Shown: piece after piece, positions 1 to 60,646 of the stretch
Layout of the letters: the number at the start of each line of letters is the position of its first letter
How positions within the stretch are numbered: position 1 is the first letter of the stretch
From: a virus
Strand: one strand, 5' to 3'
IMG/VR virus record: IMGVR_UViG_3300046559_000479
Coordinates: 1 to 60,646 of that record
Length of the DNA: 60,646 nt
Notes under the pieces: model-generated
Told to the model about the DNA's origin: nothing
What the model saw: only the letters and a program-made list of their open reading frames with translations
The model's database searches: none
Translations under genes and position numbers: made by a program

Positions 1-143
1 TGCGGGGAGCACTTCCATGACACGGGACGACACGAGGCCCCTGTGAATCTTGGTTTGAATTTCCTTACGGAGGCCGATCAACGCCAGCAATCGAGTTACC
101 GACGTGGGACTCAGCCCCAGTACCTTCCCCGCCGCCCCCTTCC
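1..143. repeat. Terminal direct repeat, left copy (circular contig overlap)
   Basis: Matches 60504-60646. The first 126 bases are identical and the three mismatches all fall in the last 17 bases (positions 127, 140, 141), near the right contig end. The ParB frame continues in register across the junction. This is what a circular genome looks like when assembled as a linear contig with an overlap. A true terminal redundancy cannot be excluded from sequence alone. Confidence 0.9.
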
Positions 144-597
144 CCATCCCACCTACCTCCACCTTTTCCTTCAGGATGTACGCCTTGTCCATTGGGCTCA
201 GGTCGGTGCGCTGCAAGTTCTCGTCCAGGTTCACCCCTTCCGATGGCCCCGAGATTACCGTGGCCCGGATCGGTACCGGGTGCCCCTCATCAGCGAGTAA
301 CCGCAACGCCCCTACTCGCTGATACCCCGCTTCCAATTGATGGGTGGCCCCGTCGCCATTCGCCTCGACCGGGTACACGATCACGGGGTTGATTAGCCCC
401 TGCTCTCGGATCGAGTCGGCCAACTTGCGAATGTCCTGGGCCGGTACCGGGAACTTTCTCAGGTTCCGCCCCTCCTCCACCCGGAGCTTGTCCAAGGCCA
501 ATTCAATGACCGGCCCCTCGACCTTGGCCCCCGTCCCCGTCATCGGCTCGTTGCTCACGCGGACGCTCGGCCCGCTCTTACCCTTTTTGTTACCCAT
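1..597 (-). CDS. ParB-like partition protein, N-terminal part (continues at 60503-60174)
   Basis: ParB/Sulfiredoxin-fold protein. By family it binds a centromere-like site and may act as a CTPase clamp in segregation. Start ATG at 597, overlapping the preceding acidic-protein gene by 8 bp. Visible motifs: 'IRKLADSIREQGLINPV', 'EAGYQRVGALR' and 'ENLQRTDLSPMDKA' (ParB boxes I-III), then a helix-turn-helix around 'GKVLGLSPTSVTRLL'. The frame runs off base 1 and resumes at 60503, giving about 308 aa. No ParA ATPase is seen in the circle. The role could be plasmid-like maintenance, or a phage ParB-like regulator or nuclease. Family assignment is firm; function is inferred. Confidence 0.85.
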   Translation of the reverse strand, partial: MGNKKGKSGPSVRVSNEPMTGTGAKVEGPVIELALDKLRVEEGRNLRKFPVPAQDIRKLADSIREQGLINPVIVYPVEANGDGATHQLEAGYQRVGALRLLADEGHPVPIRATVISGPSEGVNLDENLQRTDLSPMDKAYILKEKVEVGGMGKGAAGKVLGLSPTSVTRLLALIGLRKEIQTKIHRGLVSSRVMEVLPA

Positions 598-994
598 AGA
601 TGGGTTCTCCTTCCCCTTCGTCGTCGTCATCGTCTTCATCGTCACCAGGGCCGAGGTCGGCGGTCGGGGTGGTCACGTCGTCTCCTTCAACTTCCGGCAC
701 GTCGTCACCGTCATCATCCTCGTCGTCCTCGTCCCCCTCGTCGTCCTCTTCGTCTTCAGGCTCAACGTGTTCCAACGCCTTCGCCTCGTAAACCCATGAG
801 GGTAGTAGGCTCTCCACGTTCTGAGCCTCGTCCCCCGCCCCTTCCGGCAAATCTACAAACGCGAGGTACTTCTTACCGTTTGGAGCTTCCCATTCCAGGG
901 GTTCCCCAAACGGGACTAATTCCGATTCGTCCTCACCTAGGCACAGTTTGTATCCGTCCGGGACGGTAAGTAAGCGTACGTCTGAATGGGCCAT
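590..994 (-). CDS. Small protein with extremely acidic C-terminal tail
   Basis: 134 aa, not recognised. Residues 1-75 form a compact domain ('PDGYKLCLGEDE', 'GKKYLAFVDLPEG'). The second half is a run of Asp/Glu with few other residues, ending 'GEGEPIYG'. Such acidic tails often mimic DNA or bind basic proteins; here that is only inference, although the ParB encoded immediately downstream has a Lys-rich linker. The stop overlaps the ParB start by 8 bp, so the two are translationally coupled. The leader carries a GAACGGGTA-type element and one palindromic motif copy. Confidence 0.7.
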   Translation of the reverse strand: MAHSDVRLLTVPDGYKLCLGEDESELVPFGEPLEWEAPNGKKYLAFVDLPEGAGDEAQNVESLLPSWVYEAKALEHVEPEDEEDDEGDEDDEDDDGDDVPEVEGDDVTTPTADLGPGDDEDDDDDEGEGEPIYG

Positions 995-1006
995 AGATTG
1001 TGCGTT

Positions 1007-1020
1007 GTACCCGTTCCTTT
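1007..1020 (-). promoter_or_regulatory. Recurrent leader element (A)GGAACGGGTA, copy 1
   Basis: Minus strand reads AAAGGAACGGGTAC shortly upstream of the ATG at 994. Related sequences lie before four other genes (see findings). It may be an extended ribosome-binding region. Confidence 0.4.
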
Positions 1021-1060
1021 CCTTAATCAGTTTGGGGGAGGGGAGGGGGCCGTGTCAAGG

Positions 1061-1076
1061 GTTTTTCACAGGGAAA
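1061..1076. promoter_or_regulatory. Palindromic element CTTTC-N5-GAAAG, copy 1
   Basis: Plus strand reads GTTTTTCACAGGGAAAG, the opposite orientation to most other copies. It lies 67 bp before the acidic-protein gene. A TTGACA hexamer follows on the minus strand but no convincing -10 box. Confidence 0.6.
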
Positions 1077-1086
1077 GAGGGTGGAT

Positions 1087-1335
1087 TCACTCGGCCACCG
1101 CCTTATAGTGATACGGCAAGTTTTCCGCTATGTTTGTCATCCAGCCAACACTTCGGTAAAAAGCCAGGGCCTCATGCTTAGGAACCTCTTCAATAAGCAC
1201 GATCTTGGTCCCCACCGGGATAACGGAGCCTGCCGTCTTTTGTATCATCGTCGCTGGAAGTCTGGTAGGCACATCTGACATAGCGACGATGTACCCAAAT
1301 CTCTCTAAGGCTTCCTGTGCCGTTAGCTTCTTCAC
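1087..1335 (-). CDS. Hypothetical protein, 82 aa
   Basis: Not recognised. The GTG start at 1335 overlaps the stop of the upstream gene (GTGA), which is why I prefer it to the longer frame. Begins 'MKKLTAQEALERFG' and contains 'GTKIVLIEE' and 'YRSVGWMT'. Small alpha/beta composition, no membrane segment, no cysteine motif. Coupled to the 226-aa gene upstream. Confidence 0.6.
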   Translation of the reverse strand: MKKLTAQEALERFGYIVAMSDVPTRLPATMIQKTAGSVIPVGTKIVLIEEVPKHEALAFYRSVGWMTNIAENLPYHYKAVAE

Positions 1336-2012
1336 TCTCCCCCCTTCGGTCCCGTCACGCGTACCGTCGTGTATTCCTTCCGCTTCGTACACTGGGCAAT
1401 CGTCTCAGCCGGTACCCCCGCCAGCACCAACGCCTCCTTGTCCAGGGTACTATTGCTCCCGTTCACCTTCGCCACCGTCCAGTCCTCCCACGTCACCTTC
1501 TCCACCCCTTGCCGGTCAAAGAATCCAAGCAGGGACTTGTTAATGACCTCGATCCTCTCCTTGATCCTGTCCGCGTCCGTCTTGAGGGAGATACGCTCCT
1601 GGAACAGTTCCCGGAGGAGTTCGGGCTTGCCGGGGAACTCGATCCCCCACAGGAGTTCCGCGTCCTCGATGGAGTAGGACTCACCCTTGGTCGGCCCTAT
1701 CCCCGTCAAAGGCACCATCGTAGGTAATGTTGGAACACCACGCACCATAACTGTGACTTCCACTGGCCCTACCTCAGCCTCCACCACCGGCACCGGCCCT
1801 GTGTTCCCGTCTTTGAACCCATTCAACTCCTCACTCAACATGGAAAGGGCCGCTTTCTTCGTCACCCCGTACGCCGTCACCCCCAGACACTCGGCCTGCC
1901 ACTTGCCCCCATCCACCTTTTCTACCACGTAGTCCAACCCTTCCAATGGGTCCGTCTTAGGGGGAGCCTTTGGTTTAGGTTCCGCTCCCGGTTCTCGTTT
2001 TGCTCTCGGCAT
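1332..2012 (-). CDS. Hypothetical phage protein, 226 aa
   Basis: Not recognised with certainty. Lys/Pro-rich N-terminus ('MPRAKREPGAEPKPK'), a beta-rich middle with Val/Pro segments, then a helical region ('DADRIKERIEVINKSLLGFF') followed by 'WTVAKVNGSNS' and a Thr-rich C-terminus. The helical-then-beta C-terminal half resembles small phage proteins in recombination or early regions (Gp157-like), but I cannot support a name. A GGAACGGGTAAA element precedes the start. Overlaps the next gene by GTGA. Confidence 0.65.
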   Translation of the reverse strand: MPRAKREPGAEPKPKAPPKTDPLEGLDYVVEKVDGGKWQAECLGVTAYGVTKKAALSMLSEELNGFKDGNTGPVPVVEAEVGPVEVTVMVRGVPTLPTMVPLTGIGPTKGESYSIEDAELLWGIEFPGKPELLRELFQERISLKTDADRIKERIEVINKSLLGFFDRQGVEKVTWEDWTVAKVNGSNSTLDKEALVLAGVPAETIAQCTKRKEYTTVRVTGPKGGE

Positions 2013-2020
2013 TTTGCTCG

Positions 2021-2036
2021 TTTACCCGTTCCTTTC
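2021..2036 (-). promoter_or_regulatory. Recurrent leader element GGAACGGGTAAA, copy 2
   Basis: Minus strand reads GAAAGGAACGGGTAAA about 9 bases before the ATG at 2012. It contains the likely Shine-Dalgarno (AAAGGA). Confidence 0.45.
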
Positions 2037-2046
2037 AGATTTTGAA

Positions 2047-2205
2047 TTACCAAACTTTCCCGTTCTCGGAGTCCAACACAAACGTCTGAACACTGAGTTC
2101 CCCACTGTGGGACTGCACACACTTCTCCGCAAGTTCATTAGTAGAGAACACACCAACGATGGCCCAAGCGTACTCGGCACTCATATAGACCACAAACACT
2201 TCCAT
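2047..2205 (-). CDS. Hypothetical small protein, 52 aa
   Basis: Below usual size cut-offs. ATG at 2205 lies 5 bases after the preceding stop. Sequence begins 'MEVFVVYMSAEYAW' and ends 'VLDSENGKVW'. The pattern 'A..I.GVFST.E.A' resembles short phage proteins with a beta-alpha-beta unit that report a sensory-like YdeI/DUF-type fold, but this is weak. Chosen over the 109-aa frame because its N-terminal half overlaps the neighbouring gene. Confidence 0.5.
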   Translation of the reverse strand: MEVFVVYMSAEYAWAIVGVFSTNELAEKCVQSHSGELSVQTFVLDSENGKVW

Positions 2206-2210
2206 TTGAG

Positions 2211-2408
2211 CTACTGACCACCAGTTTCTAACTCCCGCACCCACCGCTCCTGTACCACCGCCGCTCGTCTCCCGTGTAGTCCCCGTACGTGTACCGCGTG
2301 CCGGTGCAACCACCAGGACAACTGTTCGACCGTGTTGACGTACCCGTGCCCCACGAGGCACACCCCGACCCAACACAGGACGAGGATGAGGACGTATACC
2401 AGCGTCAT
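2211..2408 (-). CDS. Small membrane protein, 65 aa
   Basis: N-terminal hydrophobic segment 'MTLVYVLILVLCWVGVCLVG' then a basic tail rich in His, Arg and Trp. Starts within an ATGA overlap with the stop of the upstream gene. One membrane span with the tail probably cytoplasmic. Function unknown. Confidence 0.55.
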   Translation of the reverse strand: MTLVYVLILVLCWVGVCLVGHGYVNTVEQLSWWLHRHAVHVRGLHGRRAAVVQERWVRELETGGQ

Positions 2409-2767
2409 AGCCCTAGTGCCCTCCGCTCTTTTGGTGTGAGCTTAGCCAACGCCGTCTTACGTTCCTTCTCTTCCTTCTCCCGTTCGATGTCCGCTAGGAT
2501 GTGGTCCTTGTGCCATTCCTTCAGCCTACGTGACATCGCGTTGCTCTGGTTGCAGAGTTGGGCAAGACGTTTGGAGGACAGACCTTTTAAGAAGGTACAG
2601 AGAGTCGGCACCAAATCCAACTCACAATACTCATCCTGTGCCGCTGTACTCACAGACTTTGGGACCTTTGATCCTTCCTGTCCGTAGCACCACTCCAACA
2701 GTTCCGCCGTTTTCTGAAGGGCACGTTCTTTCCCGTTCGGCTCCATGTAGCTTGAATCACAGGGCAT
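2405..2767 (-). CDS. Conserved phage protein with CDSSYMEP N-terminus
   Basis: About 120 aa. Starts 'MPCDSSYMEPNGKE', an N-terminal signature I recognise from many phage hypothetical proteins. The rest is alpha-helical and highly charged, with a predicted coiled coil ('ILADIEREKEEKER') and a basic C-terminus ('TPKERRALGL'). ATG at 2767 follows GAGGAG at good spacing. It overlaps the 42-aa ORF upstream and the membrane-protein gene downstream. Function unknown; early-gene position. Confidence 0.65.
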   Translation of the reverse strand: MPCDSSYMEPNGKERALQKTAELLEWCYGQEGSKVPKSVSTAAQDEYCELDLVPTLCTFLKGLSSKRLAQLCNQSNAMSRRLKEWHKDHILADIEREKEEKERKTALAKLTPKERRALGL

Positions 2768-2885
2768 TCTGTTTTCTCCTCGTGGGCAACCCCAACTCCA
2801 CCGTCCACACCCCACACTCCCTCATCTTCTTCCGGCGATACCATCTACAGTGCCGCCACAGGAACAGGTCGATCACTTTAGCCAT
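2757..2885 (-). CDS. Small basic protein, 42 aa
   Basis: ATG at 2885 with a strong GGGAGGAG Shine-Dalgarno. It begins 4 bases after the helicase stop. Contains 'FLWRHCRWYRRKKMREC', a Trp/Arg/Cys-rich stretch. The end overlaps the next start by 11 bp. Function unknown. Confidence 0.45.
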   Translation of the reverse strand: MAKVIDLFLWRHCRWYRRKKMRECGVWTVELGLPTRRKQNAL

Positions 2886-2889
2886 AAAA

Positions 2890-4428
2890 TTACTCCTCCC
2901 ACCACTCGGAATTTTGACCGCCCTTTTTTGGGTCGGGCACAGGTACACACACGTCCACGAGTTCTCGCTTAGCCCGCGTTACCGCAACGTAGGCTAGGTT
3001 CCGCTCTCCCTCGATGTCGGCCTCAGTCTTGGCCCACTTGGACGGCTGGTACCGATTCCGACCCAGGATAAACACACGATCCCACTCACGGCCCTTCGCA
3101 CGGTGAATCGTACAGAGCCTCACGAGGTCCTGTCCCTGGTACTGCCCCTCGCCAAAGGTCATTTCAAGTTTCTGGACCAACCGGCGCACCGGCTCATCTC
3201 CCCCCACGTCCTCCATCAGGTCCCGGAGTATCCCCACCTTCTCCCCGACCCACTCCGCCTTGTCCTCTCGACCTTTGCCCCGCCACTTCTCCAACTCCTT
3301 CTCCAGGTGGCCGGACAGGAGGACATCCAACTGATCTACGGTAATGTCCCCGCCCCATTTCGTGGCGAGGGCAATGATGGCTTTCCCACTCTGGCCCTCG
3401 ACGATGCAGGGGATGCCATTGTTGCGGAGGCGGCGGGCGACCCCTACCAAGGGGCGAGTATTCCGGCACAGGATGGCGTCCTTGCCAGGGACCAGTGACT
3501 CCCCCCAGAACTTGAGGTGGGAAATGGTACGGACGGTGCCTTCAGGATTCTCCTCGTGCGCCGTGTAGTCAGGACACCACGTTTGCGCGAGGGCCACCAC
3601 TGATTTAGGGCACCGATACGTAATGTTCAAGGGCAACTCATCCGCCCCAGTCACATCTCTGATTAGGTCCATCGCGTTAGCCGTGGCCCCGGCGAAATGA
3701 AAGATACACTGGAAATCGTCGCCTACCGCAATGACCCGGCCACCAGTTTTGAGCACGTGGAGGGCCATCAGGCGACGGGTGGCACTGGTATCCTGGCACT
3801 CATCAATCATTACCGTGTCGTACAATTCTGGCTTTCCCTGTGAAAACATGAGGGGGAGGAGGAGCATGTCACTGAAGTCGATCCTCCCCTCGTCGCACGC
3901 CATCCTCACCGATTCCTTGTATGTCTTGATGCACTCGGTGATAATCCGTGCCGGTGTGATCCCACTAGGCACCTCATCCCAAAGGTCGTAGTCGTCAAAT
4001 AGTTTCTCCCATGACGTAACACTGTCGATGGCGGGGAGACCAGGGATGCCGAACCCAATGTGCTTGGCGTACTCTACCGCGTCCACCAGGACATCGGCGT
4101 GTGCCCGGTCCCACTGGGCGTGGGTCTTAGCGATGGCACGGACTTTGCGCCCGTCCACCTCGTTCTTGCTACGAATCTTGCGCCACTGGGAGAAGCCCAC
4201 GGAATGGAGGGTGGCGGCGGTGGCGTACGGATTGCCCGTGATGCGGGACCCGAGTTCATCGGCAATGCTCTTGTTAAAAGCGCAGAGGAGTGTATGGCCC
4301 ACGGTGCGATTGGCGCATTCCACGAGCACGGTAGATTTCCCCGTGCCTGCCCTCGCTTTAATAATGAGGGAATCACGGCTCTGTTGAACTTTCGCGTAGA
4401 TGAGAAGTTGCTGTTCCGACCAATTCAT
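2890..4428 (-). CDS. UvrD/Rep-like superfamily 1A DNA helicase
   Basis: 512 aa, 3'-5' helicase family acting on replication or repair intermediates. Walker A 'ARAGTGKST' at about residues 25-33; Walker B 'MIDECQDTS' near 240; 'VGDDFQCIF' (motif III); 'TIHRAKGREW' (motif V) and 'YVAVTRAKREL' (motif VI) near the C-terminus. Shorter than UvrD (about 720 aa), with a reduced 2B domain, as in many phage helicases. ATG at 4428 has AAGGAGAC upstream; the longer frame is rejected because its first 52 residues are a GC-rich artefact. A palindromic motif copy lies about 70 bp upstream. Confidence 0.93.
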   Translation of the reverse strand: MNWSEQQLLIYAKVQQSRDSLIIKARAGTGKSTVLVECANRTVGHTLLCAFNKSIADELGSRITGNPYATAATLHSVGFSQWRKIRSKNEVDGRKVRAIAKTHAQWDRAHADVLVDAVEYAKHIGFGIPGLPAIDSVTSWEKLFDDYDLWDEVPSGITPARIITECIKTYKESVRMACDEGRIDFSDMLLLPLMFSQGKPELYDTVMIDECQDTSATRRLMALHVLKTGGRVIAVGDDFQCIFHFAGATANAMDLIRDVTGADELPLNITYRCPKSVVALAQTWCPDYTAHEENPEGTVRTISHLKFWGESLVPGKDAILCRNTRPLVGVARRLRNNGIPCIVEGQSGKAIIALATKWGGDITVDQLDVLLSGHLEKELEKWRGKGREDKAEWVGEKVGILRDLMEDVGGDEPVRRLVQKLEMTFGEGQYQGQDLVRLCTIHRAKGREWDRVFILGRNRYQPSKWAKTEADIEGERNLAYVAVTRAKRELVDVCVPVPDPKKGGQNSEWWEE

Positions 4429-4486
4429 TTGACTAGTCTCCTTACCCTTCCCTAGCCTACCCCTAATTGTGGCACGATTGCAAGAG

Positions 4487-4678
4487 TTATTTTTTCTTTT
4501 TCCCTGTGAAAGGGAGGACAGTACCCTCACCCTTACCCGTGCCCCGGTCCTTGCAATGCCCCCTCGCCTCCCTCGCCCCCTCACACTTCACCCCACAGAA
4601 CGTACAGTACCGGGGACGGAGCTTAGGCCCGGTACGGATACGGGGGGTAAGGTCTGGGGCAGTGGTACGCTTGCTCAC
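4487..4678 (-). CDS. Small putative zinc-binding protein, 63 aa
   Basis: GTG start at 4678 within a GTGA overlap. Central 'YCTFCGVKCEG' followed by 'GHC', a Cys/His pattern fitting one zinc site. Basic ends; the last residues 'LPFTGKKKK' are encoded by the palindromic element, so the tail may be shaped by a DNA or RNA constraint. Function unknown. Confidence 0.55.
   Translation of the reverse strand: MSKRTTAPDLTPRIRTGPKLRPRYCTFCGVKCEGAREARGHCKDRGTGKGEGTVLPFTGKKKK
4496..4512. promoter_or_regulatory. Palindromic element, copy 2
   Basis: Minus strand CTTTCACAGGGAAAAAG. It overlaps the C-terminal codons of the 63-aa zinc-protein gene and lies 68 bp before the UvrD-like helicase start. Confidence 0.7.
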
Positions 4679-5115
4679 GGCTTAGGCTTCCGGGCTGGCT
4701 CATCGGCGGTGTGCTCCTCGCTCAGCGGGGCGAGGGCAAGTTCCGCCTGCATTCGTTGAAGCGTTAGCGATTTCACGTAACCCGGTTGGCATCCGAGACC
4801 ATCCACGCAGTCCCGCAGCAACTTCCGCAGCCGGTCGCACTCCTCGCGTGCCGCCTGTAACTCTTTCCGTTGATTTACTCGATCAGTCGCGTGCGCTTCC
4901 AACTCCGCTTCGTTGTCATAAACTCCGTGGCGCTCCATGAGGGCGGTTTCTTCCGCCCTGCGACGTTCAATCAACTTGCAAACCATCTGGTAGTCGCGTG
5001 CCTCGTTGATTCTTCGGTCATAAGACATATACAGCGTAATTAGCTCGTTACGCATATCACCCACAGTCCAGGGCAGCGGTTGGGTGTTCTGTACGGGGCG
5101 GTCATCGTTGGGCAT
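4675..5115 (-). CDS. Hypothetical coiled-coil protein, 146 aa
   Basis: Not recognised. Highly charged and helical ('ERRRAEETALMERHG', 'RKELQAAREECDRLRKLL'), consistent with a coiled coil over residues 30-110. Pro/Lys-rich ends. Overlaps neighbours on both sides (14 bp with the 57-aa zinc-protein gene, GTGA with the next gene). Confidence 0.6.
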   Translation of the reverse strand: MPNDDRPVQNTQPLPWTVGDMRNELITLYMSYDRRINEARDYQMVCKLIERRRAEETALMERHGVYDNEAELEAHATDRVNQRKELQAAREECDRLRKLLRDCVDGLGCQPGYVKSLTLQRMQAELALAPLSEEHTADEPARKPKP

Positions 5116-5275
5116 TGGGTTTCTCCTGGTCGTATGGCACCCATGCTGCTCCGCAGTTTCCGCAGGTTAGGCCCCAATCGTAGCGATCCAAGAATCCTAC
5201 GTGGTTGCAAAGCATTCTGACATCTGGATACGTCACTTGTTTCATTGACTGAATCTCATCCTCACGACTTGGCAT
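5102..5275 (-). CDS. Small zinc-ribbon-like protein, 57 aa
   Basis: ATG at 5275, too short for usual ORF calling. Encodes 'MLCNHVGF' and 'LTCGNCGAAWVPYD': C-N-H and C-x2-C knuckles typical of a one-zinc ribbon. It overlaps both neighbours by 14 bp, so it fills what would otherwise be a 146-bp gap. One of several zinc micro-proteins in the early region. Confidence 0.55.
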   Translation of the reverse strand: MPSREDEIQSMKQVTYPDVRMLCNHVGFLDRYDWGLTCGNCGAAWVPYDQEKPNAQR

Positions 5276-5471
5276 CTTTCCCCTCCTTGGCGATCAGGGC
5301 GGCGCGTTCTTCCGGCGAGTCAATCGTCATGGTGTAGCCACAGCACTTCGGCCATCCGTTACGCAGGCAATCCGCACCGTCCACATGCTGCGTTCGCCCG
5401 CAATGGGTACACCACACCTGCCCGCGTGACAGGCTCGGATGGACGGTGGCGAGCTTCGAGTAGTCGGTCAT
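5262..5471 (-). CDS. Small zinc-ribbon-like protein, 69 aa
   Basis: Contains 'WCTHCGRTQHV', then 'DCLRNGWPKCCGYTM', a treble-Cys ribbon pattern. ATG at 5471 sits in an ATGA overlap with the upstream gene. Could be a DNA-binding or protein-binding accessory. Function unknown. Confidence 0.6.
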   Translation of the reverse strand: MTDYSKLATVHPSLSRGQVWCTHCGRTQHVDGADCLRNGWPKCCGYTMTIDSPEERAALIAKEGKDAKS

Positions 5472-6112
5472 CGCGCCTCCAGGAGCTTCATGATTGCGTC
5501 GGTGGTCTTCTCAAGCCGGGGGTGCCAGTGAGTTAAACCTTGTTTTACGGCTTCGCGCACCTGCTCCCTCGTGATCGCCGTTGGCCCAAGGTATTCCCCG
5601 AGCCATCCCAGCACGTCCCGTGCCTCATCCTCAGTGACCGTGATCGATCCAACAGCGCAGTCGCCAGCCACGCGCTCCAGCTTGTACCGGGGACGTTGCC
5701 CGGCGGCGGCAGATAGCGCGCCTGGAAGAATCTGCGTGACATAGGCACCTTCGGGGCGGGTGCGGTCCAGGGTCGCTTTCGGACGTATCGAATCCCCATT
5801 CCCGCAACGGATGCAGGTTAAGCCTTCGATTGATGGCGCGGGAGCCGCTTGCGCTGCTGGCCCTTGATGCCATTCACAATATTCAATCTTGAGCACTGCC
5901 TCTTCTGGCACTTGGGGAGTGTAAACAAATGGCCCATCCAGGATCACAACGGCACACGTACATGGTCCCGATGGCGCACTCGCCGGGGCGGGCGCTTCGG
6001 CTTTCAGTGCGCGCTCGGCGAGGTTACATAGGTTTCGCGTTTCCGCTAGTGTCGCACCACGTACACGAATCTCCGCGATCCGTTCCAGCGTCAGCCGTTC
6101 ACTCTGGCTCAT
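5468..6112 (-). CDS. Hypothetical protein with Cys pairs, 214 aa
   Basis: Not recognised. N-terminal helix 'LTLERIAEIRVRGATLAE', an Ala/Pro linker, then Cys-containing segments ('PCTCAVVILDG', 'CEWHQG', 'LTCIRCGNGDSIRPK') and a helical C-terminus ('REQVREAVKQGLTHWHP'). ATG at 6112 lies in an ATGA overlap. The composition is patchwork-like, as in phage early accessory proteins. Confidence 0.55.
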   Translation of the reverse strand: MSQSERLTLERIAEIRVRGATLAETRNLCNLAERALKAEAPAPASAPSGPCTCAVVILDGPFVYTPQVPEEAVLKIEYCEWHQGPAAQAAPAPSIEGLTCIRCGNGDSIRPKATLDRTRPEGAYVTQILPGALSAAAGQRPRYKLERVAGDCAVGSITVTEDEARDVLGWLGEYLGPTAITREQVREAVKQGLTHWHPRLEKTTDAIMKLLEAR

Positions 6113-6354
6113 TGTTCCGCTCTCTTTCCCAACCACTCTTCCAACTTCACCCGTACCAGTGCCTCGGTGATGAGGGTGGGCTTTTTCGTTACACGGACGA
6201 TCAGGGTGCCGGGGCCGGAGTGGTATTCGTATTCCGCCGTGATCCCCTTGGCCGTCAACGTGCCCCTGTCCTCAGTTAAAGGGATGCCCAGGGTGAGAAG
6301 GCGGGCACGGGCGGATTGGATCTGTGATTCTGTCAGTGCAAATTTCAACTCCAT
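6109..6354 (-). CDS. Hypothetical protein, 81 aa
   Basis: Starts 'MELKFALTESQIQSARARLL' and includes 'EYEYHSGPGTLIVRVTKKP'. Mixed alpha/beta, soluble. ATG touches the preceding stop and the end overlaps the next gene (ATGA). No family recognised. Confidence 0.55.
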   Translation of the reverse strand: MELKFALTESQIQSARARLLTLGIPLTEDRGTLTAKGITAEYEYHSGPGTLIVRVTKKPTLITEALVRVKLEEWLGKRAEQ

Positions 6355-6884
6355 TACTTTTCTCCAAAGGCCCTTTGAATAGCCTCTCCAAAATGACTAG
6401 TCTCGGTGTTCCCCGCTTTCATCTCTGCTAACAGGTCCTCCGTTATGTTGTCGGCAATCTTCTCAAACAACCTAATCTCCTCCATCAACCTCCCCCACGT
6501 CACGGTGGCGAGGGGTCCGATAGGCTCGTTACAAGGCATCAGAGGTTTATTGGATCTGGACGTTGACGAGGCCATTTCAATAAACCTGTGGCACGGTTGG
6601 CACAAGTTAACGATCTCCGGTGCATCCCCCAGGATCTCTTGACGTGCAACCTTTGGAATCTTCCAAGAAATTCTCTGTGGTACTCGGTGGTGACGGGAAA
6701 TTGTTTTAGGGTGGTAGTGACCACAAGCAGCACACGAGACATTCTCCACCGTCTTTTCCGTGGAAGGCCCGCGTAGGATTGCCAACTCTGCCTCAAGGCC
6801 ACGGACACGTTTTTGTAGCTTCCGCATCTCTTGTTGACGAGCGGTACAACTACTGCACGTGTGAGTGGTCCGAGTAAGTGTCAC
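6354..6884 (-). CDS. HNH-type endonuclease-like protein
   Basis: 176 aa. N-terminal 'CSSCTARQQEMRKLQKR' plus a short coiled coil, then an HNH-like zinc core: 'CAACGHYHPKTISRHHRVP' followed by 'APEIVNLCQPCHRFIE'. The paired CxxC knuckles and the HH...N...H pattern match the HNH superfamily. The GTG start at 6884 overlaps the polymerase stop (GTGA) after GGTGGGGGG. In this position it could be a recombination or packaging nuclease, or a homing-type insertion. Catalytic function is inferred from the motif only. Confidence 0.65.
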   Translation of the reverse strand: MTLTRTTHTCSSCTARQQEMRKLQKRVRGLEAELAILRGPSTEKTVENVSCAACGHYHPKTISRHHRVPQRISWKIPKVARQEILGDAPEIVNLCQPCHRFIEMASSTSRSNKPLMPCNEPIGPLATVTWGRLMEEIRLFEKIADNITEDLLAEMKAGNTETSHFGEAIQRAFGEK

Positions 6885-8278
6885 AGGTCCCCCCACCTTT
6901 CTCCAAACTCCAAACTACTTTCACTCGGGACGTTCAAACTCACACTGCCCTCCATCGTGGCCCTCGCGTACTGCCCGAACTCTTCCGCGTGCCGTACGTC
7001 TACATCTGCCAATATCTGATCGTGGATTTGCAGAGCCGGGGTGCATCGGTAACTCTTGTTCCGTTTCTCCATCTCCACGTTGGTTTCCGCCATGGCCAAC
7101 TTCACCCCACCTTGGCTTGAACTTTGCTCGTAATGATTCCCCGCCTTCCGCGTCCCCTCATTCACCAGCCTCATGTGGGTAGACTTCGCCTCGGGAACAA
7201 GCCGGGGCCTACCAAACGCATCCCATACAAGTCCGTACCTCTTGGCACGGGTATATTGCAGGTCCATGAAGGCGCGGAGGCGGGGATAGATTCCAAAGAA
7301 CTGGTCAATGAAGGACTGACACTTCGCCTCGGACCAGCGTATGGCCCCTTCACTCTCTTTTAATATGTTTCGCTGGAGTCCAAGGGCAGTGAGGCCGTAC
7401 AGTACGCCAAATCCCAGGTTCTTGGTGGGGGCACGTTCCTCTCTTTTGATACGCTCAAACTCGGGCGACTTCTTATCCATCGCCATGACGGTATCGTAGT
7501 CCCGGCCAAAGATGGCACAGGTATTTTTCCAGTGGATGTCTTGGCCGAGATAGAACACTTCCATCATGACTGGGTCCTGGGAACCGTGAGCGGCCCACCT
7601 CATCTCATCCTGGGAGCGGTCAACAGAAACGAACGTGCAGCCGGGGGATGCAATAAAGGCGTTGCGTACGGCTTTACCCAGTGGTGCAGTCTTGCCATTG
7701 ACGGTAACGAGTGTTTTGCTCCTTGCCGAGACGTTTTGCAAATTTGGTCGTGATGATGACAACCGGCCCGTTGCCGCCACCGTTGGGTTGAAAGTCGTGT
7801 GGAGGTAAGAATCGGAATCAACTAACAAAGGCAACGGTTCAGTGTACGTGTTCTTAGTTTTGTCCAACTCTCGCCAATCAAGAATCAGGTTTACTATTGG
7901 ACTACGTGACTTGAAAACTTCTAGGATGTCATCAGACGTGGTATACCGCATTCCTTTGGGTGTCATCGGTACGGGATCATCGCCCTGAATCTTCATGTGC
8001 TCAAACAAGAGACGGGAAACATGGTCCGGCGATCCAACGGAGAATGGCGTCAACTTCCCTTTGTACGAATCCTGGTACGCGCCCAGGTGTACCCCCATCT
8101 CAAACTCGATGTCGGAGATTTGCCGGTTGATTTCGACGGTAAGGGAGTTGATGTAGGGGACATCGAGCCTCACCCCGTACTTGTGCATGTCCCGAATCAT
8201 GGGGAGGGCCGCGATATCGAGGGCATGGGTGTTGGCAGGGTCAGGCCAGTCCTCCGAGAAATGAATCCCACCCCACAT
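6881..8278 (-). CDS. Family A DNA polymerase, polymerase domain only
   Basis: 466 aa replicative-type polymerase. Thumb begins at once ('MHKYGVRLDVPYI'), so the 3'-5' exonuclease domain is missing. Motif A 'VDRSQDEMRWAAH' with metal-binding Asp at about 220 (usual D-Y-S-Q-x-E); motif B 'PTKNLGFGVLYG' with Lys at about 286; motif C 'LQIHDQILADV' with HDQ at 419-421, where most relatives have HDE. The exonuclease is encoded separately at 11114-12628. ATG at 8278 follows AAGGACG and sits directly after the preceding stop; the longer frame overlaps that gene. Confidence 0.93.
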   Translation of the reverse strand: MWGGIHFSEDWPDPANTHALDIAALPMIRDMHKYGVRLDVPYINSLTVEINRQISDIEFEMGVHLGAYQDSYKGKLTPFSVGSPDHVSRLLFEHMKIQGDDPVPMTPKGMRYTTSDDILEVFKSRSPIVNLILDWRELDKTKNTYTEPLPLLVDSDSYLHTTFNPTVAATGRLSSSRPNLQNVSARSKTLVTVNGKTAPLGKAVRNAFIASPGCTFVSVDRSQDEMRWAAHGSQDPVMMEVFYLGQDIHWKNTCAIFGRDYDTVMAMDKKSPEFERIKREERAPTKNLGFGVLYGLTALGLQRNILKESEGAIRWSEAKCQSFIDQFFGIYPRLRAFMDLQYTRAKRYGLVWDAFGRPRLVPEAKSTHMRLVNEGTRKAGNHYEQSSSQGGVKLAMAETNVEMEKRNKSYRCTPALQIHDQILADVDVRHAEEFGQYARATMEGSVSLNVPSESSLEFGERWGDL

Positions 8279-8279
8279 C

Positions 8280-8495
8280 CTAGTAATCGTCCTTGAGCAA
8301 GAAGAAGTACATGGCCGCAATTGTGCCCACCGAAAAAAGCACCATCAGAGTTGTCGCCGGAATCTGCCAGAGGACGGGGTGATTTGGGTCCCACGGACAT
8401 ACGGCGTCAAAAGCTAGACGAGGGACGAGCAACAGAAAATCGGACAGAGAGAATAGTATGACTCGGCCACAACCTTCAAAAAAGCTTTTCATCAT
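8280..8495 (-). CDS. Small membrane protein, 71 aa
   Basis: Two hydrophobic segments ('RVILFSLSDFLLLVPRLAF' and 'TTLMVLFSVGTIAAMYFFLL') separated by a Pro/Trp loop. ATG-ATG start overlaps the upstream stop. Stops 1 base before the polymerase start. Function unknown. Confidence 0.55.
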   Translation of the reverse strand: MMKSFFEGCGRVILFSLSDFLLLVPRLAFDAVCPWDPNHPVLWQIPATTLMVLFSVGTIAAMYFFLLKDDY

Positions 8496-8614
8496 TTAGT
8501 CCTTGTCTGGTGTATCCCGTGGTACGGGCACAACCACGCGAGTTCGGTACCGAGAGCGGAGAATAGAATCGGCGTCCAATGAGGGCGACACCACCAGAGG
8601 GAGGGGCCGGTCAT
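8492..8614 (-). CDS. Very small protein, 40 aa
   Basis: ATG at 8614 in an ATGA overlap with the macro-domain gene stop; ends in a TAAATGATG junction with the next gene. Trp/Cys/His/Pro-rich ('LWWCRPHWTPI', 'AWLCPYHG'). Supported only by coupling on both sides; may be a linker ORF. Confidence 0.35.
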   Translation of the reverse strand: MTGPSLWWCRPHWTPILFSALGTELAWLCPYHGIHQTRTK

Positions 8615-9072
8615 GGATGAATCTCCACGACGGTAAACCTGTCGTCCAGGATCGGAGCTATGACGGCGCGTACGTCGGACCATTGTAGGTGCCCGTTCCC
8701 ACAACCGGGCCGGGGAAGATACACGTGGTCCATATTCGCAACCCGTTCATCAGTACTTAATAGACGTGCAGTTCGGTCTATCAATTCCATGTCCGCCGTG
8801 TCGCCCCAATGCCATTTGACCCGGAAAGTAATTAGACGCCACTCAGGGAAAACGAAAACTGGAAAATTGAGTAGCCCTCGGGAAGGTGGGCCATAAAAAA
8901 GTAGTTCTTTCCCGACTGCATAAGGGAACTGCGGAAATCTACTCGCTGCCTGTTTTGCAATCCCTCGCCCCATCACACAGGCCCCGTCCCGTCGCACGGT
9001 CCCATTCGTCGTGATGCAGATGTAGTGCCCTTGCGCGTGGAAGTCCCAGAGGTCACCAGTAATCTCTTTCAT
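8611..9072 (-). CDS. Macro-domain (ADP-ribose-binding) protein
   Basis: 153 aa, single macro domain related to Poa1p/ALC-type ADP-ribose binders. 'ITGDLWDF' and 'VMGRGIAKQAASRFP' fit the ligand-binding loop; 'LPRPGCGNGHLQWSDV' fits the second loop. The family binds or removes ADP-ribose from proteins, nucleic acids or small molecules. In a virus it could counter ADP-ribosylation or NAD-derived signals in host defence, or salvage nucleotides; this is inference. Starts in an ATGA overlap with the membrane-protein gene upstream. Confidence 0.8.
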   Translation of the reverse strand: MKEITGDLWDFHAQGHYICITTNGTVRRDGACVMGRGIAKQAASRFPQFPYAVGKELLFYGPPSRGLLNFPVFVFPEWRLITFRVKWHWGDTADMELIDRTARLLSTDERVANMDHVYLPRPGCGNGHLQWSDVRAVIAPILDDRFTVVEIHP

Positions 9073-9215
9073 CGCTCGTCTTTCCCCTTCCCCTCAAACA
9101 TGAACTTGACCACGTGCCAGATCAAAAAATACGTCACCGCGATCCCCTCGGCTAAAACGATGACGGCAACCAAAACCAACATCCCGTCCAGTACCCAGTC
9201 TCGCCAGTGGATCAT
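9069..9215 (-). CDS. Small membrane protein, 48 aa
   Basis: ATG at 9215 with AGGTGACGGT upstream. One strong membrane span 'MLVLVAVIVLAEGIAVTYFL', then a basic tail. The longer frame from 9293 adds an implausible N-terminus. Function unknown. Confidence 0.5.
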   Translation of the reverse strand: MIHWRDWVLDGMLVLVAVIVLAEGIAVTYFLIWHVVKFMFEGKGKDER

Positions 9216-9362
9216 ACCGTCACCTGCCCTTTTTAAAATCGATTCGTAGGGGTCTGCCCCGCTCCAGGTGCAATCGGGGCCGTATCCACCCAATACCGGG
9301 ACACCCCCAGGGGGCTTACAACGCGTCCTAGAGCGTTTGTTCCCTTTTCATTCGCCTTGGGC

Positions 9363-9377
9363 CTTTCACCGGGAAAG
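9363..9377. promoter_or_regulatory. Palindromic element variant, copy 3 (CTTTCACCGGGAAAG)
   Basis: Overlaps the last codons and stop of the 130-aa gene and precedes a 150-bp stretch without a gene before the small membrane protein. The central base differs from the main consensus. Confidence 0.55.
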
Positions 9378-9758
9378 ATTTGCATTTTGAGCCTCCCTTT
9401 TCGCCGCCAACTTCGCCAATCTCTTCCTCGTCTCCTCCTGGTGCTCCCGTTCCAGCTTCACTGCCAGTTGATCCAATTGCCTGTCCGCTTCCTTCTGCCG
9501 TTCCATTTCCAATCTCCTCGCCTCTTCCTCATCGGTGAAAGAATGGGTCAGGTGTACGCCGATCACGTTCAGCAGGCTCTCGACGCCACGGGAGAGTTTC
9601 ACTTGGCTCCAGGAATCCTTGGTCCCCTTTTTGAACGTGTGATTACCTACCGTGAAGTCACGGAGCACTACCCCGTTCTTCGCCAGGGGCTCCGGTTTAA
9701 CCGTATGCACTTTCACCTTGGCCTGCTTGGGAACGATTCTGAGTTTCTTTTTTCTCAC
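9366..9758 (-). CDS. Hypothetical charged helical protein, 130 aa
   Basis: Basic N-terminus ('MRKKKLRIVPKQ'), a short beta region ('DFTVGNHTFKKGTKDSW'), then a long charged helix ('EEARRLEMERQKEADRQL') to the end: a probable coiled coil over residues 75-130. Not recognised. Follows the HTH gene by 3 bases. Confidence 0.6.
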   Translation of the reverse strand: MRKKKLRIVPKQAKVKVHTVKPEPLAKNGVVLRDFTVGNHTFKKGTKDSWSQVKLSRGVESLLNVIGVHLTHSFTDEEEARRLEMERQKEADRQLDQLAVKLEREHQEETRKRLAKLAAKREAQNANLSR

Positions 9759-9761
9759 GGG

Positions 9762-10133
9762 CTACCGGATCTCGTCGTAGTACTTCCTGTCTTCCGTTCG
9801 ATAGTCGTCCTTGGTTTTCCGTTTCGTCCTCAACGTGTACATCAATAGATCATGGAACCACTTTTCAAGGATTGGGAAATGATATTTGACCGTCATCCGT
9901 TCGCACGCCTCACATACCGGGACCGGGAGGCGGGAACTGCGGCGGACCATCAACGTGAGGGTAGATGGGAGCACGCCAATGGTCCGCGCCAATTCCTCCC
10001 AGGTCATGCCGGTATACTCCTTCAACAGGCCCAACGCCTCCCCGATGGTCTGGGGTTTGACCTCGCGGGGCCGGTGGCTCCGATGGTAGGTGCGGAACAG
10101 GCGTTGGTAAAAAGATTCTTCGGTCTGTGCCAC
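9762..10133 (-). CDS. Putative HTH DNA-binding protein
   Basis: About 123 aa. A helix-turn-helix is visible at 'MTWEELARTIGVLPSTLTLMVRR', preceded by 'EALGLLKEYTG', resembling an XRE-like fold. Basic C-terminus ('LRTKRKTKDDYRTEDRKY'). GTG at 10133 overlaps the previous TAG (TAGTG), with GGAG at usable spacing. Possible regulator of the early operon; partner site unknown. Confidence 0.6.
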   Translation of the reverse strand: MAQTEESFYQRLFRTYHRSHRPREVKPQTIGEALGLLKEYTGMTWEELARTIGVLPSTLTLMVRRSSRLPVPVCEACERMTVKYHFPILEKWFHDLLMYTLRTKRKTKDDYRTEDRKYYDEIR

Positions 10134-10564
10134 TACAGCATCTCCATGACTCTCACCTTGCGCCGGAAGGTGTTCCACAACTCCGTCATTACCCCCGCTT
10201 CAATTTGGGCCACGAGGATGGGGGTGAGGCGCATCTGGGCCTCCTGTGGGGCGTTCCACGTGCCTCCTGATATCGTCCGCATCTGCTGGTCGTGGTACAG
10301 GTACTCGACATCGATCCCGTCGTCGGTAGCGTACGCGTTGCATACGATCTCGGAACGGGTCAAGGGTGACTCTTGGAGGAAGAAAGAAACTCGGAGTGTG
10401 TACGGATCTTCAGTTGCCGTTACCAATTTACCTGTGCTCCCTGTTTTCGATTTGCTCGTGCGCCCGGTGCCGGTACCCTTACCCTCGCCACTGCCCCGTC
10501 CCAGTACCCTTCTCTTATAACATACATGGATATAAATATACAAGGCTTGTACAACGATATTCAT
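10133..10564 (-). CDS. Hypothetical protein, up to 143 aa (start uncertain)
   Basis: The C-terminal 100 residues look coding ('LRVSFFLQESPLTRSE', 'AQIEAGVMTELWNTFRRK'). The first 35-45 residues are doubtful because a promoter-like TTGTAT-N17-TTATAAG reads through them on the minus strand; translation may start near 10440 at TTG after GGGAGCACAGG. Function unknown. A TAGTG junction couples it to the HTH gene. Confidence 0.5.
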   Translation of the reverse strand: MNIVVQALYIYIHVCYKRRVLGRGSGEGKGTGTGRTSKSKTGSTGKLVTATEDPYTLRVSFFLQESPLTRSEIVCNAYATDDGIDVEYLYHDQQMRTISGGTWNAPQEAQMRLTPILVAQIEAGVMTELWNTFRRKVRVMEML

Positions 10565-10590
10565 GTATAGGGGGTCTGGGGGGGACGAAA

Positions 10591-10653
10591 CTAAAAATTA
10601 CGGTGTTTTGGGGGTTGGTATACAGCTTTTGTTCTCTTTTTGTTCCCTTTCAT
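10591..10653 (-). CDS. Possible 20-aa peptide after GIY-YIG gene
   Basis: ATG in an ATGA overlap with the GIY-YIG stop encodes 'MKGNKKRTKAVYQ' and a short tail. Very short and supported only by coupling; may be non-functional. Confidence 0.2.
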   Translation of the reverse strand: MKGNKKRTKAVYQPPKHRNF

Positions 10654-11138
10654 GCCCTACCATTCACCTTGTTCCAGACTCTCAGAGCTTCATTAATGTG
10701 TTGCCAAGTTGCCAAGAGTTCAGCTTGTATTTTGCGCTCAACTCGTACTTTCCTTTTCTTCGGGGGTGTAATTTTAGTGCGCTGGACTCGATACACGCCG
10801 TAGATTCTTTGACCACTTGAGATTCTTTGGCTGCGTAAAACATGTTGGCGATTACTGACTGGTTTGAGTCTTTTGATGAGTCGGATCTCAAGCTGTTCCC
10901 TCTCTTCAATCTCACGGTATTTGAAGGTTAGTTGGCTTGCCTCCGCTAGAACTCCCAAAGCACGTTTTAGATGGCCATTCAGCCTCTTTCGTAGGTTCTT
11001 GGATTCCCCAACGTATCTCAGTAACCCATCGAGGTATATGACGTAAACGCCCGAAGATTGTGGGACTGTGTTGATGCCGTCGATGGTTGCAGATTTCCAG
11101 CGCGACAAAGTTTTCACAGGAAAAGAAACGGTTGGCAC
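10650..11138 (-). CDS. GIY-YIG nuclease (homing-type)
   Basis: 162 aa. GIY-YIG signature 'GVYVIYLDGLLRYVGES' at residues 30-46, conserved Arg in 'NLRKRL' (about 50) and catalytic Glu about 84 in 'QLEIRLIKRLKP'. The C-terminal half is basic and may bind DNA. GTG start at 11138 lies inside the 3' end of the UDG-exonuclease gene (25-bp overlap). Free-standing phage GIY-YIG genes are usually homing endonucleases or repair nucleases. Its place between the two halves of a split polymerase suggests the former; inference. Confidence 0.85.
   Translation of the reverse strand: MPTVSFPVKTLSRWKSATIDGINTVPQSSGVYVIYLDGLLRYVGESKNLRKRLNGHLKRALGVLAEASQLTFKYREIEEREQLEIRLIKRLKPVSNRQHVLRSQRISSGQRIYGVYRVQRTKITPPKKRKVRVERKIQAELLATWQHINEALRVWNKVNGRA
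11111..11125. promoter_or_regulatory. Palindromic element variant, copy 4 (1-bp shorter)
   Basis: Plus strand TTTTCACAGGAAAAG; one central base is missing relative to the consensus. It lies in the overlap of the UDG-exonuclease end and the GIY-YIG start (codons for 'SFPVK'). Could be chance. Confidence 0.4.
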
Positions 11139-12628
11139 TTCTCAAGGTACAGGTGCAGACGGAGGGTTGAGTCGGCATCTCTCACGGCATAGTGTACGAG
11201 TTCCTTCTCAGGTACGTGAGCGACACTCGCTACCGGCCACTCTCCAACGTAATCCACCGCGTACCCTCGGTCCCATTCATGCCACGCTCTCACCCGCTTC
11301 CACGGATCGACAAAGGGGTAGTCGTCTTCATCGTCCATGTCGAGTTCTTCCGCGACTTGGTGATTTTCAATTGCCGTGATGAGGTTGACGGTTTTGCGAT
11401 GCAGGAGAGAGTGCCGTTTCTCTTCCTCAGTCAGTGGGGACCGCTTGTTGTGTTTGTGCCTCTTACATAAACACAAAGTACACGGTCCTGTGCGTCGTTT
11501 AGTTTTGCCCCTTCCTTCATGTACCGCCGTCGCGTGACCGCAGATACATGTGAGTACTTTGCTCCCCGGCTCAAACGTCGCCTTCACTCTTTTCAGCCAC
11601 TCCACCATCCTCGGGATCGAGTGGGGGTATACCGTATCCCTGAAGCTCGTCATGCTCATGTGAAGATATCGGTACGCCAACATCTTCAACGAGAGAGAGC
11701 CTCGTGCCCCACGCCCAGCCTCGTCGTCATCACCGCCCCCACCTAGACACAGGTTGTACGCGTGGACCATCGTATCAGTGAAGGTACCGATGGTGAGGTC
11801 CAGTGCATCGAACACTGTAACGTCGTGGAGGTAGTTGTGGAACGCCAGTTCAGCAGAAGTTACTTTCAACCATCGGCGGAGGTACGCCAACGTGTGCTCA
11901 TCCTTCACATAGATCAGTCTGCCCGTCCCAGGAGTGTGGGATACCGTGACGCAGTAGGGGGATTTGTCAGGGAGGGATTCCGTGTCACAGGCGAGAAGTA
12001 ACACCGCGTTCATGTCATCCAAATACTCGTCCAACTCGTTTGGCCCACGGCATACCCTGTAGTCCGGCTCCGGGTACGGGTCACTCGGCCACGTGAATGT
12101 CCCCCGGTCCAACTCCGCCAGCATCTTCCTTAGCCCGTCGAAGTCGTTCAACAACGGGATCATGTAGGCGGCTTGGCGCATCCCAGCGGTAATGTGGTGA
12201 GTCGGATAAACGATCCCCGACCAAGACCCCCATTTAGCCTGCCGTGGAATCCCGTGGTCGGTCGTTACGTTAATCCCAAACAGGCTACAGCTTACGGCAC
12301 CGGACAGGACCAGGACCTGTGGCTTGACCTGCTCCAGCATCGGCCCGAGGTGGATCGAGGCACAGGACATGGCTTGTTCAGGAGTAGGGTTGGCGTAGTC
12401 CGGTTCACTGCACCACCGGGCGTTGGCAAGGAAGATTTCGGACCTCGGGATGTTCAAGAGGGTGAGGTATAGGCCCTCTAGTTCCTGTCCCGTGGGTCCG
12501 CACAGGGGTCGCCCATAGGCATCTTCTTTGTGGTGGGGAGCCTCAGCAAGTAAGGCCACCCGGCATGGGATGGGGCCTTCGGGGAGGACGGGGGGACGGT
12601 ATTTAGGACAGAGGGAGCACCGCGTCAT
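11114..12628 (-). CDS. UDG-like domain fused to DEDDy 3'-5' exonuclease (polymerase proofreading half)
   Basis: 504 aa. Residues 1-195 resemble family 4/5 uracil-DNA glycosylase: cluster cysteines C4, C7, C73 and C89 (spacing fits a 4Fe-4S site) and 'AEAPHHKED' at 28-36 for the GEAPG-type motif. Residues 205-490 are a DnaQ/PolA-type exonuclease: D215-x-E217, D269, D285 and Y480/D484. A zinc module (C361, C363, H365, H370, C383, C386, C388) is inserted between exo motifs. The protein ends just after exo III. In SPO1-type polymerases UDG-like, exo and pol domains are one chain; here the pol domain is at 6881-8278. Confidence 0.85.
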   Translation of the reverse strand: MTRCSLCPKYRPPVLPEGPIPCRVALLAEAPHHKEDAYGRPLCGPTGQELEGLYLTLLNIPRSEIFLANARWCSEPDYANPTPEQAMSCASIHLGPMLEQVKPQVLVLSGAVSCSLFGINVTTDHGIPRQAKWGSWSGIVYPTHHITAGMRQAAYMIPLLNDFDGLRKMLAELDRGTFTWPSDPYPEPDYRVCRGPNELDEYLDDMNAVLLLACDTESLPDKSPYCVTVSHTPGTGRLIYVKDEHTLAYLRRWLKVTSAELAFHNYLHDVTVFDALDLTIGTFTDTMVHAYNLCLGGGGDDDEAGRGARGSLSLKMLAYRYLHMSMTSFRDTVYPHSIPRMVEWLKRVKATFEPGSKVLTCICGHATAVHEGRGKTKRRTGPCTLCLCKRHKHNKRSPLTEEEKRHSLLHRKTVNLITAIENHQVAEELDMDDEDDYPFVDPWKRVRAWHEWDRGYAVDYVGEWPVASVAHVPEKELVHYAVRDADSTLRLHLYLEKCQPFLFL

Positions 12629-12969
12629 TGCCTAAACACAAACACTGGTTTGCCCCTCAACGTCATTTGGGCGATCATGTGACGGGTGCCGTTGCTCTGC
12701 CCATCCCACAAGGCAATCAGGGCGTCGGCGTAATCCGCCATCTGCACATTCCGTGCAAACCCGGCAGACTTCCCGAGATTGTTCCAGTCGGCGGGGAAGC
12801 GGCGGATTGGTTTGTTGTTTTCAAATGCCCAAATTTCTCCCAACCTATCAATACCCCGTGCCGTACCCGAGACTACTTCAGAGACTTTTAAGCCGGATTC
12901 TTTAACGGCACGACAGATGAGGCCAGGGTGAGCGAGGATGTTGCGGGAACCGGCGATGATGACTTTCAC
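12625..12969 (-). CDS. SLOG-family (DUF2493-like) nucleotide-binding protein
   Basis: 114 aa. Rossmann-like start 'MKVIIAGSRN', then 'VVSGTARGIDRLGEIWA', 'FPADWNNLGKSAG', 'ARNVQMADYADALIALWDG' and 'GTRHMIAQMTLRGKPVFVF'. This is the standard DUF2493/YspA pattern of the SLOG superfamily, whose members bind nucleotides or NAD-derived ligands. Common in phages, role unclear. Its stop overlaps the UDG-exo start (ATGA-like). See findings for the macro-domain link. Confidence 0.85.
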   Translation of the reverse strand: MKVIIAGSRNILAHPGLICRAVKESGLKVSEVVSGTARGIDRLGEIWAFENNKPIRRFPADWNNLGKSAGFARNVQMADYADALIALWDGQSNGTRHMIAQMTLRGKPVFVFRQ

Positions 12970-13409
12970 GTGCGTAGGCTCCTGTCATACTCTTTTCTCT
13001 TCTCCACATCCCCCACCACTTCATACGCGGAATTGATCCGTTGCATCTTAATACTGTTCCCCGTCTTGGGCACATCGGGGTGGTAGATGCGACTGAGTGC
13101 CCGGTACGCCGCCTGGATCACTTCTTGCCTCGCGTCCTTGGATACCCCTAAGACATCGTAGTGGTGGGGCCAGACGCGGGGTACCGGCACAGGGTCCCGG
13201 CCCGTCCTGGGACGTTTCCCGGCCTTTCCCTCGGCCTTTGGTGGGGGAGGGGGAACCTGCCCCTGTGCCCCCTGTTGCCTCAGTAACACCTCTTGGAGGT
13301 CGTAGGTAGCGTCCTCGACGAAATCCAGGACCGTATCCCGCAACCCACTAAAGAACTGTTCGAGCGGGGACGGGGGAGGGTGGCGGGGGCGGGAGCGTTT
13401 GCGGGGCAC
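12966..13409 (-). CDS. DnaJ-like J-domain protein
   Basis: 147 aa. C-terminal J domain from about residue 80: 'HHYDVLGVSKDA', HPD tripeptide in 'RIYHPDVPKTG', and 'INSAYEVVGDVEKRKEYDR'. The N-terminal 80 residues are a Pro/Arg-rich linker with a short helical region. J-domain proteins recruit and stimulate a DnaK-type Hsp70; in phages they can aid replication-complex remodelling. No DnaK is encoded here, so the host chaperone would be the partner. Confidence 0.88.
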   Translation of the reverse strand: MPRKRSRPRHPPPSPLEQFFSGLRDTVLDFVEDATYDLQEVLLRQQGAQGQVPPPPPKAEGKAGKRPRTGRDPVPVPRVWPHHYDVLGVSKDARQEVIQAAYRALSRIYHPDVPKTGNSIKMQRINSAYEVVGDVEKRKEYDRSLRT

Positions 13410-13415
13410 GGTGAC

Positions 13416-13613
13416 CTACCTCTTTTTGTTGCCTTTTCGTTTTCTGCGTACGTTGCCCACAGACTTCATCGGCAACTCTTCCCCTTCATACACCAAAACT
13501 TTAGGAAGTGATTGACGCCATTGAGCGTACCCACAAGTACAGATACCAGTGCCAGTAGATTGGTCACAGGATCGTTCGTGGCCTCGCTTAGCGTAGGATG
13601 TAGGTGTTGCCAT
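13416..13613 (-). CDS. Small Cys-containing protein, 65 aa
   Basis: ATG at 13613 shares its G with the preceding TGA (TGATG) and has GGGGGAG upstream. 'SCDQSTGTGICTCGYAQW' may form a metal site. Very basic C-terminus 'VRRKRKGNKKR'. Function unknown. Confidence 0.5.
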   Translation of the reverse strand: MATPTSYAKRGHERSCDQSTGTGICTCGYAQWRQSLPKVLVYEGEELPMKSVGNVRRKRKGNKKR

Positions 13614-13933
13614 CAACACTCCCCCTCTTCCCTCACCACCTCCACCACCTCCACCACTTTATATTTCCCGTGGTGACCCTTCTCAGCCCACTTCTTCAAC
13701 CCGGCCCTTGCGCTCTCCAGTGTTGGGGAGAAGAACTGGTCCGGGGGTAGGGGGGAGTCGATGGAGGGGGAGGGGCGTGTGATGGTGACGCGGAATTGTG
13801 ACATTAGCTTTCCTCTGGGGTGGGGGCCATAATACCGTCCTGTATTCGAGCCTCGGAAATCCAAACCCACACCCCATCCTCTTTTAATTTTGTACCGACA
13901 GACTTCATAGAGATAATCAAGTCGTCCGCTCAT
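13613..13933 (-). CDS. Hypothetical protein, 106 aa
   Basis: Start in an ATGA overlap with the 29-aa ORF. Contains 'QFRVTITRPSPS' and 'ESARAGLKKWAEKGHHGKY', then a Val/Glu-rich end. A second ATG at 13804 has a better Shine-Dalgarno (AGAGGAAAG), so a shorter 63-aa product is also possible. Not recognised. Confidence 0.5.
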   Translation of the reverse strand: MSGRLDYLYEVCRYKIKRGWGVGLDFRGSNTGRYYGPHPRGKLMSQFRVTITRPSPSIDSPLPPDQFFSPTLESARAGLKKWAEKGHHGKYKVVEVVEVVREEGEC

Positions 13934-14019
13934 TCAATGGCAGAGTCTTTTTTAAGCCACGTTGAGTCGATGTAACGTGGGCCAAAGTATGGGTTGACCA
14001 TTACGATGAAGAGTTTCAT
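13930..14019 (-). CDS. 29-aa peptide ORF directly after palindromic element
   Basis: ATG at 14019 with AAAAAGGACTC immediately before it, and the palindromic element immediately before that. Encodes 'MKLFIVMVNPYFGPRYIDST' plus a short charged tail; stop overlaps the next ATG (ATGA). Leader-like position: it may couple translation of the next gene to the element. Confidence 0.4.
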   Translation of the reverse strand: MKLFIVMVNPYFGPRYIDSTWLKKDSAIE

Positions 14020-14025
14020 GAGTCC

Positions 14026-14041
14026 TTTTTCCCTGTGAAAG
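14026..14041. promoter_or_regulatory. Palindromic element, copy 5
   Basis: Minus strand CTTTCACAGGGAAAAA, 7 bases before the ATG of the 29-aa ORF and 4 bases before the 3' end of the ERCC4-like gene. The GGGAAAAAGGA part would also serve as the ribosome-binding site. Confidence 0.75.
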
Positions 14042-14044
14042 ATT

Positions 14045-14863
14045 CTATCCTTCGTCCCTCAACCCTCTCACCTGATCGTAAATCTTCTGTGCCAGTACCT
14101 TCCCGATCCCCGGCACCTTCCCATCGGGGTCCTTTACCTTCTCCAGTGCCTTCACGTCCGCCTGACACAGGGCATAGAGGGAAGGGAAGTGGCGCTCGAT
14201 TAGCCCCGACCTGTCCCACCCAATGCCATCGAGGGTGAAGGCAGCACGGCGGAGGGTAGAGGCTTTCGTCACCGTGACGTGATTTTGTGGCCTATGGATG
14301 GCTACGTGGGCACTGTGTTTCTCCCAGGGTTTGGAGTACGAGTGGTGCAATGCCAAAACAAACTCCACGGTGCTTCTCTCATCTACCGTATGCTTCACAT
14401 GCAGGGGCGTACACATTTGCAGAGTGTTGAGGTACGCTTCCATCTCTAGGCTTACGAATGTCTGTGTACCGACTTGGCACGGCACCCAGTCCCGGCCTCT
14501 CTTCGTCTCCAACATTCCCGTGGTCCAATTCGACCGATATCTCCCCTCTACAACTAACCACGATTCCGCCCCGTACTCACGGAACAATTTGGGCAACTGT
14601 TCACCGGACAATCGCCCGGATCGTATGTCCGACAGTAGCCCTTTCACCGTTTTGCGCTCGATCCCAACAAGGACCGGCCCATCGGGACCATTGCCAGAAA
14701 AGCAGAAGTCCCCCGCGTCAAGTTGTTTGGGGTGGGCGGGTGGGTGGGTGCGGTGGGAACGGAGGAGGGTGAGCATGTCGGTGCCTACGGTACGGGCGGA
14801 GTCGTGCGGGTGGACGCGTTCTTTTTCGCGGAGGTCCACGTAGATGGGAGAGAGGTCGGTCAC
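14045..14863 (-). CDS. ERCC4/XPF-type nuclease with helix-hairpin-helix
   Basis: 272 aa structure-specific endonuclease family (XPF/Mus81-like). Nuclease motif: 'YVDLREKE' at 8-15, Asp about 52 in 'LDAGDFCF' and the signature 'GIERKTVKGLLSDI' with ERK at 69-71. The C-terminus carries HhH repeats ('GIGWDRSGLIERHFPSLYAL' and 'VPGIGKVLAQKIYDQV'), as in branched-DNA nucleases. Likely processes replication forks or recombination intermediates alongside the Sak4-like ATPase and Cas4-like nuclease upstream. Confidence 0.88.
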   Translation of the reverse strand: MTDLSPIYVDLREKERVHPHDSARTVGTDMLTLLRSHRTHPPAHPKQLDAGDFCFSGNGPDGPVLVGIERKTVKGLLSDIRSGRLSGEQLPKLFREYGAESWLVVEGRYRSNWTTGMLETKRGRDWVPCQVGTQTFVSLEMEAYLNTLQMCTPLHVKHTVDERSTVEFVLALHHSYSKPWEKHSAHVAIHRPQNHVTVTKASTLRRAAFTLDGIGWDRSGLIERHFPSLYALCQADVKALEKVKDPDGKVPGIGKVLAQKIYDQVRGLRDEG

Positions 14864-14867
14864 GGAG

Positions 14868-15062
14868 TTACTGAACCATTCTTACTAACAAAATATCAAC
14901 TGCCGTCTTGGGATCTTTGGACGCTGGGCAGTCGGGAGAGACTTGTTTATGGTGCATCTCCACCAAATAACAAGCTACAGATAAAGGCGGGTCCTCTGGG
15001 AGTACATGGACGGACCTAGATTGGTTTGGTGAGCACATTGCACACCTGTAGAAAATCATCAT
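14868..15062 (-). CDS. Small Cys/His protein, 64 aa
   Basis: ATG at 15062 in an ATGA overlap. 'YRCAMCSPN' and downstream 'ACYLVEMHHKQVSPDCP' supply C-x2-C and C/H ligands for one zinc. Function unknown. Confidence 0.5.
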   Translation of the reverse strand: MMIFYRCAMCSPNQSRSVHVLPEDPPLSVACYLVEMHHKQVSPDCPASKDPKTAVDILLVRMVQ

Positions 15063-15292
15063 ACCTGCCACCGCAACGGCTCCGGTTCACGACTGGGCGC
15101 GTAGTCGGGGGGAGGGGTGCCTTGGCAGTACTTAGACACAGCACCCACCCTCGGCACACTGGAGAACTTCTCACAGCTACAACGAATGCACGGACCACTC
15201 CCAGGGTGAATGATGCCACTCAGTCCCGGTTTAACGTGCTCCCGCATGTGGTGACCACACTTACAATGCGTTCTCATTCTCATCCTTTTCAT
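15059..15292 (-). CDS. Small zinc-module protein, 77 aa
   Basis: Start at 15292 in an ATGA overlap with the Sak4-like gene. Carries 'CKCGHHMREH' then 'GPCIRCSCEKF': the pattern CxCGH-x4-H-...-GPCxxCxC. The same module is embedded in the UDG-exonuclease and occurs at 30148-30306. Pro/Arg-rich tail. Possible accessory to replication proteins. Confidence 0.6.
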   Translation of the reverse strand: MKRMRMRTHCKCGHHMREHVKPGLSGIIHPGSGPCIRCSCEKFSSVPRVGAVSKYCQGTPPPDYAPSREPEPLRWQV

Positions 15293-16140
15293 TGCCCCCA
15301 CACCTCCGGTGTCAACATTGTATCCGGGAACACTTCCATCCCCAGGTTCCAAAACGTGCTCGTACCCTCTTTCGCCCGCCATATCTTCCCCATCAGATTA
15401 GACCCAAACCTCGTAGCCTGTCTATCATCGAGGCACGTGTAGAAATCCTTGTAGATCCTATCCCACCCACACCATACCGCCATGTCCATCATGTATCCAA
15501 TGTCCCCGTACCCTTGCCGGTCGTACTCCCCGGTCCATTCCCCCGGACTGTTGGGGTTGGCACCAGCCGCTTTTTTATATTGCTTCTTCACCTTGTGGAC
15601 GAAGATGAGGTTGAGGTCGGGGCGTTTCTTGTAGAGGTCCCAGAACAGTTTTGTGTAGTCGGCATTCATCGTGCCCCTGACATCGAGGCGGGCATTCCCC
15701 TTGAGCTTGCCGTAGTACGCGAGTTCACACAGGTCCTTTACTCCCGTCCCCGTGTCCTGGACGAGGGTGCGGATCTTGGGATTGGCAAGCACAGCATAGT
15801 GTGCGTCTTTCGTCCTCTGCCACGCGTCCCACCAGGATTGATGCTGTACCTTATCCACGTCGGCGGCGGCGATTACCTTCGGGTCCGGCGCGTTCCAGTC
15901 CATCGCGAGGTCGTAGATTACGCGGCCTTTGGCGCGGGCCTCGCTGATGACGTTGGCGGTGCCGGGGTCGTTGTACACTACCGCGATAGGGTCCGGTGCC
16001 GTCATGAGGGCGTAGTAGGTCTTTCCACATTTGTCCAGGCCGTCGAGGTTGATCGCGAGGCGGGGGATGGTGGGCTTGGACTGGGTGGAGGTGAAGAATT
16101 GGTCGAATTGGGGGGTGGTGGTCATGCCGTTGGTGCTCAT
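15289..16140 (-). CDS. Sak4-like RecA-fold ATPase (phage recombination)
   Basis: 283 aa. Walker A 'GLDKCGKTY' at 34-42; a Walker B-like hydrophobic strand ends in 'LVQDTG'; 'LIFVHKVKKQYKK' fits a sensor region. Architecture and position (next to a Cas4/RecB nuclease and a putative ssDNA-binding protein) match the Sak4 group of single-strand annealing or RecA-like phage ATPases. I considered a packaging ATPase but the arginine-finger and FtsK-like features are absent. Overlaps its neighbours by ATGA at both ends. Confidence 0.78.
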   Translation of the reverse strand: MSTNGMTTTPQFDQFFTSTQSKPTIPRLAINLDGLDKCGKTYYALMTAPDPIAVVYNDPGTANVISEARAKGRVIYDLAMDWNAPDPKVIAAADVDKVQHQSWWDAWQRTKDAHYAVLANPKIRTLVQDTGTGVKDLCELAYYGKLKGNARLDVRGTMNADYTKLFWDLYKKRPDLNLIFVHKVKKQYKKAAGANPNSPGEWTGEYDRQGYGDIGYMMDMAVWCGWDRIYKDFYTCLDDRQATRFGSNLMGKIWRAKEGTSTFWNLGMEVFPDTMLTPEVWGQ

Positions 16141-16382
16141 AGTTCTTGGATTTCCTTAATTACGTCGTTGATGCCCTTGAGGGTTATCTTGTGCTCCAAC
16201 TCAGTGATGACCTTCCTCTGCCATTGAATCGTCCCGGCTTGGGCATCCCGTTCCAGCCTCAACGAGTTGATGGTTTGATACAGGTGCTCGATGGCCCCCA
16301 TTGATATCCTGTGGCTCGTGTAGACCCAGCCTAGGAGGATGGCGACGAAGATGAAGGCCCAGAAAAAACTGTCGTGTATCAT
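16137..16382 (-). CDS. Small membrane-anchored coiled-coil protein, 81 aa
   Basis: N-terminal membrane segment 'FFWAFIFVAILLGWVY', then a helix rich in Leu, Glu and Lys ('IEHLYQTINSLRLERDAQ') to the end. Looks like an i-spanin shape, but it lies in the recombination operon, coupled by ATGA to both neighbours; a membrane tether for replication proteins is equally possible. Confidence 0.5.
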   Translation of the reverse strand: MIHDSFFWAFIFVAILLGWVYTSHRISMGAIEHLYQTINSLRLERDAQAGTIQWQRKVITELEHKITLKGINDVIKEIQEL

Positions 16383-16984
16383 GAGTGTTCCTCTCTTTTC
16401 ACGTTGGCGTGATCCTTATTCCTCAGCACCATGTCCCATACGGAATCAATCTCCTCTTGCTCAAAGGTGACGGATTCGGGGCGGTATACCGGGTCGATCC
16501 CTTGGTAGTCCCCGCGCAAATACACGGGGTGGAAGATTACTGTGCAGTGCCCCGGACCGTACTGAGCCTGCAACATCTTCAGGTACCCGCACGCCTGCCA
16601 CATCCAAAGTTGGTTGGAGCCGAGGGGGTGCTTAGAACTCTTATACGTTGTCTTGAACTCGTGCAGGACCAAATCACAATCCAGCCCATCAGGAGTTCCG
16701 TGGACTCCATCTAGGCTCATCTCCCCCGGTTGCCAGATTAGGCCGGGGATTCTCGCCGCCATCCATTCTTCCCAGGCGAATCCCAGGGCGAATCGTACGC
16801 TCGTGCCCTTGTGAGGGCCGGGGCCGTTGGCAGTGTCTAGGACCTCGTTCAGGTCGTCCCCGTAGTCCTTGATGGTGCCGAGGGTGCGGGTGATGTAGAG
16901 GAGGACGCCAGAGAGATGCGTGCCGGTGGACCGGGTGGGGCCGGTACGGAGGGATAGAGGTTGTGGGTGAGGTTGGACGACCAT
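16379..16984 (-). CDS. Cas4/RecB-like PD-(D/E)XK nuclease
   Basis: 201 aa. Nuclease core: Glu about 72 in 'FAWEEWMAARI', 'GTPDG' with Asp about 99, E109-x-K111 in 'LHEFKTTYK', and a Gln-containing helix 'QLWMWQACGYLKML' (motif QxxxY). Lacks the Cys cluster of Cas4. Phage members act as exonucleases that generate ssDNA for annealing, consistent with the downstream Sak4-like ATPase. ATG at 16984; the AGGGAAAAG of the palindromic element is its only Shine-Dalgarno-like sequence. Confidence 0.85.
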   Translation of the reverse strand: MVVQPHPQPLSLRTGPTRSTGTHLSGVLLYITRTLGTIKDYGDDLNEVLDTANGPGPHKGTSVRFALGFAWEEWMAARIPGLIWQPGEMSLDGVHGTPDGLDCDLVLHEFKTTYKSSKHPLGSNQLWMWQACGYLKMLQAQYGPGHCTVIFHPVYLRGDYQGIDPVYRPESVTFEQEEIDSVWDMVLRNKDHANVKREEHS

Positions 16985-16990
16985 AAATAA

Positions 16991-17007
16991 CTTTTCCCTG
17001 TGAAAAA
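16991..17007. promoter_or_regulatory. Palindromic element, copy 6
   Basis: Minus strand TTTTTCACAGGGAAAAG, directly before the Cas4-like gene. The T-tract of the upstream terminator is also the left arm of this element. Confidence 0.75.
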
Positions 17008-17057
17008 ATTCCGGGGACGGGTGGGAAATGGTGATATTGCTACCATCCCGCCCCCGG
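17003..17057 (-). terminator. Intrinsic terminator after the 288-aa gene
   Basis: Minus-strand stem CCGGGGGCGGGATGGT pairs, with a small bulge, to ACCAT...CACCCGTCCCCGG and is followed by AATTTTTT. Separates the putative ssDNA-binding gene from the Cas4-like operon. Confidence 0.7.
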
Positions 17058-17120
17058 AGCCGGTACGGTGCCCTCACTCGATGAAAAGGAAAAGGCCCGT
17101 ACCGAGGTCAAGGAGGAGTA

Positions 17121-17987
17121 TTACCCGGCCATCAGGATTCCACCTGATACCGTCCAGCCATTGCCCGCCGCGATCACCTCAAGATTGGCCGCGTCCTTAA
17201 ACAGTGCCGTGGCTTCTTTCACGATAGGCATACGGGCCGGGTTGTTGATGTTGTTGGCAACGCAGTAGTCGAGTACCGACTTGGCCGGGTTGCTGGAGAG
17301 GTCCACGGTACCAATGGACTTGAGGATGTTGGCGAGGTCCGGGGAGATACCGGACGGGGCGGTGCCGTTGGTGGCGGGCATGGAGACAACATTGGAGGGT
17401 ACCTGTGCCTGAGCTTGAGGCATCGGAGCACCGGCCCTCGCCCCCGTCTCCCAAGCAAACTTGGCGTACGTCGGAACGTACACCTTGTTCTTCCGTTGCC
17501 CCTGCCCTGAAGCAGCCTGCCCCGGTTGCCGGTCCTGGAAATCCCGATCCTCCTGGTCCTGTTGGGCAAACATGATCTCGCTGCCCTCCAGCACGTGGAC
17601 CCCCGCCCCTTCGTCCAGCTTGCCCTTGGGAAGGCCACAGGTGGACTTGAGTTTGTTGATGAGGTACTTGGAGCAATTGGATGAGTCGGAGATGCCGGTA
17701 CGTCCGTGGAGAGCGAGACAGAACCCGCCTTGTGATGCCATGTCAGGGATGAACTCGACGGCGGGGCCGACGTTCCAGAACAATTCCGTGGGTTTGCCTT
17801 CGTTACTCCCATCCGTGGGCTGGAACGTGATGAAGATGCCGCAGTTTGAATCCTTCGCCTGCTTACCGTTGTAGTCGTGGAGTTGATACCGGCACGATTT
17901 CACGATGCCGCGTCCTCCGGGGTAAAGAGCACCTACGGCAAACTCTTCGTTTGACACGCGGGTGGGGGTACTTTGTTGTGGGTGCAT
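17121..17987 (-). CDS. Putative ssDNA-binding or recombination accessory protein
   Basis: 288 aa, not firmly recognised. N-terminal beta-rich domain ('SCRYQLHDYNGKQ', 'GIFITFQPTDG', 'FIPDMASQGGFCL'), a Gln/Gly/Pro-rich linker around residues 145-215 and a helical C-terminal domain ('DLANILKSIGTVDLSS', 'KEATALFKDAANLEVIA'). The OB-like beta domain plus flexible linker and its place next to the Sak4 and Cas4-like genes suggest an SSB-like role; inference. Confidence 0.5.
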   Translation of the reverse strand: MHPQQSTPTRVSNEEFAVGALYPGGRGIVKSCRYQLHDYNGKQAKDSNCGIFITFQPTDGSNEGKPTELFWNVGPAVEFIPDMASQGGFCLALHGRTGISDSSNCSKYLINKLKSTCGLPKGKLDEGAGVHVLEGSEIMFAQQDQEDRDFQDRQPGQAASGQGQRKNKVYVPTYAKFAWETGARAGAPMPQAQAQVPSNVVSMPATNGTAPSGISPDLANILKSIGTVDLSSNPAKSVLDYCVANNINNPARMPIVKEATALFKDAANLEVIAAGNGWTVSGGILMAG

Positions 17988-18030
17988 TGATTAGGTCCTT
18001 TGATCCTTTCTTGATTTGGTCTGAGTTGAA

Positions 18031-18612
18031 CTAACGCCGAAACGCTGGTTCGTCCCAGCGCTCAATAACGTACCTTTGCAGCCCCGGTGCCGTGACACAT
18101 AGGAATGGGTCGGCATGGACTACGGATTTGTGCTTGTAGACTTCTGTGACTTGAAACTCCACGCGGTCCCCAAGATCACGGAAAATCTTTTCAGCGGTCA
18201 TGAGTACTTCCACGGGGATGGTTTGCTGGTAGACAATGGGACGGCCTGTTTTGTTGTCCCATCCACACTGACCACTCCGCATGGCTACCCAACGCCACTT
18301 GACGGTGATTGTAGTGGTGCTGTAGCGTTTCCGTCGTTTGACTTTGGGGAACTGGCTAACTTTGCCATTCATATACTTCTCAACAGCGGTCAGTGGGTAT
18401 ACTGTGTAGTGGTTGTCGGACAGATACTTTTCTAGCTCGTACTGGCCGACGTGTTGAGCACCAGTCAGCCCCATGAAGTCAACGATGCGTTGATGCTCAG
18501 TGAGGGCCTTGTTGCCCCGTTGAACCTTCACGGGGATACGGAGAGAATCAATATCTTCCCCAGTCTCTTCCTCTGTTACTGTGACGAGTTGATCTTCTAC
18601 ATCCTCAGCCAT
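18031..18612 (-). CDS. Hypothetical protein, 193 aa
   Basis: Acidic N-terminus ('MAEDVEDQLVTVTEEE'), a helical winged-helix-like middle ('QHVGQYELEKYLSDNHYTVYP') then a beta-rich, Arg/Lys-containing region ('KVKRRKRYSTTTITVKWRW') ending 'RYVIERWDEPAFRR'. Not recognised. Lies between the DinG-like helicase and the putative SSB, so a replication role is plausible. Confidence 0.6.
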   Translation of the reverse strand: MAEDVEDQLVTVTEEETGEDIDSLRIPVKVQRGNKALTEHQRIVDFMGLTGAQHVGQYELEKYLSDNHYTVYPLTAVEKYMNGKVSQFPKVKRRKRYSTTTITVKWRWVAMRSGQCGWDNKTGRPIVYQQTIPVEVLMTAEKIFRDLGDRVEFQVTEVYKHKSVVHADPFLCVTAPGLQRYVIERWDEPAFRR

Positions 18613-18631
18613 TGGGATCTCCTTTCTTGGG

Positions 18632-20173
18632 TTATGCTGCTACTGAAAGAGGGGGCGGTGGCACAGGTAGCTCGTTAGCATACCTTACCTGCCGCAGAAA
18701 CCACGGCGGAAATAGATCACGGTTGCGCTTCAAAAACCAATTGGCATGGGCATCGAGTATAACTGTCTCAGCGCGGTCATCGACCGCTCGCATAATCCGG
18801 CCCGTCTCCTGAACGAGGGTCTGCGCCGTGAGGTAGCTCAAGTATTCCGGGTCCGCCTCGTGTCTCGCCTTCATCACGGGGGAGCGGGCGTCGATGAAAG
18901 GGACTTTTATTATGATCTGAAATTCTGCATCGGTGTAGCTGAAATCGTACCCTGTTGTGATGGCCGGGGAAATGAGGATGGCAGGAGCACGGCACAGACG
19001 GAACTCTTCAATTGCCCCCTTCAATTCTCCCGCGTTCCTCGGGGCGATCATTATGGAACGGTTCCGAGAGTCGCGGAGAATGTCTTTCTGCCGTTGGTAA
19101 CTTACCGTGTGGATCAACCCCTTGCGATCCTGCCGTTGGTCAATCAGCATGTCCATACGGCCTATGACTTCCTGCCACTGACCCTCCCCCATCTTGTGGT
19201 CAACGCGGCATGGGCCGAAGAGATAGACGGGGCACCGGGACGGATCGAAGGTGTGGTCCTGGGATAAGAATAGGGACTCCTCCTCTTTCACCCCGAGGAG
19301 TTGCAGAGTCTTGGGGACGACGGTAGCGGACACAAGCAGAATCTTCGGCACGTCACGGAATAGATATTTGTGCGTGTGGTCGGTCGGCCACAGGGGACTT
19401 ATCAGCGTCTCGTCCTTGTTGCTCTCGTCCAGTATCCAGGACTCGGGTACGTTCGCCAGCCTCTCGATAGAGAAGGCGAGGGCATCGACCATGACCAGTC
19501 CCTTGTGATTGTTGGACTCCTTCACCGACTTGAGATGAGACTGAACCTTGGGTAGCAGAAATTTGGCCCACGTGCGCCAGTGGGCGATAGGTTTGCCGTA
19601 CGGAGGGAAGGATTGGAAGATGTTGTAGAGGTGATTGTTGTGGTAGTGGTTCAGTCTCACTTCAATGGCGGAGCACACCTCCTGGACGAGGGAGTGGGCC
19701 TCGTCACAGATGAGGATGGAGGCGGGGCCTACCCCTTCGCTGTGGATTGCCGAGGACAACGAGTAGGCATAATTCGTCAACGCGAGATTGGATTGTAGGA
19801 ACGCTTGGCGAGATACTTGGTACCCGCATGAAGAGTTGCGGCACCCGAGGATTCTGCCGTCGTTGCAGGACCCCGCGTGCTCGACGCAAGAGAAGTTTTG
19901 ACGGCCCCGCATGTCGGTCAGGCCGGGGAAGCCGTCGTTAGAAAGTTGGTCCTGGAGGGACTTGGAGGCGGTATTGTAGATGGCACGGCCTCCTGTGAGG
20001 ATTGCCGAGGCTACTGCGTACCCTGTTTTGCCAAATCCTGTTGGCCCACACTGGGCAATGAACCGGCGATCCGTTGTCACCGTCGTCTCCACCGACTCCC
20101 ATTGGCCGGGACGCCAGGATTGGAACTTGGGTGGGAGGCCCAGGTCAGCGGGAGTGATGAGGGAGGAAGTCAT
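18632..20173 (-). CDS. DinG/XPD-like superfamily 2 helicase with Fe-S cysteines
   Basis: 513 aa, 5'-3' DNA helicase family. Walker A 'GPTGFGKT' at 43-50; four cysteines C96, C103, C111 and C116 placed as in the XPD/DinG Fe-S domain; DEAH box 'ICDEAHSL' at 157-160; motif VI 'LVQETGRIMRAVDD' near the C-terminus. Shorter than DinG. Coupled by ATGA to a membrane protein upstream. Probably unwinds D-loops, R-loops or replication intermediates. Confidence 0.92.
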   Translation of the reverse strand: MTSSLITPADLGLPPKFQSWRPGQWESVETTVTTDRRFIAQCGPTGFGKTGYAVASAILTGGRAIYNTASKSLQDQLSNDGFPGLTDMRGRQNFSCVEHAGSCNDGRILGCRNSSCGYQVSRQAFLQSNLALTNYAYSLSSAIHSEGVGPASILICDEAHSLVQEVCSAIEVRLNHYHNNHLYNIFQSFPPYGKPIAHWRTWAKFLLPKVQSHLKSVKESNNHKGLVMVDALAFSIERLANVPESWILDESNKDETLISPLWPTDHTHKYLFRDVPKILLVSATVVPKTLQLLGVKEEESLFLSQDHTFDPSRCPVYLFGPCRVDHKMGEGQWQEVIGRMDMLIDQRQDRKGLIHTVSYQRQKDILRDSRNRSIMIAPRNAGELKGAIEEFRLCRAPAILISPAITTGYDFSYTDAEFQIIIKVPFIDARSPVMKARHEADPEYLSYLTAQTLVQETGRIMRAVDDRAETVILDAHANWFLKRNRDLFPPWFLRQVRYANELPVPPPPLSVAA

Positions 20174-20451
20174 ACGTTGAACTTATATTTCCTGCGCCAT
20201 GCCTCTGTTTTTAGGTACAAAGCCTTCTCTTCTTCCGTTGGTTTGAGTCTCCACCCGTACTCTCCGAAACCCTCAAATGCCAAAACGATCAGTAGTGCAA
20301 TAGGCCCGGCGACTAGCCCCCACATTAAGGCGAAGGATAGAGCCTGCCGATGGCTCTGATCGGGGTACTCATGTTGGGTGTGTGCGAAAGTAAACCCCGC
20401 AGCCAAAAGCCCAAGGAGCAACCAACCGAGAATGAACAATGCTACGTCCAC
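20170..20451 (-). CDS. Membrane protein, 93 aa
   Basis: GTG start at 20451 is preceded by the GGAACGGGTAAA leader and the palindromic element. Two hydrophobic segments: 'VALFILGWLLLGLLAAGF' and 'ALMWGLVAGPIALLIVLAF', with a charged C-terminal tail. Stop overlaps the helicase start (ATGA). Function unknown. Confidence 0.6.
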   Translation of the reverse strand: MDVALFILGWLLLGLLAAGFTFAHTQHEYPDQSHRQALSFALMWGLVAGPIALLIVLAFEGFGEYGWRLKPTEEEKALYLKTEAWRRKYKFNV

Positions 20452-20466
20452 TTTACCCGTTCCTTT
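20451..20466 (-). promoter_or_regulatory. Recurrent leader element GGAACGGGTAAA, copy 3
   Basis: Minus strand AAAAGGAACGGGTAAAG ends at the GTG of the 93-aa membrane protein and joins directly onto palindromic element copy 7. Confidence 0.45.
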
Positions 20467-20478
20467 TCCCTGTGAAAA
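20463..20478. promoter_or_regulatory. Palindromic element, copy 7
   Basis: Minus strand TTTTCACAGGGAAAAG, 12 bases before the GTG start at 20451, within a 34-bp gap between genes. Confidence 0.75.
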
Positions 20479-20485
20479 CTTCTTA

Positions 20486-20644
20486 CTACCTACTGCGCTT
20501 CTTTTTAGTGTCCTGCCTGTCCGCACTCGGTGACGGCATCGGACCTTCCCCGCATTCCTCACATGCTACGTTGCGTCCCATGTCGGATTGCGTGGCCCCA
20601 CACCAAGGACACTTCACTTCTTCTACTGGTTCCAGTTTTTTCAT
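20486..20644 (-). CDS. Small zinc-ribbon protein, 52 aa
   Basis: ATG at 20644 shares a base with the preceding TGA (TGATG). 'VKCPWCGATQ' and 'VACEECGEG' give two C-x2-C knuckles; Lys/Arg-rich tail. Typical phage zinc-ribbon micro-protein. Confidence 0.6.
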   Translation of the reverse strand: MKKLEPVEEVKCPWCGATQSDMGRNVACEECGEGPMPSPSADRQDTKKKRSR

Positions 20645-21369
20645 CACTGTTCCCTCAACCTAGGCCGGTGCTCATCGTCTGGCACCACTTCGCTCCCACT
20701 CCCAATCCTCTTTACCGTTGCCGCGTACTCGCTCGGCTTCTTTACTGCCCCGCTCGCATTGAAGCAGTCCCGGTACTTGTGCTCGATCTCACCCTTGAAT
20801 CGGCGGGTCCAGGTGGAGTCCTGCACCCCATCCAGCTTCGATCTGATAGCCCCCAGCATCTTCAACGCCTCGGCACTCTCCCCAGATCGCATGTGGCGGT
20901 CAATCTGAGCCTCGGTACGGGCCAGGGCTTCCTCCACCCGCGTCCTCATGTCGTCGTCCCGCGCCACCTCCATGATGGATTCGAGCGACGGGAGGATGTG
21001 TTTCTCGATGGAATTGCGTTGCGCTGTACACCAATACAGGTGCCGCTTCACAGCGTGGCGTATCATGGCGGCAACATCGATGTAGGGGAAGCGGAGGGAC
21101 CGGACGATAATCTGTGCTGCCCTCACCATCGACGGGGGCATGGAGATATTCACCGTCATGTGGGCACCTCGGTCGTCTCTGCCCGCGATCACGAAGGTGT
21201 CTAGTTCTTCTATCGGGACTTCGGCATGCATGGAGCCGCAGGTGGGGCAGGGTACCATCACCTCTGGGTCCGCGTCGCGGTAGTCTATGTCGTCGGGGAC
21301 GGAGCGAGTAGAGGAGGAAGGGACGTTATCGGGGTCCGAGTGGTGGTTACTGCCGTTGCGACGGGCCAT
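20644..21369 (-). CDS. Putative ribbon-helix-helix DNA-binding protein
   Basis: About 241 aa. After an acidic Ser/Asp-rich start and a 'PCPTCGSMH' Cys pair, 'HMTVNISMPPSMVRAAQIIV' followed by 'DVAAMIRHAVKRHL' has the strand-helix-helix pattern of RHH/CopG-type binders. The remainder is helical ('EEALARTEAQIDRHMRSG'). Could regulate the early operon or act as a partition-type protein. ATG at 21369; the longer frame extends into the upstream gene. Confidence 0.55.
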   Translation of the reverse strand: MARRNGSNHHSDPDNVPSSSTRSVPDDIDYRDADPEVMVPCPTCGSMHAEVPIEELDTFVIAGRDDRGAHMTVNISMPPSMVRAAQIIVRSLRFPYIDVAAMIRHAVKRHLYWCTAQRNSIEKHILPSLESIMEVARDDDMRTRVEEALARTEAQIDRHMRSGESAEALKMLGAIRSKLDGVQDSTWTRRFKGEIEHKYRDCFNASGAVKKPSEYAATVKRIGSGSEVVPDDEHRPRLREQ

Positions 21370-21373
21370 GTGA

Positions 21374-21661
21374 TTAGATGTTCCCCTCAGATTTCTTAGC
21401 CTCATCGTAGATTGGGATGCACGGGCACTGGAATACCCCATGGTCCTCACATCGCTTGTGGGCTTGGGCAAACTCTTTGGCAGCGTCAATGTTCAGAAAG
21501 TCTTTATCCGGGAATTGAACAGCGTACATAGACTGCGGGCAACCCTTGTTCTTGGGATCGTATCTGGCTATCGACACAAACACCCGATCCCCAGAAATTC
21601 CAAACCAGTTTCCACCAACCTCTTTCCACTGCAACAGGGGTACACCAATCTCTTTAGACAT
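21374..21661 (-). CDS. Hypothetical protein, 95 aa
   Basis: Compact soluble protein: 'WKEVGGNWFGISGDRVFVS', 'KEFAQAHKRCEDHGVFQCPC'. The Cys/His cluster near the C-terminus may bind metal. Not recognised. Confidence 0.55.
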   Translation of the reverse strand: MSKEIGVPLLQWKEVGGNWFGISGDRVFVSIARYDPKNKGCPQSMYAVQFPDKDFLNIDAAKEFAQAHKRCEDHGVFQCPCIPIYDEAKKSEGNI

Positions 21662-21664
21662 ATC

Positions 21665-21997
21665 TTAGTGCCCCCCCGGTGTCTTGCCCGTCGGAGGAAT
21701 CAACGTGGCCCCGTACAGAGGATTCTCGGCCCGCCTGATGTACTCCGTAAGATTGTGGATCGCGGCCAATCCCTCGGCTTCCGCCATTCGGAGTTGGGCG
21801 AGTTGGACCTTGCAAAGGGCGACGGTGAGAGGGTCCTCAACAACATCCCTTAAGTCCGCGTTGACCTTAGACTCTCTCCCCGCCTCCACCAGCACCTTAA
21901 TACATTCCGTCGTCGTGGCTACCCTCGCCTCGATCCCAGGCAATTGTGCCTTGGCCTGTTCCAACGCCTGCCTCTGCCTCGGATCAGCGGGACCCAT
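21665..21997 (-). CDS. Hypothetical helical protein, 110 aa
   Basis: Predominantly helical and charged ('RQALEQAKAQLPGIEARVA', 'QLAQLRMAEAEGLAAIHN'), Pro/Gly-rich tail. Overlaps the first gene of the leftward operon by 14 bp. Not recognised. Confidence 0.55.
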   Translation of the reverse strand: MGPADPRQRQALEQAKAQLPGIEARVATTTECIKVLVEAGRESKVNADLRDVVEDPLTVALCKVQLAQLRMAEAEGLAAIHNLTEYIRRAENPLYGATLIPPTGKTPGGH

Positions 21998-22262
21998 ACA
22001 TCACCTCCAGTGCCGTCTGCTCTTTCCTCACGAACCTGTCCACGGTCTTGTGGGTGTCCACGATGGTATGGCACTTCTCCTTATCCAACGTATCCCCGTC
22101 CGGCGTCACTACGACTCCCGGATTCTTTTGCTTTTTGAGGGTGATGGATAACGCGGCACAACGTACGTTGGAGAATCGGGCGACTGGGTTGCCTTTGCCC
22201 GACACGACAATGTACGGGTGCTTGGCGGGATCAAGAAAGAGAAACTGACTCAGAACAGACAT
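21984..22262 (-). CDS. First gene of leftward early operon, 92 aa
   Basis: Not recognised. Beta-rich start ('MSVLSQFLFLDPAKHPYIVV'), then 'RFSNVRCAALSITLKKQ' and a helical end. It is the first gene downstream of the strong leftward promoter at 22365-22336, so it would be expressed as soon as repression is lifted: the position where lambdoid phages keep immediate-early genes. Confidence 0.6.
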   Translation of the reverse strand: MSVLSQFLFLDPAKHPYIVVSGKGNPVARFSNVRCAALSITLKKQKNPGVVVTPDGDTLDKEKCHTIVDTHKTVDRFVRKEQTALEVMYGSR

Positions 22263-22335
22263 AGCAATACGGGTCTACTCCTGCTCGATTTTCAGACGAT
22301 CAATTTTGGTGCAACCCAACTTAGGGACAGTAGCG

Positions 22336-22365
22336 AGTATAGGTGTATAAGCCACACCAAGTCAA
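22336..22365 (-). promoter_or_regulatory. Leftward sigma70-type early promoter
   Basis: Minus strand TTGACT (22365-22360), an 18-bp spacer, then TATACT (22341-22336). The best canonical promoter seen in the window. The spacer is filled by an inverted repeat (next entry). Confidence 0.75.
22342..22358. promoter_or_regulatory. Operator-like inverted repeat GGTGT-N7-ACACC
   Basis: GGTGTATAAGCCACACC, 17 bp, lies exactly between the -35 and -10 boxes of the leftward promoter. A bound dimer would block RNA polymerase. The divergent HTH protein at 22413 is the obvious candidate ligand. Confidence 0.65.
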
Positions 22366-22388
22366 GCCCCTTTTTAGATTTATTTTCA

Positions 22389-22413
22389 CCACACCTGTGA
22401 TACACTTTTGCCA
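22389..22413 (+). promoter_or_regulatory. Second operator-like site and leaderless start for the repressor gene
   Basis: CCACACCTGTGATACAC (22389-22405) shares GTGTAT/CACACC half-sites with the first operator. TACACT at 22401-22406 would be a -10 box placing transcription start near the A of the ATG at 22413; no Shine-Dalgarno is present. This resembles lambda cI transcribed from PRM; inference. Confidence 0.4.
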
Positions 22414-22631
22414 TGAGCCTTTCACGGGTCGAAGACAACCTGGAAAAGACTACCAGCTACGCCATCTCCAAGAGTGTGGGGGTAGACGCAAGTCATGTAC
22501 GACACATTCTCCGGGGTACACGGGTCCCTAGTTTAGAGGTCGCGGCACGGATCGCACGGAAACTCAACGTGAGTCTTGATATGTTCTACCGCTACTACTC
22601 ACGGCAGAGCAAACAAACTCCAGTGAATTAG
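22413..22631 (+). CDS. XRE/Cro-CI-type HTH repressor, 72 aa
   Basis: Single HTH domain: 'TTSYAISKSVGVDASHVRHILRG' is the helix-turn-helix, followed by 'PSLEVAARIARKLNVSLDMF', the usual XRE C-terminal helices. No oligomerisation or cleavage domain. It lies divergent to the leftward early operon across 150 bp holding two operator-like sites, so it is the likely repressor of lysogeny or plasmid state. Its last 21 codons are repeated, diverged, beyond the HNH gene at 23274-23339. Confidence 0.8.
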   Translation: MSLSRVEDNLEKTTSYAISKSVGVDASHVRHILRGTRVPSLEVAARIARKLNVSLDMFYRYYSRQSKQTPVN

Positions 22632-22633
22632 TC

Positions 22634-23263
22634 TTGACACTCCCGCAGGAACACCCCAAGGAACACCGTACCTGGATTGGTATGCGTAAGCGGTGCTTTG
22701 ACACAACCGATCCCGCGTACAAGCATTACGGCGGACGAGGTATCGTCGTGTGTGATGAGTGGAGACTTTCCTTTGCGGCGTTTTTTGCTCACATAGGACC
22801 GGCCCCGTCACCTAAGCATCAAGTAGATAGGTACCCAAATAATGACGGCGACTATGAACCTGGAAATGTGCGTTGGGCGACGACTAAAGAGCAGTCAAGA
22901 AACAAACGCAACAACTCCTGGTACCTCGTGGACGGACTACACAAAATGGTGGGGACTGACGCAATAAAATTCTTAGGCAAGAAACCAAACGCCTGCATAA
23001 TACACCATCCGAGAGTGAAGATGCTGGAGAACACCTACAGAAGATACGACATGTTAGAACACCTGCAATTCACCATCGAATGCTACAAGTCCGACATAGA
23101 AGAACACATGGATGGAGTAAAAGAGTTGACAGATCAAATCCGAGTCACTGAGTCCCTGATTGAGGAAGAGAAGGAAAGACGCCAGAGAATAGTGGATAAG
23201 GTTGCAGCTTCCAATCGGCGTTACGAAGAAGCAAAAATCAAAATGCGTGCGGCCTCGGCCTAG
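22634..23263 (+). CDS. HNH homing-type endonuclease with coiled-coil tail
   Basis: 209 aa from TTG at 22634, two bases after the repressor stop. 'YGGRGIVVCDEW' and 'HQVDRYPNNDGDYEPGNVRW' then 'ATTKEQSRNKRN' match phage HNH endonucleases of the I-HmuI-like type. The last 80 residues are a charged coiled coil ('IRVTESLIEEEKERRQRI'), unusual for the family. Lower GC than its surroundings. Ends head-on (4-bp overlap) with the sigma-4-like gene. Probably a recent insertion. Confidence 0.8.
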   Translation: MTLPQEHPKEHRTWIGMRKRCFDTTDPAYKHYGGRGIVVCDEWRLSFAAFFAHIGPAPSPKHQVDRYPNNDGDYEPGNVRWATTKEQSRNKRNNSWYLVDGLHKMVGTDAIKFLGKKPNACIIHHPRVKMLENTYRRYDMLEHLQFTIECYKSDIEEHMDGVKELTDQIRVTESLIEEEKERRQRIVDKVAASNRRYEEAKIKMRAASA

Positions 23264-23556
23264 CCTAGTGCCCGTGAGCCTGGACGCGTTCTATCGGTAT
23301 TACTCGAAACAGGCCCAGGGGTCCGTGTCGGTGAATTAGCGAAGGACCGAAAGTTAATCAGACGTGACTCAACCATCAGTAGGTTAAACTCCAGCATCCG
23401 CCGATTGTGTTTTCTTTCCCTCTCCGCATGAGCCTCTATTTGTCTGACTCGTTCTGTGCAGACACCTAAGCGTAGGCCAATGTCTTTCAACGTGTAACCA
23501 CGATCACGAAGGAGTAGGATAAACTCTCTCCGTTGGACGACCTGAGATCGGGTCAC
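23260..23556 (-). CDS. Sigma-70 region 4-like small HTH protein
   Basis: 98 aa. GTG start in a GTGA overlap. 'RGYTLKDIGLRLGVCTERVR' followed by 'QIEAHAERERK' is the pattern of sigma factor region 4.2 (TL.EIG..LGVT.ERVRQIE). Regions 1-3 are absent, so it cannot be a full sigma factor; it may bind -35-like DNA or act as an anti-sigma or co-activator. The last 25 residues are encoded antisense to the repressor remnant and may be an acquired tail. Confidence 0.7.
   Translation of the reverse strand: MTRSQVVQRREFILLLRDRGYTLKDIGLRLGVCTERVRQIEAHAERERKHNRRMLEFNLLMVESRLINFRSFANSPTRTPGPVSSNTDRTRPGSRALG
23268..23339 (+). pseudogene. Remnant of a repressor 3' end
   Basis: In frame: 'VPVSLDAFYRYYSKQ...VN' and a TAG stop, matching the end of the intact repressor 'VSLDMFYRYYSRQ...VN'. 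Codons differ at many third positions, so it is a diverged copy and not a fresh duplication. It lies antisense inside the 3' part of the sigma-4-like gene. Confidence 0.7.
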
Positions 23557-23876
23557 GTGAGCCCCGCCCAAATCCTCGTGTTGAGGGTGATGATGACCTC
23601 CCTCTCCACGTCGTCCATCATCAACGCCACGAGGACGCGGTCCCCACCCTCGACCTGTTCCGGCTGATAGTCCGGGTGGGATTCCTTCCGAGGACTGATC
23701 TTGAGCACGGTGCCGGGCCACAGGATGTCGCCCGTACTCTTTTTCTGTGCTGTGCCGGGGAGGTGGAGGAGCCCGAGGTCAGACATCGTGGGGGGCTTGT
23801 CGAGGTGGATTATCGCCCTACCTGGGAGGGGGGAGATTCGCGCCACGTCAGACAGTGTAAGTGTGCCCGTGTTCAC
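23553..23876 (-). CDS. GroES-like co-chaperonin
   Basis: 107 aa. Pattern 'ISPLPGRAIIHLDKPPTM', mobile-loop-like 'SDLGLLHLPGTAQKKSTGD', 'GTVLKISPRK' and 'VEGGDRVLVALMMDDV' fits the Cpn10 fold (P-GR-I...GLI-LP..A..K..G.V...G......V.GDRV). Phage GroES homologues (for example T4 Gp31) redirect host GroEL to capsid folding. GTG start in a GTGA overlap; longer frame rejected. Confidence 0.7.
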   Translation of the reverse strand: MNTGTLTLSDVARISPLPGRAIIHLDKPPTMSDLGLLHLPGTAQKKSTGDILWPGTVLKISPRKESHPDYQPEQVEGGDRVLVALMMDDVEREVIITLNTRIWAGLT

Positions 23877-24124
23877 GGTTGCACCCCTCTCCACCTCTCC
23901 TCGAACTCATCCACCGCCTTGTCCGCCGCCAGTCTCGCGTCGTACACGCACTGATGGATACCTTCCTGGGTCGATGGCTCCCGGCCTTCGAGGAACGTGC
24001 TCAGGGCCGTCGTATAGATGTCCAGCCACAATTCGGATATCTCCTTGGCCCGTGCCCGTGTGTCAATCTGGGAACGGTCGCGGGGCTCGGGTTTTGGTTT
24101 GGGTTTTGGTTTGGTCCACGACAT
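23873..24124 (-). CDS. Hypothetical protein, 83 aa
   Basis: Lys/Pro repeat at the N-terminus ('TKPKPKPKPEPRDR'), then a helical domain ('WLDIYTTALSTFLEG', 'ARLAADKAVDEFEERW'). Coupled to the GroES-like gene. Not recognised. Confidence 0.55.
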   Translation of the reverse strand: MSWTKPKPKPKPEPRDRSQIDTRARAKEISELWLDIYTTALSTFLEGREPSTQEGIHQCVYDARLAADKAVDEFEERWRGVQP

Positions 24125-24156
24125 GGGATTATTCTAGCTCCATTTTATAAAAATAT

Positions 24157-24240
24157 ACCTTACCTCACCTGATCGTACCTAGCCTAACCCAGCCTGACTA
24201 CACCGGACCCAGCCCCAACACACTCGTCCACACCGCACCA
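24157..24240 (-). repeat. 5-nt periodic array (RCCYN), 17 units, downstream of the 211-aa gene
   Basis: Plus strand reads ACCTT ACCTC ACCTG ATCGT and continues in strict 5-base register up to the stop codon at 24241: most units have CC at positions 2-3. The minus strand therefore has GG every 5 bases. Not coding on either strand (no long ORF). Function unknown. Confidence 0.75.
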
Positions 24241-24876
24241 CTAATCTTGTGTAGTCTCAAACTTTGTCAACTGGTACCGCCCGAACGTGGGCCGGAAATC
24301 TCCCACACCACAGATCCGGCCCGCGAGACTGAACACCTCGTGGAGAAGTTCTGGACTGACGTACTCGGGCAACACGACTTCAAAAGTCGCATCGACCTCC
24401 CACCCAGCCAACAGTGCGGGCCGGTGCCGTGTGATCCCGTTGCGTTGAATCATCACGCGGCGACGGTCGATGTAGTCCCAATCCTTCTTCCCGGTTGAGC
24501 AATACTCCTCCGTTGGGAAGATCGCCGCCTTGAACAGGTCCATCGCGGATTTCCGAGGTGACCTTGGGTCCTGTTTGAATTTGGCTGCAAGGACGATGGA
24601 CATACGGAACTGTTCCGCTGGTACACACAGGATTCCCTTTTCGTTCCGGTACACGTAGGACTCCAAGTCGTCCTCTTTTTTCGCTTTGCTCCCTTTGGCC
24701 GCTTTCGACTTCGCCTCCACCCCGTCCACCGACCAACGGTGGAAGAGATAGGGAGCCGCCCCGTGGACTCGGACTGACACTGAGTAGGGCTTGTTGATGT
24801 CAATGATCCGTTCCGCGTCGTTCGACACGTCACCGATCATGGTAACTTTCTTCGCTGTTGCTACTGCACTTTTCAT
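24241..24876 (-). CDS. Conserved phage protein of unknown function, 211 aa
   Basis: I recognise the pattern from many phage genomes but not a function: 'VRVHGAAPYLFHRWSVDGVE', 'DDLESYVYRNEKGILCVP', 'FRMSIVLAAKFKQDPRSPRK', 'GITRHRPALLAGWEV' and C-terminal 'GVGDFRPTFGRYQLTKFE'. ATG at 24876 follows GGAGAACGGGTAAAA. It is a free-standing transcription unit bracketed by two 5-nt periodic arrays. Confidence 0.7.
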   Translation of the reverse strand: MKSAVATAKKVTMIGDVSNDAERIIDINKPYSVSVRVHGAAPYLFHRWSVDGVEAKSKAAKGSKAKKEDDLESYVYRNEKGILCVPAEQFRMSIVLAAKFKQDPRSPRKSAMDLFKAAIFPTEEYCSTGKKDWDYIDRRRVMIQRNGITRHRPALLAGWEVDATFEVVLPEYVSPELLHEVFSLAGRICGVGDFRPTFGRYQLTKFETTQD

Positions 24877-24893
24877 TTTTACCCGTTCTCCTG
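24876..24893 (-). promoter_or_regulatory. Recurrent leader element GAACGGGTAAA, copy 4
   Basis: Minus strand CAGGAGAACGGGTAAAAA ends at the ATG of the 211-aa gene; contains the Shine-Dalgarno AGGAG. Confidence 0.45.
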
Positions 24894-24904
24894 AATTGAA
24901 TTTG

Positions 24905-25049
24905 ACCTTACCGCACACAGCCAAGCCTGGGCGAACCCAAACTTACCTGACCTCACCTACCGAACCCCAGCTAACCAGCACCACGCCATACCATGCCTTG
25001 CCATACCGCAACTCGGCTGACCTAGCCTTACCCCACCGAACCACGTCAG
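24905..25049 (-). repeat. 5-nt periodic array (RCCNN), about 29 units, upstream of the 211-aa gene
   Basis: Register ACCTT ACCGC ... GCCAT ACCAT GCCTT GCCAT ACCGC ... ACCTA GCCTT ACCCC ACCGA ACCAC holds across 145 bases; about two thirds of units keep purine-CC at positions 1-3. Runs directly into the palindrome at 25050. Same unit type as 24157-24240. Confidence 0.75.
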
Positions 25050-25081
25050 ACTGTACAATAATCCAAAGGTTATTGAACAGT
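25050..25081. repeat. 32-bp palindrome next to the serine recombinase gene
   Basis: ACTGTACAATAA, 8-base centre TCCAAAGG, TTATTGAACAGT: 12-base arms with one mismatch. Size and symmetry fit a serine-recombinase crossover site; not terminator-like, as no T-tract follows on the minus strand. Confidence 0.55.
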
Positions 25082-25094
25082 CAAGAGGGAATTG

Positions 25095-25748
25095 CTAAGA
25101 GGCGCGTTTGCGGGTGGAATGGGGGCGGGAATGGGGGGAGGGTTTTTGAACGGAGGAGGGAGAGGGGGAGAGTTCCCGGTAGACGTTCAGGGCAGTGGAC
25201 GCCGTGACGTTTAGACGGGTGCCTATGGCCCGCCAACTTAAACCCTCAGAATCCCTCAGGCGTAACACTTCGTCCCGTTTGAACACGATCCTAGGCCGTC
25301 CCAGGGTCTTCCCTTTGGCTTTGGCGGCACGGACGCCTGCAATGGTTCGTTCCCGAATGATTTCGCGTTCAAACTCCGCGACGGCGGCGAGGACTTGGAG
25401 GATGAGGGTGGAAACAGGGTTGGAGGCATCCGTGTCAATGCCTTGACTCACAGCAAGGAACCGGACACCATACCGCTTGAGGGAGTCCATTTGTTGGTGG
25501 AGGTGGAGGACGGAACGGGAGAAGCGATCCAGTTTCCACACAACCACTGTGTCGAAATCCCGTTGCTGGGCGGAAGTCATGAGGCGGTCGAGGGCGGGGC
25601 GGGAGGCTTTGGCACCGGACACACCGGAGTCCACATACTCGTGCGTGAGGGTCCAACCTCGACGGGAACAGTAGTCCCGCAGTTCTTTCAACTGGATTTC
25701 ACAGTTCTGATCGTTGGTGGAAACGCGGGCGTACAAAACTACCTTCAC
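25095..25748 (-). CDS. Serine recombinase (resolvase/invertase family)
   Basis: 217 aa from GTG at 25748. Catalytic Ser10 in 'VVLYARVSTNDQ'; 'VDSGVSGAKASRPALDRLM', 'DTVVVWKLDRFSRSV' and 'AEFEREIIRERTIAGVRAAKAKG' are the standard N-terminal domain motifs; a C-terminal HTH ('GLSWRAIGTRLNVTAS') follows. Length matches small resolvases and invertases, not large phage integrases. Likely resolves multimers of the circular genome or inverts a segment. TTG at 25784 is an alternative start. Palindromes lie on both sides. Confidence 0.93.
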   Translation of the reverse strand: MKVVLYARVSTNDQNCEIQLKELRDYCSRRGWTLTHEYVDSGVSGAKASRPALDRLMTSAQQRDFDTVVVWKLDRFSRSVLHLHQQMDSLKRYGVRFLAVSQGIDTDASNPVSTLILQVLAAVAEFEREIIRERTIAGVRAAKAKGKTLGRPRIVFKRDEVLRLRDSEGLSWRAIGTRLNVTASTALNVYRELSPSPSSVQKPSPHSRPHSTRKRAS

Positions 25749-25762
25749 GTGGACTAGGATAG

Positions 25763-25783
25763 TGCCAATTTCCCCCTTTGGCA
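25763..25783. repeat. Inverted repeat TGCCAA-N9-TTGGCA upstream of the recombinase
   Basis: TGCCAATTTCCCCCTTTGGCA, just before the recombinase start. Possible accessory binding site or operator in the 52-bp gap between genes. Confidence 0.4.
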
Positions 25784-25800
25784 ATTAGGGGAAGTTGGGA

Positions 25801-26172
25801 TTAAGGGTCTATGTGGCGTTCCACGTAGGTCTTGTCTGGGGTGAAAGAGTACTGCCACCAGTTGTCACCAAGACAGAAGAAGACGGACATGGGCTGGTGG
25901 ACGTAGAAGGGCCAACGGTGGTTGCGTTCACGGATGCCTTCTAGGAAATCATCATCAGTCGGCGGCTCGTACCGGATCATACGAAGGTTGAGGGATTCGT
26001 CAATCTTGTTGAAGTCCCAAGTTTTGGGGTGTGGCCCCAGTTCTAAGAAGTGTAGTGGGCACTGGAGGTACAGGAGGCCGTTCTTCGTCACTGATAGTCC
26101 ATAGCTGTCGAGGCAGGCGCGGATGTCGGCCAACTTGCTCTCGGCAGAAAACTCCATCTTTACTTTCAACAC
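25801..26172 (-). CDS. Hypothetical protein, about 123 aa
   Basis: Start GTG at 26172 (GGAGGTGGA before it) or ATG at 26157. 'LADIRACLDSYGLSVTKNG', 'FLEGIRERNHRWPFYVHQP', and a Trp/Tyr-rich end ('NWWQYSFTPDKTYVERHID'). Aromatic-rich soluble protein, not recognised. Confidence 0.55.
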   Translation of the reverse strand: MLKVKMEFSAESKLADIRACLDSYGLSVTKNGLLYLQCPLHFLELGPHPKTWDFNKIDESLNLRMIRYEPPTDDDFLEGIRERNHRWPFYVHQPMSVFFCLGDNWWQYSFTPDKTYVERHIDP

Positions 26173-26321
26173 TCCACCTCCAGAACACCCACCCCGCTCG
26201 ACCACCCCGCTAACGGGTAAACGTCGCTGATGAGTGTTCCGCAGGTCCCCGGCCCCGCGTAGGGGTGGTCGTGACACCGTTTCCGCGAAGGGCCTGCTAC
26301 CCAGGCCGGGGAAAGTCAAAC
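26173..26321. other. 149-bp gap, no gene seen
   Basis: GC-rich spacer between the hypothetical protein and the toxin gene. I see no convincing hairpin, ORF or promoter; it may hold the promoter for the 25801-26172 gene. Confidence 0.4.
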
Positions 26322-26600
26322 TCAGTTCATAATGTGAGGCGACGGATTCATGCGATGGTACGTGTGCCCCGTCCTCAACGTGATCTCAGTAATCACAATC
26401 AACGTCCCTCCCGCCCACTTGTAGAAGATCCGGTAGTCTGGCACTTTGGCACGATACACTGACCTTGATCCTCTCAGCCTGTCACCGGCAAATAGTGGCT
26501 CCCGTTTGATGTCCTCGATCACAGACAGGACCTTATCCTGGACGTGAGCGGGGAGCCTTTTCAATTGCCCCTTCACCTTGGCCGTGTATTTGAGTCTCAC
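26322..26600 (-). CDS. RelE/ParE-like toxin
   Basis: 92 aa. 'LKYTAKVKGQLKRLPAHVQ', 'GDRLRGSRSVYRAKVPDYR' and 'IFYKWAGGTLIVITEITLR' follow the RelE/ParE fold (YR.kv.dyRi.Y). GTG start overlaps the stop of the small upstream ORF (GTGA), the classic antitoxin-toxin order. RelE proteins cleave mRNA on ribosomes and ParE proteins poison gyrase; which applies is not clear. Would support stable maintenance. Confidence 0.78.
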   Translation of the reverse strand: MRLKYTAKVKGQLKRLPAHVQDKVLSVIEDIKREPLFAGDRLRGSRSVYRAKVPDYRIFYKWAGGTLIVITEITLRTGHTYHRMNPSPHIMN

Positions 26601-26767
26601 GACCGGCCTAACTCTCGTAGCACACGGGACTCCGCGATTAGCTTTCCATCGCGAGAGGATTGGAGAATCTTTCGGATTCTGGAGAGATCACGGGCATCCT
26701 CACGGTCCTGTGCCATCTGTGATCCTTTCCATCGTCGTGGTGAGTTCCGTTTTCTACGTAGTGCCAT
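26597..26767 (-). CDS. Putative antitoxin, 56 aa
   Basis: ATG at 26767 with GAGGATTGAGGC upstream. Basic N-terminus ('MALRRKRNSPRRWKG'), then a helical charged segment ('DARDLSRIRKILQSSR') and 'IAESRVLRELGRS'. Assigned by position and GTGA coupling to the toxin; no named antitoxin family recognised. Confidence 0.55.
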   Translation of the reverse strand: MALRRKRNSPRRWKGSQMAQDREDARDLSRIRKILQSSRDGKLIAESRVLRELGRS

Positions 26768-26833
26768 GCCTCAATCCTCTCAAGCCTTTTTGTGTGGGTC
26801 AATGCCCCCGTTTGTGGGGAGAACGTGAGGGGA

Positions 26834-26870
26834 ATAAAAAACGGGCCGGATCACGGAGGACCCGGCCCGA
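26834..26870 (-). terminator. Intrinsic terminator after the lysis region
   Basis: Minus strand CGGGCCGG (26869-26862), 12-base loop, CCGGCCCG, then TTTTTTATT. A strong stem with a T-tract, ending the transcript that comes from 27.2 kb and above. Confidence 0.85.
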
Positions 26871-26909
26871 TTCAGGTTTACTACTCGGAGGATACAACTC
26901 GGAATCTTG

Positions 26910-27227
26910 CTACGGAGCCGGGGCAGGCGTCGGCGTGGGTGCTGGTGCAGCCGGGTCAATCGCGTTGATCGCGGCGGTATTCGTCGCAATCCCGCTCAGT
27001 ATCGCCGTCTGATCCGCCACGGGAACGATAGTCGCTGGGTCGGGTGGTGCCGGTACTCGCGTCTTCAACGCATCAATCGCCGTCGTCTGGGTGGCGAGTG
27101 CCGTCGTTACGTCATCTTTGAACATCCTTATCTCCTTTCCTAGGTGATTGAAGAGGGCGAGGACCACCAGGAGCAAAAAGAAATTCAGTCCAAACGCCAG
27201 TGATATCGTCAATGCTGTCGATGGCAT
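26910..27227 (-). CDS. Membrane protein with Ala/Pro-rich tail, holin-like candidate
   Basis: 105 aa. ATG at 27227 after GAGAGGGGTGAG. One N-terminal span 'LAFGLNFFLLLVVLALF', a short charged stretch, then Thr/Ala/Pro-rich sequence ending in 'PAPTPTPAPAP'. It follows the amidase gene, so a holin or spanin role is possible, but one span and a Pro-rich tail are not diagnostic. Confidence 0.55.
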   Translation of the reverse strand: MPSTALTISLAFGLNFFLLLVVLALFNHLGKEIRMFKDDVTTALATQTTAIDALKTRVPAPPDPATIVPVADQTAILSGIATNTAAINAIDPAAPAPTPTPAPAP

Positions 27228-27250
27228 CTCACCCCTCTCCTGGGTAAAGT

Positions 27251-27766
27251 TTAGCTCACAATTGGTAGGGGTGGAAGTGAAATCTGAGCCTGAGCGAGGG
27301 TCACCACTTTGTCCGGGTCCAGCCCACCCGTACAACAGAGCACGTGGCCGTCTGTCGGGCTCGCTTCATTGTGGGACTTAACGTGGGTACGATCACACGG
27401 GATCTTGAGCACCCCACAGAGCCACGCAACCAACTTACTCGACGCCACGTACTGTTCCTCCGTTGCCGCCAATCCCTCCGCCGTCGCCGCGTGCTCGATC
27501 CCTACAGACCTACTGTTGACCTGGGACGCGTGCCACGTGGTATCGTTCAAGTCCACCAACTGGTACACCGTGCCATCTCTGTCGATTACAAAGTGGGCCG
27601 AGACACGGTGAGGGTGGACACTGGCCCTGAACGTGGCGATGGCGGACGCTGCACTGGACCCCTCCGTGATGTGGAGGATGATGAGGTTTCGATTGGAGAG
27701 AAGGCCGGGGGCCGAGTGATCCACCAGTGGCTCCCATTTCGCGTCGGGGTAGAGTACAAGGCTCAT
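27251..27766 (-). CDS. N-acetylmuramoyl-L-alanine amidase (endolysin)
   Basis: 171 aa, Amidase_2/PGRP-like zinc amidase that cuts the peptidoglycan stem peptide. 'IILHITEGSS' supplies the first zinc His; 'SAHFVIDRDGTVYQLVD' and 'TTWHASQVNSRSVGIEHA' are core motifs; 'VKSHNEASPTDGHVL' carries the C-terminal His region, followed by a Cys pair where relatives usually have a Cys or Asp ligand. No signal peptide, so release would need a holin. Confidence 0.9.
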   Translation of the reverse strand: MSLVLYPDAKWEPLVDHSAPGLLSNRNLIILHITEGSSAASAIATFRASVHPHRVSAHFVIDRDGTVYQLVDLNDTTWHASQVNSRSVGIEHAATAEGLAATEEQYVASSKLVAWLCGVLKIPCDRTHVKSHNEASPTDGHVLCCTGGLDPDKVVTLAQAQISLPPLPIVS

Positions 27767-27987
27767 ATGGTCCCGTTTGACGCTGGGACATCACAGGAGA
27801 ATGTTTTGCCATACTTCTCGGTCGAGTATATTCCCGTCTGCCCCGCCACGGAGTAAGTGGTGCCACCGCACACGGTGTCCGCTACATAGGTCCCCGTGGC
27901 AGGCCCGCCCACGTTGATGTGAATGGCGGTAGTGCCTTGGGCGAGTGACAGGGCCGAGAATACGATCAGGGCTATACAGTGTTTCAC
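27763..27987 (-). CDS. Small exported protein, 74 aa
   Basis: Signal peptide 'MKHCIALIVFSALSLAQG' with probable cleavage near residue 18, then a small Thr/Gly-rich beta protein with two cysteines ('DTVCGGTTYSV', 'KTFSCDVPASNG') that could form a disulfide. GTG start in a GTGA overlap. Function unknown. Confidence 0.6.
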   Translation of the reverse strand: MKHCIALIVFSALSLAQGTTAIHINVGGPATGTYVADTVCGGTTYSVAGQTGIYSTEKYGKTFSCDVPASNGTI

Positions 27988-28232
27988 GGTGCTGGATTTA
28001 GTGGTGGTACCGACACCGGCCCAAGGGCAACAACCGGATGCGCCGCTTCGTCCGCCGCCACGGTGGTACGGGTGTCGGCATTGGTGGCGTACACGACCTG
28101 AGCCACAGTCGCCAACGTGTCCGGTGTGAGGGCGGGGTGTTTCTTAAACAACGCCATGATGTCCTCTACTAGCACTGGGGCCTCCTGGATCAGGAGGGAG
28201 ATTACTGCGGGATTTGCAAGGATAGCGGCCAT
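27984..28232 (-). CDS. Hypothetical protein, 82 aa
   Basis: N-terminal helix 'ISLLIQEAPVLVEDIMALF', then Ala/Thr/Pro-rich sequence. May be a short membrane-associated lysis accessory. Coupled to both neighbours. Confidence 0.5.
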   Translation of the reverse strand: MAAILANPAVISLLIQEAPVLVEDIMALFKKHPALTPDTLATVAQVVYATNADTRTTVAADEAAHPVVALGPVSVPPLNPAP

Positions 28233-28233
28233 T

Positions 28234-28653
28234 TCATTGCACCTGTGCCTGGAGCTGAGTTAATACTGTTTTTACTGCTGTGAGTGCCGCCTGTACCGTC
28301 GCCTCCGTTGGGTTGGGGTTGGGGATCTGAAATCCCGTGAGGAGCACGATAATCTTTTGTTTCTGTACAGGCCACGAGTCGGAGGAGGCAATCTCCATCT
28401 CCACCTTGTCACTGACGAGGGTTGCCGACACGGACCAATCCTCAATCTGTTTCGTATTCCCCGCCGACAGTTTTCCCTGGTCCCTCATTGCAATGGATGT
28501 TTTCACCAATGCGTTGATGGAATCGGCCAACGTCTTGTTGATGTTGTGGGCCTGAGTCTGTGGGGAGTTGGTGACGGGGGAAGGGGTGGTGGCGGTAGGG
28601 GTGCCACATCCTACTAGCCCGAGGGTGATTACGAGTACCAAAAGAGTTTTCAT
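28234..28653 (-). CDS. Lipoprotein, 139 aa
   Basis: Lipobox 'VITLGLVGCGT' with Cys at residue 16, then Thr/Pro-rich spacer and helices ('NINKTLADSINALVKTS', 'QKIIVLLTGFQIPN'). Would be anchored in the cell envelope: a u-spanin-like or superinfection-exclusion role is possible in this lysis cassette. ATG at 28653 follows AAAAGGAAAAC, adjoining palindromic element copy 8. Confidence 0.75.
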   Translation of the reverse strand: MKTLLVLVITLGLVGCGTPTATTPSPVTNSPQTQAHNINKTLADSINALVKTSIAMRDQGKLSAGNTKQIEDWSVSATLVSDKVEMEIASSDSWPVQKQKIIVLLTGFQIPNPNPTEATVQAALTAVKTVLTQLQAQVQ

Positions 28654-28659
28654 GTTTTC

Positions 28660-28675
28660 CTTTTCACCGGGAAAG
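28660..28675. promoter_or_regulatory. Palindromic element variant, copy 8
   Basis: Minus strand CTTTCCCGGTGAAAAG, 6 bases before the lipoprotein ATG and overlapping the 3' end of the upstream gene. Inverted orientation relative to the majority. Confidence 0.65.
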
Positions 28676-29170
28676 AATCAGGATACCTACCAGAGTTGCG
28701 ACACCCAACGCCATCATAGCACCTGGGTTGGAAGAAATGTCGGAGGGCGGGGACACGGAGGAATCGATAGGGAGGGGGCTACTACCTGAGTCCGTGATGA
28801 GGGACTGGACACTCGTGCTCGGGTCCACCCCAAGGGCATTGGCAATCGACGCGGCGTAGGCCGGGGCATTCCCTCCCTGCCCACTGCCCAACCATGAGTA
28901 CGTTAGGTCCGAAATACTATCTCCCCGTGCCGCATCCACCTGGATCTGGTGTTGGAGGGCGGCGTAACCAGTAGCGTAGTCCGGGAACTTGGCGAATCCC
29001 CCGGCACCTGGGATGGCACCGAATGCCGACGCGTAATAGCTCGTGTACACGAGGTTTCCAGGGTTGTTGTTGACGTAAGCCAGTGACCCTGGGTAGTACC
29101 CTTCCACTTGTTGGATCGTCCCAGCTATCGTGTCGAGTGCTCCGGGGATTCCTAGCCCAAAGAGCCGCAT
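28664..29170 (-). CDS. Membrane-anchored NNPGN-type virion or lysis enzyme
   Basis: 168 aa. 'TIQQVEGYYPGSLAYVNNNP' with 'GNLVY', then 'GFAKFPDYATGYAALQHQI': the E...NNPGN...F.(K)F....G..AL pattern seen in phage peptidoglycan-active structural proteins of the lysozyme-like group. Ser/Pro-rich linker and a C-terminal membrane span ('MMALGVATLVGILILSR'). N-terminus 'MRLFGLGIPG' resembles other virion proteins here. May be a virion-bound lytic enzyme. Confidence 0.6.
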   Translation of the reverse strand: MRLFGLGIPGALDTIAGTIQQVEGYYPGSLAYVNNNPGNLVYTSYYASAFGAIPGAGGFAKFPDYATGYAALQHQIQVDAARGDSISDLTYSWLGSGQGGNAPAYAASIANALGVDPSTSVQSLITDSGSSPLPIDSSVSPPSDISSNPGAMMALGVATLVGILILSR

Positions 29171-29173
29171 CGG

Positions 29174-29428
29174 TTACCTTAGTAGTACCGTCCGTTGGAA
29201 CTCTTCAAGCCGTGTAATCCCCTTGCCATCTCCAAGTGGGTAATCGTCATAACACATGTGGGGCTTCAGTTCACGGATTGCATTTCCCAAAGACACGTAT
29301 AGGCTAATCGCTTCGTCAGCGGACATGAACGCTTGAAATCCTCCGTCATTTTCTAGGACTATTATCGAACCTTTGTCGGTAGCCCTAGCTACTATGGCGG
29401 CGTTCTCTTGACTTAACGTCATGCTCAC
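29174..29428 (-). CDS. Hypothetical protein, 84 aa
   Basis: Compact alpha/beta protein ('KGSIIVLENDGGFQAFMSAD', 'ISLYVSLGNAIRELKPH'). Not recognised. Between the lysis and glycan modules. Confidence 0.55.
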   Translation of the reverse strand: MSMTLSQENAAIVARATDKGSIIVLENDGGFQAFMSADEAISLYVSLGNAIRELKPHMCYDDYPLGDGKGITRLEEFQRTVLLR

Positions 29429-29437
29429 GAGGTTATT

Positions 29438-30148
29438 CTACCTCAATACGGTGGTGAGGGGGGACAACGTGGCGGGGCCAAAACACTCTCTTCGGTAGAA
29501 CGGCTCCTGTGATGGATCGTGCCCCACGTACCACTCATACTTCCGTTCCCGCTCGGCCTTGTCCAGGTACCCATAGTGTAGGAGTCGGATCGGTTCCGGC
29601 TCGTGCAATCGTGGCTCACAGGAGATATGGGAGACGGGGACACTGGTAGGGTGCAGAGGGCCGGAATGATTCCTAAACTCCATGTCGGGCCGGATCAAAC
29701 GGAATATCGACGGCCTGTAACATTTCGCATAGTGCCCATCCGTTCGTACCGCGTTCACCGAGTCCCACAGGTAAAGGATCTGTACCGTCCAATGATTCAT
29801 CACGTGGCCGAGGGACGAGAGGTAGAGCTTAGGGCGATCCTCCTCCACTAACACCTCATCCCCGTCAATTGAGAATACCCAATACTGTGACCCTGGCCCG
29901 ATCCAATCGAGGGGGATGGTGCTGGTGATGGCCCTCAGTAACCACGTCTTGTCACGCGCCTCGTCCAAGCCAGTGAACGGGGAAAGGAAATACCGGCACT
30001 TGTCATAGGCGTGGATGATGTCGGGGGTCGAGTCGGTGGAATGGTCGTCAAGGACGAAGATTTTGTCACAGACCGGGAGGATGGATTGGAGGCACTGGTG
30101 GAGGTATTTTTCTTCGTTGAATACACGGAGCATTCCGTAGACGGGCAC
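29438..30148 (-). CDS. GT2-family glycosyltransferase A
   Basis: 236 aa. GT-A fold signature: 'YGMLRVFNEEKYLHQCLQSI', 'IFVLDDHSTDSTPDII' and the DxD-like 'FSIDGDEVLVEED'. The C-terminal half ('ILYLWDSVNAVRTDGHYAK', 'LLHYGYLDKAERERKYEWY') is strongly similar to the enzyme at 30303-31070, so the two are paralogues. Probably modifies a glycan of the host surface or of virion proteins. Confidence 0.85.
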   Translation of the reverse strand: MPVYGMLRVFNEEKYLHQCLQSILPVCDKIFVLDDHSTDSTPDIIHAYDKCRYFLSPFTGLDEARDKTWLLRAITSTIPLDWIGPGSQYWVFSIDGDEVLVEEDRPKLYLSSLGHVMNHWTVQILYLWDSVNAVRTDGHYAKCYRPSIFRLIRPDMEFRNHSGPLHPTSVPVSHISCEPRLHEPEPIRLLHYGYLDKAERERKYEWYVGHDPSQEPFYRRECFGPATLSPLTTVLR

Positions 30149-30306
30149 TACTTTTCTCTCCGATCTAGTGGAGTGAACTCAACACACTCACATCCCGATA
30201 TGATGCAGGGCCAAGGTTGGTCTCTATAAATGTCGTGGCACGCTATCGTGTGCCCACAATGAATGCACTGGTCGGAAATCAACGTGGGCATGTCCGGTTC
30301 AATCAT
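30148..30306 (-). CDS. Small zinc-module protein between two glycosyltransferases
   Basis: 52 aa. Start in an ATGA overlap. 'QCIHCGHTIACHD' and 'WPCIISGCECVEF' follow the same CxxCGH-x4-H...PC...CxC plan as 15059-15292 and the insert in the UDG-exonuclease. Function unknown. Confidence 0.55.
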   Translation of the reverse strand: MIEPDMPTLISDQCIHCGHTIACHDIYRDQPWPCIISGCECVEFTPLDRREK

Positions 30307-31070
30307 CCTACTTTCTCCACTCTCAACGGCCCCGCCCACTTCAACTTCGCTTCCCTCGGCACCCACACCACGTCCCCTTGAACAATATGCCGGTACCCAT
30401 CCTCCGTCATATTCTCCGGGTCAATCTGGTTGTACCATTTATATTTCCGCAACCGATCCTCCTTGTCCATGTACCCGTAATGCAGGAGTCGGGCTGGGCT
30501 CGGGCACGAGTGGTGCAAAAGCTCCTGTGGAATGTTTGAGCAGTGAAAGTTAGCCCCGTTCCCCCAGGGGGTGGACATGTAGGTAAAGGCGCGGTTCATC
30601 AGGCGAAACAGGGACGGACGCCGAAACTCCCCATACACCCCGTCCACCCTCACCTGATCCGGGGAATCCCATAGGTATAGGATTCTCGGGCTATGCACGT
30701 GCTGTGGGCCTTTCACGGCGTCGGCAAGTATCTCCCAGTCACCCGCCGCCAACTCCTCGTCACCGTCTATCGCAAGGCACCAGTAGGGGGAGGCTTCGTT
30801 GCCACTCAGGTAGTGTTGATCTCCGTTGGGGACCTTGCCGAAGAGTTTTTGCAGGAGCCAATTTTTATCGCGGGACTCATCGAGGCCGACGAACTCGGAC
30901 CTGTATACCGTGGTGCAGGGAAGGCCCTCGCAGATTTCTACGGTATTGTCTGCTGATCCGTCGTCCAAAACAAACACCCAGGAACACAGGGGCAATATCG
31001 AGTGGATTACCCGTGCGATCCACCGGCCTTCGTTTTTCACACGCAACATGCCGAACACGGTAGGTGTCAT
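30303..31070 (-). CDS. GT2-family glycosyltransferase B
   Basis: 255 aa paralogue of the enzyme at 29438-30148: 'FGMLRVKNEGRWIARVIHSI', 'VFVLDDGSADNTVEI', 'LAIDGDEELAAGD', and the shared C-terminal blocks 'ILYLWDSPDQVRVDGVYGE' and 'LLHYGYMDKEDRLRKYKWY'. Starts in an ATGA overlap. Acts presumably in the same glycan pathway. Confidence 0.85.
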   Translation of the reverse strand: MTPTVFGMLRVKNEGRWIARVIHSILPLCSWVFVLDDGSADNTVEICEGLPCTTVYRSEFVGLDESRDKNWLLQKLFGKVPNGDQHYLSGNEASPYWCLAIDGDEELAAGDWEILADAVKGPQHVHSPRILYLWDSPDQVRVDGVYGEFRRPSLFRLMNRAFTYMSTPWGNGANFHCSNIPQELLHHSCPSPARLLHYGYMDKEDRLRKYKWYNQIDPENMTEDGYRHIVQGDVVWVPREAKLKWAGPLRVEKVG

Positions 31071-31258
31071 AGTCCATGTCGTATAAAAAACTCTTCGTCC
31101 AGGATATCGGAGATCCGAACACCAGTCCGTTTAACGTCCTGTGGCCGGACAGGATTGTTGGCGGGATTCTTGGCCGCTTTCTTCCCAGCCTTCCGTTTCA
31201 TGGCGGAGACTTGGCCGGGGGAAAGTTTCTTTTTTACCCTAGATAATTCTGTTGCCAT
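31067..31258 (-). CDS. Small basic protein, 63 aa
   Basis: Lys-rich ('RVKKKLSPGQVSAMKRKAG', 'KKAAKNPANNPVRP') with two NP dipeptides like those in the virion proteins. Overlaps the upstream GT gene by 20 bp and the downstream GT by ATGA. Could bind nucleic acid. Confidence 0.5.
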   Translation of the reverse strand: MATELSRVKKKLSPGQVSAMKRKAGKKAAKNPANNPVRPQDVKRTGVRISDILDEEFFIRHGL

Positions 31259-32102
31259 AAAACCCCCTGGGCCGTGGCACCTTAATCAGATCCCACTCGG
31301 TGCCATCGATCACCACCGTCTCGGGGGATGCGTTCAGCCCCGGCAACTTGCTCTTAAAATACTTCTCCATGTGGAGGGCATTCGTGTTCCAGTCGAGTAC
31401 CCTCAACACATTCTCGGAATGGTAGTTCACGTTCTTCCCACAGAAGTATGCCAACTCTTCATTCATCCACCGCACGATCCCGGCATTGATCCTCTCCAAC
31501 GATTCAGGCGACCGGGAGGATGTCTCGTCGTGGGTGACAGCGACTTCTGGCACGCACGCTATCTGGTACCCGGCGATACGTAGCCTCCGACACCAGTTCA
31601 CTTCCTCATGGTGGCCTATTTCCGTGTTGAACGGTCCCACCGTCCTCTGTGCCATTCTACTCGTGACCCAACAGAATCCAGCGGACCAAAGACACTCGGT
31701 ATATTGTCCATTGTTCACGGGGTAATGCCCGTGGCCGGGGAATACTAATCCGAGGGAGTGAAACCTGTCCAGGAATGAACACAGAGACTCGTCCCATCCT
31801 GGACTTTGGACATAAGCATCGTTATCGAGGTATCCGATGTATTCGGTGGTAGCCAATTGAAACAGTTTGTTGACGGCTCCTGCGTAACCAGAGTTGGCTT
31901 GGACAATAGGCACAATCCTACCGTCAGAGTTGCAAACCGTTTTAAGAACCTCTTGAGCATCCACACTCTCCTGTGAACCGTCGTCGTTATGAATAACAAA
32001 GAGTCGCCAGTCGGTGGTGCTGAATTGTTGCACGTACTGGATGGTCCGGCGTAACTTCTCGGGGGAACGGAAGGACGCGATGCCAATGTCTAGTCGTCGC
32101 AT
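31239..32102 (-). CDS. GT2-family glycosyltransferase C (WsaE/rhamnosyl-like)
   Basis: 287 aa. 'DIGIASFRSPEKLRRTIQYV', 'FVIHNDDGSQESVDA', 'ANSGYAGAVNKLFQLATTEY' with 'IGYLDNDAYVQSPGW' give the GT-A nucleotide-sugar and DxD (here DND) motifs; 'GHHEEVNWCRRLRIAGYQI' is the conserved ED-Y-like acceptor region. Different subfamily from A and B. Confidence 0.85.
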   Translation of the reverse strand: MRRLDIGIASFRSPEKLRRTIQYVQQFSTTDWRLFVIHNDDGSQESVDAQEVLKTVCNSDGRIVPIVQANSGYAGAVNKLFQLATTEYIGYLDNDAYVQSPGWDESLCSFLDRFHSLGLVFPGHGHYPVNNGQYTECLWSAGFCWVTSRMAQRTVGPFNTEIGHHEEVNWCRRLRIAGYQIACVPEVAVTHDETSSRSPESLERINAGIVRWMNEELAYFCGKNVNYHSENVLRVLDWNTNALHMEKYFKSKLPGLNASPETVVIDGTEWDLIKVPRPRGFYGNRII

Positions 32103-32254
32103 AAAACTTTAGGCACGTACGGAGTTTTTGTCCAGGCCCACCGACCGATAGCCGCCGTGTTGTAAGCCATTATCCATTGAATTGGATTTCGATAGAGAGC
32201 CGGGGTCCTCCAAGTCATCCATAGCCAATTCACGTAGGCACGTATAAGTGTCAT
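32090..32254 (-). CDS. Small Trp-rich protein, 54 aa
   Basis: ATG at 32254 in an ATGA overlap with the upstream gene and stop overlapping the next start. 'YVNWLWMTWRTPALYRNPIQ' then 'AAIGRWAWTKTPYVP'. I prefer this frame to a 61-aa alternative because of the double coupling. Function unknown. Confidence 0.45.
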   Translation of the reverse strand: MTLIRAYVNWLWMTWRTPALYRNPIQWIMAYNTAAIGRWAWTKTPYVPKVLCDD

Positions 32255-32970
32255 AATCCCATCTCCACCACGGCCCGTTGCAACTCTTCAACACTCGGCT
32301 CCACCAGTTTCACCGCCCTCTCATTGACCTGTGGCATATCCGGGGTGAAGCTCACGATGATTTGTTTCTTGCCAAAGAGTGCCGCGACGTTGGTAAAACT
32401 CGATAGCACCCCAACGAACCCCGCCGACCCCAACACAGCATTCACCATCGCCTCGAATCCTTGGTTGGGCAACATCTCCCACCCCGGCCCCGGCTCGTAC
32501 TCTCCAGGTAGCCCTACCGCTTTTACCGGCCTTGCGTACGTCACTTCCCTCACCACCATTCGGCAATTCTTCCAGTCGTGCCTTGTGTAAGGATGGACCA
32601 CCGTATAGTCCCCGTCCACCACCTCGATCCCGTGGACTTCCAAAGGTTCCGCAAATCCCTCACACTCCCCTGCGTGGATGACTTGTTCCTGTGGGTACTC
32701 ACTCGTCACAAATTTTAGGGCCGGTGATATTGCAAGGAACCCTTTACCCGGACAGAACTCGTGTTCCACCACGTCCGGGTCCTCAATCACCCTCTCTATT
32801 TTGTAATCCGCTCCCTTGACATACTTCTTCGCCCACTCCCATACAGGCAACGAGTAGGACCCTGAGACGAGATGTACGTCACGGTCCCGGCATAGGCCCA
32901 CGACGGCGGGTAGGTGAGTCCAGGAGTCACCCATGAGGAACCCAACGGAAGAGACTACAATTGGTGTCAC
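32251..32970 (-). CDS. Putative glycosyltransferase (GT-B/GT9-like)
   Basis: 239 aa. 'VSSVGFLMGDSWTHLPAVVG' and 'VVHPYTRHDWKNC' with 'AVGLPGEYEPGPGW' and 'GSAGFVGVLSSFTNVAALFG' resemble the layout of ADP-heptose/GT9-type enzymes (P-loop-like start, H-P-x-T-R, C-terminal 'S..A.lfg' motif). Moderate evidence only. GTG start in a GTGA overlap. Confidence 0.55.
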   Translation of the reverse strand: MTPIVVSSVGFLMGDSWTHLPAVVGLCRDRDVHLVSGSYSLPVWEWAKKYVKGADYKIERVIEDPDVVEHEFCPGKGFLAISPALKFVTSEYPQEQVIHAGECEGFAEPLEVHGIEVVDGDYTVVHPYTRHDWKNCRMVVREVTYARPVKAVGLPGEYEPGPGWEMLPNQGFEAMVNAVLGSAGFVGVLSSFTNVAALFGKKQIIVSFTPDMPQVNERAVKLVEPSVEELQRAVVEMGL

Positions 32971-33587
32971 ACCTTCTCCAGTAACGCCATGGGAAACACG
33001 GGCTCCCCTCCCGAGTCCAGTTGCCGCCACCCGTTCTGAAGCAGGTATGGGATGAGGAAAATGCCCTTGCCGTCGTACGTTACCGGGTCGGTATCGTCAA
33101 TCAGCATCAGACTCCCCGGTACGAAGCAAGCCGGGTCGAACTGTTTGTGCAGTTCAATGTAAAAAGACGGGATCTCCGGGTGACGTTTCACGAACGCTTT
33201 ATAATCGTTCTCACAGATCAACTCGAATCCCGCATCCACGTACAGCAACGCGATGGGCTCGTGCAGGCCAGGGACCCAATCGTAGGCATCGCCTAGGGTA
33301 ATCTCCGGGAGTGCCGAGTACTCGGGGATGTAGGTTTCGAGGATCGTCCTGCAATTCCTCACCGCCCCTTCTCGGACATCGATGGACTTGATCCGCGCCC
33401 CGTACTTCCCCGCGTACCATGCGTACGCCAACATCGCGTTACCAAGTCCGTTGGGGTTGTAGGATTCGGAAGTGCCGATTTCAACGATCAAGGGGTTGCC
33501 GCCCACTCTTCTTTCGTTGACCAATTCCAGTGTCCGCTTCAACGTCTTCTCCCGGCCAAAAGGCGGGTGCCCGGTCCAGTCAATCAT
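32967..33587 (-). CDS. Class I SAM-dependent methyltransferase
   Basis: 206 aa. 'LIVEIGTSESYNPNGLGNAM' (motif I position), 'ARIKSIDVREGAVRNC', 'EPIALLYVDAGFE' and 'PGSLMLIDDTDPV' fit methyltransferases acting on sugars (Methyltransf_24-like). ATG at 33587 is preceded by GGGAGG and, just upstream, palindromic element copy 9. Likely decorates a nucleotide-sugar or glycan. Confidence 0.75.
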   Translation of the reverse strand: MIDWTGHPPFGREKTLKRTLELVNERRVGGNPLIVEIGTSESYNPNGLGNAMLAYAWYAGKYGARIKSIDVREGAVRNCRTILETYIPEYSALPEITLGDAYDWVPGLHEPIALLYVDAGFELICENDYKAFVKRHPEIPSFYIELHKQFDPACFVPGSLMLIDDTDPVTYDGKGIFLIPYLLQNGWRQLDSGGEPVFPMALLEKV

Positions 33588-33997
33588 TTTGTGCCTCCCT
33601 TTCCCTGTGAAAAAGACCATTCCCAATTCTTCACTTCATGCTCGTCCTGGTCGTCGGGTCGCCACGCGGGACTCGGCATGTTGAGGACGTAGGCAAACCC
33701 ATCCCCCTCGTTGTACAGTGCGGCGGGGACTCCAGGACTCACGGGGATAGGGTCGTCCTCTTCATCCACCACGGTACTGATGTAGACCCCTTGGCTAGTC
33801 CGTATCACGAGGTGGACTGTGCCTAGGATCACCTTAAACAACCCCCGACGTTTCATGTGGAGGTGTGGGCCTTTCACTGTGAAAGGTGAAATCACCGTCA
33901 AGTACACTTGGTCAACTGGTGGGCCGTCCAGCACGTTCCAAATCGGGACGAGATATCCGTTTATCTTACCGTCACTCCCTTTCGTCTCAATTTTCAT
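33584..33997 (-). CDS. Cupin sugar-isomerase/epimerase-like protein
   Basis: 137 aa. Cupin strand pattern 'VYLTVISPFTVKGPHLHMKR' and 'RGLFKVILGTVHLVIRT' with metal or catalytic His in 'HLH', as in RmlC/FdtA/WxcM-like enzymes acting on dTDP-sugars. 'PGVPAALYNEGDGFAYVLN' fits the second cupin motif. Sits between the SDR-methyltransferase fusion and a methyltransferase, so a deoxysugar pathway is likely. An exact 17-bp palindrome of the recurrent type lies within the gene. Confidence 0.72.
   Translation of the reverse strand: MKIETKGSDGKINGYLVPIWNVLDGPPVDQVYLTVISPFTVKGPHLHMKRRGLFKVILGTVHLVIRTSQGVYISTVVDEEDDPIPVSPGVPAALYNEGDGFAYVLNMPSPAWRPDDQDEHEVKNWEWSFSQGKGGTK
33599..33615. promoter_or_regulatory. 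Palindromic element, copy 9
   Basis: Minus strand CTTTTTCACAGGGAAAG, 11 bases before the methyltransferase ATG. It encodes the last residues ('FSQGK') of the cupin gene, so it is conserved despite lying in a coding end. Confidence 0.75.
33870..33886. promoter_or_regulatory. Perfect 17-bp palindrome of the recurrent type, copy 10
   Basis: CCTTTCACTGTGAAAGG, fully symmetric about its central base. Lies inside the cupin gene (codons for 'PFTVKG'). Confidence 0.45.
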
Positions 33998-35565
33998 AAC
34001 GGTTTCCTATACCAATTGCTCGACTCCTGTACGAACCCGATGGAGTTGAGCAATGGGTCCCAGTCCTTTTCAAAATGATCGTTCACGGTCAGGTGCATGG
34101 GAATACTCCCCTGTGGGCCACTACCACAATTGAAGGCGTTTTGTGCGAAAAACAATCCCCCCGGCACCAAGTTTCCGTAGATGGCCCGTACCCACTCCTC
34201 GACATTAGGAACGTGCTCCAGGAAGTCCGCCGACACGATAGCATCGAATGCCCCTAGTGGGATGTCAAAGTCAAGCCTATCTCCGGGATAGCTGATGGGA
34301 GTGAAGGTGCCCGTCTCTAGCAACTGAATCACGTGCCCACGCATCTGGAAACTGGACTCGGCAAAGTTGGCAATCCGGCTCCAGTAGAGGTCGTTGTAGC
34401 ACGGCGACATCCCGGCCTGCGCCACGGCAAGGGATAAGTCCCCGGTCCCGTCCCCGAGGCATAGTACCGTTTTCTTCCCGTCCGCCTTCAACCTGTCCAC
34501 GATCCCCTTGCACATCCCCACGTAGTTGAATCCAGGATGCACGTGGTACGCCGTCAACTCCCAGATGTACGCCTCCGTCTCTCGGTACCACGCCGTCAAC
34601 TCTTCGTCAGTCGTAGGATTGGCCCGCCTAAAATCCTCTGCCACCTCCCCGTGCAAAGTGCCAAACCCACTCTCCAGCTTTTGCAAACACGTCTCGTGTG
34701 GCAGGTGGAGGAACGCGGCAATCTCTTTCGACTTGTAATGCACGTCATCGGCCTGTCTTGATTCCCACTCTTGACGAAGACGGATCAGACCGTTAGCCAG
34801 AGATACCGTGTGGTACGATCCCACCTCGTACGGTCCCGTCGTGTCCAGAGGCCGAGGCGCTAATCCCGGTAGATCCTCGTGCTTCACCGGAACCACGTCC
34901 TGGTTGCTTGCCAAGAGCACCGCCAATTCGTACCGGGATACTCGCGTGGGGCCACCTACGTAGTGGATGGACCGCGTAGGAGGGGCTTGACACAGCTTCC
35001 AAATCATCTCCGCCACGTCCCACGCAAATGCGACGGCAAAGTATCTGTCGTCTACCGATTGGTGCTCTTGGCCTGCCAACATTCTTTCAGCGGGATTCTC
35101 TCGCCCTATGCCGGGGAAGGGGCGAATACCAAGGACGAAGGTGGGGCGGACGATGGTGTAGTTACTGTACCCACCAAACGCTAAGTAGTCATCCGCTTTA
35201 CGTTTTTGCTCACCATAAGCATTCACGGGGTCCAGTGCCGCTTGACTACTTGCATGGATCAGGTGTTTGTTGTGGGTATCACACCATGTCACCAGAGCAT
35301 CAACAAGGTCACAGTTCACTTCCCAATATCTCACTGATGGACTCTGCTCTACTACATCCGGCCTACTCTCACCGGCCAAGTTTACAACCACGTCTGGCAT
35401 CAACTCATTCAATAAGTCGTCAGGTTCATTCACACGGAATGCGTCAAATCCCCGGTACAAATGGCTCTCAGTCCTCCGTGTGAATGTGGCGTCCACTCCC
35501 ACTGGCACCGACACGTGCAAATGTTGACCGATGATACCCCCGGCCCCGATCACTACCACTTTCAT
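33994..35565 (-). CDS. Fusion: RmlD-like SDR reductase/epimerase + SAM methyltransferase
   Basis: 523 aa. Residues 1-270 are an extended SDR of the dTDP-4-dehydrorhamnose reductase type: 'VVVIGAGGIIGQHL' (NAD(P) loop), 'VVVNLAGESRPD', 'HASSQAALD', catalytic 'YGEQKRKAD' (YxxxK) and 'YTIVRPTFVLG'. Residues about 360-523 are a methyltransferase: 'TVLCLGDGTGDLSLAVAQAG' (motif I) and 'FDAIVSADFLEHVPN'. The fusion links sugar reduction and O/C-methylation in one chain. ATG at 35565 in an ATGA overlap. Confidence 0.85.
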   Translation of the reverse strand: MKVVVIGAGGIIGQHLHVSVPVGVDATFTRRTESHLYRGFDAFRVNEPDDLLNELMPDVVVNLAGESRPDVVEQSPSVRYWEVNCDLVDALVTWCDTHNKHLIHASSQAALDPVNAYGEQKRKADDYLAFGGYSNYTIVRPTFVLGIRPFPGIGRENPAERMLAGQEHQSVDDRYFAVAFAWDVAEMIWKLCQAPPTRSIHYVGGPTRVSRYELAVLLASNQDVVPVKHEDLPGLAPRPLDTTGPYEVGSYHTVSLANGLIRLRQEWESRQADDVHYKSKEIAAFLHLPHETCLQKLESGFGTLHGEVAEDFRRANPTTDEELTAWYRETEAYIWELTAYHVHPGFNYVGMCKGIVDRLKADGKKTVLCLGDGTGDLSLAVAQAGMSPCYNDLYWSRIANFAESSFQMRGHVIQLLETGTFTPISYPGDRLDFDIPLGAFDAIVSADFLEHVPNVEEWVRAIYGNLVPGGLFFAQNAFNCGSGPQGSIPMHLTVNDHFEKDWDPLLNSIGFVQESSNWYRKPL

Positions 35566-36308
35566 ACCGTCACCTCCGGGAACAATGCCGCCCACTCGCT
35601 CTCTTCCCTCTTCTTCCCATGATTATCCACTCCCCATTTCTCGATGAAGAGTTTCAGGTTGGGTTTGAAGTCGGCGGGTTGGCCTGAACGAAAAGAGGAG
35701 CGAAGTGTGGAGTGGTCCACGTAGCAGAGGTCGTACACCCCAATCTTCAACCCTGCCTCTCGCACCGCTGCACAAAAGTCATCGTCCTCGACAGCGTAAT
35801 CTACATACCGTTCATCGAGGAGTCCAGGGTAAGGTTCTGTTTTGAGGGGGAGATTGAATGTATGGCGAGGGATGTACACACAGAGGAAACAAACCATCCG
35901 GGGCTCATCCCTCAACCCCTTCCTATCCCCGTATGGCCTTACCGTTTGGTTCGGATTCCCTGCCGCGTCCGTTACTGCCGCGATCACCCCATACTCAGGG
36001 TTGGCCTTACTCACGGCTTCCATCTTCGTGAACCCGTCCGGTGTCTTGAGAATGGCATCGTCATTCAACAGAATCACGTCATCGTCCCCCGCCGCTCGAA
36101 TCCCAATGTTGGCGTTGCGGGCAAAGATGAAAGGCTTCTCCCCAGCCACGTATCGAATCAACCCGGACGTAGGGTACTCAGCATACACACCTTCCAACCC
36201 ATCGTCCACAACAATGATCTTGGCGTCGGGCTCATTGGACCTGACGGCACCTACACAGGTTCTTAGGTTGTTGATGTTCTTGCTCAGTATAACGACGGAA
36301 AATCCCAC
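35562..36308 (-). CDS. GT2-family glycosyltransferase D
   Basis: 248 aa. 'SVVILSKNINNLRTCVGAV', 'KIIVVDDGLEG', 'FARNANIGIRAAGDDDVILL' with 'NDDA' (DxD-like) and 'YVDYAVEDDDFCAAVREAG' (ED acceptor motif) define a GT2 enzyme. GTG start at 36308; AAAAGGGTAGG from the palindromic element serves as ribosome-binding site. Confidence 0.85.
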   Translation of the reverse strand: MGFSVVILSKNINNLRTCVGAVRSNEPDAKIIVVDDGLEGVYAEYPTSGLIRYVAGEKPFIFARNANIGIRAAGDDDVILLNDDAILKTPDGFTKMEAVSKANPEYGVIAAVTDAAGNPNQTVRPYGDRKGLRDEPRMVCFLCVYIPRHTFNLPLKTEPYPGLLDERYVDYAVEDDDFCAAVREAGLKIGVYDLCYVDHSTLRSSFRSGQPADFKPNLKLFIEKWGVDNHGKKREESEWAALFPEVTV

Positions 36309-36321
36309 ACGTGTACCTACC

Positions 36322-36337
36322 CTTTTCCCTGTGAAAG
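36322..36337. promoter_or_regulatory. Palindromic element, copy 11
   Basis: Minus strand CTTTCACAGGGAAAAG, 13 bases before the GTG of glycosyltransferase D, in a 71-bp gap. Confidence 0.75.
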
Positions 36338-36344
36338 ACTATTG

Positions 36345-36360
36345 AGCTTTACCCGTTCTA
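36345..36360 (-). promoter_or_regulatory. Recurrent leader element GAACGGGTAAA, copy 5
   Basis: Minus strand TAGAACGGGTAAAGCTC, immediately upstream of palindromic element copy 11. Here it lies well before the start codon, so it is not just a Shine-Dalgarno. Confidence 0.4.
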
Positions 36361-36379
36361 CGTGCTCGGGGACAGTCTA

Positions 36380-36844
36380 TCACTTGATGCACTCAAGCAC
36401 AACTCTTATTTTCCACACTTCCTCGTACGCGTCCTGGTAGGCCGTTTCCCCAATCTCCAGGATCTTGAACCTCGCGGTAATTCCGTACAGGCCCGCGAGC
36501 CGATTCACCGCAAAGCTCCCCGCCTCGTAGTACTGGAAACTATTGAGGCACCACCCCGACTTATGCGTAGGGTCCTGCCAGTACCCGGCACCTCGGCTCG
36601 CGTTGGGGGTGATAATCTCTACCCTCGCCCCCGCCCCCATCACCCGGTGAAGCTCATTCATGAAGTGGATGCGGTCGGCAATGTGCTCGATGATGTCGTG
36701 GGCAATTACTTCCGTTACCGACGACGTTTCCCAGGGCCAAGGGAGGGACAGGTCCACAATCGCGTCGGCGGGAGGCCCTACGTCCACGTTAGTAAATCCA
36801 GGGAGGAGGATATCCGCACAACCGAGGTTCAGTTTCTTAATCAT
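36380..36844 (-). CDS. SAM-dependent methyltransferase (Methyltransf_11-like)
   Basis: 154 aa. 'KLNLGCADILLPGFTNVDVG' (motif I and acidic loop), 'VIAHDIIEHIADRIHFMNEL' and 'HRVMGAGARVEIITPNAS' are typical of small methyltransferases in polysaccharide clusters. Short for the family but the core motifs are complete. Stop overlaps no gene; start overlaps the end of the exported 701-aa gene. Confidence 0.8.
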   Translation of the reverse strand: MIKKLNLGCADILLPGFTNVDVGPPADAIVDLSLPWPWETSSVTEVIAHDIIEHIADRIHFMNELHRVMGAGARVEIITPNASRGAGYWQDPTHKSGWCLNSFQYYEAGSFAVNRLAGLYGITARFKILEIGETAYQDAYEEVWKIRVVLECIK

Positions 36845-38946
36845 TGGCGGGACACGTTCCCTCCTACTGTGACAATGACCGATCCGCCTCTAGATGTTGG
36901 TATCACTGATAAATTGCTCATAACCGGAACGCCAGTGTTAGCCGTGCGAAGTGCGGCATATAGGGTGTTGTCTGTGACCGTAACGGGGATGGTGATAGAC
37001 ACGGGAGTGAACTCCAGGCAGGTAGGCAACAGCGTACATAGATCAATTTGCAACGGAGAATAGCCCAAAAGATCCCATGCTCCCCCTACCGCACTCCCCC
37101 CTGGAACCGTCCCAGGACCATTGTAAATCACTCCATTCACATCCATACCAAAGGTAATGACCCCTGTAGAATAGGCTCCCCCAAAAGCGAAATTGTATGT
37201 CACATTGTAGGTTCCGTTTGGAACGATATATTTAAATCTGAGATCATCACCGAACCAGCAAGTCTGATACAACCCGACATCAGTCAGTGGGGGCCACCCG
37301 AACGGGCTGTAGCATACCGTATTCCCCGCAAGTCTCCAGATCGCTCCGTTCCCCGTATACCAGATGTTCCCATTCGCGTCTGGGCCATAATTACCATCCG
37401 GCGCAAGGCTTGACCCGTTAAGGTGGATGTAAATTCCCGTGTTCGGGTAGCTAAATACGTTGAAGTAAATCGCTTGGCTACTATCCGCTGTTGGCGTGAT
37501 GGTGACTATAGTAGTCTGCCGACTTGCACAAGTTGCGGGAGGCGTATAAAGTCCGCCGCTGGTCAATGTGCCGATCGATGGACTCATGGTAGCCGTAAAT
37601 GTTGTAGTCCCTGAGCCGTTTACCCACACCGGGAGTTGATACGCGGGAGCCCCACACATAAAAGAATATCCAATCGATTGCGCAGTTCCGACCATTACGG
37701 GCTGTAGGATTACAGGCATCGTGGAAGATTCGGATGAACCGTTCGTTGCAATCACAGTGACAAAATCATCCGGCGTCACTGAACCATTAGCGGGATCGAC
37801 GCGACCTGTTTGATAGCCGGGAGAGGTCACAGTCATGTCTTCTAAAGAAGATTCGTCTACAACCTCAAATTGGGTTGCCGGAACTCCTCCTCCACCAAGC
37901 ATCTCCTGTTCAAGAGCGTAGAAAAGAGTATATGTCCCAACGGCATCCGTCATGGTTTGAACAGCCATGCGGTTCCCGCCGTCGTCCATGAAGAGGCCAT
38001 AGTCCTTTACAGCGGTCAGGAAGCATTGTACGGCAGTACTATACCCAGAAATGTTAAATGAAGATTTCAGGCGCACCCTGGTTCCATACGGGATCATCCC
38101 AGCGAAAGGGTTGGGAATCGCCGTGGCGGGCCAGACGAAGTAGTTTGCATTTAGGCTATTATCTAGCGTGAACCGAAATCCATGCTTGATCGGTACCCCG
38201 TTGTCAATACAGTTCTGTATTTCCGAGTAGCGTAACGCTAGGGGGATCATGGGCATCCCAGAGGCATCGGCAGTTCCGGTTGTAGGCTGAATGTAGTTGT
38301 CGTGATACTTGTATCCGCTCTGGGCGTTACAGGTTATGCACTCGCCGACATTATCCCCAATTTTGTAGGGGGCATACACTTCGTAGAAAGTTCCGTCCTG
38401 CCGATTGACCCCCAACACATGATGGTCATTAGCCGGACTTCCGAAAAAACCAGCCTCAACTCCGATATCCGCTATCCCGAGCCACGGGAAATTGGCGTTC
38501 TGTCCCGAGGTGTAGTTAAAGAGCATCGGGATCGTAGGCGTCAAATTTGTATACAAGTTCTGAGGAAAACTGATTTCCAAGTGCAGCGCTTGAGACCCTA
38601 CTTGAGTTTGCAGATATGTGGTCAGCCCAGCATCGGTAGGTAGCGCATCGATGCGGGTGTTTATCACGTGATCGTTTGGGAGCGCCTGCACGCCTAGGAA
38701 GTTATTTTTGGCTGTCACTGATGAAGGGGCCGTATAGAGACCAGTGGAAGAGTTTATGGAACCCTTGCTTCCAGCCGCCAGGGTCCAGGTAACAGCCTGA
38801 TTTGCCGTTAACGTCATTGTGGTATTTGCGGCTACGCAGGGGATCGGGCCTCCTGGGTCTGGATGGCAAGTAGTCGTTCCGGGGGTGATCGTAGGTGCAA
38901 CTGCCCAGCAGTTAATCACCGTTAAGAAGAAAATAATCCTGTTCAT
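36841..38946 (-). CDS. Exported Ig-like and malectin-like protein, 701 aa
   Basis: Signal peptide 'MNRIIFFLTVINCWA', then an Ig-like segment ending 'GSINSSTGLYTAPSSV', a long central beta domain, a second Ig-like segment 'GTLTSGGLYTPPATC', and a malectin-like C-terminal carbohydrate-binding region ('IYIHLNGSSLAPDGNYG', 'FKYIVPNGTYNVTYNFAFG'). The GLYTAP/GLYTPP repeats are familiar from exported Acidobacteriota proteins. May be a surface adhesin, a spike or host-derived cargo. ATG at 38946 chosen for the signal peptide. Confidence 0.65.
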   Translation of the reverse strand: MNRIIFFLTVINCWAVAPTITPGTTTCHPDPGGPIPCVAANTTMTLTANQAVTWTLAAGSKGSINSSTGLYTAPSSVTAKNNFLGVQALPNDHVINTRIDALPTDAGLTTYLQTQVGSQALHLEISFPQNLYTNLTPTIPMLFNYTSGQNANFPWLGIADIGVEAGFFGSPANDHHVLGVNRQDGTFYEVYAPYKIGDNVGECITCNAQSGYKYHDNYIQPTTGTADASGMPMIPLALRYSEIQNCIDNGVPIKHGFRFTLDNSLNANYFVWPATAIPNPFAGMIPYGTRVRLKSSFNISGYSTAVQCFLTAVKDYGLFMDDGGNRMAVQTMTDAVGTYTLFYALEQEMLGGGGVPATQFEVVDESSLEDMTVTSPGYQTGRVDPANGSVTPDDFVTVIATNGSSESSTMPVILQPVMVGTAQSIGYSFMCGAPAYQLPVWVNGSGTTTFTATMSPSIGTLTSGGLYTPPATCASRQTTIVTITPTADSSQAIYFNVFSYPNTGIYIHLNGSSLAPDGNYGPDANGNIWYTGNGAIWRLAGNTVCYSPFGWPPLTDVGLYQTCWFGDDLRFKYIVPNGTYNVTYNFAFGGAYSTGVITFGMDVNGVIYNGPGTVPGGSAVGGAWDLLGYSPLQIDLCTLLPTCLEFTPVSITIPVTVTDNTLYAALRTANTGVPVMSNLSVIPTSRGGSVIVTVGGNVSRQ

Positions 38947-38947
38947 T

Positions 38948-39667
38948 TTATTGCCCCAAGAAGACTGCATTTGCGGCAACGCAGACTCCGGCACTAGCAG
39001 TCCACGTTGGATTCACCGTACCAGAGCTTACTAGATAACTAGCTCGGCCACCAAAGTTTGATCCCGATCCAGGCATATTGGTTAGTTCATTGGCGGTGAA
39101 TCCAAGGTCTACGGTGAAAGTTGCATTCGCCGCCGAAGCTGTCCCCGTCAATGTGACGCTATTTGAATTGCTGGGCGTCTCGCTTCCCCCCTGGCAGGTA
39201 CTAGCTCCCGTTGCGCCCTTATCCGAACCGGCGTCAAATACTCCGCTTGTCTTCATCCCACTGAATACGAAGTAGCAAACATCAGAGAAGCTGGCTGCGA
39301 CAGAAACGGAGAGAGAGTGCCCCGTGGACATGGACGCGGGGTTCTGCTCATAGAACACCTGAATAGAGGCATCACCCGTGAAAGCATAACGAGTGAGCGT
39401 AGTAATGCTGTTTCCTTGATCGTCTGTGACTACAGGAACGCCGAAATCGTATCCTATGGCGTAGCCCGCTATGAAGTTCCCTCCGGTGGCGTTGAAGGTT
39501 GGAGTAGTGCCGCCGTTAGCACCCAGAATCACGCAATCGCCCGTAATAAAAGTTGGAGTGGTTCCCCCGGAGCTAGCCTTGCCTGCCAGGATCGGAAGAA
39601 GGATCTGCGCTCGCAGGTTGCAGAGTGGAGCCAAAAGAAGAATAAATGCTAGGAGATAATTTGTCAT
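38948..39667 (-). CDS. Exported beta-rich protein, 239 aa
   Basis: Signal peptide 'MTNYLLAFILLLAPLCNLRA', then Ser/Thr/Gly-rich beta sequence ('TRYAFTGDASIQVFYEQNP', 'VSVAASFSDVCYFVFSG') of the type found in bacterial exported hypothetical proteins. Contains a tandem of 'GGTTPTF' segments. Function unknown; same cassette as its neighbours. Confidence 0.6.
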   Translation of the reverse strand: MTNYLLAFILLLAPLCNLRAQILLPILAGKASSGGTTPTFITGDCVILGANGGTTPTFNATGGNFIAGYAIGYDFGVPVVTDDQGNSITTLTRYAFTGDASIQVFYEQNPASMSTGHSLSVSVAASFSDVCYFVFSGMKTSGVFDAGSDKGATGASTCQGGSETPSNSNSVTLTGTASAANATFTVDLGFTANELTNMPGSGSNFGGRASYLVSSGTVNPTWTASAGVCVAANAVFLGQ

Positions 39668-39669
39668 GC

Positions 39670-41109
39670 TCAGTGCTTCGTCCATGTCCCCGAGTGCGGT
39701 AGGAACATCCAGTGCGTCGAGTCGATTCCATAAACGCAAGCTCCATCGCGGGCCGCGCCACCTGAGGTCACGTTGCCGCCCGTCGCCGTCAGCGTGCCAT
39801 CGGTGAACACCATAAACTGACCGCTCGCCGAGGTGGAGAACGTGAGCACGCCAGTGTCCGCCGCCGACCCATTCCACCCATTGTCGATACAGCGTTGGAG
39901 CCCTGATGCCGCCGTTGGCAAAGTGTACGTTACTCCTGCCCCCGCCGTTGCTTCTTGATTGACTGTAAACGCCGTTGAAAGGACTGCACTCGTCCCAGTG
40001 GTAATGACTGTGACAGCACTCCCCGACAACACAATCCAATTGGTCCCATTACAGTAGATTGATACATGATTTGTCCCGCTCCCCGCTACCACGGCCCCCT
40101 GCTCAGTTGTAGTTGAGTCCGTTACAGTGCCGATCGTGCCGTCGTAAGAGGATGAACAGGATGGGAAGTTGCTAAAGGCTACTGGTGGGTATTCCGTACC
40201 GTGCCACAGTGAACTTGGGACGGAAGCCACGGCACTCTGGTAAGAGGCACCGTCCCATGTAAAATCCTGTAGAGTAGTCGCTCCAGATGTGCAATCGGGA
40301 GCTACTCCTCCCTTGAAGATTGCATTGTACGCTACCGTACGACAGGATGTGTCCTGTATCCAAATGATTCGGTAAGGCCCAGATCCGTGAGGATTGCTAG
40401 GTACACCTAAAGTTGTGTTCCCGGACGCCATCGTTATTACCGTGACGTTGGATAAACTCCAGTCAATAGTAGTGGTGCCCCCTGATACGTAGGTAGTGGT
40501 ACTGGGTGGTGCCCAAGTCAAGGCTTTAGAGGCGTTGATGGACCCGTCAGACCCTTGGTTGAGATTAGCAGGCCCACAGATACCAGCACCAACAAACAAC
40601 TGTATGTCTCCAGCAACACCTTGAGGACAATTACTCCCTGACCCACCACCACCGCTTCCGGCGTACCCAGTTTTGTATCCATATAGGACACCAAATACCG
40701 TCCCCGTTCCCGTCAACCCAGACAGAGTGACCCGGATGAAGGGGATGTCTACGGTGCCGTTCTTAAACGTCGTCACGGCCCCGGTAGTAGAGGTGTTAGG
40801 GTTCGCCCCCGTAGCGACGGTACCGGCGTACGTGACCCAGGAACCGGGAGTGGTAGGGGTAGAGGCGGGGGCGGACTGCACCGTGATGGTGAGTCCGCTG
40901 AACCCCACGGAGGTATATTGAAACGTCCACGTTTGACAGGCGGTGAAGTAATTGGCAAAAGTGGATGTAGACCCCGCCGTGGTGCGATTGTTTATCAATA
41001 TCACACAGTCCGGGGGCGGTGGATTGTTCTGGGCACGCGCATCTTTCCCTGTGAAAAGGGCCAATGCCATCAGTAGAACAAAAAGCGAAGCGTACTTTTT
41101 CGGTCGCAT
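39670..41109 (-). CDS. Exported spike/fibre-like protein, 479 aa
   Basis: Signal peptide 'YASLFVLLMALALFTGKDARA' region, then repetitive Ser/Thr/Gly beta sequence, with segments ('WIVLSGSAVTVITTG', 'GVTYTLPTAASGLQRCI') resembling phage receptor-binding or fibre proteins. A signal peptide on such a protein is odd for a tailed phage and would fit surface display or host-derived cargo. ATG at 41109 after GGAAGGAAATAAG. The palindromic element lies inside the signal-peptide codons. Confidence 0.6.
   Translation of the reverse strand: MRPKKYASLFVLLMALALFTGKDARAQNNPPPPDCVILINNRTTAGSTSTFANYFTACQTWTFQYTSVGFSGLTITVQSAPASTPTTPGSWVTYAGTVATGANPNTSTTGAVTTFKNGTVDIPFIRVTLSGLTGTGTVFGVLYGYKTGYAGSGGGGSGSNCPQGVAGDIQLFVGAGICGPANLNQGSDGSINASKALTWAPPSTTTYVSGGTTTIDWSLSNVTVITMASGNTTLGVPSNPHGSGPYRIIWIQDTSCRTVAYNAIFKGGVAPDCTSGATTLQDFTWDGASYQSAVASVPSSLWHGTEYPPVAFSNFPSCSSSYDGTIGTVTDSTTTEQGAVVAGSGTNHVSIYCNGTNWIVLSGSAVTVITTGTSAVLSTAFTVNQEATAGAGVTYTLPTAASGLQRCIDNGWNGSAADTGVLTFSTSASGQFMVFTDGTLTATGGNVTSGGAARDGACVYGIDSTHWMFLPHSGTWTKH
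41043..41058. promoter_or_regulatory. Palindromic element, copy 12 (inside a coding sequence)
   Basis: Minus strand CTTTTCACAGGGAAAG encodes 'LFTGK' at the end of the signal peptide, about 50 bases downstream of the ATG at 41109. Confidence 0.6.
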
Positions 41110-41110
41110 C

Positions 41111-41452
41111 TTATTTCCTTCCATGTTCGTTGCGTCCATTGTGCTCATCGTCGAGCTTATCCAACCTTCGTGCAATGTCTTTCTGAACTAGCTCATCCTG
41201 TACCAGATGTACTTCCACTTGCCTACTTAGGTCCACGAGCTTTTGACGGGACCCATTCACATCTTTCCTCGTCTCGTCCACCTTCAACTCAACACGATCT
41301 ATCTTGCCGCTCAGGCTCTCAAACTCATTCAGGTTCTGGATATGCCGGATCTCCACACGCTTGTCCCAACGGTGGTAAGCGAATAAGACCCCGCCGACTG
41401 TTCCTACTCCTGTGATAATGTTCCCCAGGCTTATGGTTGTGTCGAAAACCAC
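41111..41452 (-). CDS. Membrane-anchored coiled-coil protein, 113 aa
   Basis: N-terminal hydrophobic segment ('ISLGNIITGVGTVGGVLFAY') followed by a long charged helix ('SLSGKIDRVELKVDETRKDV' onward). Resembles small phage holin-associated or spanin-like proteins. Ends two bases before the next ATG. Function unknown. Confidence 0.6.
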   Translation of the reverse strand: MVFDTTISLGNIITGVGTVGGVLFAYHRWDKRVEIRHIQNLNEFESLSGKIDRVELKVDETRKDVNGSRQKLVDLSRQVEVHLVQDELVQKDIARRLDKLDDEHNGRNEHGRK

Positions 41453-41482
41453 CGCTTTGGCCCTTTCTTACGTCCATATTTT

Positions 41483-43609
41483 TTAGTGCCTCGGCCAGAA
41501 GTACCCGTGCAGTCCCGCGACTACGTTCCCCACCCCCGCCGTCAGTGCCCCCGTGACGTTCGGTGCCGCGACGATGTACCGGATCAGATCACCGGACCTG
41601 ACTTGAAGCCCCCCGGCAATGGGTGACATGTTCTGTAGCGTGCCGATGCTCACCTCCATCAACCCACAGTCCCGCATGAAGCGGCCCGCAGATTCCAGCC
41701 GCCAAACAATGTCCCCAGAGCCCTCGACAAAGATTGGCACGGGGAACGCGGTGGGATCGGTAATGTACCCGTGGTACTGGCCCAGGATCACGCCATCGTA
41801 GCCTATGGGGACACGGAACTGGAATATCACGTTGTCACCCGAGGCCACCGTGGGTAACGGGATCGCCCCGGTAGGATTGAAGGCGATGGCTCCCTCGGGC
41901 GGTCCCATCGGCACTTCCTCGTGCTCGGAAAAGTTCCCGCCCCAGTCCCGCTCGTCAGTACAAAAACAGAACGGCTTCACCCCACACTTGAGGAGTTCCC
42001 GGTTGATGAGCTTATAGAGGAGGTATTCTCGGCCTAAGCACGAATCAAAGTGGTTGAGGATGACGTGAATGAATCCTCTACCCCCCGTTGACGGTACTGG
42101 CGGGATGACGATAGAGCAATTTGCAGTTGCCGTTGCCCCGAGTGAATCAGTCGCTTGCACCGTGAAGGAGAAGGTGCCGGACAGTAATGGAATCCCCGTG
42201 ATGATGCCGGTGGCGGGATCGAGGGTTAGGCCAGGTGGGAGAGAACCGGAAATGATGGCGTAGGTGTAAGGGGGCGTACCACCTGTCGCTACTACCGTCC
42301 CCGTGTAGAGGATGTTCAACGTGGCGGAACCGATGGGACACGTGACGATGACGGGGGCCACGACTCCTATGGATAAATGAAACTGCCCTTGATATATCTC
42401 CGTCCCCGCTTGAATTGGGAAAAGTCCAATCATTGCTCTGACGCCAAAACTAAGTTGGCGAACAGAGACAGAGTTGGGGGTGTTCTCCCCGTTAAGACCA
42501 CCCGCTTGAGGCGGTGGCGTAACGGGGGGGTCCACCGCCTTGTCCCAGTAGACCGATTCCACCGCCCAAGGTCCTACCAACGCGGGGGACGTGGACTGGA
42601 GTACTTGATTCGGAGTATTCCCCGGCCCAGGCCCTTGCCACGTCCACATGGAGGTGAGAGTGAGGCCGTCTGGCGAAATGCAGAAGTCCGTCCAGAAAGT
42701 GTCCTCGTCCGCATTGATATCCGAGGCCACCACCACCGTTGCAAACACTGGCGGCGACACACTCATATCTGCCGTAAGCATGGTTGGTTGGATGGTGGAG
42801 GGGGTAGGGAAGAAGGGGAGGCACCAACCAATCTTGTTTTCCGCCGCTACAAATTTCCCCTGCGCGTTCCACCCTTGGCCGAGATCGTAGCGATTGTCGT
42901 TCCAAGGGGTGGAGTAGGGGAACGCGACGGATTTTGCCGAGAACCCACCACCCGAGGTCCAGGTAGCCACGTAGTACTGGGCATCCACCTGTGAGTCCCA
43001 CGTCATCACCACCGTGTCGGCATTGTCAATCCCCATGAGGTTGACGAAGTTTGAAGCGGATAGACTGCCCGCCTGGAGTAGGTGAGGGGTGCCCCAGACT
43101 CCCGCTGAGGAACACGTTACCGCGAGTACGCTACCGGTGCCTGATGACGTATCCGTGTAGAATGCAACAAAGGTCCCCGTTGAGGTCCGTGCTAGAAGTT
43201 GGTTTGGTGCCGAGGCCCCCGCATTCGGCCCCCCCGTGGCAATCGAAGTCCACGTGTCGGTAGCCATGTTGAAACTGAAAATCGACAGTGGGTTAGAAAA
43301 CTTACCTACCCCTTGTTGCGTGAGGATGTAAAGGATATTGCCGCCAGACGACGGGTAGAAGCAGGAACTAAACCAGTCTTGGATTCCCCCTGTTGGTGCT
43401 CCTGGGATGTCTTGTTCGGTGAAGGTCACTCCACTGTCAGTGGATTTGAAAACCCCGGTACGGATTGCTACCTGGGTAACGGCGTCGAAGACGGACAATA
43501 CTTCGTAGATCGCGCCACCGCGCTCAAACGGGCCTTGGTTTCCGTCTCCTAGGTTGTACCCATAGATGATGTCCCCAGGCTGAATGATGTGTGGTGTTGG
43601 TCCCGGCAT
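41483..43609 (-). CDS. 708-aa beta-rich virion/receptor-binding protein with Ig-like domain
   Basis: N-terminal 380 residues look like a BNR/beta-propeller ('FKSTDSGVTFTEQDIPGAP', 'LLARTSTGTFVAFYTDTSSG'). Residues about 415-500 are a putative Ig (He_PIG) domain ('GTPPYTYAIISGSLPPGLTL', 'TGIPLLSGTFSFTVQATDSL'). The last about 200 residues ('VPIGYDGVILGQYHGY', 'FVEGSGDIVWRLESAGRFM') match the 222-aa protein encoded next door. Likely a multi-domain spike or vertex protein. No signal peptide. Confidence 0.65.
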   Translation of the reverse strand: MPGPTPHIIQPGDIIYGYNLGDGNQGPFERGGAIYEVLSVFDAVTQVAIRTGVFKSTDSGVTFTEQDIPGAPTGGIQDWFSSCFYPSSGGNILYILTQQGVGKFSNPLSIFSFNMATDTWTSIATGGPNAGASAPNQLLARTSTGTFVAFYTDTSSGTGSVLAVTCSSAGVWGTPHLLQAGSLSASNFVNLMGIDNADTVVMTWDSQVDAQYYVATWTSGGGFSAKSVAFPYSTPWNDNRYDLGQGWNAQGKFVAAENKIGWCLPFFPTPSTIQPTMLTADMSVSPPVFATVVVASDINADEDTFWTDFCISPDGLTLTSMWTWQGPGPGNTPNQVLQSTSPALVGPWAVESVYWDKAVDPPVTPPPQAGGLNGENTPNSVSVRQLSFGVRAMIGLFPIQAGTEIYQGQFHLSIGVVAPVIVTCPIGSATLNILYTGTVVATGGTPPYTYAIISGSLPPGLTLDPATGIITGIPLLSGTFSFTVQATDSLGATATANCSIVIPPVPSTGGRGFIHVILNHFDSCLGREYLLYKLINRELLKCGVKPFCFCTDERDWGGNFSEHEEVPMGPPEGAIAFNPTGAIPLPTVASGDNVIFQFRVPIGYDGVILGQYHGYITDPTAFPVPIFVEGSGDIVWRLESAGRFMRDCGLMEVSIGTLQNMSPIAGGLQVRSGDLIRYIVAAPNVTGALTAGVGNVVAGLHGYFWPRH

Positions 43610-43631
43610 CTTTTCTTATTCCGGGTTCAGA

Positions 43632-43670
43632 CTACCGGGGGTACACGAACCACCCCGTGATGCTACAATC
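43632..43670 (-). pseudogene. Remnant of the 222-aa gene 3' end
   Basis: Minus strand encodes 'DCSITGWFVYPR' and a TAG, matching the intact end 'VVSITGWVYPR' plus stop at 44339-44371 with one extra residue and diverged codons. It lies on the far side of the HNH gene, mirroring the repressor case at 23268-23339. Confidence 0.65.
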
Positions 43671-43676
43671 AAATTC

Positions 43677-44336
43677 ATGCCCACAGTTCCAAAACTGATC
43701 CCAAAAGCTGGTGATAGATTTGGACTCTGGACAGTGCTCGGCCCTGCCAGGGAGAAACATAACTATCGTGCGCGTTATTACTTTTGCCTTTGCGACTGTG
43801 GCACTGAAAGGGACGTGAATGTATACCGCCTCAGAGAAAGAACGTATTGCAGTTATGCACGCCATGAGGTAGGAAACACTGTTCATGGGTTGTGTCGCGT
43901 GAAGGGAGCAGACGGACGTTCGATCAGAGATAAACAGACACCCGAGTATGTTGCATGGCGCAATATGAAACAGCGTTGCTACAATCCAAATTTCTCTGGG
44001 TATGAGAGGTGGGGTGGTCGCGGCATCACCGTTTGCACTCGTTGGCTTGAGTCGTTTGAAAACTTTTTTCAGGACATGGGTAAACGCCCAAGCTCCCGTC
44101 ACACACTTGAACGCAAGAACAATTCTCTCAACTACACTCCTAACAATTGCAAATGGGCAACGAGAGAAAGGCAGTCGAACAACACTAGGACTAATCGAAT
44201 CCTCACGCACAACGGGAAGAGCCTGACTGTGGCTGATTGGGCCAGGGAAACGGGGATCTCCTACGTCGTTCTTTCGAGCCGTGTTAGGTATGGATGGTCC
44301 ATTGAAAGAATACTCACGGCCCCAGTGAGAAAATAA
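43677..44336 (+). CDS. HNH homing-type endonuclease, 219 aa
   Basis: ATG at 43677. N-terminal 'GDRFGLWTVLGPA' and 'CLCDCGTERDVNVYRLR' resemble the NUMOD/AP2-like entry domain; HNH core 'YERWGGRGITVCTRW', 'RHTLERKNNSLNYTPNNCKW' and 'ATRERQSNNTRTNR'; C-terminal NUMOD1-like HTH 'SLTVADWARETGISYVVLS'. Clearly lower GC than its neighbours and on the opposite strand, converging with the 222-aa gene (stops 3 bp apart). A recent free-standing homing endonuclease. Confidence 0.88.
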   Translation: MPTVPKLIPKAGDRFGLWTVLGPAREKHNYRARYYFCLCDCGTERDVNVYRLRERTYCSYARHEVGNTVHGLCRVKGADGRSIRDKQTPEYVAWRNMKQRCYNPNFSGYERWGGRGITVCTRWLESFENFFQDMGKRPSSRHTLERKNNSLNYTPNNCKWATRERQSNNTRTNRILTHNGKSLTVADWARETGISYVVLSSRVRYGWSIERILTAPVRK

Positions 44337-44338
44337 AT

Positions 44339-45007
44339 TCATCGAGGATATACCCATCCCGTGATGCTGACCACGATCTTACTCGTCGCGTTGATTCGTG
44401 CGTCGGCTCCGGGGGCGAAGGCGACGAAGAACTGAAGGATGTCCTCGGACCATACCCTAAGTCCGCCTCGTGGTACCGGGCTAGGTGACGTGAGACTGCC
44501 CAGGCTCGTCTTGATGTTCCCGTGGTCACGGAGGAAGCGGCCCGAGGCACTGAGCCGCCAGATGAGGTCACCGGACCCTTCCACAAACCCCGTGGCGGTA
44601 CCTCCAGCCCCCGGCAGAATCCCGCATACCACATCGGTAATCACACCATCGTATCCGACCGGCACCAACTCATTGCCCGATTGTGTGTTGAACGGGACCT
44701 GAGTATCAAGCCCGTTGAATCCCACCATCCCTGGGACTGCCAACAGGCCAATGGGCTTAAACCGTCTCCCCTCGGCGGGCATCGCGATCCAAGGGCGGGT
44801 AGTGTAGGGGGTGCGACCTCGGGGGCAACATATTTTACGTAATCCACCTCCCGCCACCATTTGGTTCCACAGCATCCGGTCAGAGTTCAGACAGGCATCG
44901 TACGAGTTGGGCCGTTGTGACGGCTTCTGGAGGCACGTGTTGATGATTACCGTGCTACGAGTTGTTTGGTACGCCGGTATTACCGCGTTGCCCTGTTGTG
45001 GGTCCAT
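44339..45007 (-). CDS. 222-aa virion-like protein sharing the C-terminal domain of the 708-aa protein
   Basis: From about residue 110: 'VPVGYDGVITDVVCGI', 'FVEGSGDLIWRLSASGRFL', 'SEDILQFFVAF' and the end 'SITGWVYPR'. Corresponding blocks occur in the same order in the 708-aa protein, so the two share a domain. N-terminal region has Cys pairs ('KICCPRGRTP'). Probably a beta-barrel vertex or spike-base component. Directly follows the 210-aa gene. Confidence 0.65.
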   Translation of the reverse strand: MDPQQGNAVIPAYQTTRSTVIINTCLQKPSQRPNSYDACLNSDRMLWNQMVAGGGLRKICCPRGRTPYTTRPWIAMPAEGRRFKPIGLLAVPGMVGFNGLDTQVPFNTQSGNELVPVGYDGVITDVVCGILPGAGGTATGFVEGSGDLIWRLSASGRFLRDHGNIKTSLGSLTSPSPVPRGGLRVWSEDILQFFVAFAPGADARINATSKIVVSITGWVYPR

Positions 45008-45640
45008 CTATATCACCGCCTCTTCATACAACCCCGATTGCATCAGGAGTTGGCGCATCTGTTCCGGTGGTACGCACGGCTCGGCAATGAGGAGAGTGAC
45101 TTGGCACGTCAAGGATTGACCAATGGGTGGCGTGCTCGTGTCCACGAGGCGATTGTAAATCTCAACGTCGATTAGACCCGGCTCTCCAATCAGTCCCGGT
45201 TGGGCGAACAGGAACGGGTTGCGGCGATTCTGACTACCATTCGCCGGACTCGCACAGGCGATTTGGTACGAGTAGATGTAGTCAGAGAAGAGGGCTGTTT
45301 CCGTACAGGCGTCGGTAACCTGCACATGGACATCTCCGTTGATGGTGCCCTGGACCAGGGAATCGTTGAGGGAGGCAGGGGCCGAGAAACAAATCCCCCA
45401 GAGGTATGATCCGGGGAGACAGTTCACTTGCCGCTCGATCTGAGTGAAGGGACCGATGGGGTTCTCGTTGTCGTCGGCGTCGGGGATGAGGTAGTGACGG
45501 CAACGGTACCCACGGGAGCGGCGGAGGACTTCCATTTGCGCGAGGGCACTGGCACGGTACGTCGTGCTGAGGTACAGCATACTCGCACTCAGTACGAATC
45601 CGTCGAGGATCGGGGGGTAGTCGATATTGGTCCCGCTCAT
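45008..45640 (-). CDS. Putative virion protein, 210 aa
   Basis: Beta-rich with 'PFTQIERQVNCLPGSYLWGI', 'NRRNPFLFAQPGLIGEPGLI' and 'DVEIYNRLVD'. The 'P..(G)..P.G.I.(V/F/L)(E/D/N)I' block also occurs in the next three proteins upstream. ATG in an ATGA overlap. Candidate jelly-roll capsid or vertex protein; not identified by homology. Confidence 0.5.
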   Translation of the reverse strand: MSGTNIDYPPILDGFVLSASMLYLSTTYRASALAQMEVLRRSRGYRCRHYLIPDADDNENPIGPFTQIERQVNCLPGSYLWGICFSAPASLNDSLVQGTINGDVHVQVTDACTETALFSDYIYSYQIACASPANGSQNRRNPFLFAQPGLIGEPGLIDVEIYNRLVDTSTPPIGQSLTCQVTLLIAEPCVPPEQMRQLLMQSGLYEEAVI

Positions 45641-45822
45641 TGCAACGTCAACCTCTCTTTAAGACGGAAATTCTCCCAGCGCAAGGATGAGATCACCTCC
45701 CCTAACCGGCGTAGATTGTACGAGGCCAAGAAGGAATGGAAGGCCGGTTCCTTCCCAGGGTCGTGGTACAGTCCATCGGAATACATCACGGTGTTGTCAC
45801 GGGCCTGTGTCACCCCTAGCAC
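45637..45822 (-). CDS. Small helical protein, 61 aa
   Basis: GTG at 45822 overlaps the previous stop and follows CGGAGGATACC. 'EPAFHSFLASYNLRRLGEVI' and 'SSLRWENFRLKERLTL' are helical and amphipathic. Shorter start preferred over a 102-aa frame that overlaps the capsid-like gene. May be a scaffold or chaperone for its neighbours; inference. Confidence 0.5.
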   Translation of the reverse strand: MLGVTQARDNTVMYSDGLYHDPGKEPAFHSFLASYNLRRLGEVISSLRWENFRLKERLTLQ

Positions 45823-46670
45823 GGTATCCTCCGTACTCCGTGGAGCAGGAGTTGGAACGTCTGGGGGAGAACTGTCGGTGAAAACAGTAGGCTCCAAATG
45901 TCGAAGTAGATGGCCCCATTCACGGGGAACAGGATCGGAGGGCACGGCCAGAAATTGAACTCACCAGAACTGGTTTGTGGGTTCAGATGGAAGAACATAT
46001 TGGAGAGGACGGGACGGTTGCTCCTCGCCATTCGATTGTTGTCGTACAGGGTGACCTTGAACTGGGAGGACTGTTGGTTGTCTTGTAGTGCGAGTTCAAT
46101 CCTGCGTAGCTCGAAATCGAAGTCCTCAACCTTGATCTGAATTTGCGTCGGCCCATTCACCACTCCCCCCGTGGTCGCGTAATTGTTGATGGAGAGGGTG
46201 TAGGGGATCGCGTACGGCTTCTCGTAATACTTGTAGGCGGACGGTACCGGGTCCGACACCGTGTTGGCCCGTCTCTTAGCTCCGGTGTAAACCATCTGGG
46301 ACTTGTACAGAGTGGTCCCGGTATCCGTCCCCGCCACCACCAACGCCACCGTTTGGAGGTCTTGCCGGATGTAACTGTTGTCCGGGTACCAGAGTTCAGG
46401 AGTCACCACCATATTGGCGAACTGATTCGCCGCCGTGCCCAACGTCATGAAGTCGGAGGACCTGAACCTCCCTTGCCAGTCGTAGAACTTGAGGCCCTGG
46501 GCGATGGTCGAGAGGCCGGACCAATAACGGAGAAGGAAATCCCCGTCTACCACGTGAGGGCCGACTTGGAATAGCGTTTGCCCATTCGCAATCCCACTTA
46601 CATCCTGGGCATCAAACACGTACTGGTAGAACGTGTCGCCGAATCCCGTTGGTGTTGTGTAATCGTACAC
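45816..46670 (-). CDS. Candidate capsid protein (beta-rich, 284 aa)
   Basis: 'DGDFLLRYWSGLSTIAQGL', 'QIQIKVEDFDFELRRIELAL', 'FKVTLYDNNRMARSNRPVL' and 'CPPILFPVNGAIYFDIWSLL' with a final 'FQLLLHGVRRIPC'. Strand-dense without repeats, of the size of single jelly-roll major capsid proteins, and followed by smaller beta-rich genes. Assigned by composition, position and the shared PxxGxIxFDI block; not by homology. Confidence 0.5.
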   Translation of the reverse strand: MYDYTTPTGFGDTFYQYVFDAQDVSGIANGQTLFQVGPHVVDGDFLLRYWSGLSTIAQGLKFYDWQGRFRSSDFMTLGTAANQFANMVVTPELWYPDNSYIRQDLQTVALVVAGTDTGTTLYKSQMVYTGAKRRANTVSDPVPSAYKYYEKPYAIPYTLSINNYATTGGVVNGPTQIQIKVEDFDFELRRIELALQDNQQSSQFKVTLYDNNRMARSNRPVLSNMFFHLNPQTSSGEFNFWPCPPILFPVNGAIYFDIWSLLFSPTVLPQTFQLLLHGVRRIPC

Positions 46671-46677
46671 GGGGACT

Positions 46678-47103
46678 CTACGCTCCCTGGGCGACTTGGT
46701 AACGGTTCGCCCCGATGAAAAGGATCTGTCCAGTATTCGTCGCCACGCTCAAATCCTGGATATTCAGGTAGATCCTGCCGCCAGCGGGATAGAAAATCTC
46801 CGGGAACATGGGGAAGGGATCACCGGGGGAGTTGGGAAGGTTCGTGCTGAACGTCAACCCCGAACTCAGGTAGTACCCTTGCCCGTCTTGGAACTGCACG
46901 GCGAAGAGGCCAGTGGATTGAAACACGAGCCCTCTCCACACGAAGTCGGCTTCCGTGAAGATACTCACCACCTGCCCCTGTAAAAGTTGTGACGCCGTGA
47001 GGGAAATGTTGTACGTGTAGTTGAAAGGTACCTCGATGTACCCGACCCCCAAGTTGTCCCCCGCGATGCCTTGCACGGCGGGTGGTGCTATTGGATTCTG
47101 CAT
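46678..47103 (-). CDS. Candidate minor capsid protein (141 aa, jelly-roll-like)
   Basis: 'YIEVPFNYTYNISLTASQLL', 'VSIFTEADFVWRGLVFQS', 'FPMFPEIFYPAGGRIYLNIQ' and 'TGQILFIGANRYQ'. The 'FYPAGGRIYLNI' block parallels the 284-aa protein's 'LFPVNGAIYFDI'. ATG at 47103 with AAGGAGCG; palindromic element copy 13 about 57 bp upstream. Possibly the second barrel of a two-protein capsid. Confidence 0.5.
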   Translation of the reverse strand: MQNPIAPPAVQGIAGDNLGVGYIEVPFNYTYNISLTASQLLQGQVVSIFTEADFVWRGLVFQSTGLFAVQFQDGQGYYLSSGLTFSTNLPNSPGDPFPMFPEIFYPAGGRIYLNIQDLSVATNTGQILFIGANRYQVAQGA

Positions 47104-47159
47104 GGTATCGCGCTCCTTAAAAATCTTTCGGGCATACGGCCCCGACTCTTACCCATTAC

Positions 47160-47176
47160 CTTTTTCCCTGTGAAAG
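47160..47176. promoter_or_regulatory. Palindromic element, copy 13
   Basis: Minus strand CTTTCACAGGGAAAAAG in the 234-bp gap upstream of the candidate capsid genes. Confidence 0.75.
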
Positions 47177-47263
47177 GCCGGAGTGCCGCCGCGTGGGAGG
47201 GATAAGGGGGACGCGAGCAACGCCCCAATTCCCCTGGGTAAGCAGCACCCCGGACCCATCGGA

Positions 47264-47306
47264 CTCGCGGGGTGGAGGAACGGGTAAGGAACCCCACCCC
47301 CGCGAG
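47264..47306 (-). other. Strong intergenic hairpin before the capsid-like genes
   Basis: Minus strand CTCGCGGGGGTGG pairs with CCACCCCGCGAG across an 18-base loop (one bulged G). No T-tract follows, so it may be an mRNA-processing or stability element, or a Rho-independent pause. The rest of the gap 47104-47337 holds the palindromic element and no ORF I trust. Confidence 0.6.
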
Positions 47307-47337
47307 AACTCGCAACAACGAAAGAGGACCAGTATTC

Positions 47338-47982
47338 CTACTGGACGCCTCTCGCGTGTAGACCGTCGAGAATCACTTGCATGTTGAGACCAGTACCACC
47401 GCCCGATGTCGTGGTAAGGGTAACGCTGGTCCCTACCAACTGGCAATAGAACGACGCTTGGTTGTCAATCACGATGTTGATTCCCAACTCGTGCCGGTGC
47501 ATCTTCCCCGGCATTCCGTTGGTAAGAGCGGTACTGGCCGAAGAGAACCCCGTCACGCCGCCGCCGACCGGATAGAAGATCAGAGGCGCACGGTTGTAGG
47601 ATTTTTCGCCAATCCAGAACTCCAGAGCGAAGGACCGGAGCATGGTGTTGAGATCCGCGAGGAGGGTCCCCGCATCAAACCACAGTCCAATCCCCATTGC
47701 GGCGAAGGCTTGAGGGGCGTCCAACCGTTTTGCGGTTTGTACGTTGGTGTCCGCCAACGTCTTCCCCGTTTGATTGCCAGTGGTGAAAAACTGGGTCAAA
47801 TTGGTGATGACTGCTCCCGCCGCCCAAGGTGCGTTTGTTGCGGGATTCCAGGAACGATCATACAACGGCTCGTGCTGGACATCCATCGCGTTGGGCTGAT
47901 ACGTGGTGCCGGAAAATTGGTTTTGAATCCAATTCGCCAGTCCCAGTGCATCGGCCCCGCCAACTACTTGTGTGCTAGGCAT
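47338..47982 (-). CDS. Putative virion protein, 214 aa
   Basis: 'FDAGTLLADLNTMLRSFAL', 'FWIGEKSYNRAPLIFYPVGG' and 'RHELGINIVIDNQASFYC'. The 'PLIFYPVGGGV' block resembles the shared motif of the three downstream proteins. Helical N-terminal half, beta-rich C-terminal half. Not recognised. Confidence 0.5.
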   Translation of the reverse strand: MPSTQVVGGADALGLANWIQNQFSGTTYQPNAMDVQHEPLYDRSWNPATNAPWAAGAVITNLTQFFTTGNQTGKTLADTNVQTAKRLDAPQAFAAMGIGLWFDAGTLLADLNTMLRSFALEFWIGEKSYNRAPLIFYPVGGGVTGFSSASTALTNGMPGKMHRHELGINIVIDNQASFYCQLVGTSVTLTTTSGGGTGLNMQVILDGLHARGVQ

Positions 47983-48039
47983 ATATTTGTGTTTTCATTT
48001 TCCTTTCTGAGATGAGCGTGGCAAAGGGCGAGTGCCCTA

Positions 48040-49053
48040 CTACCGCCTCCCTCCGAATGCCCCACGGAACGCGCCCATACCGGCACCTGCCGAGATCGGG
48101 ACCACGCCCATCTTAATGGGGTTCTGCGGGACGACGTAGGAACCGGGGATGATGTCGCCTACCCCGGAAAGAGCCAAGCGACCGGACAGGGTGGGCGGGG
48201 CAAACGCATTGAGCGCCGCACTCGCCGTCTGAGCCAAGCCACCGAGGAGCACCGCGTCGGCAAATGCACCGGGCGATACCTTGCGAGCGAGCATCCCGGC
48301 CACGAACGCCCCGGCCCCGGTAACGAGGACGGAAATGAAGCTGGACGTGCCGAACGTCGATAACAGCGATGCGGGAACGAGGGTGGGGAGATATTTTGTC
48401 GCCGCCACGCCCACGAGCACACCCCCCGTCATCATCAGAAGGTCTTTCCCACTGGACCTCCCGAAGATTGCGGGATTGTGTCGGCGGGAATAGTGCCGGT
48501 TATGACGGCGGCGAGGATTAGCCCGCCGACGATGCTGCCGATTCCCTGTCTTTCGTCGATAACCGAACGCCTTGGCCCACGCGGGTGGGGCATTGCGTCT
48601 CCGCCGTGCTACACGGCGCGGGTTGGTGGTACGACGACGATGATAATTCCGTTTTCGTCTTGCCATGTGACTCCTTTTCTTTCGTGGATTTATCGCGCCT
48701 AGTTCAATAAGCACGGGGTTGGAGACGCGGCTTCGGCGGTACGATTTCCGCTTGTTACGCGCCTTGGAACGGCGGCGGGGATTTGATGAGACTCCTAGTC
48801 GCCGTAACTCGGTTCGGAGCATCCCGACGATGCTCGATGATTTCTTAGTCGCCTTGCGTTTGCGCGTGTACCGGCGCTTGGATGTGGCGGTGCGCTTGCG
48901 GGGATTCTTTCGCGCCTTGGCCCGCTTCCGTTTGACGAAGTGGCCGAGACGGTTGCGGAAACGGCGCTTGGTGCCCGTGGCCCGCTTCCTCCGTACCTTG
49001 ATCCGCTTCCGTCGTGGGTTCGCCACCCGGATTAACTTTCCTACTGTCGCCAT
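48040..49053 (-). CDS. Very basic NPR-repeat protein with C-terminal membrane segments
   Basis: 337 aa. Residues 1-195 are about half Arg/Lys with 'NPRR/NPRK' units at several places ('VANPRRKR', 'ARKNPRKR', 'SSNPRRRS', 'TTNPRRVA', 'RANPRRRH'). Residues 205-290 contain hydrophobic segments ('LLMMTGGVLVGVAATKYL', 'FISVLVTGAGAFVAGMLA'). The end has 'GVGDIIPGSYVVPQNPIK', a motif repeated in the 156-aa protein. Probably condenses genome DNA at an internal membrane. An internal ATG at 48666 has its own AAAAGGAGTCAC ribosome-binding site. Confidence 0.65.
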   Translation of the reverse strand: MATVGKLIRVANPRRKRIKVRRKRATGTKRRFRNRLGHFVKRKRAKARKNPRKRTATSKRRYTRKRKATKKSSSIVGMLRTELRRLGVSSNPRRRSKARNKRKSYRRSRVSNPVLIELGAINPRKKRSHMARRKRNYHRRRTTNPRRVARRRRNAPPAWAKAFGYRRKTGNRQHRRRANPRRRHNRHYSRRHNPAIFGRSSGKDLLMMTGGVLVGVAATKYLPTLVPASLLSTFGTSSFISVLVTGAGAFVAGMLARKVSPGAFADAVLLGGLAQTASAALNAFAPPTLSGRLALSGVGDIIPGSYVVPQNPIKMGVVPISAGAGMGAFRGAFGGRR

Positions 49054-49068
49054 GTTTTCCTTTCTAAA

Positions 49069-50904
49069 CTAGTGCTCCAGACCCGGACTCGTTCCAATCA
49101 AGGGCTGGTTGACGAAATAAATTCCACCAGACAGTAGTAGCTTCTGGTTTCGTTTGTCGTAGATGAGCGTGGGTAGCTCACCTGTTCCAAATGTCGTGTC
49201 CTTCGGGGGGACGGCATCTTGCCATAGGTCACCACCGCGTGGGGGCTTGGTTTCTTTCGGGCCATGTATGTGGATGTATTCCGTCAGGCCGTCTTCACTC
49301 CCGCCGTCGCCAAATACTTTTTCAGTCCTGTAGTTGACTCCCCAGACTTCACCGATGGTTATGAGTTCTTTTTCAGCGAGGTCACCGTCGATCTTTAGGG
49401 CGTCTAAGTCAAGGGACTGGTCACCTCCAATCAGGCTTAGATTTTTCCCGTCTTCGGTCGAGCACAGAAGCACGTGGTCAGGGTTGGAACTTTTGCGTGG
49501 GTTCATCCTCATGAGACGAACCTTCTCCCCTTCCTTCCGTGATTCCTTGGCGATTTGTAAAGCCTCTTTCTTCGACAGACCGGACCCTGTGTGGACCTGT
49601 ACCCCGTCCTCGTCCACGACCTTGTACACACCACGGTCTAGGGCACGTTTAAACCAGGGATTCCCCTTCACCCCCACGGCCCGCAACCCCTTATCCGCCG
49701 CTCCCGCCACCATCCCGGTGAACGCGTCGATGGGACGGTAGATGGCCCCTACCGTGTCGCCTACGAATCGTTGGGAGGAGGCGAAGGGGCCAGAGGCATG
49801 ACCATTCCCAGGATTAGGCTTCTTACCGATTGGCAACACAACCTTTTCCAACACGTCCTCGTCGAGTGCAATCCTTGCGGACTTCAACATTTCTTCCGTG
49901 CCATGGGCGAACGGTTTCCAGTAGTTCCCACGCTTATGCCGATACAGTAGCCAGAGTGTATGTGTGTCCTTGGGATTGGGCCTCTGCTTCGTCCAGTGGT
50001 CGATAAACTTCTTCGCATCCTTAACACTGTCGAACACACTGTCCCGCTCAATCCCCGGCACCACGTACCCGTCCTTTGATTCGGACTTGTAGATGGTGTG
50101 GTGCTTGTACTCCGTGGCGGTATGGAACTTGTGGCCCGAGGGGACGTGCATTATCGTGGTGCGGGTCAACGAGTTGAAGGGCCAGATGTTGGAGCGACGT
50201 GGGTTTTCTTGGATATCTGCATACCCATCCTCATAGCCATCCCGCCAATCCCACTCTAAGAAGTAATGATCTCTCTCATCCTTGGTTTTTAGCCAAGTTT
50301 CAAACTCCGCACGTTCTTTACGCTCCTTAGTACTATCGTGTTCTGAGGCTGCCTCACCCGCCGTGTAACCCATTGAGTAGGCGAGTTCACCATCTCGGTA
50401 ATTTTGAGTGTGAAAATCCGGGTTAGACTGTTTGTGTGGGTTATTCACCTTCCTACTTTCAAATCCCAACGTGACATCGTACCCACTCACCGTCCGCACC
50501 TTCAATCCCACCAGTTCCCCCAGTGCCGCGAGGTTACTGTGGTAATGCTCCTTCTCCTCGTACTCGTCGATGGCAGTGGATGGGGTCCCGTGGAAGGAGG
50601 AGTACATGGATTCTGCCCCACCTTCAGGGTTACGCTTCTTCTCCCTCAGCTTTTCCGGGTCACCGTCCAAGTTCCTGATTGACTGATTGATGGCGCCTTC
50701 CCAGTCAGGCCAGATAGTGTCACGCAACTGACCGATTGTTGGCCCGCCTTCTGTGATACGCATGTCATCTGTGTAGGCTGGATGTCTGGCAACCAATTTG
50801 AGAAGGAAGTTTTGTTTCTTACGTAGACGAGTACGGTACTTGTCAGACATGAAGGGATTGCCCTTGGTCTGTCCCATGCCCCGTCTTGTCGCCTGTGCTG
50901 CCAT
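49069..50904 (-). CDS. 611-aa modular protein with NP-linked domains
   Basis: Modules are separated by 'NP' linkers ('KGNPFMSDK', 'KRNPEGGAE', 'QENPRRSN', 'KGNPWFKRA', 'MNPRKSSNPDHV'). I recognise two modules from metagenomic phage proteins: one with 'MYSSFHGTPS...HYHSNLAALG' and the C-terminal one with 'LSLIGGDQSLDL', 'VNYRTEK', 'YIHIHG' and 'LIYDKRNQKLLLSGGIYFV'. Function unknown; likely internal or assembly protein of the virion. ATG lies immediately after palindromic element copy 14. Confidence 0.6.
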   Translation of the reverse strand: MAAQATRRGMGQTKGNPFMSDKYRTRLRKKQNFLLKLVARHPAYTDDMRITEGGPTIGQLRDTIWPDWEGAINQSIRNLDGDPEKLREKKRNPEGGAESMYSSFHGTPSTAIDEYEEKEHYHSNLAALGELVGLKVRTVSGYDVTLGFESRKVNNPHKQSNPDFHTQNYRDGELAYSMGYTAGEAASEHDSTKERKERAEFETWLKTKDERDHYFLEWDWRDGYEDGYADIQENPRRSNIWPFNSLTRTTIMHVPSGHKFHTATEYKHHTIYKSESKDGYVVPGIERDSVFDSVKDAKKFIDHWTKQRPNPKDTHTLWLLYRHKRGNYWKPFAHGTEEMLKSARIALDEDVLEKVVLPIGKKPNPGNGHASGPFASSQRFVGDTVGAIYRPIDAFTGMVAGAADKGLRAVGVKGNPWFKRALDRGVYKVVDEDGVQVHTGSGLSKKEALQIAKESRKEGEKVRLMRMNPRKSSNPDHVLLCSTEDGKNLSLIGGDQSLDLDALKIDGDLAEKELITIGEVWGVNYRTEKVFGDGGSEDGLTEYIHIHGPKETKPPRGGDLWQDAVPPKDTTFGTGELPTLIYDKRNQKLLLSGGIYFVNQPLIGTSPGLEH

Positions 50905-50905
50905 T

Positions 50906-50920
50906 CTTTCCCTGTGAAAA
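50906..50920. promoter_or_regulatory. Palindromic element, copy 14
   Basis: Minus strand TTTTCACAGGGAAAG; the ATG of the 611-aa gene begins 1 base later, so AGGGAAAG is the only possible ribosome-binding site. Confidence 0.75.
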
Positions 50921-50926
50921 ACTCTC

Positions 50927-51385
50927 TTACAGCTTCGGTGCTGCTTCCTCTCCTGCCTTCACCACTCCCGGACCAACCACAGGAGTAACCGGCACTCCCG
51001 CCGCCACCGCCGCGACATCCGCCGCCCTCCCTTTCACGGCGGTATTGTAGATGAGCCAATTGAACCCGTACGACTTCATAGCACTCACCCCCGCGCTGTA
51101 AATGGCCGGTCCCGTCAACCCCGTGATCGTCAATGCCCCCAGGCTCGGGTCATAGTGGTAATGAATCCCCACCCCCGCGATCAACGCGGCCAGCCACGAT
51201 AACGCCCTGTTCAGCCCCGACGACTCCTGGGAGAAAGCCTTGAGCACGGGCCACTGACTGTTCTTCACCGCCTGGATGAGAGCAACGGAAATGGCAGAGG
51301 TCGAGATTATCGCGGGCAAATCCGTCGATACCGCCATCGGGTTCTCCACCGCCGCCTGTGCCGCCGCTTGAAGTAATAGCATCAT
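50927..51385 (-). CDS. Membrane protein, 152 aa
   Basis: Double ATG at 51385 after GGGAGC. 'IISTSAISVALIQAVKN', 'ALSWLAALIAGVGIHYHYD' and a later amphipathic region suggest two spans, holin-like in outline ('aal..g.g.~y.y'). Ala/Val-rich C-terminus. In the virion module, so an internal-membrane protein is also possible. Confidence 0.55.
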   Translation of the reverse strand: MMLLLQAAAQAAVENPMAVSTDLPAIISTSAISVALIQAVKNSQWPVLKAFSQESSGLNRALSWLAALIAGVGIHYHYDPSLGALTITGLTGPAIYSAGVSAMKSYGFNWLIYNTAVKGRAADVAAVAAGVPVTPVVGPGVVKAGEEAAPKL

Positions 51386-51420
51386 CCTAAAGTTGCTCCC
51401 ACGCCCCCTTCCCCTTCCCC

Positions 51421-51642
51421 TTACCTGCCCCTCTCCCAAAATGGACGAGTGACATCGCCACCGCTCCCCGTGTAATTCAACTCACGATTTGCAAACAGGA
51501 GGATGAGGATAATCAGCAACACCCCTACCGCCCACTTCGCCGGGGCGAAGGTAGGAAACGATCTATCGCACACGTAGAACAACCCCCACCCGAGGGCGGC
51601 GAGTACCGCGATGCCGATGATGATTTCAATGAGTTGGCCCAT
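51421..51642 (-). CDS. Small membrane protein, 73 aa
   Basis: ATG at 51642 with AAGGAG. Two spans: 'LIEIIIGIAVLAALGWGLFYV' region and 'WAVGVLLIILILLFAN', with a short exposed C-terminus. Candidate virion membrane protein. Confidence 0.6.
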   Translation of the reverse strand: MGQLIEIIIGIAVLAALGWGLFYVCDRSFPTFAPAKWAVGVLLIILILLFANRELNYTGSGGDVTRPFWERGR

Positions 51643-51652
51643 GTTGAACTCC

Positions 51653-52123
51653 TTAGAACGCCTTCGCCGCCGCCCGGTACGCCCGTCTCCCTCTCCCCGC
51701 GTACGAGTGTTGCTCCCCACCTACGAACATGAACAGGGCCAGTGCCGCACCTGCCGCCCAGACTGGGACGCCAAAGAATGTCGACTGCAACGCGGCCATA
51801 TAGTTCCCAGCGGAAAGGTTCCCGGTAAAGGTCCCGTAGTCCGTGGTGAAGTCACCCAAGCCACGGATACCATTGATCTGGCCCCCGCCACATCCACCCC
51901 CACAGCCTCCCCCGCACCCGCACCCACTCACACCCTGACCAATCAGCTTCGTCTGTCCCCGCGTGTAATCCTTCACGGGATTCTGTGGGACTGGAAATGA
52001 TCCGGGTAGAATCTCACTGATGCCGCGAATGTACTTCACCGGTTGCACGGGATTCTGCGGCACAACATAGAATCCGGGTAAGAGATCCCCAAGCCCCGGT
52101 GCCGGATGATGACTGAGTTGCAT
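51653..52123 (-). CDS. Cys/Gly-rich virion membrane protein with repeated PQNP motif
   Basis: 156 aa. Two consecutive copies of a motif, 'GLGDLLPGFYVVPQNPV' and 'GISEILPGSFPVPQNPV', then 'GCGCGGGCGGGCGGG' and a membrane segment 'VPVWAAGAALALFMFVG' with a basic tail. The PQNP motif also ends the 337-aa basic protein. The Cys-Gly cluster might form disulfides or bind metal. Function unknown. Confidence 0.55.
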   Translation of the reverse strand: MQLSHHPAPGLGDLLPGFYVVPQNPVQPVKYIRGISEILPGSFPVPQNPVKDYTRGQTKLIGQGVSGCGCGGGCGGGCGGGQINGIRGLGDFTTDYGTFTGNLSAGNYMAALQSTFFGVPVWAAGAALALFMFVGGEQHSYAGRGRRAYRAAAKAF

Positions 52124-52140
52124 AATCTTTTTCCTCTCCC

Positions 52141-52605
52141 CTATTCCTTCGCCAGAAAAAACGCCCCGACCACCCCAGCCAAAAGCAGGGTTGTTGTCGA
52201 GAGCCCAAACAGGTTCGACGTGCTCGGGTTCGTCAGGGCCGCACTGGTGCTCCCGCTCGCCAAGTTAATCACGCCACCTTGCAACATCACTCCGGGACAC
52301 AGGGGCATCGTATTGTTCAGTGCATCCAGGGCGGAGATGATTTGCCCTCTCAAGTCCCCCGCTGGGAGTGCGTTTATTACGGTAGCGATCACACTCACGT
52401 TGATGTTGGTGGGGATGTACCCAGTAAGATTCGTCGTCACCGAGTTCACCGTCATCATCTGCCCCGCCCAGTTGTTCAGAGTGTTCTGGATGTCGGACTC
52501 GTACACCCCAGTACAATCCCCCGTGACGTTGAATGAGATTACCGTGCCGGGTTGGAGTACGTCCGTATCACTCATCCCGAGATTTCCCAGCCCGTGCAAT
52601 CTCAT
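52141..52605 (-). CDS. Virion-type membrane protein, 154 aa (C-terminal span)
   Basis: Starts 'MRLHGLGNLGMSDTD', then a soluble beta/alpha domain ('DVLQPGTVISFNVTGDCTG', 'NVSVIATVINALPAGDLRGQ'), ending with a span 'TTTLLLAGVVGAFFLAKE'. Tail-anchored layout is shared by most neighbours. Function unknown. Confidence 0.6.
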   Translation of the reverse strand: MRLHGLGNLGMSDTDVLQPGTVISFNVTGDCTGVYESDIQNTLNNWAGQMMTVNSVTTNLTGYIPTNINVSVIATVINALPAGDLRGQIISALDALNNTMPLCPGVMLQGGVINLASGSTSAALTNPSTSNLFGLSTTTLLLAGVVGAFFLAKE

Positions 52606-52612
52606 CCCTTTC

Positions 52613-52939
52613 CTACCGTCTCCCCTTTAAAAGAAAGAACGCGAGTATCCCCCCTGCAACATAGAGGTACGTGTTGGGAATCCCCGCAATCAAACTGGAC
52701 GTGGACGGAATTGGGAGACAGGCCAAATCGTTCGGGTCCATGTATTGCCCACTCGGACACGCGGCACTGATGTTAGGGGGACAATACGTCTGCCCCGGTG
52801 CCAGTGGTCCCATCGACCCTTGCGGAATACAGGGAGGTGGGGCCGACGCCGTAGCGCACCCGGCAATGGTATCCCCCGTGATGGGATCGACCGCCCCCAC
52901 CACACACGTCCCGTCCGTCGCCACCACTCCCATCCTCAT
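52613..52939 (-). CDS. Cys-rich tail-anchored protein, 108 aa
   Basis: Eight or so cysteines in the first 80 residues ('GTCVVGAVDPITGDTIAGCA', 'PPPCIPQG', 'YCPPNISAACPSGQ', 'LACLPIP'), then span 'TYLYVAGGILAFFLLKGRR'. Disulfide-rich ectodomain on a membrane anchor. ATGA start. Confidence 0.6.
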   Translation of the reverse strand: MRMGVVATDGTCVVGAVDPITGDTIAGCATASAPPPCIPQGSMGPLAPGQTYCPPNISAACPSGQYMDPNDLACLPIPSTSSLIAGIPNTYLYVAGGILAFFLLKGRR

Positions 52940-53136
52940 TTCTTTGCGGCTCCTAATGCCACCACGCCCGCCCCGACCAACCAGAACCACCAGGGAGTAT
53001 CACAGGCGGTGGCACTGGTCCCGCTCACTCCCGTATCGACCCCACTTGCCTCCGCTGCCGTTTGCGTTGGCCCCGCCACGGTAACGTAGGGCCTCGCCTG
53101 ACAGTCCATCTGGTTAAACCAGCCCAGGCACATCAT
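52936..53136 (-). CDS. Small tail-anchored protein, 66 aa
   Basis: Short Cys-containing ectodomain ('MMCLGWFNQMDCQARP') and Thr/Ser-rich middle, then 'PWWFWLVGAGVVALGAAKK' as membrane anchor. ATGA coupling on both sides. Confidence 0.6.
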   Translation of the reverse strand: MMCLGWFNQMDCQARPYVTVAGPTQTAAEASGVDTGVSGTSATACDTPWWFWLVGAGVVALGAAKK

Positions 53137-53750
53137 TGGATTGTTTGACCTCCTACGGGACGGTTGCGGAAAACGGACGGGGCTCCGATCCGGGGCCGGT
53201 TGTTTGCGAGGCTACCGCCGAAACTCATGGAGGGGACTTGAGCCACCGTGTTGGCCGGAACCACGCCACGCAACCCACTCACCCCTACGTTGGGATTGGC
53301 CGGGTTAATCCCCGCCGCCGTCAGCGCAGAAAGGAACTGGTCCACGCTCATCCCCGGCATGGGGTCAACTCGGGCACCGAACGCGGCACCGAACTGTTGG
53401 CCGGTTAAAGCCGGTGGGTACAGTTGATTCCGGTAATAATCCCACTGGTCGGCATTCATACTCGTGACACCGCCCGCCGCCGTCAGGAGTTTGGTTCGTA
53501 CGTCCGCCGTTGTGCTGGGGGCCGGTTGCGTGGACCCGCCTGGAGTCTGGGTCTGGGTCGTGACGGTGGTGGTGGCAGGGGCCGTGGATTGTGCCGCCCC
53601 ACCAAACCACGTGTCCCACCAAGTCAGGGCTACCTGTTGCCCCGAGGCATTGAACGCGGCACCGGATGGCCCGTACCTCGTCACGTACCAATACGCGGCA
53701 CCCAGCCCCCCGACCACCAGTACCATCGTCATCATGTTGTCTTTTTTCAT
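53133..53750 (-). CDS. N-terminally anchored virion-type protein, 205 aa
   Basis: Anchor 'MMTMVLVVGGLGAAYWYVT' then Thr/Gln/Pro-rich linker, and a helical domain ('DVRTKLLTAAGGVTSMNADQ', 'DQFLSALTAAGINPANPNVG') followed by 'GVSGLRGVVPANTVAQVPSM' and an Arg/Asn-rich end. Opposite topology to its neighbours. Function unknown. Confidence 0.6.
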   Translation of the reverse strand: MKKDNMMTMVLVVGGLGAAYWYVTRYGPSGAAFNASGQQVALTWWDTWFGGAAQSTAPATTTVTTQTQTPGGSTQPAPSTTADVRTKLLTAAGGVTSMNADQWDYYRNQLYPPALTGQQFGAAFGARVDPMPGMSVDQFLSALTAAGINPANPNVGVSGLRGVVPANTVAQVPSMSFGGSLANNRPRIGAPSVFRNRPVGGQTIQ

Positions 53751-54043
53751 TACTCGTGTCCCTTCTTCCCACCAAACATGAGGAAGGCCAGTCCCGCGAG
53801 AATCCCCGCCGCCAATAGGGGATTGTCATTCACCCACTGGTTGATCCCGGAACAGGAGGGGCCTACCACTACGGGGGTGCTATTGGTGATGGAGGGCATC
53901 GGGTTGAGCAGGGATGAGGGAGTAAGCCCCGGTTGCGGTGACGCCGTAAGAAGCTGGGAGGTCGCGGTCATGGACGGCATCGACGAGGTAGTGGATACCG
54001 GCATCGAATCTGCGGGGGTCGAGATGTAAGAGAGTTCAGCCAT
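53750..54043 (-). CDS. Tail-anchored Ser/Thr/Pro-rich protein, 97 aa
   Basis: Low-complexity Ser/Thr/Pro/Met N-terminal 70 residues, then 'NPLLAAGILAGLAFLMFGG' anchor and a basic end 'KKGHE'. Member of the tail-anchored set. Confidence 0.55.
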   Translation of the reverse strand: MAELSYISTPADSMPVSTTSSMPSMTATSQLLTASPQPGLTPSSLLNPMPSITNSTPVVVGPSCSGINQWVNDNPLLAAGILAGLAFLMFGGKKGHE

Positions 54044-54046
54044 ATC

Positions 54047-54358
54047 CTAGTTCTCCATCAACTTTCCAACAAAAAATCCGACACCACCAAACACTACCGC
54101 CGCCCAACTCGGGTTGTGAATCATATCGTGAGGGCCACCAATCTCAGCACACAACGTCATTGGATTATCCGGTGGAGACTGACCAACGGGCAAAGTTATC
54201 TGTTGCCCGGTTTGAAGATTCTGCCACGCAATTGTGCCTTGTCCTCCAGCCGTAAGCAAAGACATTTGTGTCCAGTGCGTTCCACTTGACGTAGTTCCAC
54301 CACACATCAGCTTTGGGCCAACGAACGCACCGACCGCAGCTAAGATGAATGGCATCAT
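54047..54358 (-). CDS. Membrane protein, 103 aa
   Basis: N-terminal 'MMPFILAAVGAFVGPKLMCG' and C-terminal 'AAVVFGGVGFFVGKLMEN' segments flank a polar loop. Paired short glycine-rich spans resemble membrane proteins of internal-membrane phages. ATGATG start coupled to upstream gene. Confidence 0.55.
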   Translation of the reverse strand: MMPFILAAVGAFVGPKLMCGGTTSSGTHWTQMSLLTAGGQGTIAWQNLQTGQQITLPVGQSPPDNPMTLCAEIGGPHDMIHNPSWAAVVFGGVGFFVGKLMEN

Positions 54359-55038
54359 TTCTTCTTCATCACCATCAGCAACACGACGGCACCACCGGCC
54401 AGTGCTACCCACATTGGTATACCGACGAATGGGATTGGGTCAGTGAGCCAGCTCCAGCTATACGTCGCCGGTCCCGTGTTCGTAATACTCGTACCGTTCG
54501 CCAGTGCCACACTCCCACCCTGAGTCTGGTTGTTCACGACCTGGGTACTCGTCACGGGAGTAGTGACCACGGGTGGAGCCAGTACGTTGCCACCAGCTTG
54601 GTTTGTCGTCACCCCCGTCGTGTTGGGTGCCACGGTATTGAGCACATTCGGTGCCGGGACGTACGTGGGGGGAGCCACGATCTGTCCTGATTGAATCAGG
54701 TAGGCAGTATTCGCTACCGTGCTGTTGTACGCGGCGGTATATTGCGCCACGTAGGAACTGATGAGGGCAGAGACGGAATTGGGATCACAAGGAGTAGGGC
54801 TCACGTCCGCGCACGCGTTGATGGCGGCACTCGTCAACGTCTCCTGTACAACTGCGGGAGTGGCCGCGTTGCCCTGCTCTACGGCAAACTGCAACCCGTT
54901 CATAAACGAGTTGAAGTAGGTGGTGATTTGCCCCGTCAAGTCGTACGCCCCGAGCCCGTGGACGCCGGTTGGTAATCCCGGCACCGTCAGGGCGGGGACG
55001 ATTCCGTTGAGGCGGGGGGAGAAGTCGGAAAGTCTCAT
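54355..55038 (-). CDS. Tail-anchored virion-type protein, 227 aa
   Basis: Starts 'MRLSDFSPRLNGIVPALTV', contains 'GVHGLGAYDLTGQITTYFN', a helical domain with a Cys pair ('INACADVSPTPCDPNS'), a Thr/Val/Asn-rich linker, and anchor 'PMWVALAGGAVVLLMVMKKK'. The N-terminal MRL..FSP is shared with the next gene upstream. Function unknown. Confidence 0.6.
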   Translation of the reverse strand: MRLSDFSPRLNGIVPALTVPGLPTGVHGLGAYDLTGQITTYFNSFMNGLQFAVEQGNAATPAVVQETLTSAAINACADVSPTPCDPNSVSALISSYVAQYTAAYNSTVANTAYLIQSGQIVAPPTYVPAPNVLNTVAPNTTGVTTNQAGGNVLAPPVVTTPVTSTQVVNNQTQGGSVALANGTSITNTGPATYSWSWLTDPIPFVGIPMWVALAGGAVVLLMVMKKK

Positions 55039-55043
55039 GTGAT

Positions 55044-55862
55044 TTAATCGCCCCCCATCATCGTGAAGGCGAGCACCCCGCCCCCGATTAAAAGCAGTGG
55101 GAGTGGAAAGGAGGAAAGGAATCCACCCCCACTCGCACCTGTAGTCGTGGAACCGGATGCGGAACTTGATCCCGCCAACAGTGCCAACGCTTGCCCCGCC
55201 TCGGGTGGATCGGGGACGACGGTAGGATCGTTCGCAATGGGATCGCGGAGGTCGGCGAACGCATCGCACCCGGTACACAGGCCACCGCCGACTTGTACTG
55301 CGTTGGGAGCATTGCAGCACCAGGAGGAGGCACCGCCTCTCTGCCGTTCACTGATGCACCGTTGACCAGCGGCACCCAACGAGGGATCACCACAGGCTTT
55401 TACCAGTGCCGTCCAACCTACATCGAAATTGTTCAACGCGGCCAACTGGAGGGACTTGTAGTGGACCGGGGCATTCATGTACTGGTTAAGATTCTGCTGC
55501 CAGTACGTTTGGAGTTGGTTGGCAATACTCGTTGCCGCCACACACGTCTGCCCGCACCCCCTGAAGAGGGAGGCGATACCGATACCGATTGCCGCGAGGC
55601 CCACCACGATGGCTGCAATTGGTGCGGCGGGTCCGAACGCGGCGGAAATCATTCCCATGTGCGCGAGGCCGGTAAGAATGGTCCCAGTCATTGCCGCCCC
55701 CTGCATTGCTTCGGATGCGATGGTGGTGGAAGTGACATCGAGGCCGAGGGAACCTACACCAGTGCCCCGTGTACCCTTGGCCCGTGCGTAGGTACGCGGG
55801 GCGAATGCGCTGGGGATGAATGCGAGGGGGTGGCCCGTGGTGGGGGAGAAGTCGAGGCGCAT
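55044..55862 (-). CDS. Multi-span virion-type membrane protein, 272 aa
   Basis: Starts 'MRLDFSPTTGHPLAFIPSAF'. Hydrophobic Gly/Ala-rich region ('ILTGLAHMGMISAAFGPAAP', 'IAAIVVGLAAIGIGIASLF') near residues 75-120, a Cys-rich soluble domain ('CGQTCVAA', 'SSWCCNAPN', 'GLCTGCDAF') and C-terminal anchor 'LPLLLIGGGVLAFTMMGG'. The glycine-rich hairpin could act as a fusion or pore element. ATG at 55862 overlaps the preceding stop (TAATG). Confidence 0.6.
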   Translation of the reverse strand: MRLDFSPTTGHPLAFIPSAFAPRTYARAKGTRGTGVGSLGLDVTSTTIASEAMQGAAMTGTILTGLAHMGMISAAFGPAAPIAAIVVGLAAIGIGIASLFRGCGQTCVAATSIANQLQTYWQQNLNQYMNAPVHYKSLQLAALNNFDVGWTALVKACGDPSLGAAGQRCISERQRGGASSWCCNAPNAVQVGGGLCTGCDAFADLRDPIANDPTVVPDPPEAGQALALLAGSSSASGSTTTGASGGGFLSSFPLPLLLIGGGVLAFTMMGGD

Positions 55863-56059
55863 TAGAATCTGATATCCTCGACTTGAAATGTCATCCCTAA
55901 AACGACTGGTACGATCACGCAAAGTACGAATCGCGGCACGTAAGAAAAGTGGGAACAAAAAGCATCGACGTAGTAGTAGTGGGAGTGAAGTTGTTGTCCT
56001 ATGCGCGATAGGAATGGCAGTTGGCTACTGGCTTGGCAAACTTGGCAAACGGCCCTCAT
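55862..56059 (-). CDS. Doubtful minus-strand ORF, 65 aa
   Basis: Fits the chain of coupled starts (TAAAATG before it, TAATG at its end) and has one hydrophobic stretch ('VPRFVLCVIVPVVLGMTF'). Its composition (many Tyr, His, Cys, Gln) is unlike its neighbours, and a more protein-like ORF lies on the other strand. Only one of the two is likely real. Confidence 0.35.
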   Translation of the reverse strand: MRAVCQVCQASSQLPFLSRIGQQLHSHYYYVDAFCSHFSYVPRFVLCVIVPVVLGMTFQVEDIRF

Positions 56060-56064
56060 TTTAG
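55888..56064 (+). CDS. Possible plus-strand small basic membrane protein, 58 aa
   Basis: Encodes a Lys/Arg-rich start ('RLVRSRKVRIAARKKSG') and a glycine-patterned span ('VVVLCAIGMAVGYWLGKLG') ending 'KRPSF', the same basic-plus-membrane layout as the 337-aa protein. No Shine-Dalgarno is visible and the strand is opposite to all neighbours. Confidence 0.4.
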   Translation: MSSLKRLVRSRKVRIAARKKSGNKKHRRSSSGSEVVVLCAIGMAVGYWLGKLGKRPSF

Positions 56065-56147
56065 AATCCCGCTTCCTTCCGTGCGTACTTCTTCAGTCTC
56101 GACTTACTCTCAGCGGGCATCACCAAGTAGGAACCGTTGTAGGCCAT
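56061..56147 (-). CDS. Very small basic protein, 28 aa
   Basis: ATG at 56147 with ACGGAGACG directly before it, 9 bases after the preceding stop. 'MAYNGSYLVMPAESKSRLKK' then 'YARKEAGF'. Good ribosome-binding site and coupling; otherwise too short to judge. Confidence 0.4.
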   Translation of the reverse strand: MAYNGSYLVMPAESKSRLKKYARKEAGF

Positions 56148-56155
56148 CGTCTCCG

Positions 56156-56764
56156 TTACCGTCCCCGGCTCATCATCATGAACGCGAGTCCCACCACCGC
56201 CACCATCATTAACGTGCTACTGTTGATCCCCCCGAAACTCCCGCTCCCAATCGGCGTCACGAAACTCCCTTGCGCCCCGCCCCCGGTATTTCCATAGATC
56301 CCCGGAAGGTTCTGGGTATTCCCCGTGGGCTGAGAATAAATCACATTCCCCTGTGGGTCCTTGTAATACGTCCCAGGGTTCTGTGCCGCCATGATCTTCG
56401 CCATGCTCGTGCTGGACACGTTGATGACGTTCGCCAGTGCATTCCAATTGAAGTCGGGGCTCCCGGATGGAATAACGGTAGGAACAGTACCCCCGCCTCC
56501 CGCCCCCGGTGCCGCCCCGCCACTATCCATCGTGCCGAGGTACACGGAACCATCGGGGCACATTCCCCCGGCATCCACCTGGGCATTCAAACAGTCCCCA
56601 ATCCCCTGCACCCCTCTCACCCCGCCCCGACTCTGCATCCGGTCCACGCCACCCACGAGTAACCGTTGCGCCCCCCAGTCCACGCGGCGATACTGTCGAG
56701 GAATCATCAATTCAGCCGGTAGACTTCTCGCCCCCGGTGGCAGTGTCTGAGTAATGACGTTCAT
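56156..56764 (-). CDS. Tail-anchored Gly/Pro-rich virion-type protein, 202 aa
   Basis: 'MNVITQTLPPGARSLPAELM', 'GVRGVQGIGDCLNAQVDAGG', a Gly-rich linker, and C-terminal anchor 'TLMMVAVVGLAFMMMSRGR'. The 'P..M.P..Y.(R)' N-terminus and GIG motif relate it to neighbours. Function unknown. Confidence 0.6.
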   Translation of the reverse strand: MNVITQTLPPGARSLPAELMIPRQYRRVDWGAQRLLVGGVDRMQSRGGVRGVQGIGDCLNAQVDAGGMCPDGSVYLGTMDSGGAAPGAGGGGTVPTVIPSGSPDFNWNALANVINVSSTSMAKIMAAQNPGTYYKDPQGNVIYSQPTGNTQNLPGIYGNTGGGAQGSFVTPIGSGSFGGINSSTLMMVAVVGLAFMMMSRGR

Positions 56765-57232
56765 CTAATCGTTCCTCCATTCCGGGAACACGCCGCCCAA
56801 TTTCTCCACCATCTGAATCCGGGTGGCGTCGGGCATATTCGTCAGCCCGTTGATCTGGATGAAGCTCCCCACGTCGATGATGGTCTGCAACATTCCGTCC
56901 GGCGTGGGGAACGTCCCCGTGATGGTATAGATGCGCGGGTCCTCATCCCCGCCCGCGTTGAAGTATTGCAACTTGCAAAACGGTGGGTACGAGTGATTCA
57001 ATCCCGTGTCCGCGATCTCAAGCACGGCCCGTTCCGCGTTATCAAACGTGAGGAGTTCCAAATACTCCACGAGATCGTTGCACTGGTGCTTGGTGGCGAA
57101 TCCCAGCATTTCACGTAGGGGGAGTTGTGGCGTCCAGGGGAATTTCTGGTTGGGATCGAACGGGACGTACATCGCGTCCTCTTTCGTGGGACGAATCACT
57201 TGCTTGAGGCTTGCGGGTAAAGGGAGTGTCAT
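56765..57232 (-). CDS. Hypothetical soluble virion-module protein, 155 aa
   Basis: Not recognised. 'YVPFDPNQKFPWTPQLPLRE', 'CNDLVEYLELLTFDNAERAV', 'GTFPTPDGMLQTIIDVGSFI' and 'EKLGGVFPEWRND'. No membrane segment, unlike most neighbours. TAAATG junction with the protease-like gene. Confidence 0.55.
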   Translation of the reverse strand: MTLPLPASLKQVIRPTKEDAMYVPFDPNQKFPWTPQLPLREMLGFATKHQCNDLVEYLELLTFDNAERAVLEIADTGLNHSYPPFCKLQYFNAGGDEDPRIYTITGTFPTPDGMLQTIIDVGSFIQINGLTNMPDATRIQMVEKLGGVFPEWRND

Positions 57233-57961
57233 TTAACTGTGTGCCACCTTCCAAACTTGTTTCGCGCCCCACCAGATACCGAGGGCGAGTGCCGCCGTAC
57301 CTACCGCGTTCCCCACGAGCCAAGCCAACCGATCCCACACGGGCCACTCTTTATACTTCCCGTATTGGTTGGGGACTTCCCACCCCGGATACTCGCCATG
57401 ACTGGCATCAAGGGGGAGGCGTTCCACTTGGCCCGCGTCATTCACGGGGTACGCCACGACATACACGTGGGAGAACTGGGTAGGTACTCTTTCATCCGCC
57501 CCGACAGTCACAAAGGCGCACCCGATCCCATTCGCCTTCAATAACGCGGCCAAGTAGCACGAGAAGTCGTCACAGTCCCCTACCCCCTTGCCCTCGTCCA
57601 CGTACCGGGCCATGTCGAGGGGCCGGATACTCGTCTCAATCACTTCCTCTTCGGGATATCCCCCGATCCCCGCCCCCGTCACCTCGTCCCGCTGGAATCG
57701 AATCCTGCCATTCTTCTTCCACGCGTGTTGATAGAGGGAGTAGGCGCGGGACTTCTCGGACCCCTCGCCTGCCAGTCCTACTGCCCTCGCCTTGAACCAC
57801 GGGTCCGCACTGTCCTGGGCGGCACGCTCCAGCATGAGTGCCAACGTCTGCCCCACCTGGGTATCCGGGTCCCAGCTTAGGTTCTGAACCCGGTACTTCA
57901 CCTCGCCCAATTGGGAATGGTACTGGGTGCCCTGTGCCCCGGCCTGAAATCCCAGTCTCAT
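57233..57961 (-). CDS. Transglutaminase-like cysteine protease with C-terminal anchor
   Basis: 242 aa. Papain/transglutaminase core: Cys130 in 'GVGDCDDFSCYLAALLKANG', His165 in 'FSHVYVVAYP' and Asp185 in 'LPLDASHGEYPGW', the Cys-His-Asp order of the family. Anchor 'GTAALALGIWWGAKQVWKV' near the end. Could be a virion maturation protease, a crosslinking enzyme or a peptidoglycan-peptide hydrolase. First gene of the virion operon; 'MRLGF' start as in four others; palindromic element copy 15 is 22 bp upstream. Confidence 0.75.
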   Translation of the reverse strand: MRLGFQAGAQGTQYHSQLGEVKYRVQNLSWDPDTQVGQTLALMLERAAQDSADPWFKARAVGLAGEGSEKSRAYSLYQHAWKKNGRIRFQRDEVTGAGIGGYPEEEVIETSIRPLDMARYVDEGKGVGDCDDFSCYLAALLKANGIGCAFVTVGADERVPTQFSHVYVVAYPVNDAGQVERLPLDASHGEYPGWEVPNQYGKYKEWPVWDRLAWLVGNAVGTAALALGIWWGAKQVWKVAHS

Positions 57962-57983
57962 ATAAAGGAAGGCCCTCGCCCAC

Positions 57984-57998
57984 CTTTCCCTGTGAAAG
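57984..57998. promoter_or_regulatory. Palindromic element, copy 15
   Basis: Minus strand CTTTCACAGGGAAAG at the head of the virion operon, in the divergent region 57962-58206. Confidence 0.75.
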
Positions 57999-58153
57999 AA
58001 TTGGGCCGCTCAATACCTGTTGGGTTGAGTAGGCGGGCGACTAGCACCCTGGGAGCGGCCACGGAGGGAGTTTTGCACACTTTGGAGGTTCGTAACAGGT
58101 ACTAGGTATTGGTAACTGTGTCTCCGGTACTCCCAGTACCCTGCCCATGACAC

Positions 58154-58182
58154 TTGCGCATCAATAACTTGCCGTGTATAGT
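58154..58182 (+). promoter_or_regulatory. Rightward promoter for the 623-aa gene
   Basis: TTGCGC (58154-58159), 17-bp spacer, TATAGT (58177-58182). Predicted start near 58189, which rules out the upstream GTG at 58174 and favours TTG at 58207 after AGGGAG. The rest of 57999-58153 shows no gene I trust. Confidence 0.55.
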
Positions 58183-58206
58183 AGGTCGTCAGGGAGAAAA
58201 AGAGCC

Positions 58207-60078
58207 TTGGCGACCCCAATCAACACGGAAATTGATGACACCGAGGGCCTGGAAGAGGTCACGGATGCAACCTTAGTGGACCCAGACTCCCCTTATGAGT
58301 CTTCCGAGTCCCAATTGGCCGCCGATCGGTCCCACCATGCCAAACCTGGGGCAAAAGGTGGTGGACCAAGGAAAGATGGCATCAAAACGGGGACGGTAGA
58401 CGTGGACCTGCCCATTCCCACCCCTCGGTACCGCGTTTTCAAGTCGGACTCGACCAATCCCAACCAGTCCTCTAAGTCGGGATGGAACTACGGCAATACA
58501 TTACCCGAGTGGGCCAAGGCGAAACTCGTTTACTACGTGTATCGAGACTGGCCCGTGCTCCTCGATCCGGGGTTTGACGAAGAAGAGGAAGTGTACGACC
58601 GGCAATACAAGTACATCGACAAGATTTCCGGCAACGAACCCATCCAGGACGACATGGACCTACTCCATCGTTATGGCTGTGGGACCTACCGAGTCGTCGC
58701 CAAGGACTCATCCTCAAAGCGGAAAGTAGATAAGCCCGTATTCACGGTATGGGTGATGAACGTGGGTGGGGCCGACTACAAATCCAACCCACCGACCGAC
58801 GCCCGCATCAACGACGTTGAACAGGTGGACCTGAACCATCCCGCTAATAAGTCCTACGTAGCGTACCTCCGTGGGCAGGGGAAGTTACCGGAGCAGTTGA
58901 ACTCAAGACAAGTGGAGGGGGAGATGGCGCAAGTACAGATTATCGAGAAGCTCACTGACAAGATGGTGCAGATGGCCGAGAACACGTCCACAGGCAAAAA
59001 CAAAGACGCCGGAGTGCTCCAGGACGCCATGAAAGGCGCGATGGATGTGATGCAGAAGGGGGCGGAGGCGGCGATTAAAACGACTCAGGAAGCGAACGAG
59101 TATGCCGCCAAGGTTCGGAATGAGGCGGAGGCTAACCGGCCCGCCGCCACTGCTACCTCCGACCCCATGATGTTGGCGTTGAAAATCGTGGAGCTAATCC
59201 ACAGTGAACGCCCCGCCCCCACTCCCGGCACCGACGCGAGGTACGACGCACTCCAGGCTCAATTGGCCCAGTTACAACAAAGTCAGATTGACAGGTTGGC
59301 AAAACAAGTCGAGACACTGTTGGATGCCAAGGTTACCGGCCCCGCCGCCTCCACTTCCCCTTTCTCTGCCATGAATGAAGGACTCGATTCGTTGGAGAAG
59401 TTCAGCACCGTGATGGATCGCCTCAAAGGTGGGAAGGAAGAAGGGGAGGATGCCGTGACCGACACCATAGCCGACGCCGCCCCCAAGTGGATGCGGCCTA
59501 TCCTCCCGATCCTCCCCGGCCTCGCGCAAGGTTTAATGGGATGGCTGCAAACAAGGAATCAGCAACCTCAACTTACCTACTACCAGACGGCGGATGGCCG
59601 AATCCTGCCCATCGCCATCCCCCAGGTTATGCCCCAGCCTCAACAGATCCAGGCTCCCCCTATGCAATGGAACGGGCCGACCCGTCCCCAACAGCAATTC
59701 GGACCCCAGCCCGTGCCGTCTCCCGCCAGTGCCCCCGCCCAGGACCCCATCTACGCCCTGCTATCTTCCATCACCATTCCCCTCCTCAACAACCTGCAAG
59801 TGAACGGCACGGGTACAGATTTCGCGGATTGGTTCATCGGGGGGTACGGGCAGGATGTGTATGACGACGTGAGCCAACTTGGACCCGATACTCTATTCCA
59901 GGCGGTATCCACGTTCCCCCCCATCACATCCAATCCCATCTACGCTCAGACTCCGGTAGAGCAGGTGCAGAAGTTCATTACCGAGTTCTGTGATCCGAAC
60001 TGGCCGGACGAAGGGGAGGGAGAAGGAAATGGGGCGGGGGTAGGGACGGAGCCGGGGACGGGGCCAGTCCCAGCATAA
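58207..60078 (+). CDS. Large plus-strand protein with coiled coil and Pro/Gln-rich region, 623 aa
   Basis: Not recognised. Acidic N-terminus, a basic Gly stretch ('KPGAKGGGPRKDG'), a folded domain ('LPEWAKAKLVYYVYRDWPVL', 'YGCGTYRVVAKDSSSKRKV'), a coiled-coil region (residues about 230-390, 'ALQAQLAQLQQSQIDRLAKQ'), a hydrophobic patch ('PILPILPGLAQGLMGWL'), a Pro/Gln-rich segment and an acidic Gly/Glu tail. The only large gene on this strand, with its own promoter and terminator. May be a scaffold, coupling or adsorption protein. Considered for packaging ATPase and rejected: no Walker A. Confidence 0.6.
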   Translation: MATPINTEIDDTEGLEEVTDATLVDPDSPYESSESQLAADRSHHAKPGAKGGGPRKDGIKTGTVDVDLPIPTPRYRVFKSDSTNPNQSSKSGWNYGNTLPEWAKAKLVYYVYRDWPVLLDPGFDEEEEVYDRQYKYIDKISGNEPIQDDMDLLHRYGCGTYRVVAKDSSSKRKVDKPVFTVWVMNVGGADYKSNPPTDARINDVEQVDLNHPANKSYVAYLRGQGKLPEQLNSRQVEGEMAQVQIIEKLTDKMVQMAENTSTGKNKDAGVLQDAMKGAMDVMQKGAEAAIKTTQEANEYAAKVRNEAEANRPAATATSDPMMLALKIVELIHSERPAPTPGTDARYDALQAQLAQLQQSQIDRLAKQVETLLDAKVTGPAASTSPFSAMNEGLDSLEKFSTVMDRLKGGKEEGEDAVTDTIADAAPKWMRPILPILPGLAQGLMGWLQTRNQQPQLTYYQTADGRILPIAIPQVMPQPQQIQAPPMQWNGPTRPQQQFGPQPVPSPASAPAQDPIYALLSSITIPLLNNLQVNGTGTDFADWFIGGYGQDVYDDVSQLGPDTLFQAVSTFPPITSNPIYAQTPVEQVQKFITEFCDPNWPDEGEGEGNGAGVGTEPGTGPVPA

Positions 60079-60126
60079 AATAAAAAGGGCGAGGTGAAGG
60101 TGCGTCCACTACCCTCACGCTCGCCC
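60077..60126. terminator. Terminator between converging ParB and 623-aa genes
   Basis: Arms GGGCGAGGTGA (60087-60097) and TCACGCTCGCCC (60115-60126). On the minus strand the stem is followed by TTTTTATTTT, a good intrinsic terminator for the ParB operon; on the plus strand only ATTT follows. Confidence 0.8.
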
Positions 60127-60173
60127 ATTTCCGTCCCAGGGGTCGGAGGCCACCCAGGACGGTACCTTTGACG

Positions 60174-60646
60174 TTACCGGGGTGCCACCAACACGAGCAC
60201 CCTCTTGTGCAACGCCTTCATACTCATCTTGCCCGCCAGGAACCCCTTGAGGCACGCGTACAGTTCCAACGCCTTCTTGTCGGCGGCAACGATTTTACCC
60301 TCCGCCGCCTTGATGGTGCCCACCTGAGCCTCCACGGACTCATACAACTCTTCCGCGTCGGGGGTCGATGCCTTCGCCTTCTTCCGCCCTTGCTTCCCCT
60401 TGCGTCCCTTTTTCTTCTTCGCCTTGGATGCCTTGGCGGAGGCGGTGCCGGTGGTAGGATTCTCCAACTCAGCCAGTAGCTCGTCCTGTTCAACCTCGGA
60501 CAATGCGGGGAGCACTTCCATGACACGGGACGACACGAGGCCCCTGTGAATCTTGGTTTGAATTTCCTTACGGAGGCCGATCAACGCCAGCAATCGAGTT
60601 ACCGACGTGGGACTCAGCCCCAGTACCTTGCCCGCCGCCCCCGGCC
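60174..60646 (-). CDS. ParB-like partition protein, C-terminal part (joins 1-597)
   Basis: Continuation of the ParB frame across the circular junction; bases 60504-60646 duplicate 1-143. The unique part adds a Lys/Ala-rich linker of the 'KKKKGRKGKQGRKK' type and a helical tail ending 'LHKRVLVLVAPR'. The basic linker may bind DNA non-specifically. It is the last gene of the minus-strand operon and is followed by a strong hairpin with a T-rich tail at 60126-60077. Confidence 0.8.
   Translation of the reverse strand, partial: PGAAGKVLGLSPTSVTRLLALIGLRKEIQTKIHRGLVSSRVMEVLPALSEVEQDELLAELENPTTGTASAKASKAKKKKGRKGKQGRKKAKASTPDAEELYESVEAQVGTIKAAEGKIVAADKKALELYACLKGFLAGKMSMKALHKRVLVLVAPR
60504..60646. 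repeat. Terminal direct repeat, right copy
   Basis: Second copy of the first 143 bases. The three differing bases cluster at the contig edge, which suggests low-quality consensus rather than a diverged repeat. Removing one copy gives a circle of about 60,503 bp. Confidence 0.9.

Follow-up and report, generated by a model that had tools for sequence, protein, structure and literature searches.

What kind of particle is built by a virus whose structural region is crowded with membrane proteins, in the company of no recognisable packaging or tail gene? The question is raised by IMGVR_UViG_3300046559_000479, a circular record of about 60.5 kb; the window, as the term is used here, is the whole analysed stretch of 60,646 nucleotides, and its virion module lies at 36.8-60.1 kb. 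To our knowledge, all known bacterial viruses of tailless, lipid-containing build are smaller, and nearly all carry a packaging motor. We consider it likely that this module makes the particles of a group of tailless, membrane-containing dsDNA phages with circular genomes of 44-62 kb, which have a relative in kind in Salisaeta icosahedral phage 1 (SSIP-1).

A gene block shared by about twenty environmental viruses

Nineteen further contigs of the same group were found, bringing it to about twenty environmental viruses. They have in common a block of strict order, namely a coiled-coil protein, a membrane-anchored transglutaminase-like protein, small membrane proteins, NP-repeat proteins, five beta-rich proteins and fibres. 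This block is syntenic in 13-14 genomes, which exceeds chance, and the gene order is identical among the complete members; it is exclusively inherited, while the replication genes are freely swapped between members. End repeats are present in 12 of the 16 records examined (44-62 kb), and many of them measure exactly 127 nt, as expected of circular assemblies. Such assembler-length terminal repeats in many members indicate circular dsDNA, and one contig (G009) is opened within the block itself. The circle junction of the window is crossed by a ParB-like gene (1-645, minus strand, continuing at 60174-60644), recognised by PHROG ParB matches and the terminal repeat. The core proteins had no match in 50,697 phage records by DNA and protein look-ups, and no description of the group was found in the literature searched, which lay mostly outside subscription papers and did not include the original SSIP-1 paper.

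The initial annotation had placed the module at 36841-58206. The module itself stands, but it reaches past that end because the neighbouring plus-strand gene at 58174-60078 also belongs to it. The glycan cassette ascribed to the large virus is largely private to this genome and is not part of the conserved core. The plus-strand frame at 43584-44336 does not encode a virion protein but an HNH endonuclease, and constitutes a mobile insertion within the cluster.

Search for packaging and tail genes

Among the Pfam and PHROGs matches listed for the window proteins there was neither a terminase or portal nor an HK97 capsid or FtsK family, the portal being searched through these scans. The single match to a 'tail length tape measure' corresponds to the lysozyme-like domain of 28664-29170. 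Together with the family-specific searches, these results bear out the starting observation of a large, membrane-protein-rich, virion-like module with no visible terminase, portal, tail or packaging ATPase in the window. It could be supposed that we are dealing with tailed phages (Caudoviricetes) whose head, portal and terminase have diverged too far, the beta-rich proteins then being tail fibres, decoration or baseplate. Circularised genomes of about 60 kb with PolA, UDG, DinG, UvrD, Sak4-like and ERCC4 genes are indeed typical of tailed phages, and Ig-domain and fibre-like proteins are present. However, terminase ATPases are the best conserved tailed-phage genes, yet no P-loop ATPase common to the whole group was found, and the models Terminase_6N (at E<=1), Phage_capsid and FtsK_SpoIIIE were each empty in all 12 group genomes searched, with positive control genomes. 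Further points in favour of a membrane virion are the many small anchored proteins, the tandem jelly roll and the connection to SSIP-1 described below; a tailed one appears very unlikely.

Walker A motifs had been attributed to the UvrD-like, DinG-like and Sak4-like genes. Under the strict pattern, the first two are upheld and the Sak4-like gene (15289-16140) reads GLDKCGKT; the only other strict match in the window, in a resolvase (25095-25784), is a chance one and was discarded as a sign of an ATPase. The DinG, UvrD and Sak4 genes were likewise rejected as packaging genes because they are part of the swapped replication module. DUF87/HerA was detected in 1 of 12 genomes, outside the block, as a HerA-type ATPase in the early region of the relative G003. 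It can be hypothesised that a motor exists but is module-swapped or host-borrowed, in the form of the Sak4/RecA-like gene of 15289-16140, the HerA-like ATPase of G003 or host FtsK. This would be in line with SSIP-1 gp40, a RecA-like ATPase annotated as structural, and with the Sak4-like genes that cluster in 8 records; against it, the Sak4-like genes have replication genes as neighbours and are distant from the virion block, and two relatives (G008 and G011) have no likely ATPase by strict Walker A scan despite their end repeats and full block. A swapped or borrowed motor is in our opinion rather unlikely, and by a missing motor we mean that none was detected.

Beta-rich proteins as capsid candidates

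The beta-rich, capsid-like cluster described at the outset is present at 44339-47982 (minus strand), and its products are candidates for a capsid role. The best conserved protein of the group is the 214-aa product of 47338-47982, with 40-56% identity in 14 homologues by alignment. It is a candidate single jelly-roll major capsid protein; its AlphaFold model is poor (pLDDT 60), and its weak structure matches are enriched in viral jelly rolls. Beside it are encoded a 141-aa single beta-barrel protein (46678-47103) and a 284-aa tandem, or double, jelly-roll-like protein (45816-46670), the latter containing the domain of the former twice in tandem. In hhalign comparisons its halves match each other (E 3.9e-10) and the 46678 protein (E 5e-14 and 2e-10), and two ORFs encode its counterpart in the relative G002. 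A tandem beta-barrel is predicted by AlphaFold (pLDDT 81.9, pTM 0.84), for which Foldseek returned the PM2 major capsid protein P2 as best match (prob 0.99) and, further, PR772 coat chains, the SGIV and STIV coat proteins and the Gluconobacter phage GC1 capsid. These jelly-roll matches have low TM-scores, near 0.23, and a large rmsd, and other double-barrel proteins such as peptidylglycine monooxygenase match almost as well, so that the label of candidate capsid or vertex protein rests on context. The expectation of jelly-roll folds among the products of 45008-47982 is mostly borne out by the tandem barrel, although the TM-scores are low and the 47338 model is poor. The 45816 and 47338 sequence profiles had no match among PDB chains. 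The cluster is completed by a 210-aa core protein (45008-45640), supported by homologues and gene order, and by a 222-aa protein (44339-45007) whose domain recurs at the C-terminus of a 708-aa fibre-like protein.

The closest matches to the fold predicted for 45816-46670 are the major capsid proteins of PM2 (Corticovirus) and of the tectiviruses PRD1 and PR772 (Bamfordvirae), viruses which also have small membrane proteins and membrane-associated lytic enzymes. Unlike them, the group has no common FtsK/HerA packaging ATPase, its genomes are three to six times larger, and its two barrels are still recognisable duplicates by sequence. Prokaryotic double jelly-roll viruses have genomes of about 7-18 kb and, in nearly all cases, an FtsK/HerA packaging ATPase (PMC5894146); at 44-62 kb, the group lies outside this range. 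Jelly-roll capsids reported without a packaging ATPase occur in FLiP (Finnlakeviridae) and the Odin group (PMC5894146, PMC6260650), which we set beside our viruses by their descriptions, FLiP being a 9-kb ssDNA virus and the Odin group among the smallest double jelly-roll elements. Thermus phage P23-77 (Matshushitaviridae, with a single jelly-roll pair) is also tailless and membrane-containing, with circular dsDNA and a run of small structural proteins, but its genome is 17 kb and encodes a packaging ATPase; kinship with P23-77 (Helvetiavirae) was rejected, as VP16 and VP17 had no match to the group's families in profile comparison.

The transglutaminase-like protein and the precedent of SSIP-1

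The transglutaminase-like gene noticed initially was found again at 57233-57961 (minus strand). Its product, a putative Cys-His-Asp enzyme with a C-terminal membrane anchor, matches Pfam Transglut_core (E 3.4e-4); the catalytic-type motifs GDCDD, SHVY and DxSHG are invariant in 12 homologues, and the C-terminus is hydrophobic in most of 13 homologues. Its profile had no match among PDB chains. The divergently oriented gene at 58174-60078 (plus strand) encodes a 634-aa coiled-coil protein with homologues in 14 records (full copies of 568-698 aa), composed of a conserved N-terminal domain (YRxWPV...KYIDK...RYGSGDY) and a helical C-terminal domain. Pfam and PHROG gave no function for it, and its profile matched only designed or generic helix bundles among PDB chains; it is a possible internal scaffold.

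The link to SSIP-1 is carried by its C-terminally anchored structural protein gp34, which matches the group's transglutaminase-like profile (E 6e-14; hhalign 97%) and aligns with the family in two colinear stretches (9.7e-9 and 9.7e-5); a control cellular transglutaminase (Pfam 1.5e-22) does not match this profile. SSIP-1 has circular dsDNA, a T=49 shell and an internal membrane; the group's particles are predicted from the genes. Published accounts give a circular 44-kb genome (PMC6260650; NC_017983) and two major capsid proteins, possibly of single jelly-roll type (PMC6356626, PMC6260650). In both cases, a C-terminally anchored transglutaminase-like structural protein adjoins a coiled-coil protein, and small anchored proteins are followed by structural proteins of about 130-260 aa and then by fibres and an anchored lytic transglycosylase. 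The SSIP-1 order, with coiled-coil gp33, transglutaminase gp34, small anchored proteins, structural gp41 and gp44, beta-type gp45-48 and anchored lytic transglycosylase gp54, runs parallel to that of the group. The remaining core proteins are without significant sequence similarity, the best of all pairs, 47338 and the capsid candidates gp45/46, being no more than suggestive (E 0.013, prob 3%); the group also differs by genomes of up to 62 kb, by its tandem jelly-roll protein and long NP-rich proteins, and by its replication genes. Because the SSIP-1 genome is 44 kb, the premise that tailless membrane phages are limited to 10-20 kb is wrong, and the group is therefore a larger relative in kind of something known. 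The proposal of a larger, undescribed tailless membrane virus is supported as to its tailless and membrane-containing nature, not as to its being wholly without precedent.

Membrane, NP-repeat and fibre-like proteins

About twelve short membrane proteins had been counted. Such proteins are present, but the number is generous because, at a strict hydropathy cut-off, 8 of the 17 genes lying from 47.3 to 58.1 kb show a clear span. On the minus strand, downstream of the transglutaminase-like gene, lie a 155-aa open frame (56765-57232) with no homologue in the group's other records by profile search, a 202-aa protein with a C-terminal span (56156-56764), and a 304-aa protein with two predicted spans (55044-55958), which belongs to the group core by homologues in 14 records, hydropathy and gene order. 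They are followed by a C-terminally anchored protein (54355-55320), a 97-aa protein with a hydrophobic C-terminal region, conserved in relatives (53750-54043), a 205-aa protein with an N-terminal hydrophobic segment, conserved in several relatives (53133-53750), a 66-aa hydrophobic protein conserved in some relatives (52936-53136), a 125-aa protein with a hydrophobic C-terminus (52613-52990) and a 154-aa protein with a C-terminal span (52141-52605). According to profile search and hydropathy, 51653-52123 encodes a 156-aa membrane protein in which the motif GxGDLxPGxFVVPQNP occurs twice; hydropathy further indicates a 99-aa protein with two spans (51421-51720) and a 170-aa membrane protein (50927-51439). 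Outside the block, a lytic transglycosylase/lysozyme-like protein with a C-terminal anchor (28664-29170, minus strand; PHROG lysozyme-type matches) is found in 12 records.

The 611-aa NP-repeat protein (49069-50904, minus strand) is placed in the core by its NP count, homologues and gene order. It contains 10 NP dipeptides against 1.3 expected, and the enrichment is seen in all members of the group. The adjacent 337-aa protein (48040-49053, minus strand) has an Arg/Lys-rich half segmented by NP motifs, followed by membrane spans and a VVPQNP motif. Within its first 200 aa, R+K make up 41% and acidic residues number 2; it is a candidate DNA-condensing precursor, in agreement with the basic protein of DNA-condensing type reported before. 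The GxG motif was dropped as a general processing site because its enrichment over shuffles is only modest, unlike that of the NP repeats.

Three fibre-like proteins are encoded on the minus strand: a 708-aa protein with an Ig domain (He_PIG, E 6e-13) and the C-terminal 44339-type domain (41483-43609; Pfam and homology), a 501-aa surface or fibre-like protein with a Sec-type signal peptide (39670-41175), and a 717-aa fibre or adhesin-like protein (36841-38994) with no homologue within the group by profile search. Sec-type signal peptides on the 39670 family, the many membrane proteins and the lack of a detected packaging ATPase could point to an enveloped or pleomorphic vesicle virus (pleolipovirus- or plasmavirus-like), or to a virus-like element, with the beta-rich proteins as spikes in place of an icosahedral shell. 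The missing motor would then be accounted for, and SSIP-1 gp34 does weakly match a transglutaminase-like protein in a pleolipovirus. Nevertheless, the fixed block with its tandem jelly roll and its five different beta-rich proteins looks like a capsid module, a homologue of the transglutaminase belongs to the virion of the icosahedral phage SSIP-1, and pleolipovirus genomes are small (13 kb in the one considered), which makes a vesicle virus quite improbable.

Proposed particle and significance

A tandem barrel similar to PM2 P2, a transglutaminase homologue in SSIP-1 and searches in which no terminase, HK97 capsid or tail protein turned up are best read as signs of a tailless virus with a membrane. 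The group is probably a new family of such phages, set off by its size, its candidate double jelly-roll protein and the fact that no packaging ATPase was found. We propose that the beta-rich proteins 47338, 46678, 45816, 45008 and 44339 would form an icosahedral shell and its vertices around a host-derived membrane bearing the small anchored proteins, and that the basic NP-rich protein would condense the DNA and tether it to the membrane's inner surface. Maturation of the particle may fall to the transglutaminase-like enzyme, acting either as a cysteine protease, perhaps on NP or GxGD...PQNP motifs, or by cross-linking. Condensation together with co-assembly at the membrane would enclose the genome, in place of pumping by a dedicated motor, and the anchored lysozyme would open the cell wall upon entry.

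A bolder version, which we advance tentatively and hold to be possible rather than probable, is that of an internal-membrane dsDNA lineage of new family-level or higher rank, with genomes of up to 62 kb whose DNA is enclosed without a virus-encoded motor. Condensation would be the work of an anchored Arg/Lys-rich precursor cut at repeated NP motifs by a virion protease of transglutaminase fold, within a shell of single jelly rolls and a tandem one born from a duplication, visible to this day, of the neighbouring gene. If this were true, the group would be a living intermediate of the single-to-double jelly-roll transition.

The core families 47338, 46678, 45816, 57233 and 58174 are markers with which these viruses may be found and cultured. 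The group would give the isolated phage SSIP-1 relatives and render the single-to-double jelly-roll duplication testable by sequence. Moreover, a group of 44-62 kb without a common motor would show another way of enclosing large dsDNA genomes, the known double jelly-roll viruses of prokaryotes without a motor being tiny.

Genome organisation and relatives

The 139-nt end repeat in the 60,646-base virus record implies a circle of about 60.5 kb, nearly all of whose genes lie on the minus strand. An early region (1-27 kb) with PolA, UDG, UvrD-like, DinG-like, ERCC4-like, Sak4-like, DnaJ-like, resolvase and ParE-like genes is followed by lysis and lysozyme-type genes (27-29 kb), a glycan cassette (29438-36844) that encodes four family-2 glycosyltransferases beside epimerase/methyltransferase genes and is largely confined to this genome, and the virion-like module (36.8-60.1 kb). 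The ParE-toxin-like gene (26322-26600) lies near the resolvase (25095-25784). Two HNH endonuclease genes, 22634-23263 (+) and 43584-44336 (+), the latter within the virion block, occupy the opposite strand; they have a relative in contig G002 and look like homing insertions. The short element TTTCCCTGTGAAA (TTTCACAGGGAAA in gene direction) occurs in 12 exact copies in the window (1064, 3833, 4499, 14028, 16993, 20465, 33600, 36324, 41044, 47163, 50907 and 57985), against ~0.16 expected even allowing one mismatch, and in zero copies in 15 relatives. Several copies sit directly ahead of genes, one of them 3 nt before the start of 49069-50904; the element may act as a leader or as a ribosome-binding element in the virus's host.

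Successive IMG/VR scans seeded with one beta-rich protein recovered relatives with end repeats (58,934, 61,475, 60,180, 61,617, 58,406, 57,918, 56,208, 55,349, 49,288, 46,919 and 44,456 bp), together with fragments and more contigs of 49-56 kb. A 3.6-kb piece of the group was binned in a Methylophilaceae MAG (L021, CAJBIA010000097.1), a family whose status as host is uncertain. The complete members share an invariant order: coiled-coil protein (divergent), transglutaminase-like protein, membrane protein 304, PQNP protein (a 156-aa membrane protein, 51653..52123 (-), undetected in three of them), NP-rich 611, basic 337, beta 214, beta 141, double-beta 284, beta 210 and beta 222. Apart from an Ig domain and a weakly matching transglutaminase core, Pfam and PHROGs gave no informative match for ten central proteins of the module. 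In many genomes the fibre-like family of 39670-41175 has Sec-type signal peptides or hydrophobic N-termini, which are unusual on phage structural proteins.

Candidate capsid proteins

By hhalign, the 284-aa protein encoded at 45816-46670 has homologous halves (E 3.9e-10), each of which is also homologous to the adjoining 141-aa product (4.9e-14, 2.3e-10); in G002 the halves are two separate ORFs. The AlphaFold model of the 284-aa protein (pLDDT 81.9, pTM 0.84, with 13 homologues) comprises two domains, nearly all beta strands. Foldseek places P2, the capsid protein of PM2, at the top of its ranking (E 6.3e-5, probability 0.99) and PR772 coat chains next, with SGIV and STIV coat proteins also listed; in a viral structure library, the high-ranking matches include a tectivirus (GC1) and a capsid protein from Megaviridae. 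The jelly-roll folds anticipated by the initial annotation are thus mostly borne out: the model supports a jelly-roll-type fold class, but the protein is a candidate capsid protein by inference, because of the low TM-scores (0.2-0.3) and the similar scores of cellular double-barrel enzymes. The 214-aa product of 47338-47982, the best conserved in the group (40-56% identity), may be the main shell protein; its model, built from only six sequences, is poor.

Packaging and assembly

The description of a large virion-like module with no visible terminase is confirmed: Terminase_6N, Phage_capsid and FtsK_SpoIIIE found no matches in 12 genomes, control genomes being positive. Among these, only G003 has a DUF87/HerA match, a HerA/DUF87-type ATPase outside the conserved block, in the early region (record L019, 47154-48635; E 1.2e-11). 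A strict Walker A scan found no ATPase common to all members; in G008 and G011 it picked up none of the called genes. Jelly-roll viruses without a motor are known (FLiP, the Odin group), all of them small (PMC5894146, PMC6260650).

NP dipeptides are ~5-10 fold enriched group-wide in the basic 337-aa and 611-aa families, a level that shuffles almost never equal, and both the basic 337-aa protein and the PQNP protein contain a recurring 17-residue motif that ends in (V/I)P(Q/E/N)NP. The basic half of the former (~40% Arg+Lys, acidic residues almost absent) is split by NP motifs. We hypothesise that this protein would be a membrane-anchored precursor of DNA-condensing peptides, possibly cleaved at NP by the transglutaminase-fold enzyme, and that a membrane vesicle would be the platform on which the shell assembles, either around the condensed genome or onto it.

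Relationship to SSIP-1 and placement

Structural protein gp34 of Salisaeta icosahedral phage 1 (SSIP-1) matches the transglutaminase-like family profile (E 6e-14; hhalign 97%), with the similarity extending beyond the catalytic core into the helical region that precedes it, and a membrane anchor ends both proteins. The match is specific, since a cellular transglutaminase recognised by Pfam (1.5e-22) fails to match this profile. Gene order is also parallel, while the remaining SSIP-1 proteins have no significant similarity to the group (best 47338 versus gp45/46, E 0.013). A 4.5-kb scaffold from human faeces, labelled 'Bacteriophage sp.' (L078, MT839222.1), encodes a weak relative of the transglutaminase-like protein (E 2e-4). 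The earlier reading as a tailless membrane virus was largely right, but its premise that such phages are limited to 10-20 kb is contradicted by the circular 44-kb genome of SSIP-1, which is tailless and has an internal membrane (PMC6260650). The group is kept out of Bamfordvirae because it did not pass the test for a packaging ATPase and its tandem jelly-roll-type product is a candidate capsid protein. Replication genes vary among members, G003, G008, G009 and G011 having almost none in common with the window; given the fixed block order, the virion module is therefore a unit of inheritance and the remainder exchangeable. The group probably constitutes a new family of tailless membrane-containing phages.

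Follow-up and report, generated by a model that had tools for sequence, protein, structure and literature searches.

Free-standing HNH cassettes in phage genomes appear to replace the end of the gene they invade

Free-standing HNH homing cassettes in phages very probably replace the end of the gene that they invade, bringing a substitute end, which lies in front of the endonuclease gene, and leaving the native end behind it. The layout was found twice in the window, the 60,646-nt stretch of viral DNA analysed here. It recurs in Acinetobacter phages, where one cassette stands before several different remnants, and in a survey of HNH loci, where it is enriched over control ORFs and has a mirror version at gene starts.

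At the focal locus (Table 1), the C terminus of the 222-aa gene reads ...VVSITGWVYPR-stop on the minus strand and its stop is 2 nt apart from that of the HNH ORF. A second gene end, SITGWFVYPR-stop, was observed 12 bases outside the HNH start codon, with 22 nt between its own end and the ATG (43609) of the 708-aa gene, whose C-terminal domain is distantly paralogous to the 222-aa target (~30% identity). The first-pass annotation had read both sequences correctly. However, its span 44339-44371 for the end in use takes in one additional Val codon (SITGWVYPR-stop occupies 44368-44339), and the copy at 43632-43664, which it described as in-frame, lies 707 nt from the intact stop and therefore outside the frame of the 222-aa gene. 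This remnant is the end of a 241-codon frame open antisense to the HNH gene, which is not remarkable since such frames are present in 6-9% of HNH ORFs. The duplicate is short (10-11 codons). Nevertheless, among 2670 stop-anchored tails of the window the best non-self match of the 222-aa tail was the remnant, with a score of 44 (next 27), and no score above 37 occurred in 1500 mismatched flank pairs. When 56 HNH loci were first tested against 1500 such pairs, the two window cases alone surpassed all null values. No match to the 222-aa protein was observed in Pfam, PHROG or NCBIfam.

Table 1. Coordinates of the features discussed, and loci with duplicated gene ends or starts
Locus	Feature	Coordinates	Strand	Remarks
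Window	target gene, 222 aa	44339..45007	-	ORF; within block of virion-like genes
Window	gene end in use, SITGWVYPR-stop	44339..44368	-	30 nt
Window	HNH endonuclease gene, 219 aa	43677..44336	+	antisense to its target
Window	remnant SITGWFVYPR-stop	43632..43664	-	Cys (TGT) immediately before
Window	next gene, 708 aa	41483..43609	-	ORF
Window	HTH repressor-like gene, 72 aa	22413..22631	+	HTH_3 7.9e-09; present tail 22569-22631
Window	HNH endonuclease gene, 209 aa	22634..23263	+	PHROG 3377 3.9e-35, PHROG 374 7.4e-34
Window	repressor remnant VSLDAFYRYYSKQAQGSVSVN-stop	23274..23339	+	anchored tail comparison
Window	split DNA polymerase A	6881-12628	-	UDG + 3'-5' exonuclease half 12628-11114, polymerase half 8320-6881 (Pfam)
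Window	GIY-YIG gene	11138-10650		directly after first DNA polymerase A half
Window	serine recombinase	25095-25784	-	Resolvase 2.2e-45
AP22 (L313)	HNH gene at head-gene end	1471-2277		preceded by gene end ..CKCRKCLIIDIPETI-stop, followed by remnant FRCRKKLIIEIPDKPYQNN-stop
BUCT629 (L324)	297-aa gene	2208-3101	-	antisense, abuts head-gene stop
L272	gene end			target: DUF2201 metallopeptidase/VWA-like protein
L255	gene end			target: homologue of phiKZ PHIKZ042
L276	gene end			target: ATP-dependent DNA ligase
L133	gene end			target: PHROG Holliday-junction resolvase; remnant fused in frame to HNH C terminus
L170	gene end			target: anti-repressor-like; remnant fused in frame to HNH C terminus
L087	gene end			remnant fused in frame to HNH C terminus
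L167	gene end			remnant fused in frame to HNH C terminus
L121	gene start			target: TerL; HNH ORF begins with old start of target
L174	gene start			target: RusA; HNH ORF begins with old start of target
L094	gene start			HNH ORF begins with old start of target
L126	gene start			among the 13 passing loci
L073	128-aa non-HNH ORF	780-1300		between two 78% identical gene ends (EFPRRQTEQEAEQDMRNFLEW..)

In the second window case, where the target is a repressor-like gene, the order of target, stop, HNH gene and remnant is the same, as had been proposed from the first reading: the repressor tail matched its remnant with a score of 62 (next 25, stop-anchored window tails). ORF coordinates also agree with the orientations given there, the HNH gene being antisense to its target at the 222-aa gene and on the same strand at the repressor. 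The two HNH genes of this phage are related to each other. A search of viral contigs gave no relatives of the repressor and no empty-site relative for this case. Elsewhere in the window, a DNA polymerase A gene is split, with a GIY-YIG gene and several small genes between the halves, and a serine recombinase gene is present.

Among annotated phages, the layout was seen in two of 14 loci, as judged without a formal null. In Xanthomonas phage LucasX it is located at a gene start, where a remnant MIVYEGPGNLFECGVQTITCS is followed by an HNH gene and then by a macro-domain gene starting MIIYEGPGDLFSCGMQCITCS. In Acinetobacter phage AP22 the head-morphogenesis gene (Phage_Mu_F) shows it at its end. 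We compared AP22 with eight relatives without its HNH gene (L318-L325) and six HNH-bearing relatives (L326-L331). The head gene of QH4, which has no insert, ends ..CKCRKYLIIDVPDNTYQNN-stop and is directly joined to the shared downstream DNA; the post-HNH DNA of AP22 (remnant and downstream) is identical to this native gene end at 99/108 positions. The HNH gene is 771-796/800 nt identical to that of AP22 in all six HNH-bearing relatives, and the gene tail in front of it 57-58/60 nt identical in five of the six (those with the gene end included). The remnants behind it are of three kinds, one in AP22 (..DKPYQNN), one in IME-Ap7 (..DNANQNN) and one in Ab65, YNAF, Ab59, Ab31 and Ab69 (CRCRAKLIIEIPDSMT). 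Between AP22 and IME-Ap7, for instance, the HNH genes are identical at 796/800 positions (99.5%) and the remnants at 35/46 (76%), p 4e-12. One cassette, with a near-identical tail and HNH gene, thus stands before three different recipient ends. At the level of sequence comparison, we regard this as the decisive evidence for gene-end replacement.

Other inserts, small ORFs accompanied by other head-gene ends, were observed at the AP22 site in AB1, XC1, IME284, Acba_21 and Scipio. In Obolenskvirus, a type represented by 77 records, the head-morphogenesis gene varies repeatedly at its 3' end (L318, L319, L321, L322, L323, L325), with small inserts before the same downstream DNA, and, judging from these sequences, this is an insertion hot spot with end exchange. 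In BUCT629, an antisense 297-aa gene abuts the head-gene stop at the site of the AP22 HNH gene, the same arrangement as at the 222-aa gene of the window. This gene, for which PHROG matches were weak, presumably resembles EDxHD endonucleases. More than one endonuclease family may therefore use end replacement.

The generality of the layout was investigated in 297 non-redundant usable HNH ORFs. An unanchored comparison of protein and nucleotide flanks was too noisy, since high scores were obtained in GC-rich repeats (L013, L014) and the focal case reached only p 0.03; it was dropped and stop- or start-anchored tests were used instead. Four end-anchored comparisons were made, for gene ends and gene starts, each same-strand and antisense, with 3000 mismatched pairs each. 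The numbers of loci above the 99.8th percentile of the null were 13, 7, 4 and 2, with 0.6 expected. Part of these were HNH-HNH tandems or of low complexity, and the tandems L119 and L129 were set aside as false signals; L119, a viral contig, carries three consecutive HNH ORFs with similar C-terminal stretches. A first count (24/297 HNH loci against 47/963 controls) was rejected because tandem paralogues had inflated it. Paralogy and low-complexity filters, with a cut-off score of 40, were then applied alike to HNH loci and control ORFs. Scores of at least 40 were retained by 13/297 HNH loci and 8/963 other ORFs, two of these eight being HNH loci missed by masking. After removal of four control ORFs that were HNH loci or overlay one, the counts were 13/297 against 6/959 (p 4e-5).

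The 13 loci include both window cases and affect unrelated targets (Table 1). With 284/297 HNH loci failing to pass at this score, the signature concerns a minority. L247 (antisense layout, score 64) and L193 (score 36) are absent from the passing loci, presumably lost to the 40% identity floor and to too short a target, respectively; L039, L089, L124, L215 and L274 are weaker candidates outside the count. In several loci the remnant is fused to the HNH ORF and supplies its start or stop, so that the end of the recipient has in some cases been recycled by the enzyme. In L073, a 128-aa non-HNH ORF lies between similar gene ends, and either a different type of end-replacing insert or a tandem duplication might account for this.

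These results bear on whether homing is needed at all. Gene end and HNH gene could have been swapped in as one block by mosaic recombination, the HNH gene being a passenger, and the non-HNH inserts that come with different head-gene ends at the AP22 site would fit such an exchange. It is nevertheless unlikely as a general explanation, given that the layout is enriched beside HNH genes over other genes, that the remnant repeatedly lies tight against the HNH stop or start, and that in-frame fusions of remnant and HNH ORF occur. Recombination alone may spread some cassettes.

We further examined which of the two focal copies is the old one, using relatives without the HNH gene. The search with the 222-aa protein itself found a single relative, L001, and none in the phage collection. 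In L001, the closest HNH-less relative, the 222-aa homologue (62% identical) has the end CSITGWWYPR-stop, 29 nt before the start of the 708-aa homologue, and the HNH gene is absent. The Cys before SITGW is common to L001 and the remnant, whereas Val occupies this place in the gene end now in use. Judging from this gene order and this end, the 222-aa gene probably ended natively with the remnant sequence, and its present end arrived with the HNH gene. A second, more distant relative (L332), found with a neighbouring protein, also lacks the HNH gene; its 222-aa homologue ends TSLSGWMYPR-stop. The HNH gene of the window is thus absent at the same site in both relatives, as is the AP22 insert in QH4. 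The match of remnant to sister-lineage native end, 99/108 for AP22 and QH4, can be set in the window against L001 only, at 62% identity and with the shared Cys. A donor of the SITGWVYPR end was not found. The proteins belong to a virion-block family (window 41483-45007, L332 7489-11768) with a shared C-terminal domain, ending G-W/Y-x-Y/W-P-R, that has no match in Pfam; two copies are present in the window and in L001 and three in L332.

The third copy in L332 is a 576-aa paralogue, ending CGLRGWMYPRT-stop, between the 222-aa and 708-aa homologues. It gives a precedent in the family for the objection, raised in the first-pass annotation, that another gene of the 222/708-aa family formerly stood at the focal site and lost all but its last codons to the HNH gene or to a deletion. 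We consider this quite unlikely because L001, the closer relative, has no such gene and because the remnant has a 222-type end (SITGW..YPR-stop), not that of the paralogue types ending PRT or PRH. Moreover, the same layout in unrelated genes and in the AP22 recipients needs no paralogue. The objection thus found an example in the distant relative but not in the closest one.

The two focal copies differ in their codons, as had been noticed initially: they are identical at 14/15 nt in the 5' part (43650-43664 versus 44354-44368) and then differ synonymously, with four codons identical, five synonymous, none nonsynonymous and one codon indel. Since they differ only in this way, both were presumably functional coding ends in separate lineages before they came together. 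In 21 candidate cases taken together, 91 codons were identical, 130 synonymous and 162 nonsynonymous; 130 synonymous codons are many for such copies, a figure biased by the choice of cases by protein similarity. Third-position GC is 0.45 in the last 11 codons in use, 0.68 in the gene body, 0.51 in the HNH gene and 1.0 in the remnant, which would point to a foreign in-use end at the 222-aa gene; this composition signal is suggestive only and not consistent over the other cases. Around the 297 HNH ORFs, long near-identical repeats were not found, except at one tandem-HNH locus and in two instances with modest scores of 38 and 32 (null maximum 31), and this scarcity argues against fresh target-site duplication. 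That staggered cutting and gap filling doubled about 30 nt, the copies diverging later, is very improbable: the near-identity at one end of the repeat would agree with it, but the differences are synonymous, though a remnant would not be under selection, fresh copies are not seen apart from the exceptions above, different remnants follow one nearly identical cassette and, in AP22, the empty site is matched by the remnant rather than by the present end. A transposon with target-site duplication was rejected for the synonymous differences and the indel, in agreement with the survey of repeats.

Taken together, the survey and the HNH-less relatives (L001 for the focal case, QH4 for AP22 with its three remnants behind one cassette), two comparisons proposed by the first-pass annotation, support its suggestion that insertion at the 3' ends of genes is a general mechanism and leaves the target protein intact. 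Two refinements can be made: the copy behind the HNH gene is probably the old native end, the one in use having come with the cassette, and a mirror version of the layout exists at gene starts.

We propose that a free-standing HNH homing gene inserted in the 222-aa coding sequence a few codons before its stop, as part of a cassette that would combine a donor's version of the gene end with the endonuclease gene. The upstream junction would lie in a conserved coding stretch (AGCATCACGGG), so that the donor end would complete the recipient gene and the protein would be preserved. The recipient's own last codons would be left behind the HNH gene as an untranslated remnant or, elsewhere, become fused to the endonuclease. 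In a co-infecting phage without the cassette, the enzyme would cut the native gene end, and repair from the cassette-bearing genome would install cassette and substitute end together. When the cassette first entered a new lineage, a short homologous stretch at the gene-side junction (AGCATCACGGG) might have sufficed, the old end staying on the other side. The substitute end should escape cutting because its codons differ.

The focal HNH protein matches PHROG 374 (1.6e-57) and 3377 (2.9e-53), both named HNH endonuclease, with no match in Pfam or NCBIfam; its HNH family occurs in 860 phage records. The best VIA match of its AlphaFold model (pLDDT 85) was the HNH enzyme PacI, with a middling Z of 6.2 over 86 residues within residues 69-173. 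No match with an E value of 0.001 or lower was obtained by Foldseek of the model against the PDB, and a profile search of PDB sequences gave one weak ribosomal-protein match only. Family and predicted fold are consistent with a nuclease activity. A group I intron was rejected, since no intron match was obtained with Rfam at the gathering threshold over the whole window and the target has its own stop before the insert; an intein was rejected since the focal HNH gene is antisense and placed after a stop codon.

An atp6 mobile ORF with C-terminal replacement was reportedly described in Allomyces in 1994. Fungal mitochondrial mORFs with C-terminal replacement are known from Glomus atp6, atp9, cox2 and nad3 and from Allomyces atp6, according to the available part of PMC3630166. 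As described there, they share with the phage loci a foreign in-frame C-terminal part, an endonuclease ORF and a native C-terminal remnant, the remnant being nearer to the sister lineage than the inserted end is and the differences largely synonymous. In the window, as the mORF criterion has it, duplicate gene ends flank the HNH gene and the intact 222-aa gene uses the near copy. The same part of PMC3630166 places mORFs in mitochondria, with LAGLIDADG or GIY-YIG enzymes and all genes on one strand, whereas the phage cassettes carry HNH genes, also antisense and also at gene starts. Since the family is HNH and the carrier a virus, the cassette works like a mORF but is not classed as one.

The seg/mob-type free-standing homing endonucleases of phages are likewise intron-less, lie beside conserved genes and are present or absent between relatives; in contrast, they are described as lying in intergenic regions and cutting hundreds to thousands of bp from there, and gene-end replacement is absent from the portion of the description at hand (PMC2988022). 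In Skunavirus and ICP1-like phages, too, HNH or other HEG loci are numerous and variably present, and gene-end duplication does not appear in the accessible sections of their descriptions (PMC12724721, PMC10448857); end replacement is equally unmentioned in those of further phage papers (PMC5936750, PMC12893723, PMC12846349). We recognised no report of phage gene-end replacement in the open-licence PMC literature, from which subscription papers are mostly missing, and an earlier one may exist.

The closest designed analogue would be a home-and-rescue drive of the HomeR type, which in the available excerpt (PMC7968924) follows a similar logic in that a homing element sits in an essential gene and comes with a rescue of it. 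HomeR is an engineered CRISPR system in Drosophila, whereas the phage cassettes are natural and their substitute end is presumed to be resistant. Whether they are natural home-and-rescue drives, with a nuclease that recognises the native end or start and a cassette that carries a diverged, uncuttable version, seems to us an even call. If they are, the host gene would never be lost, the cassette could hardly be deleted without damage to the gene, and a single nuclease family could colonise many essential genes.

Gene-end replacement would explain how selfish endonuclease genes enter essential phage coding sequence without an intron or intein. The Obolenskvirus site combines a single cassette with remnants of three kinds and with an empty allele, all among cultivated phages, and the remnant end is a readable scar by which homing events can be traced. 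The first or last codons of phage genes can be foreign, which affects both annotation and phylogeny.
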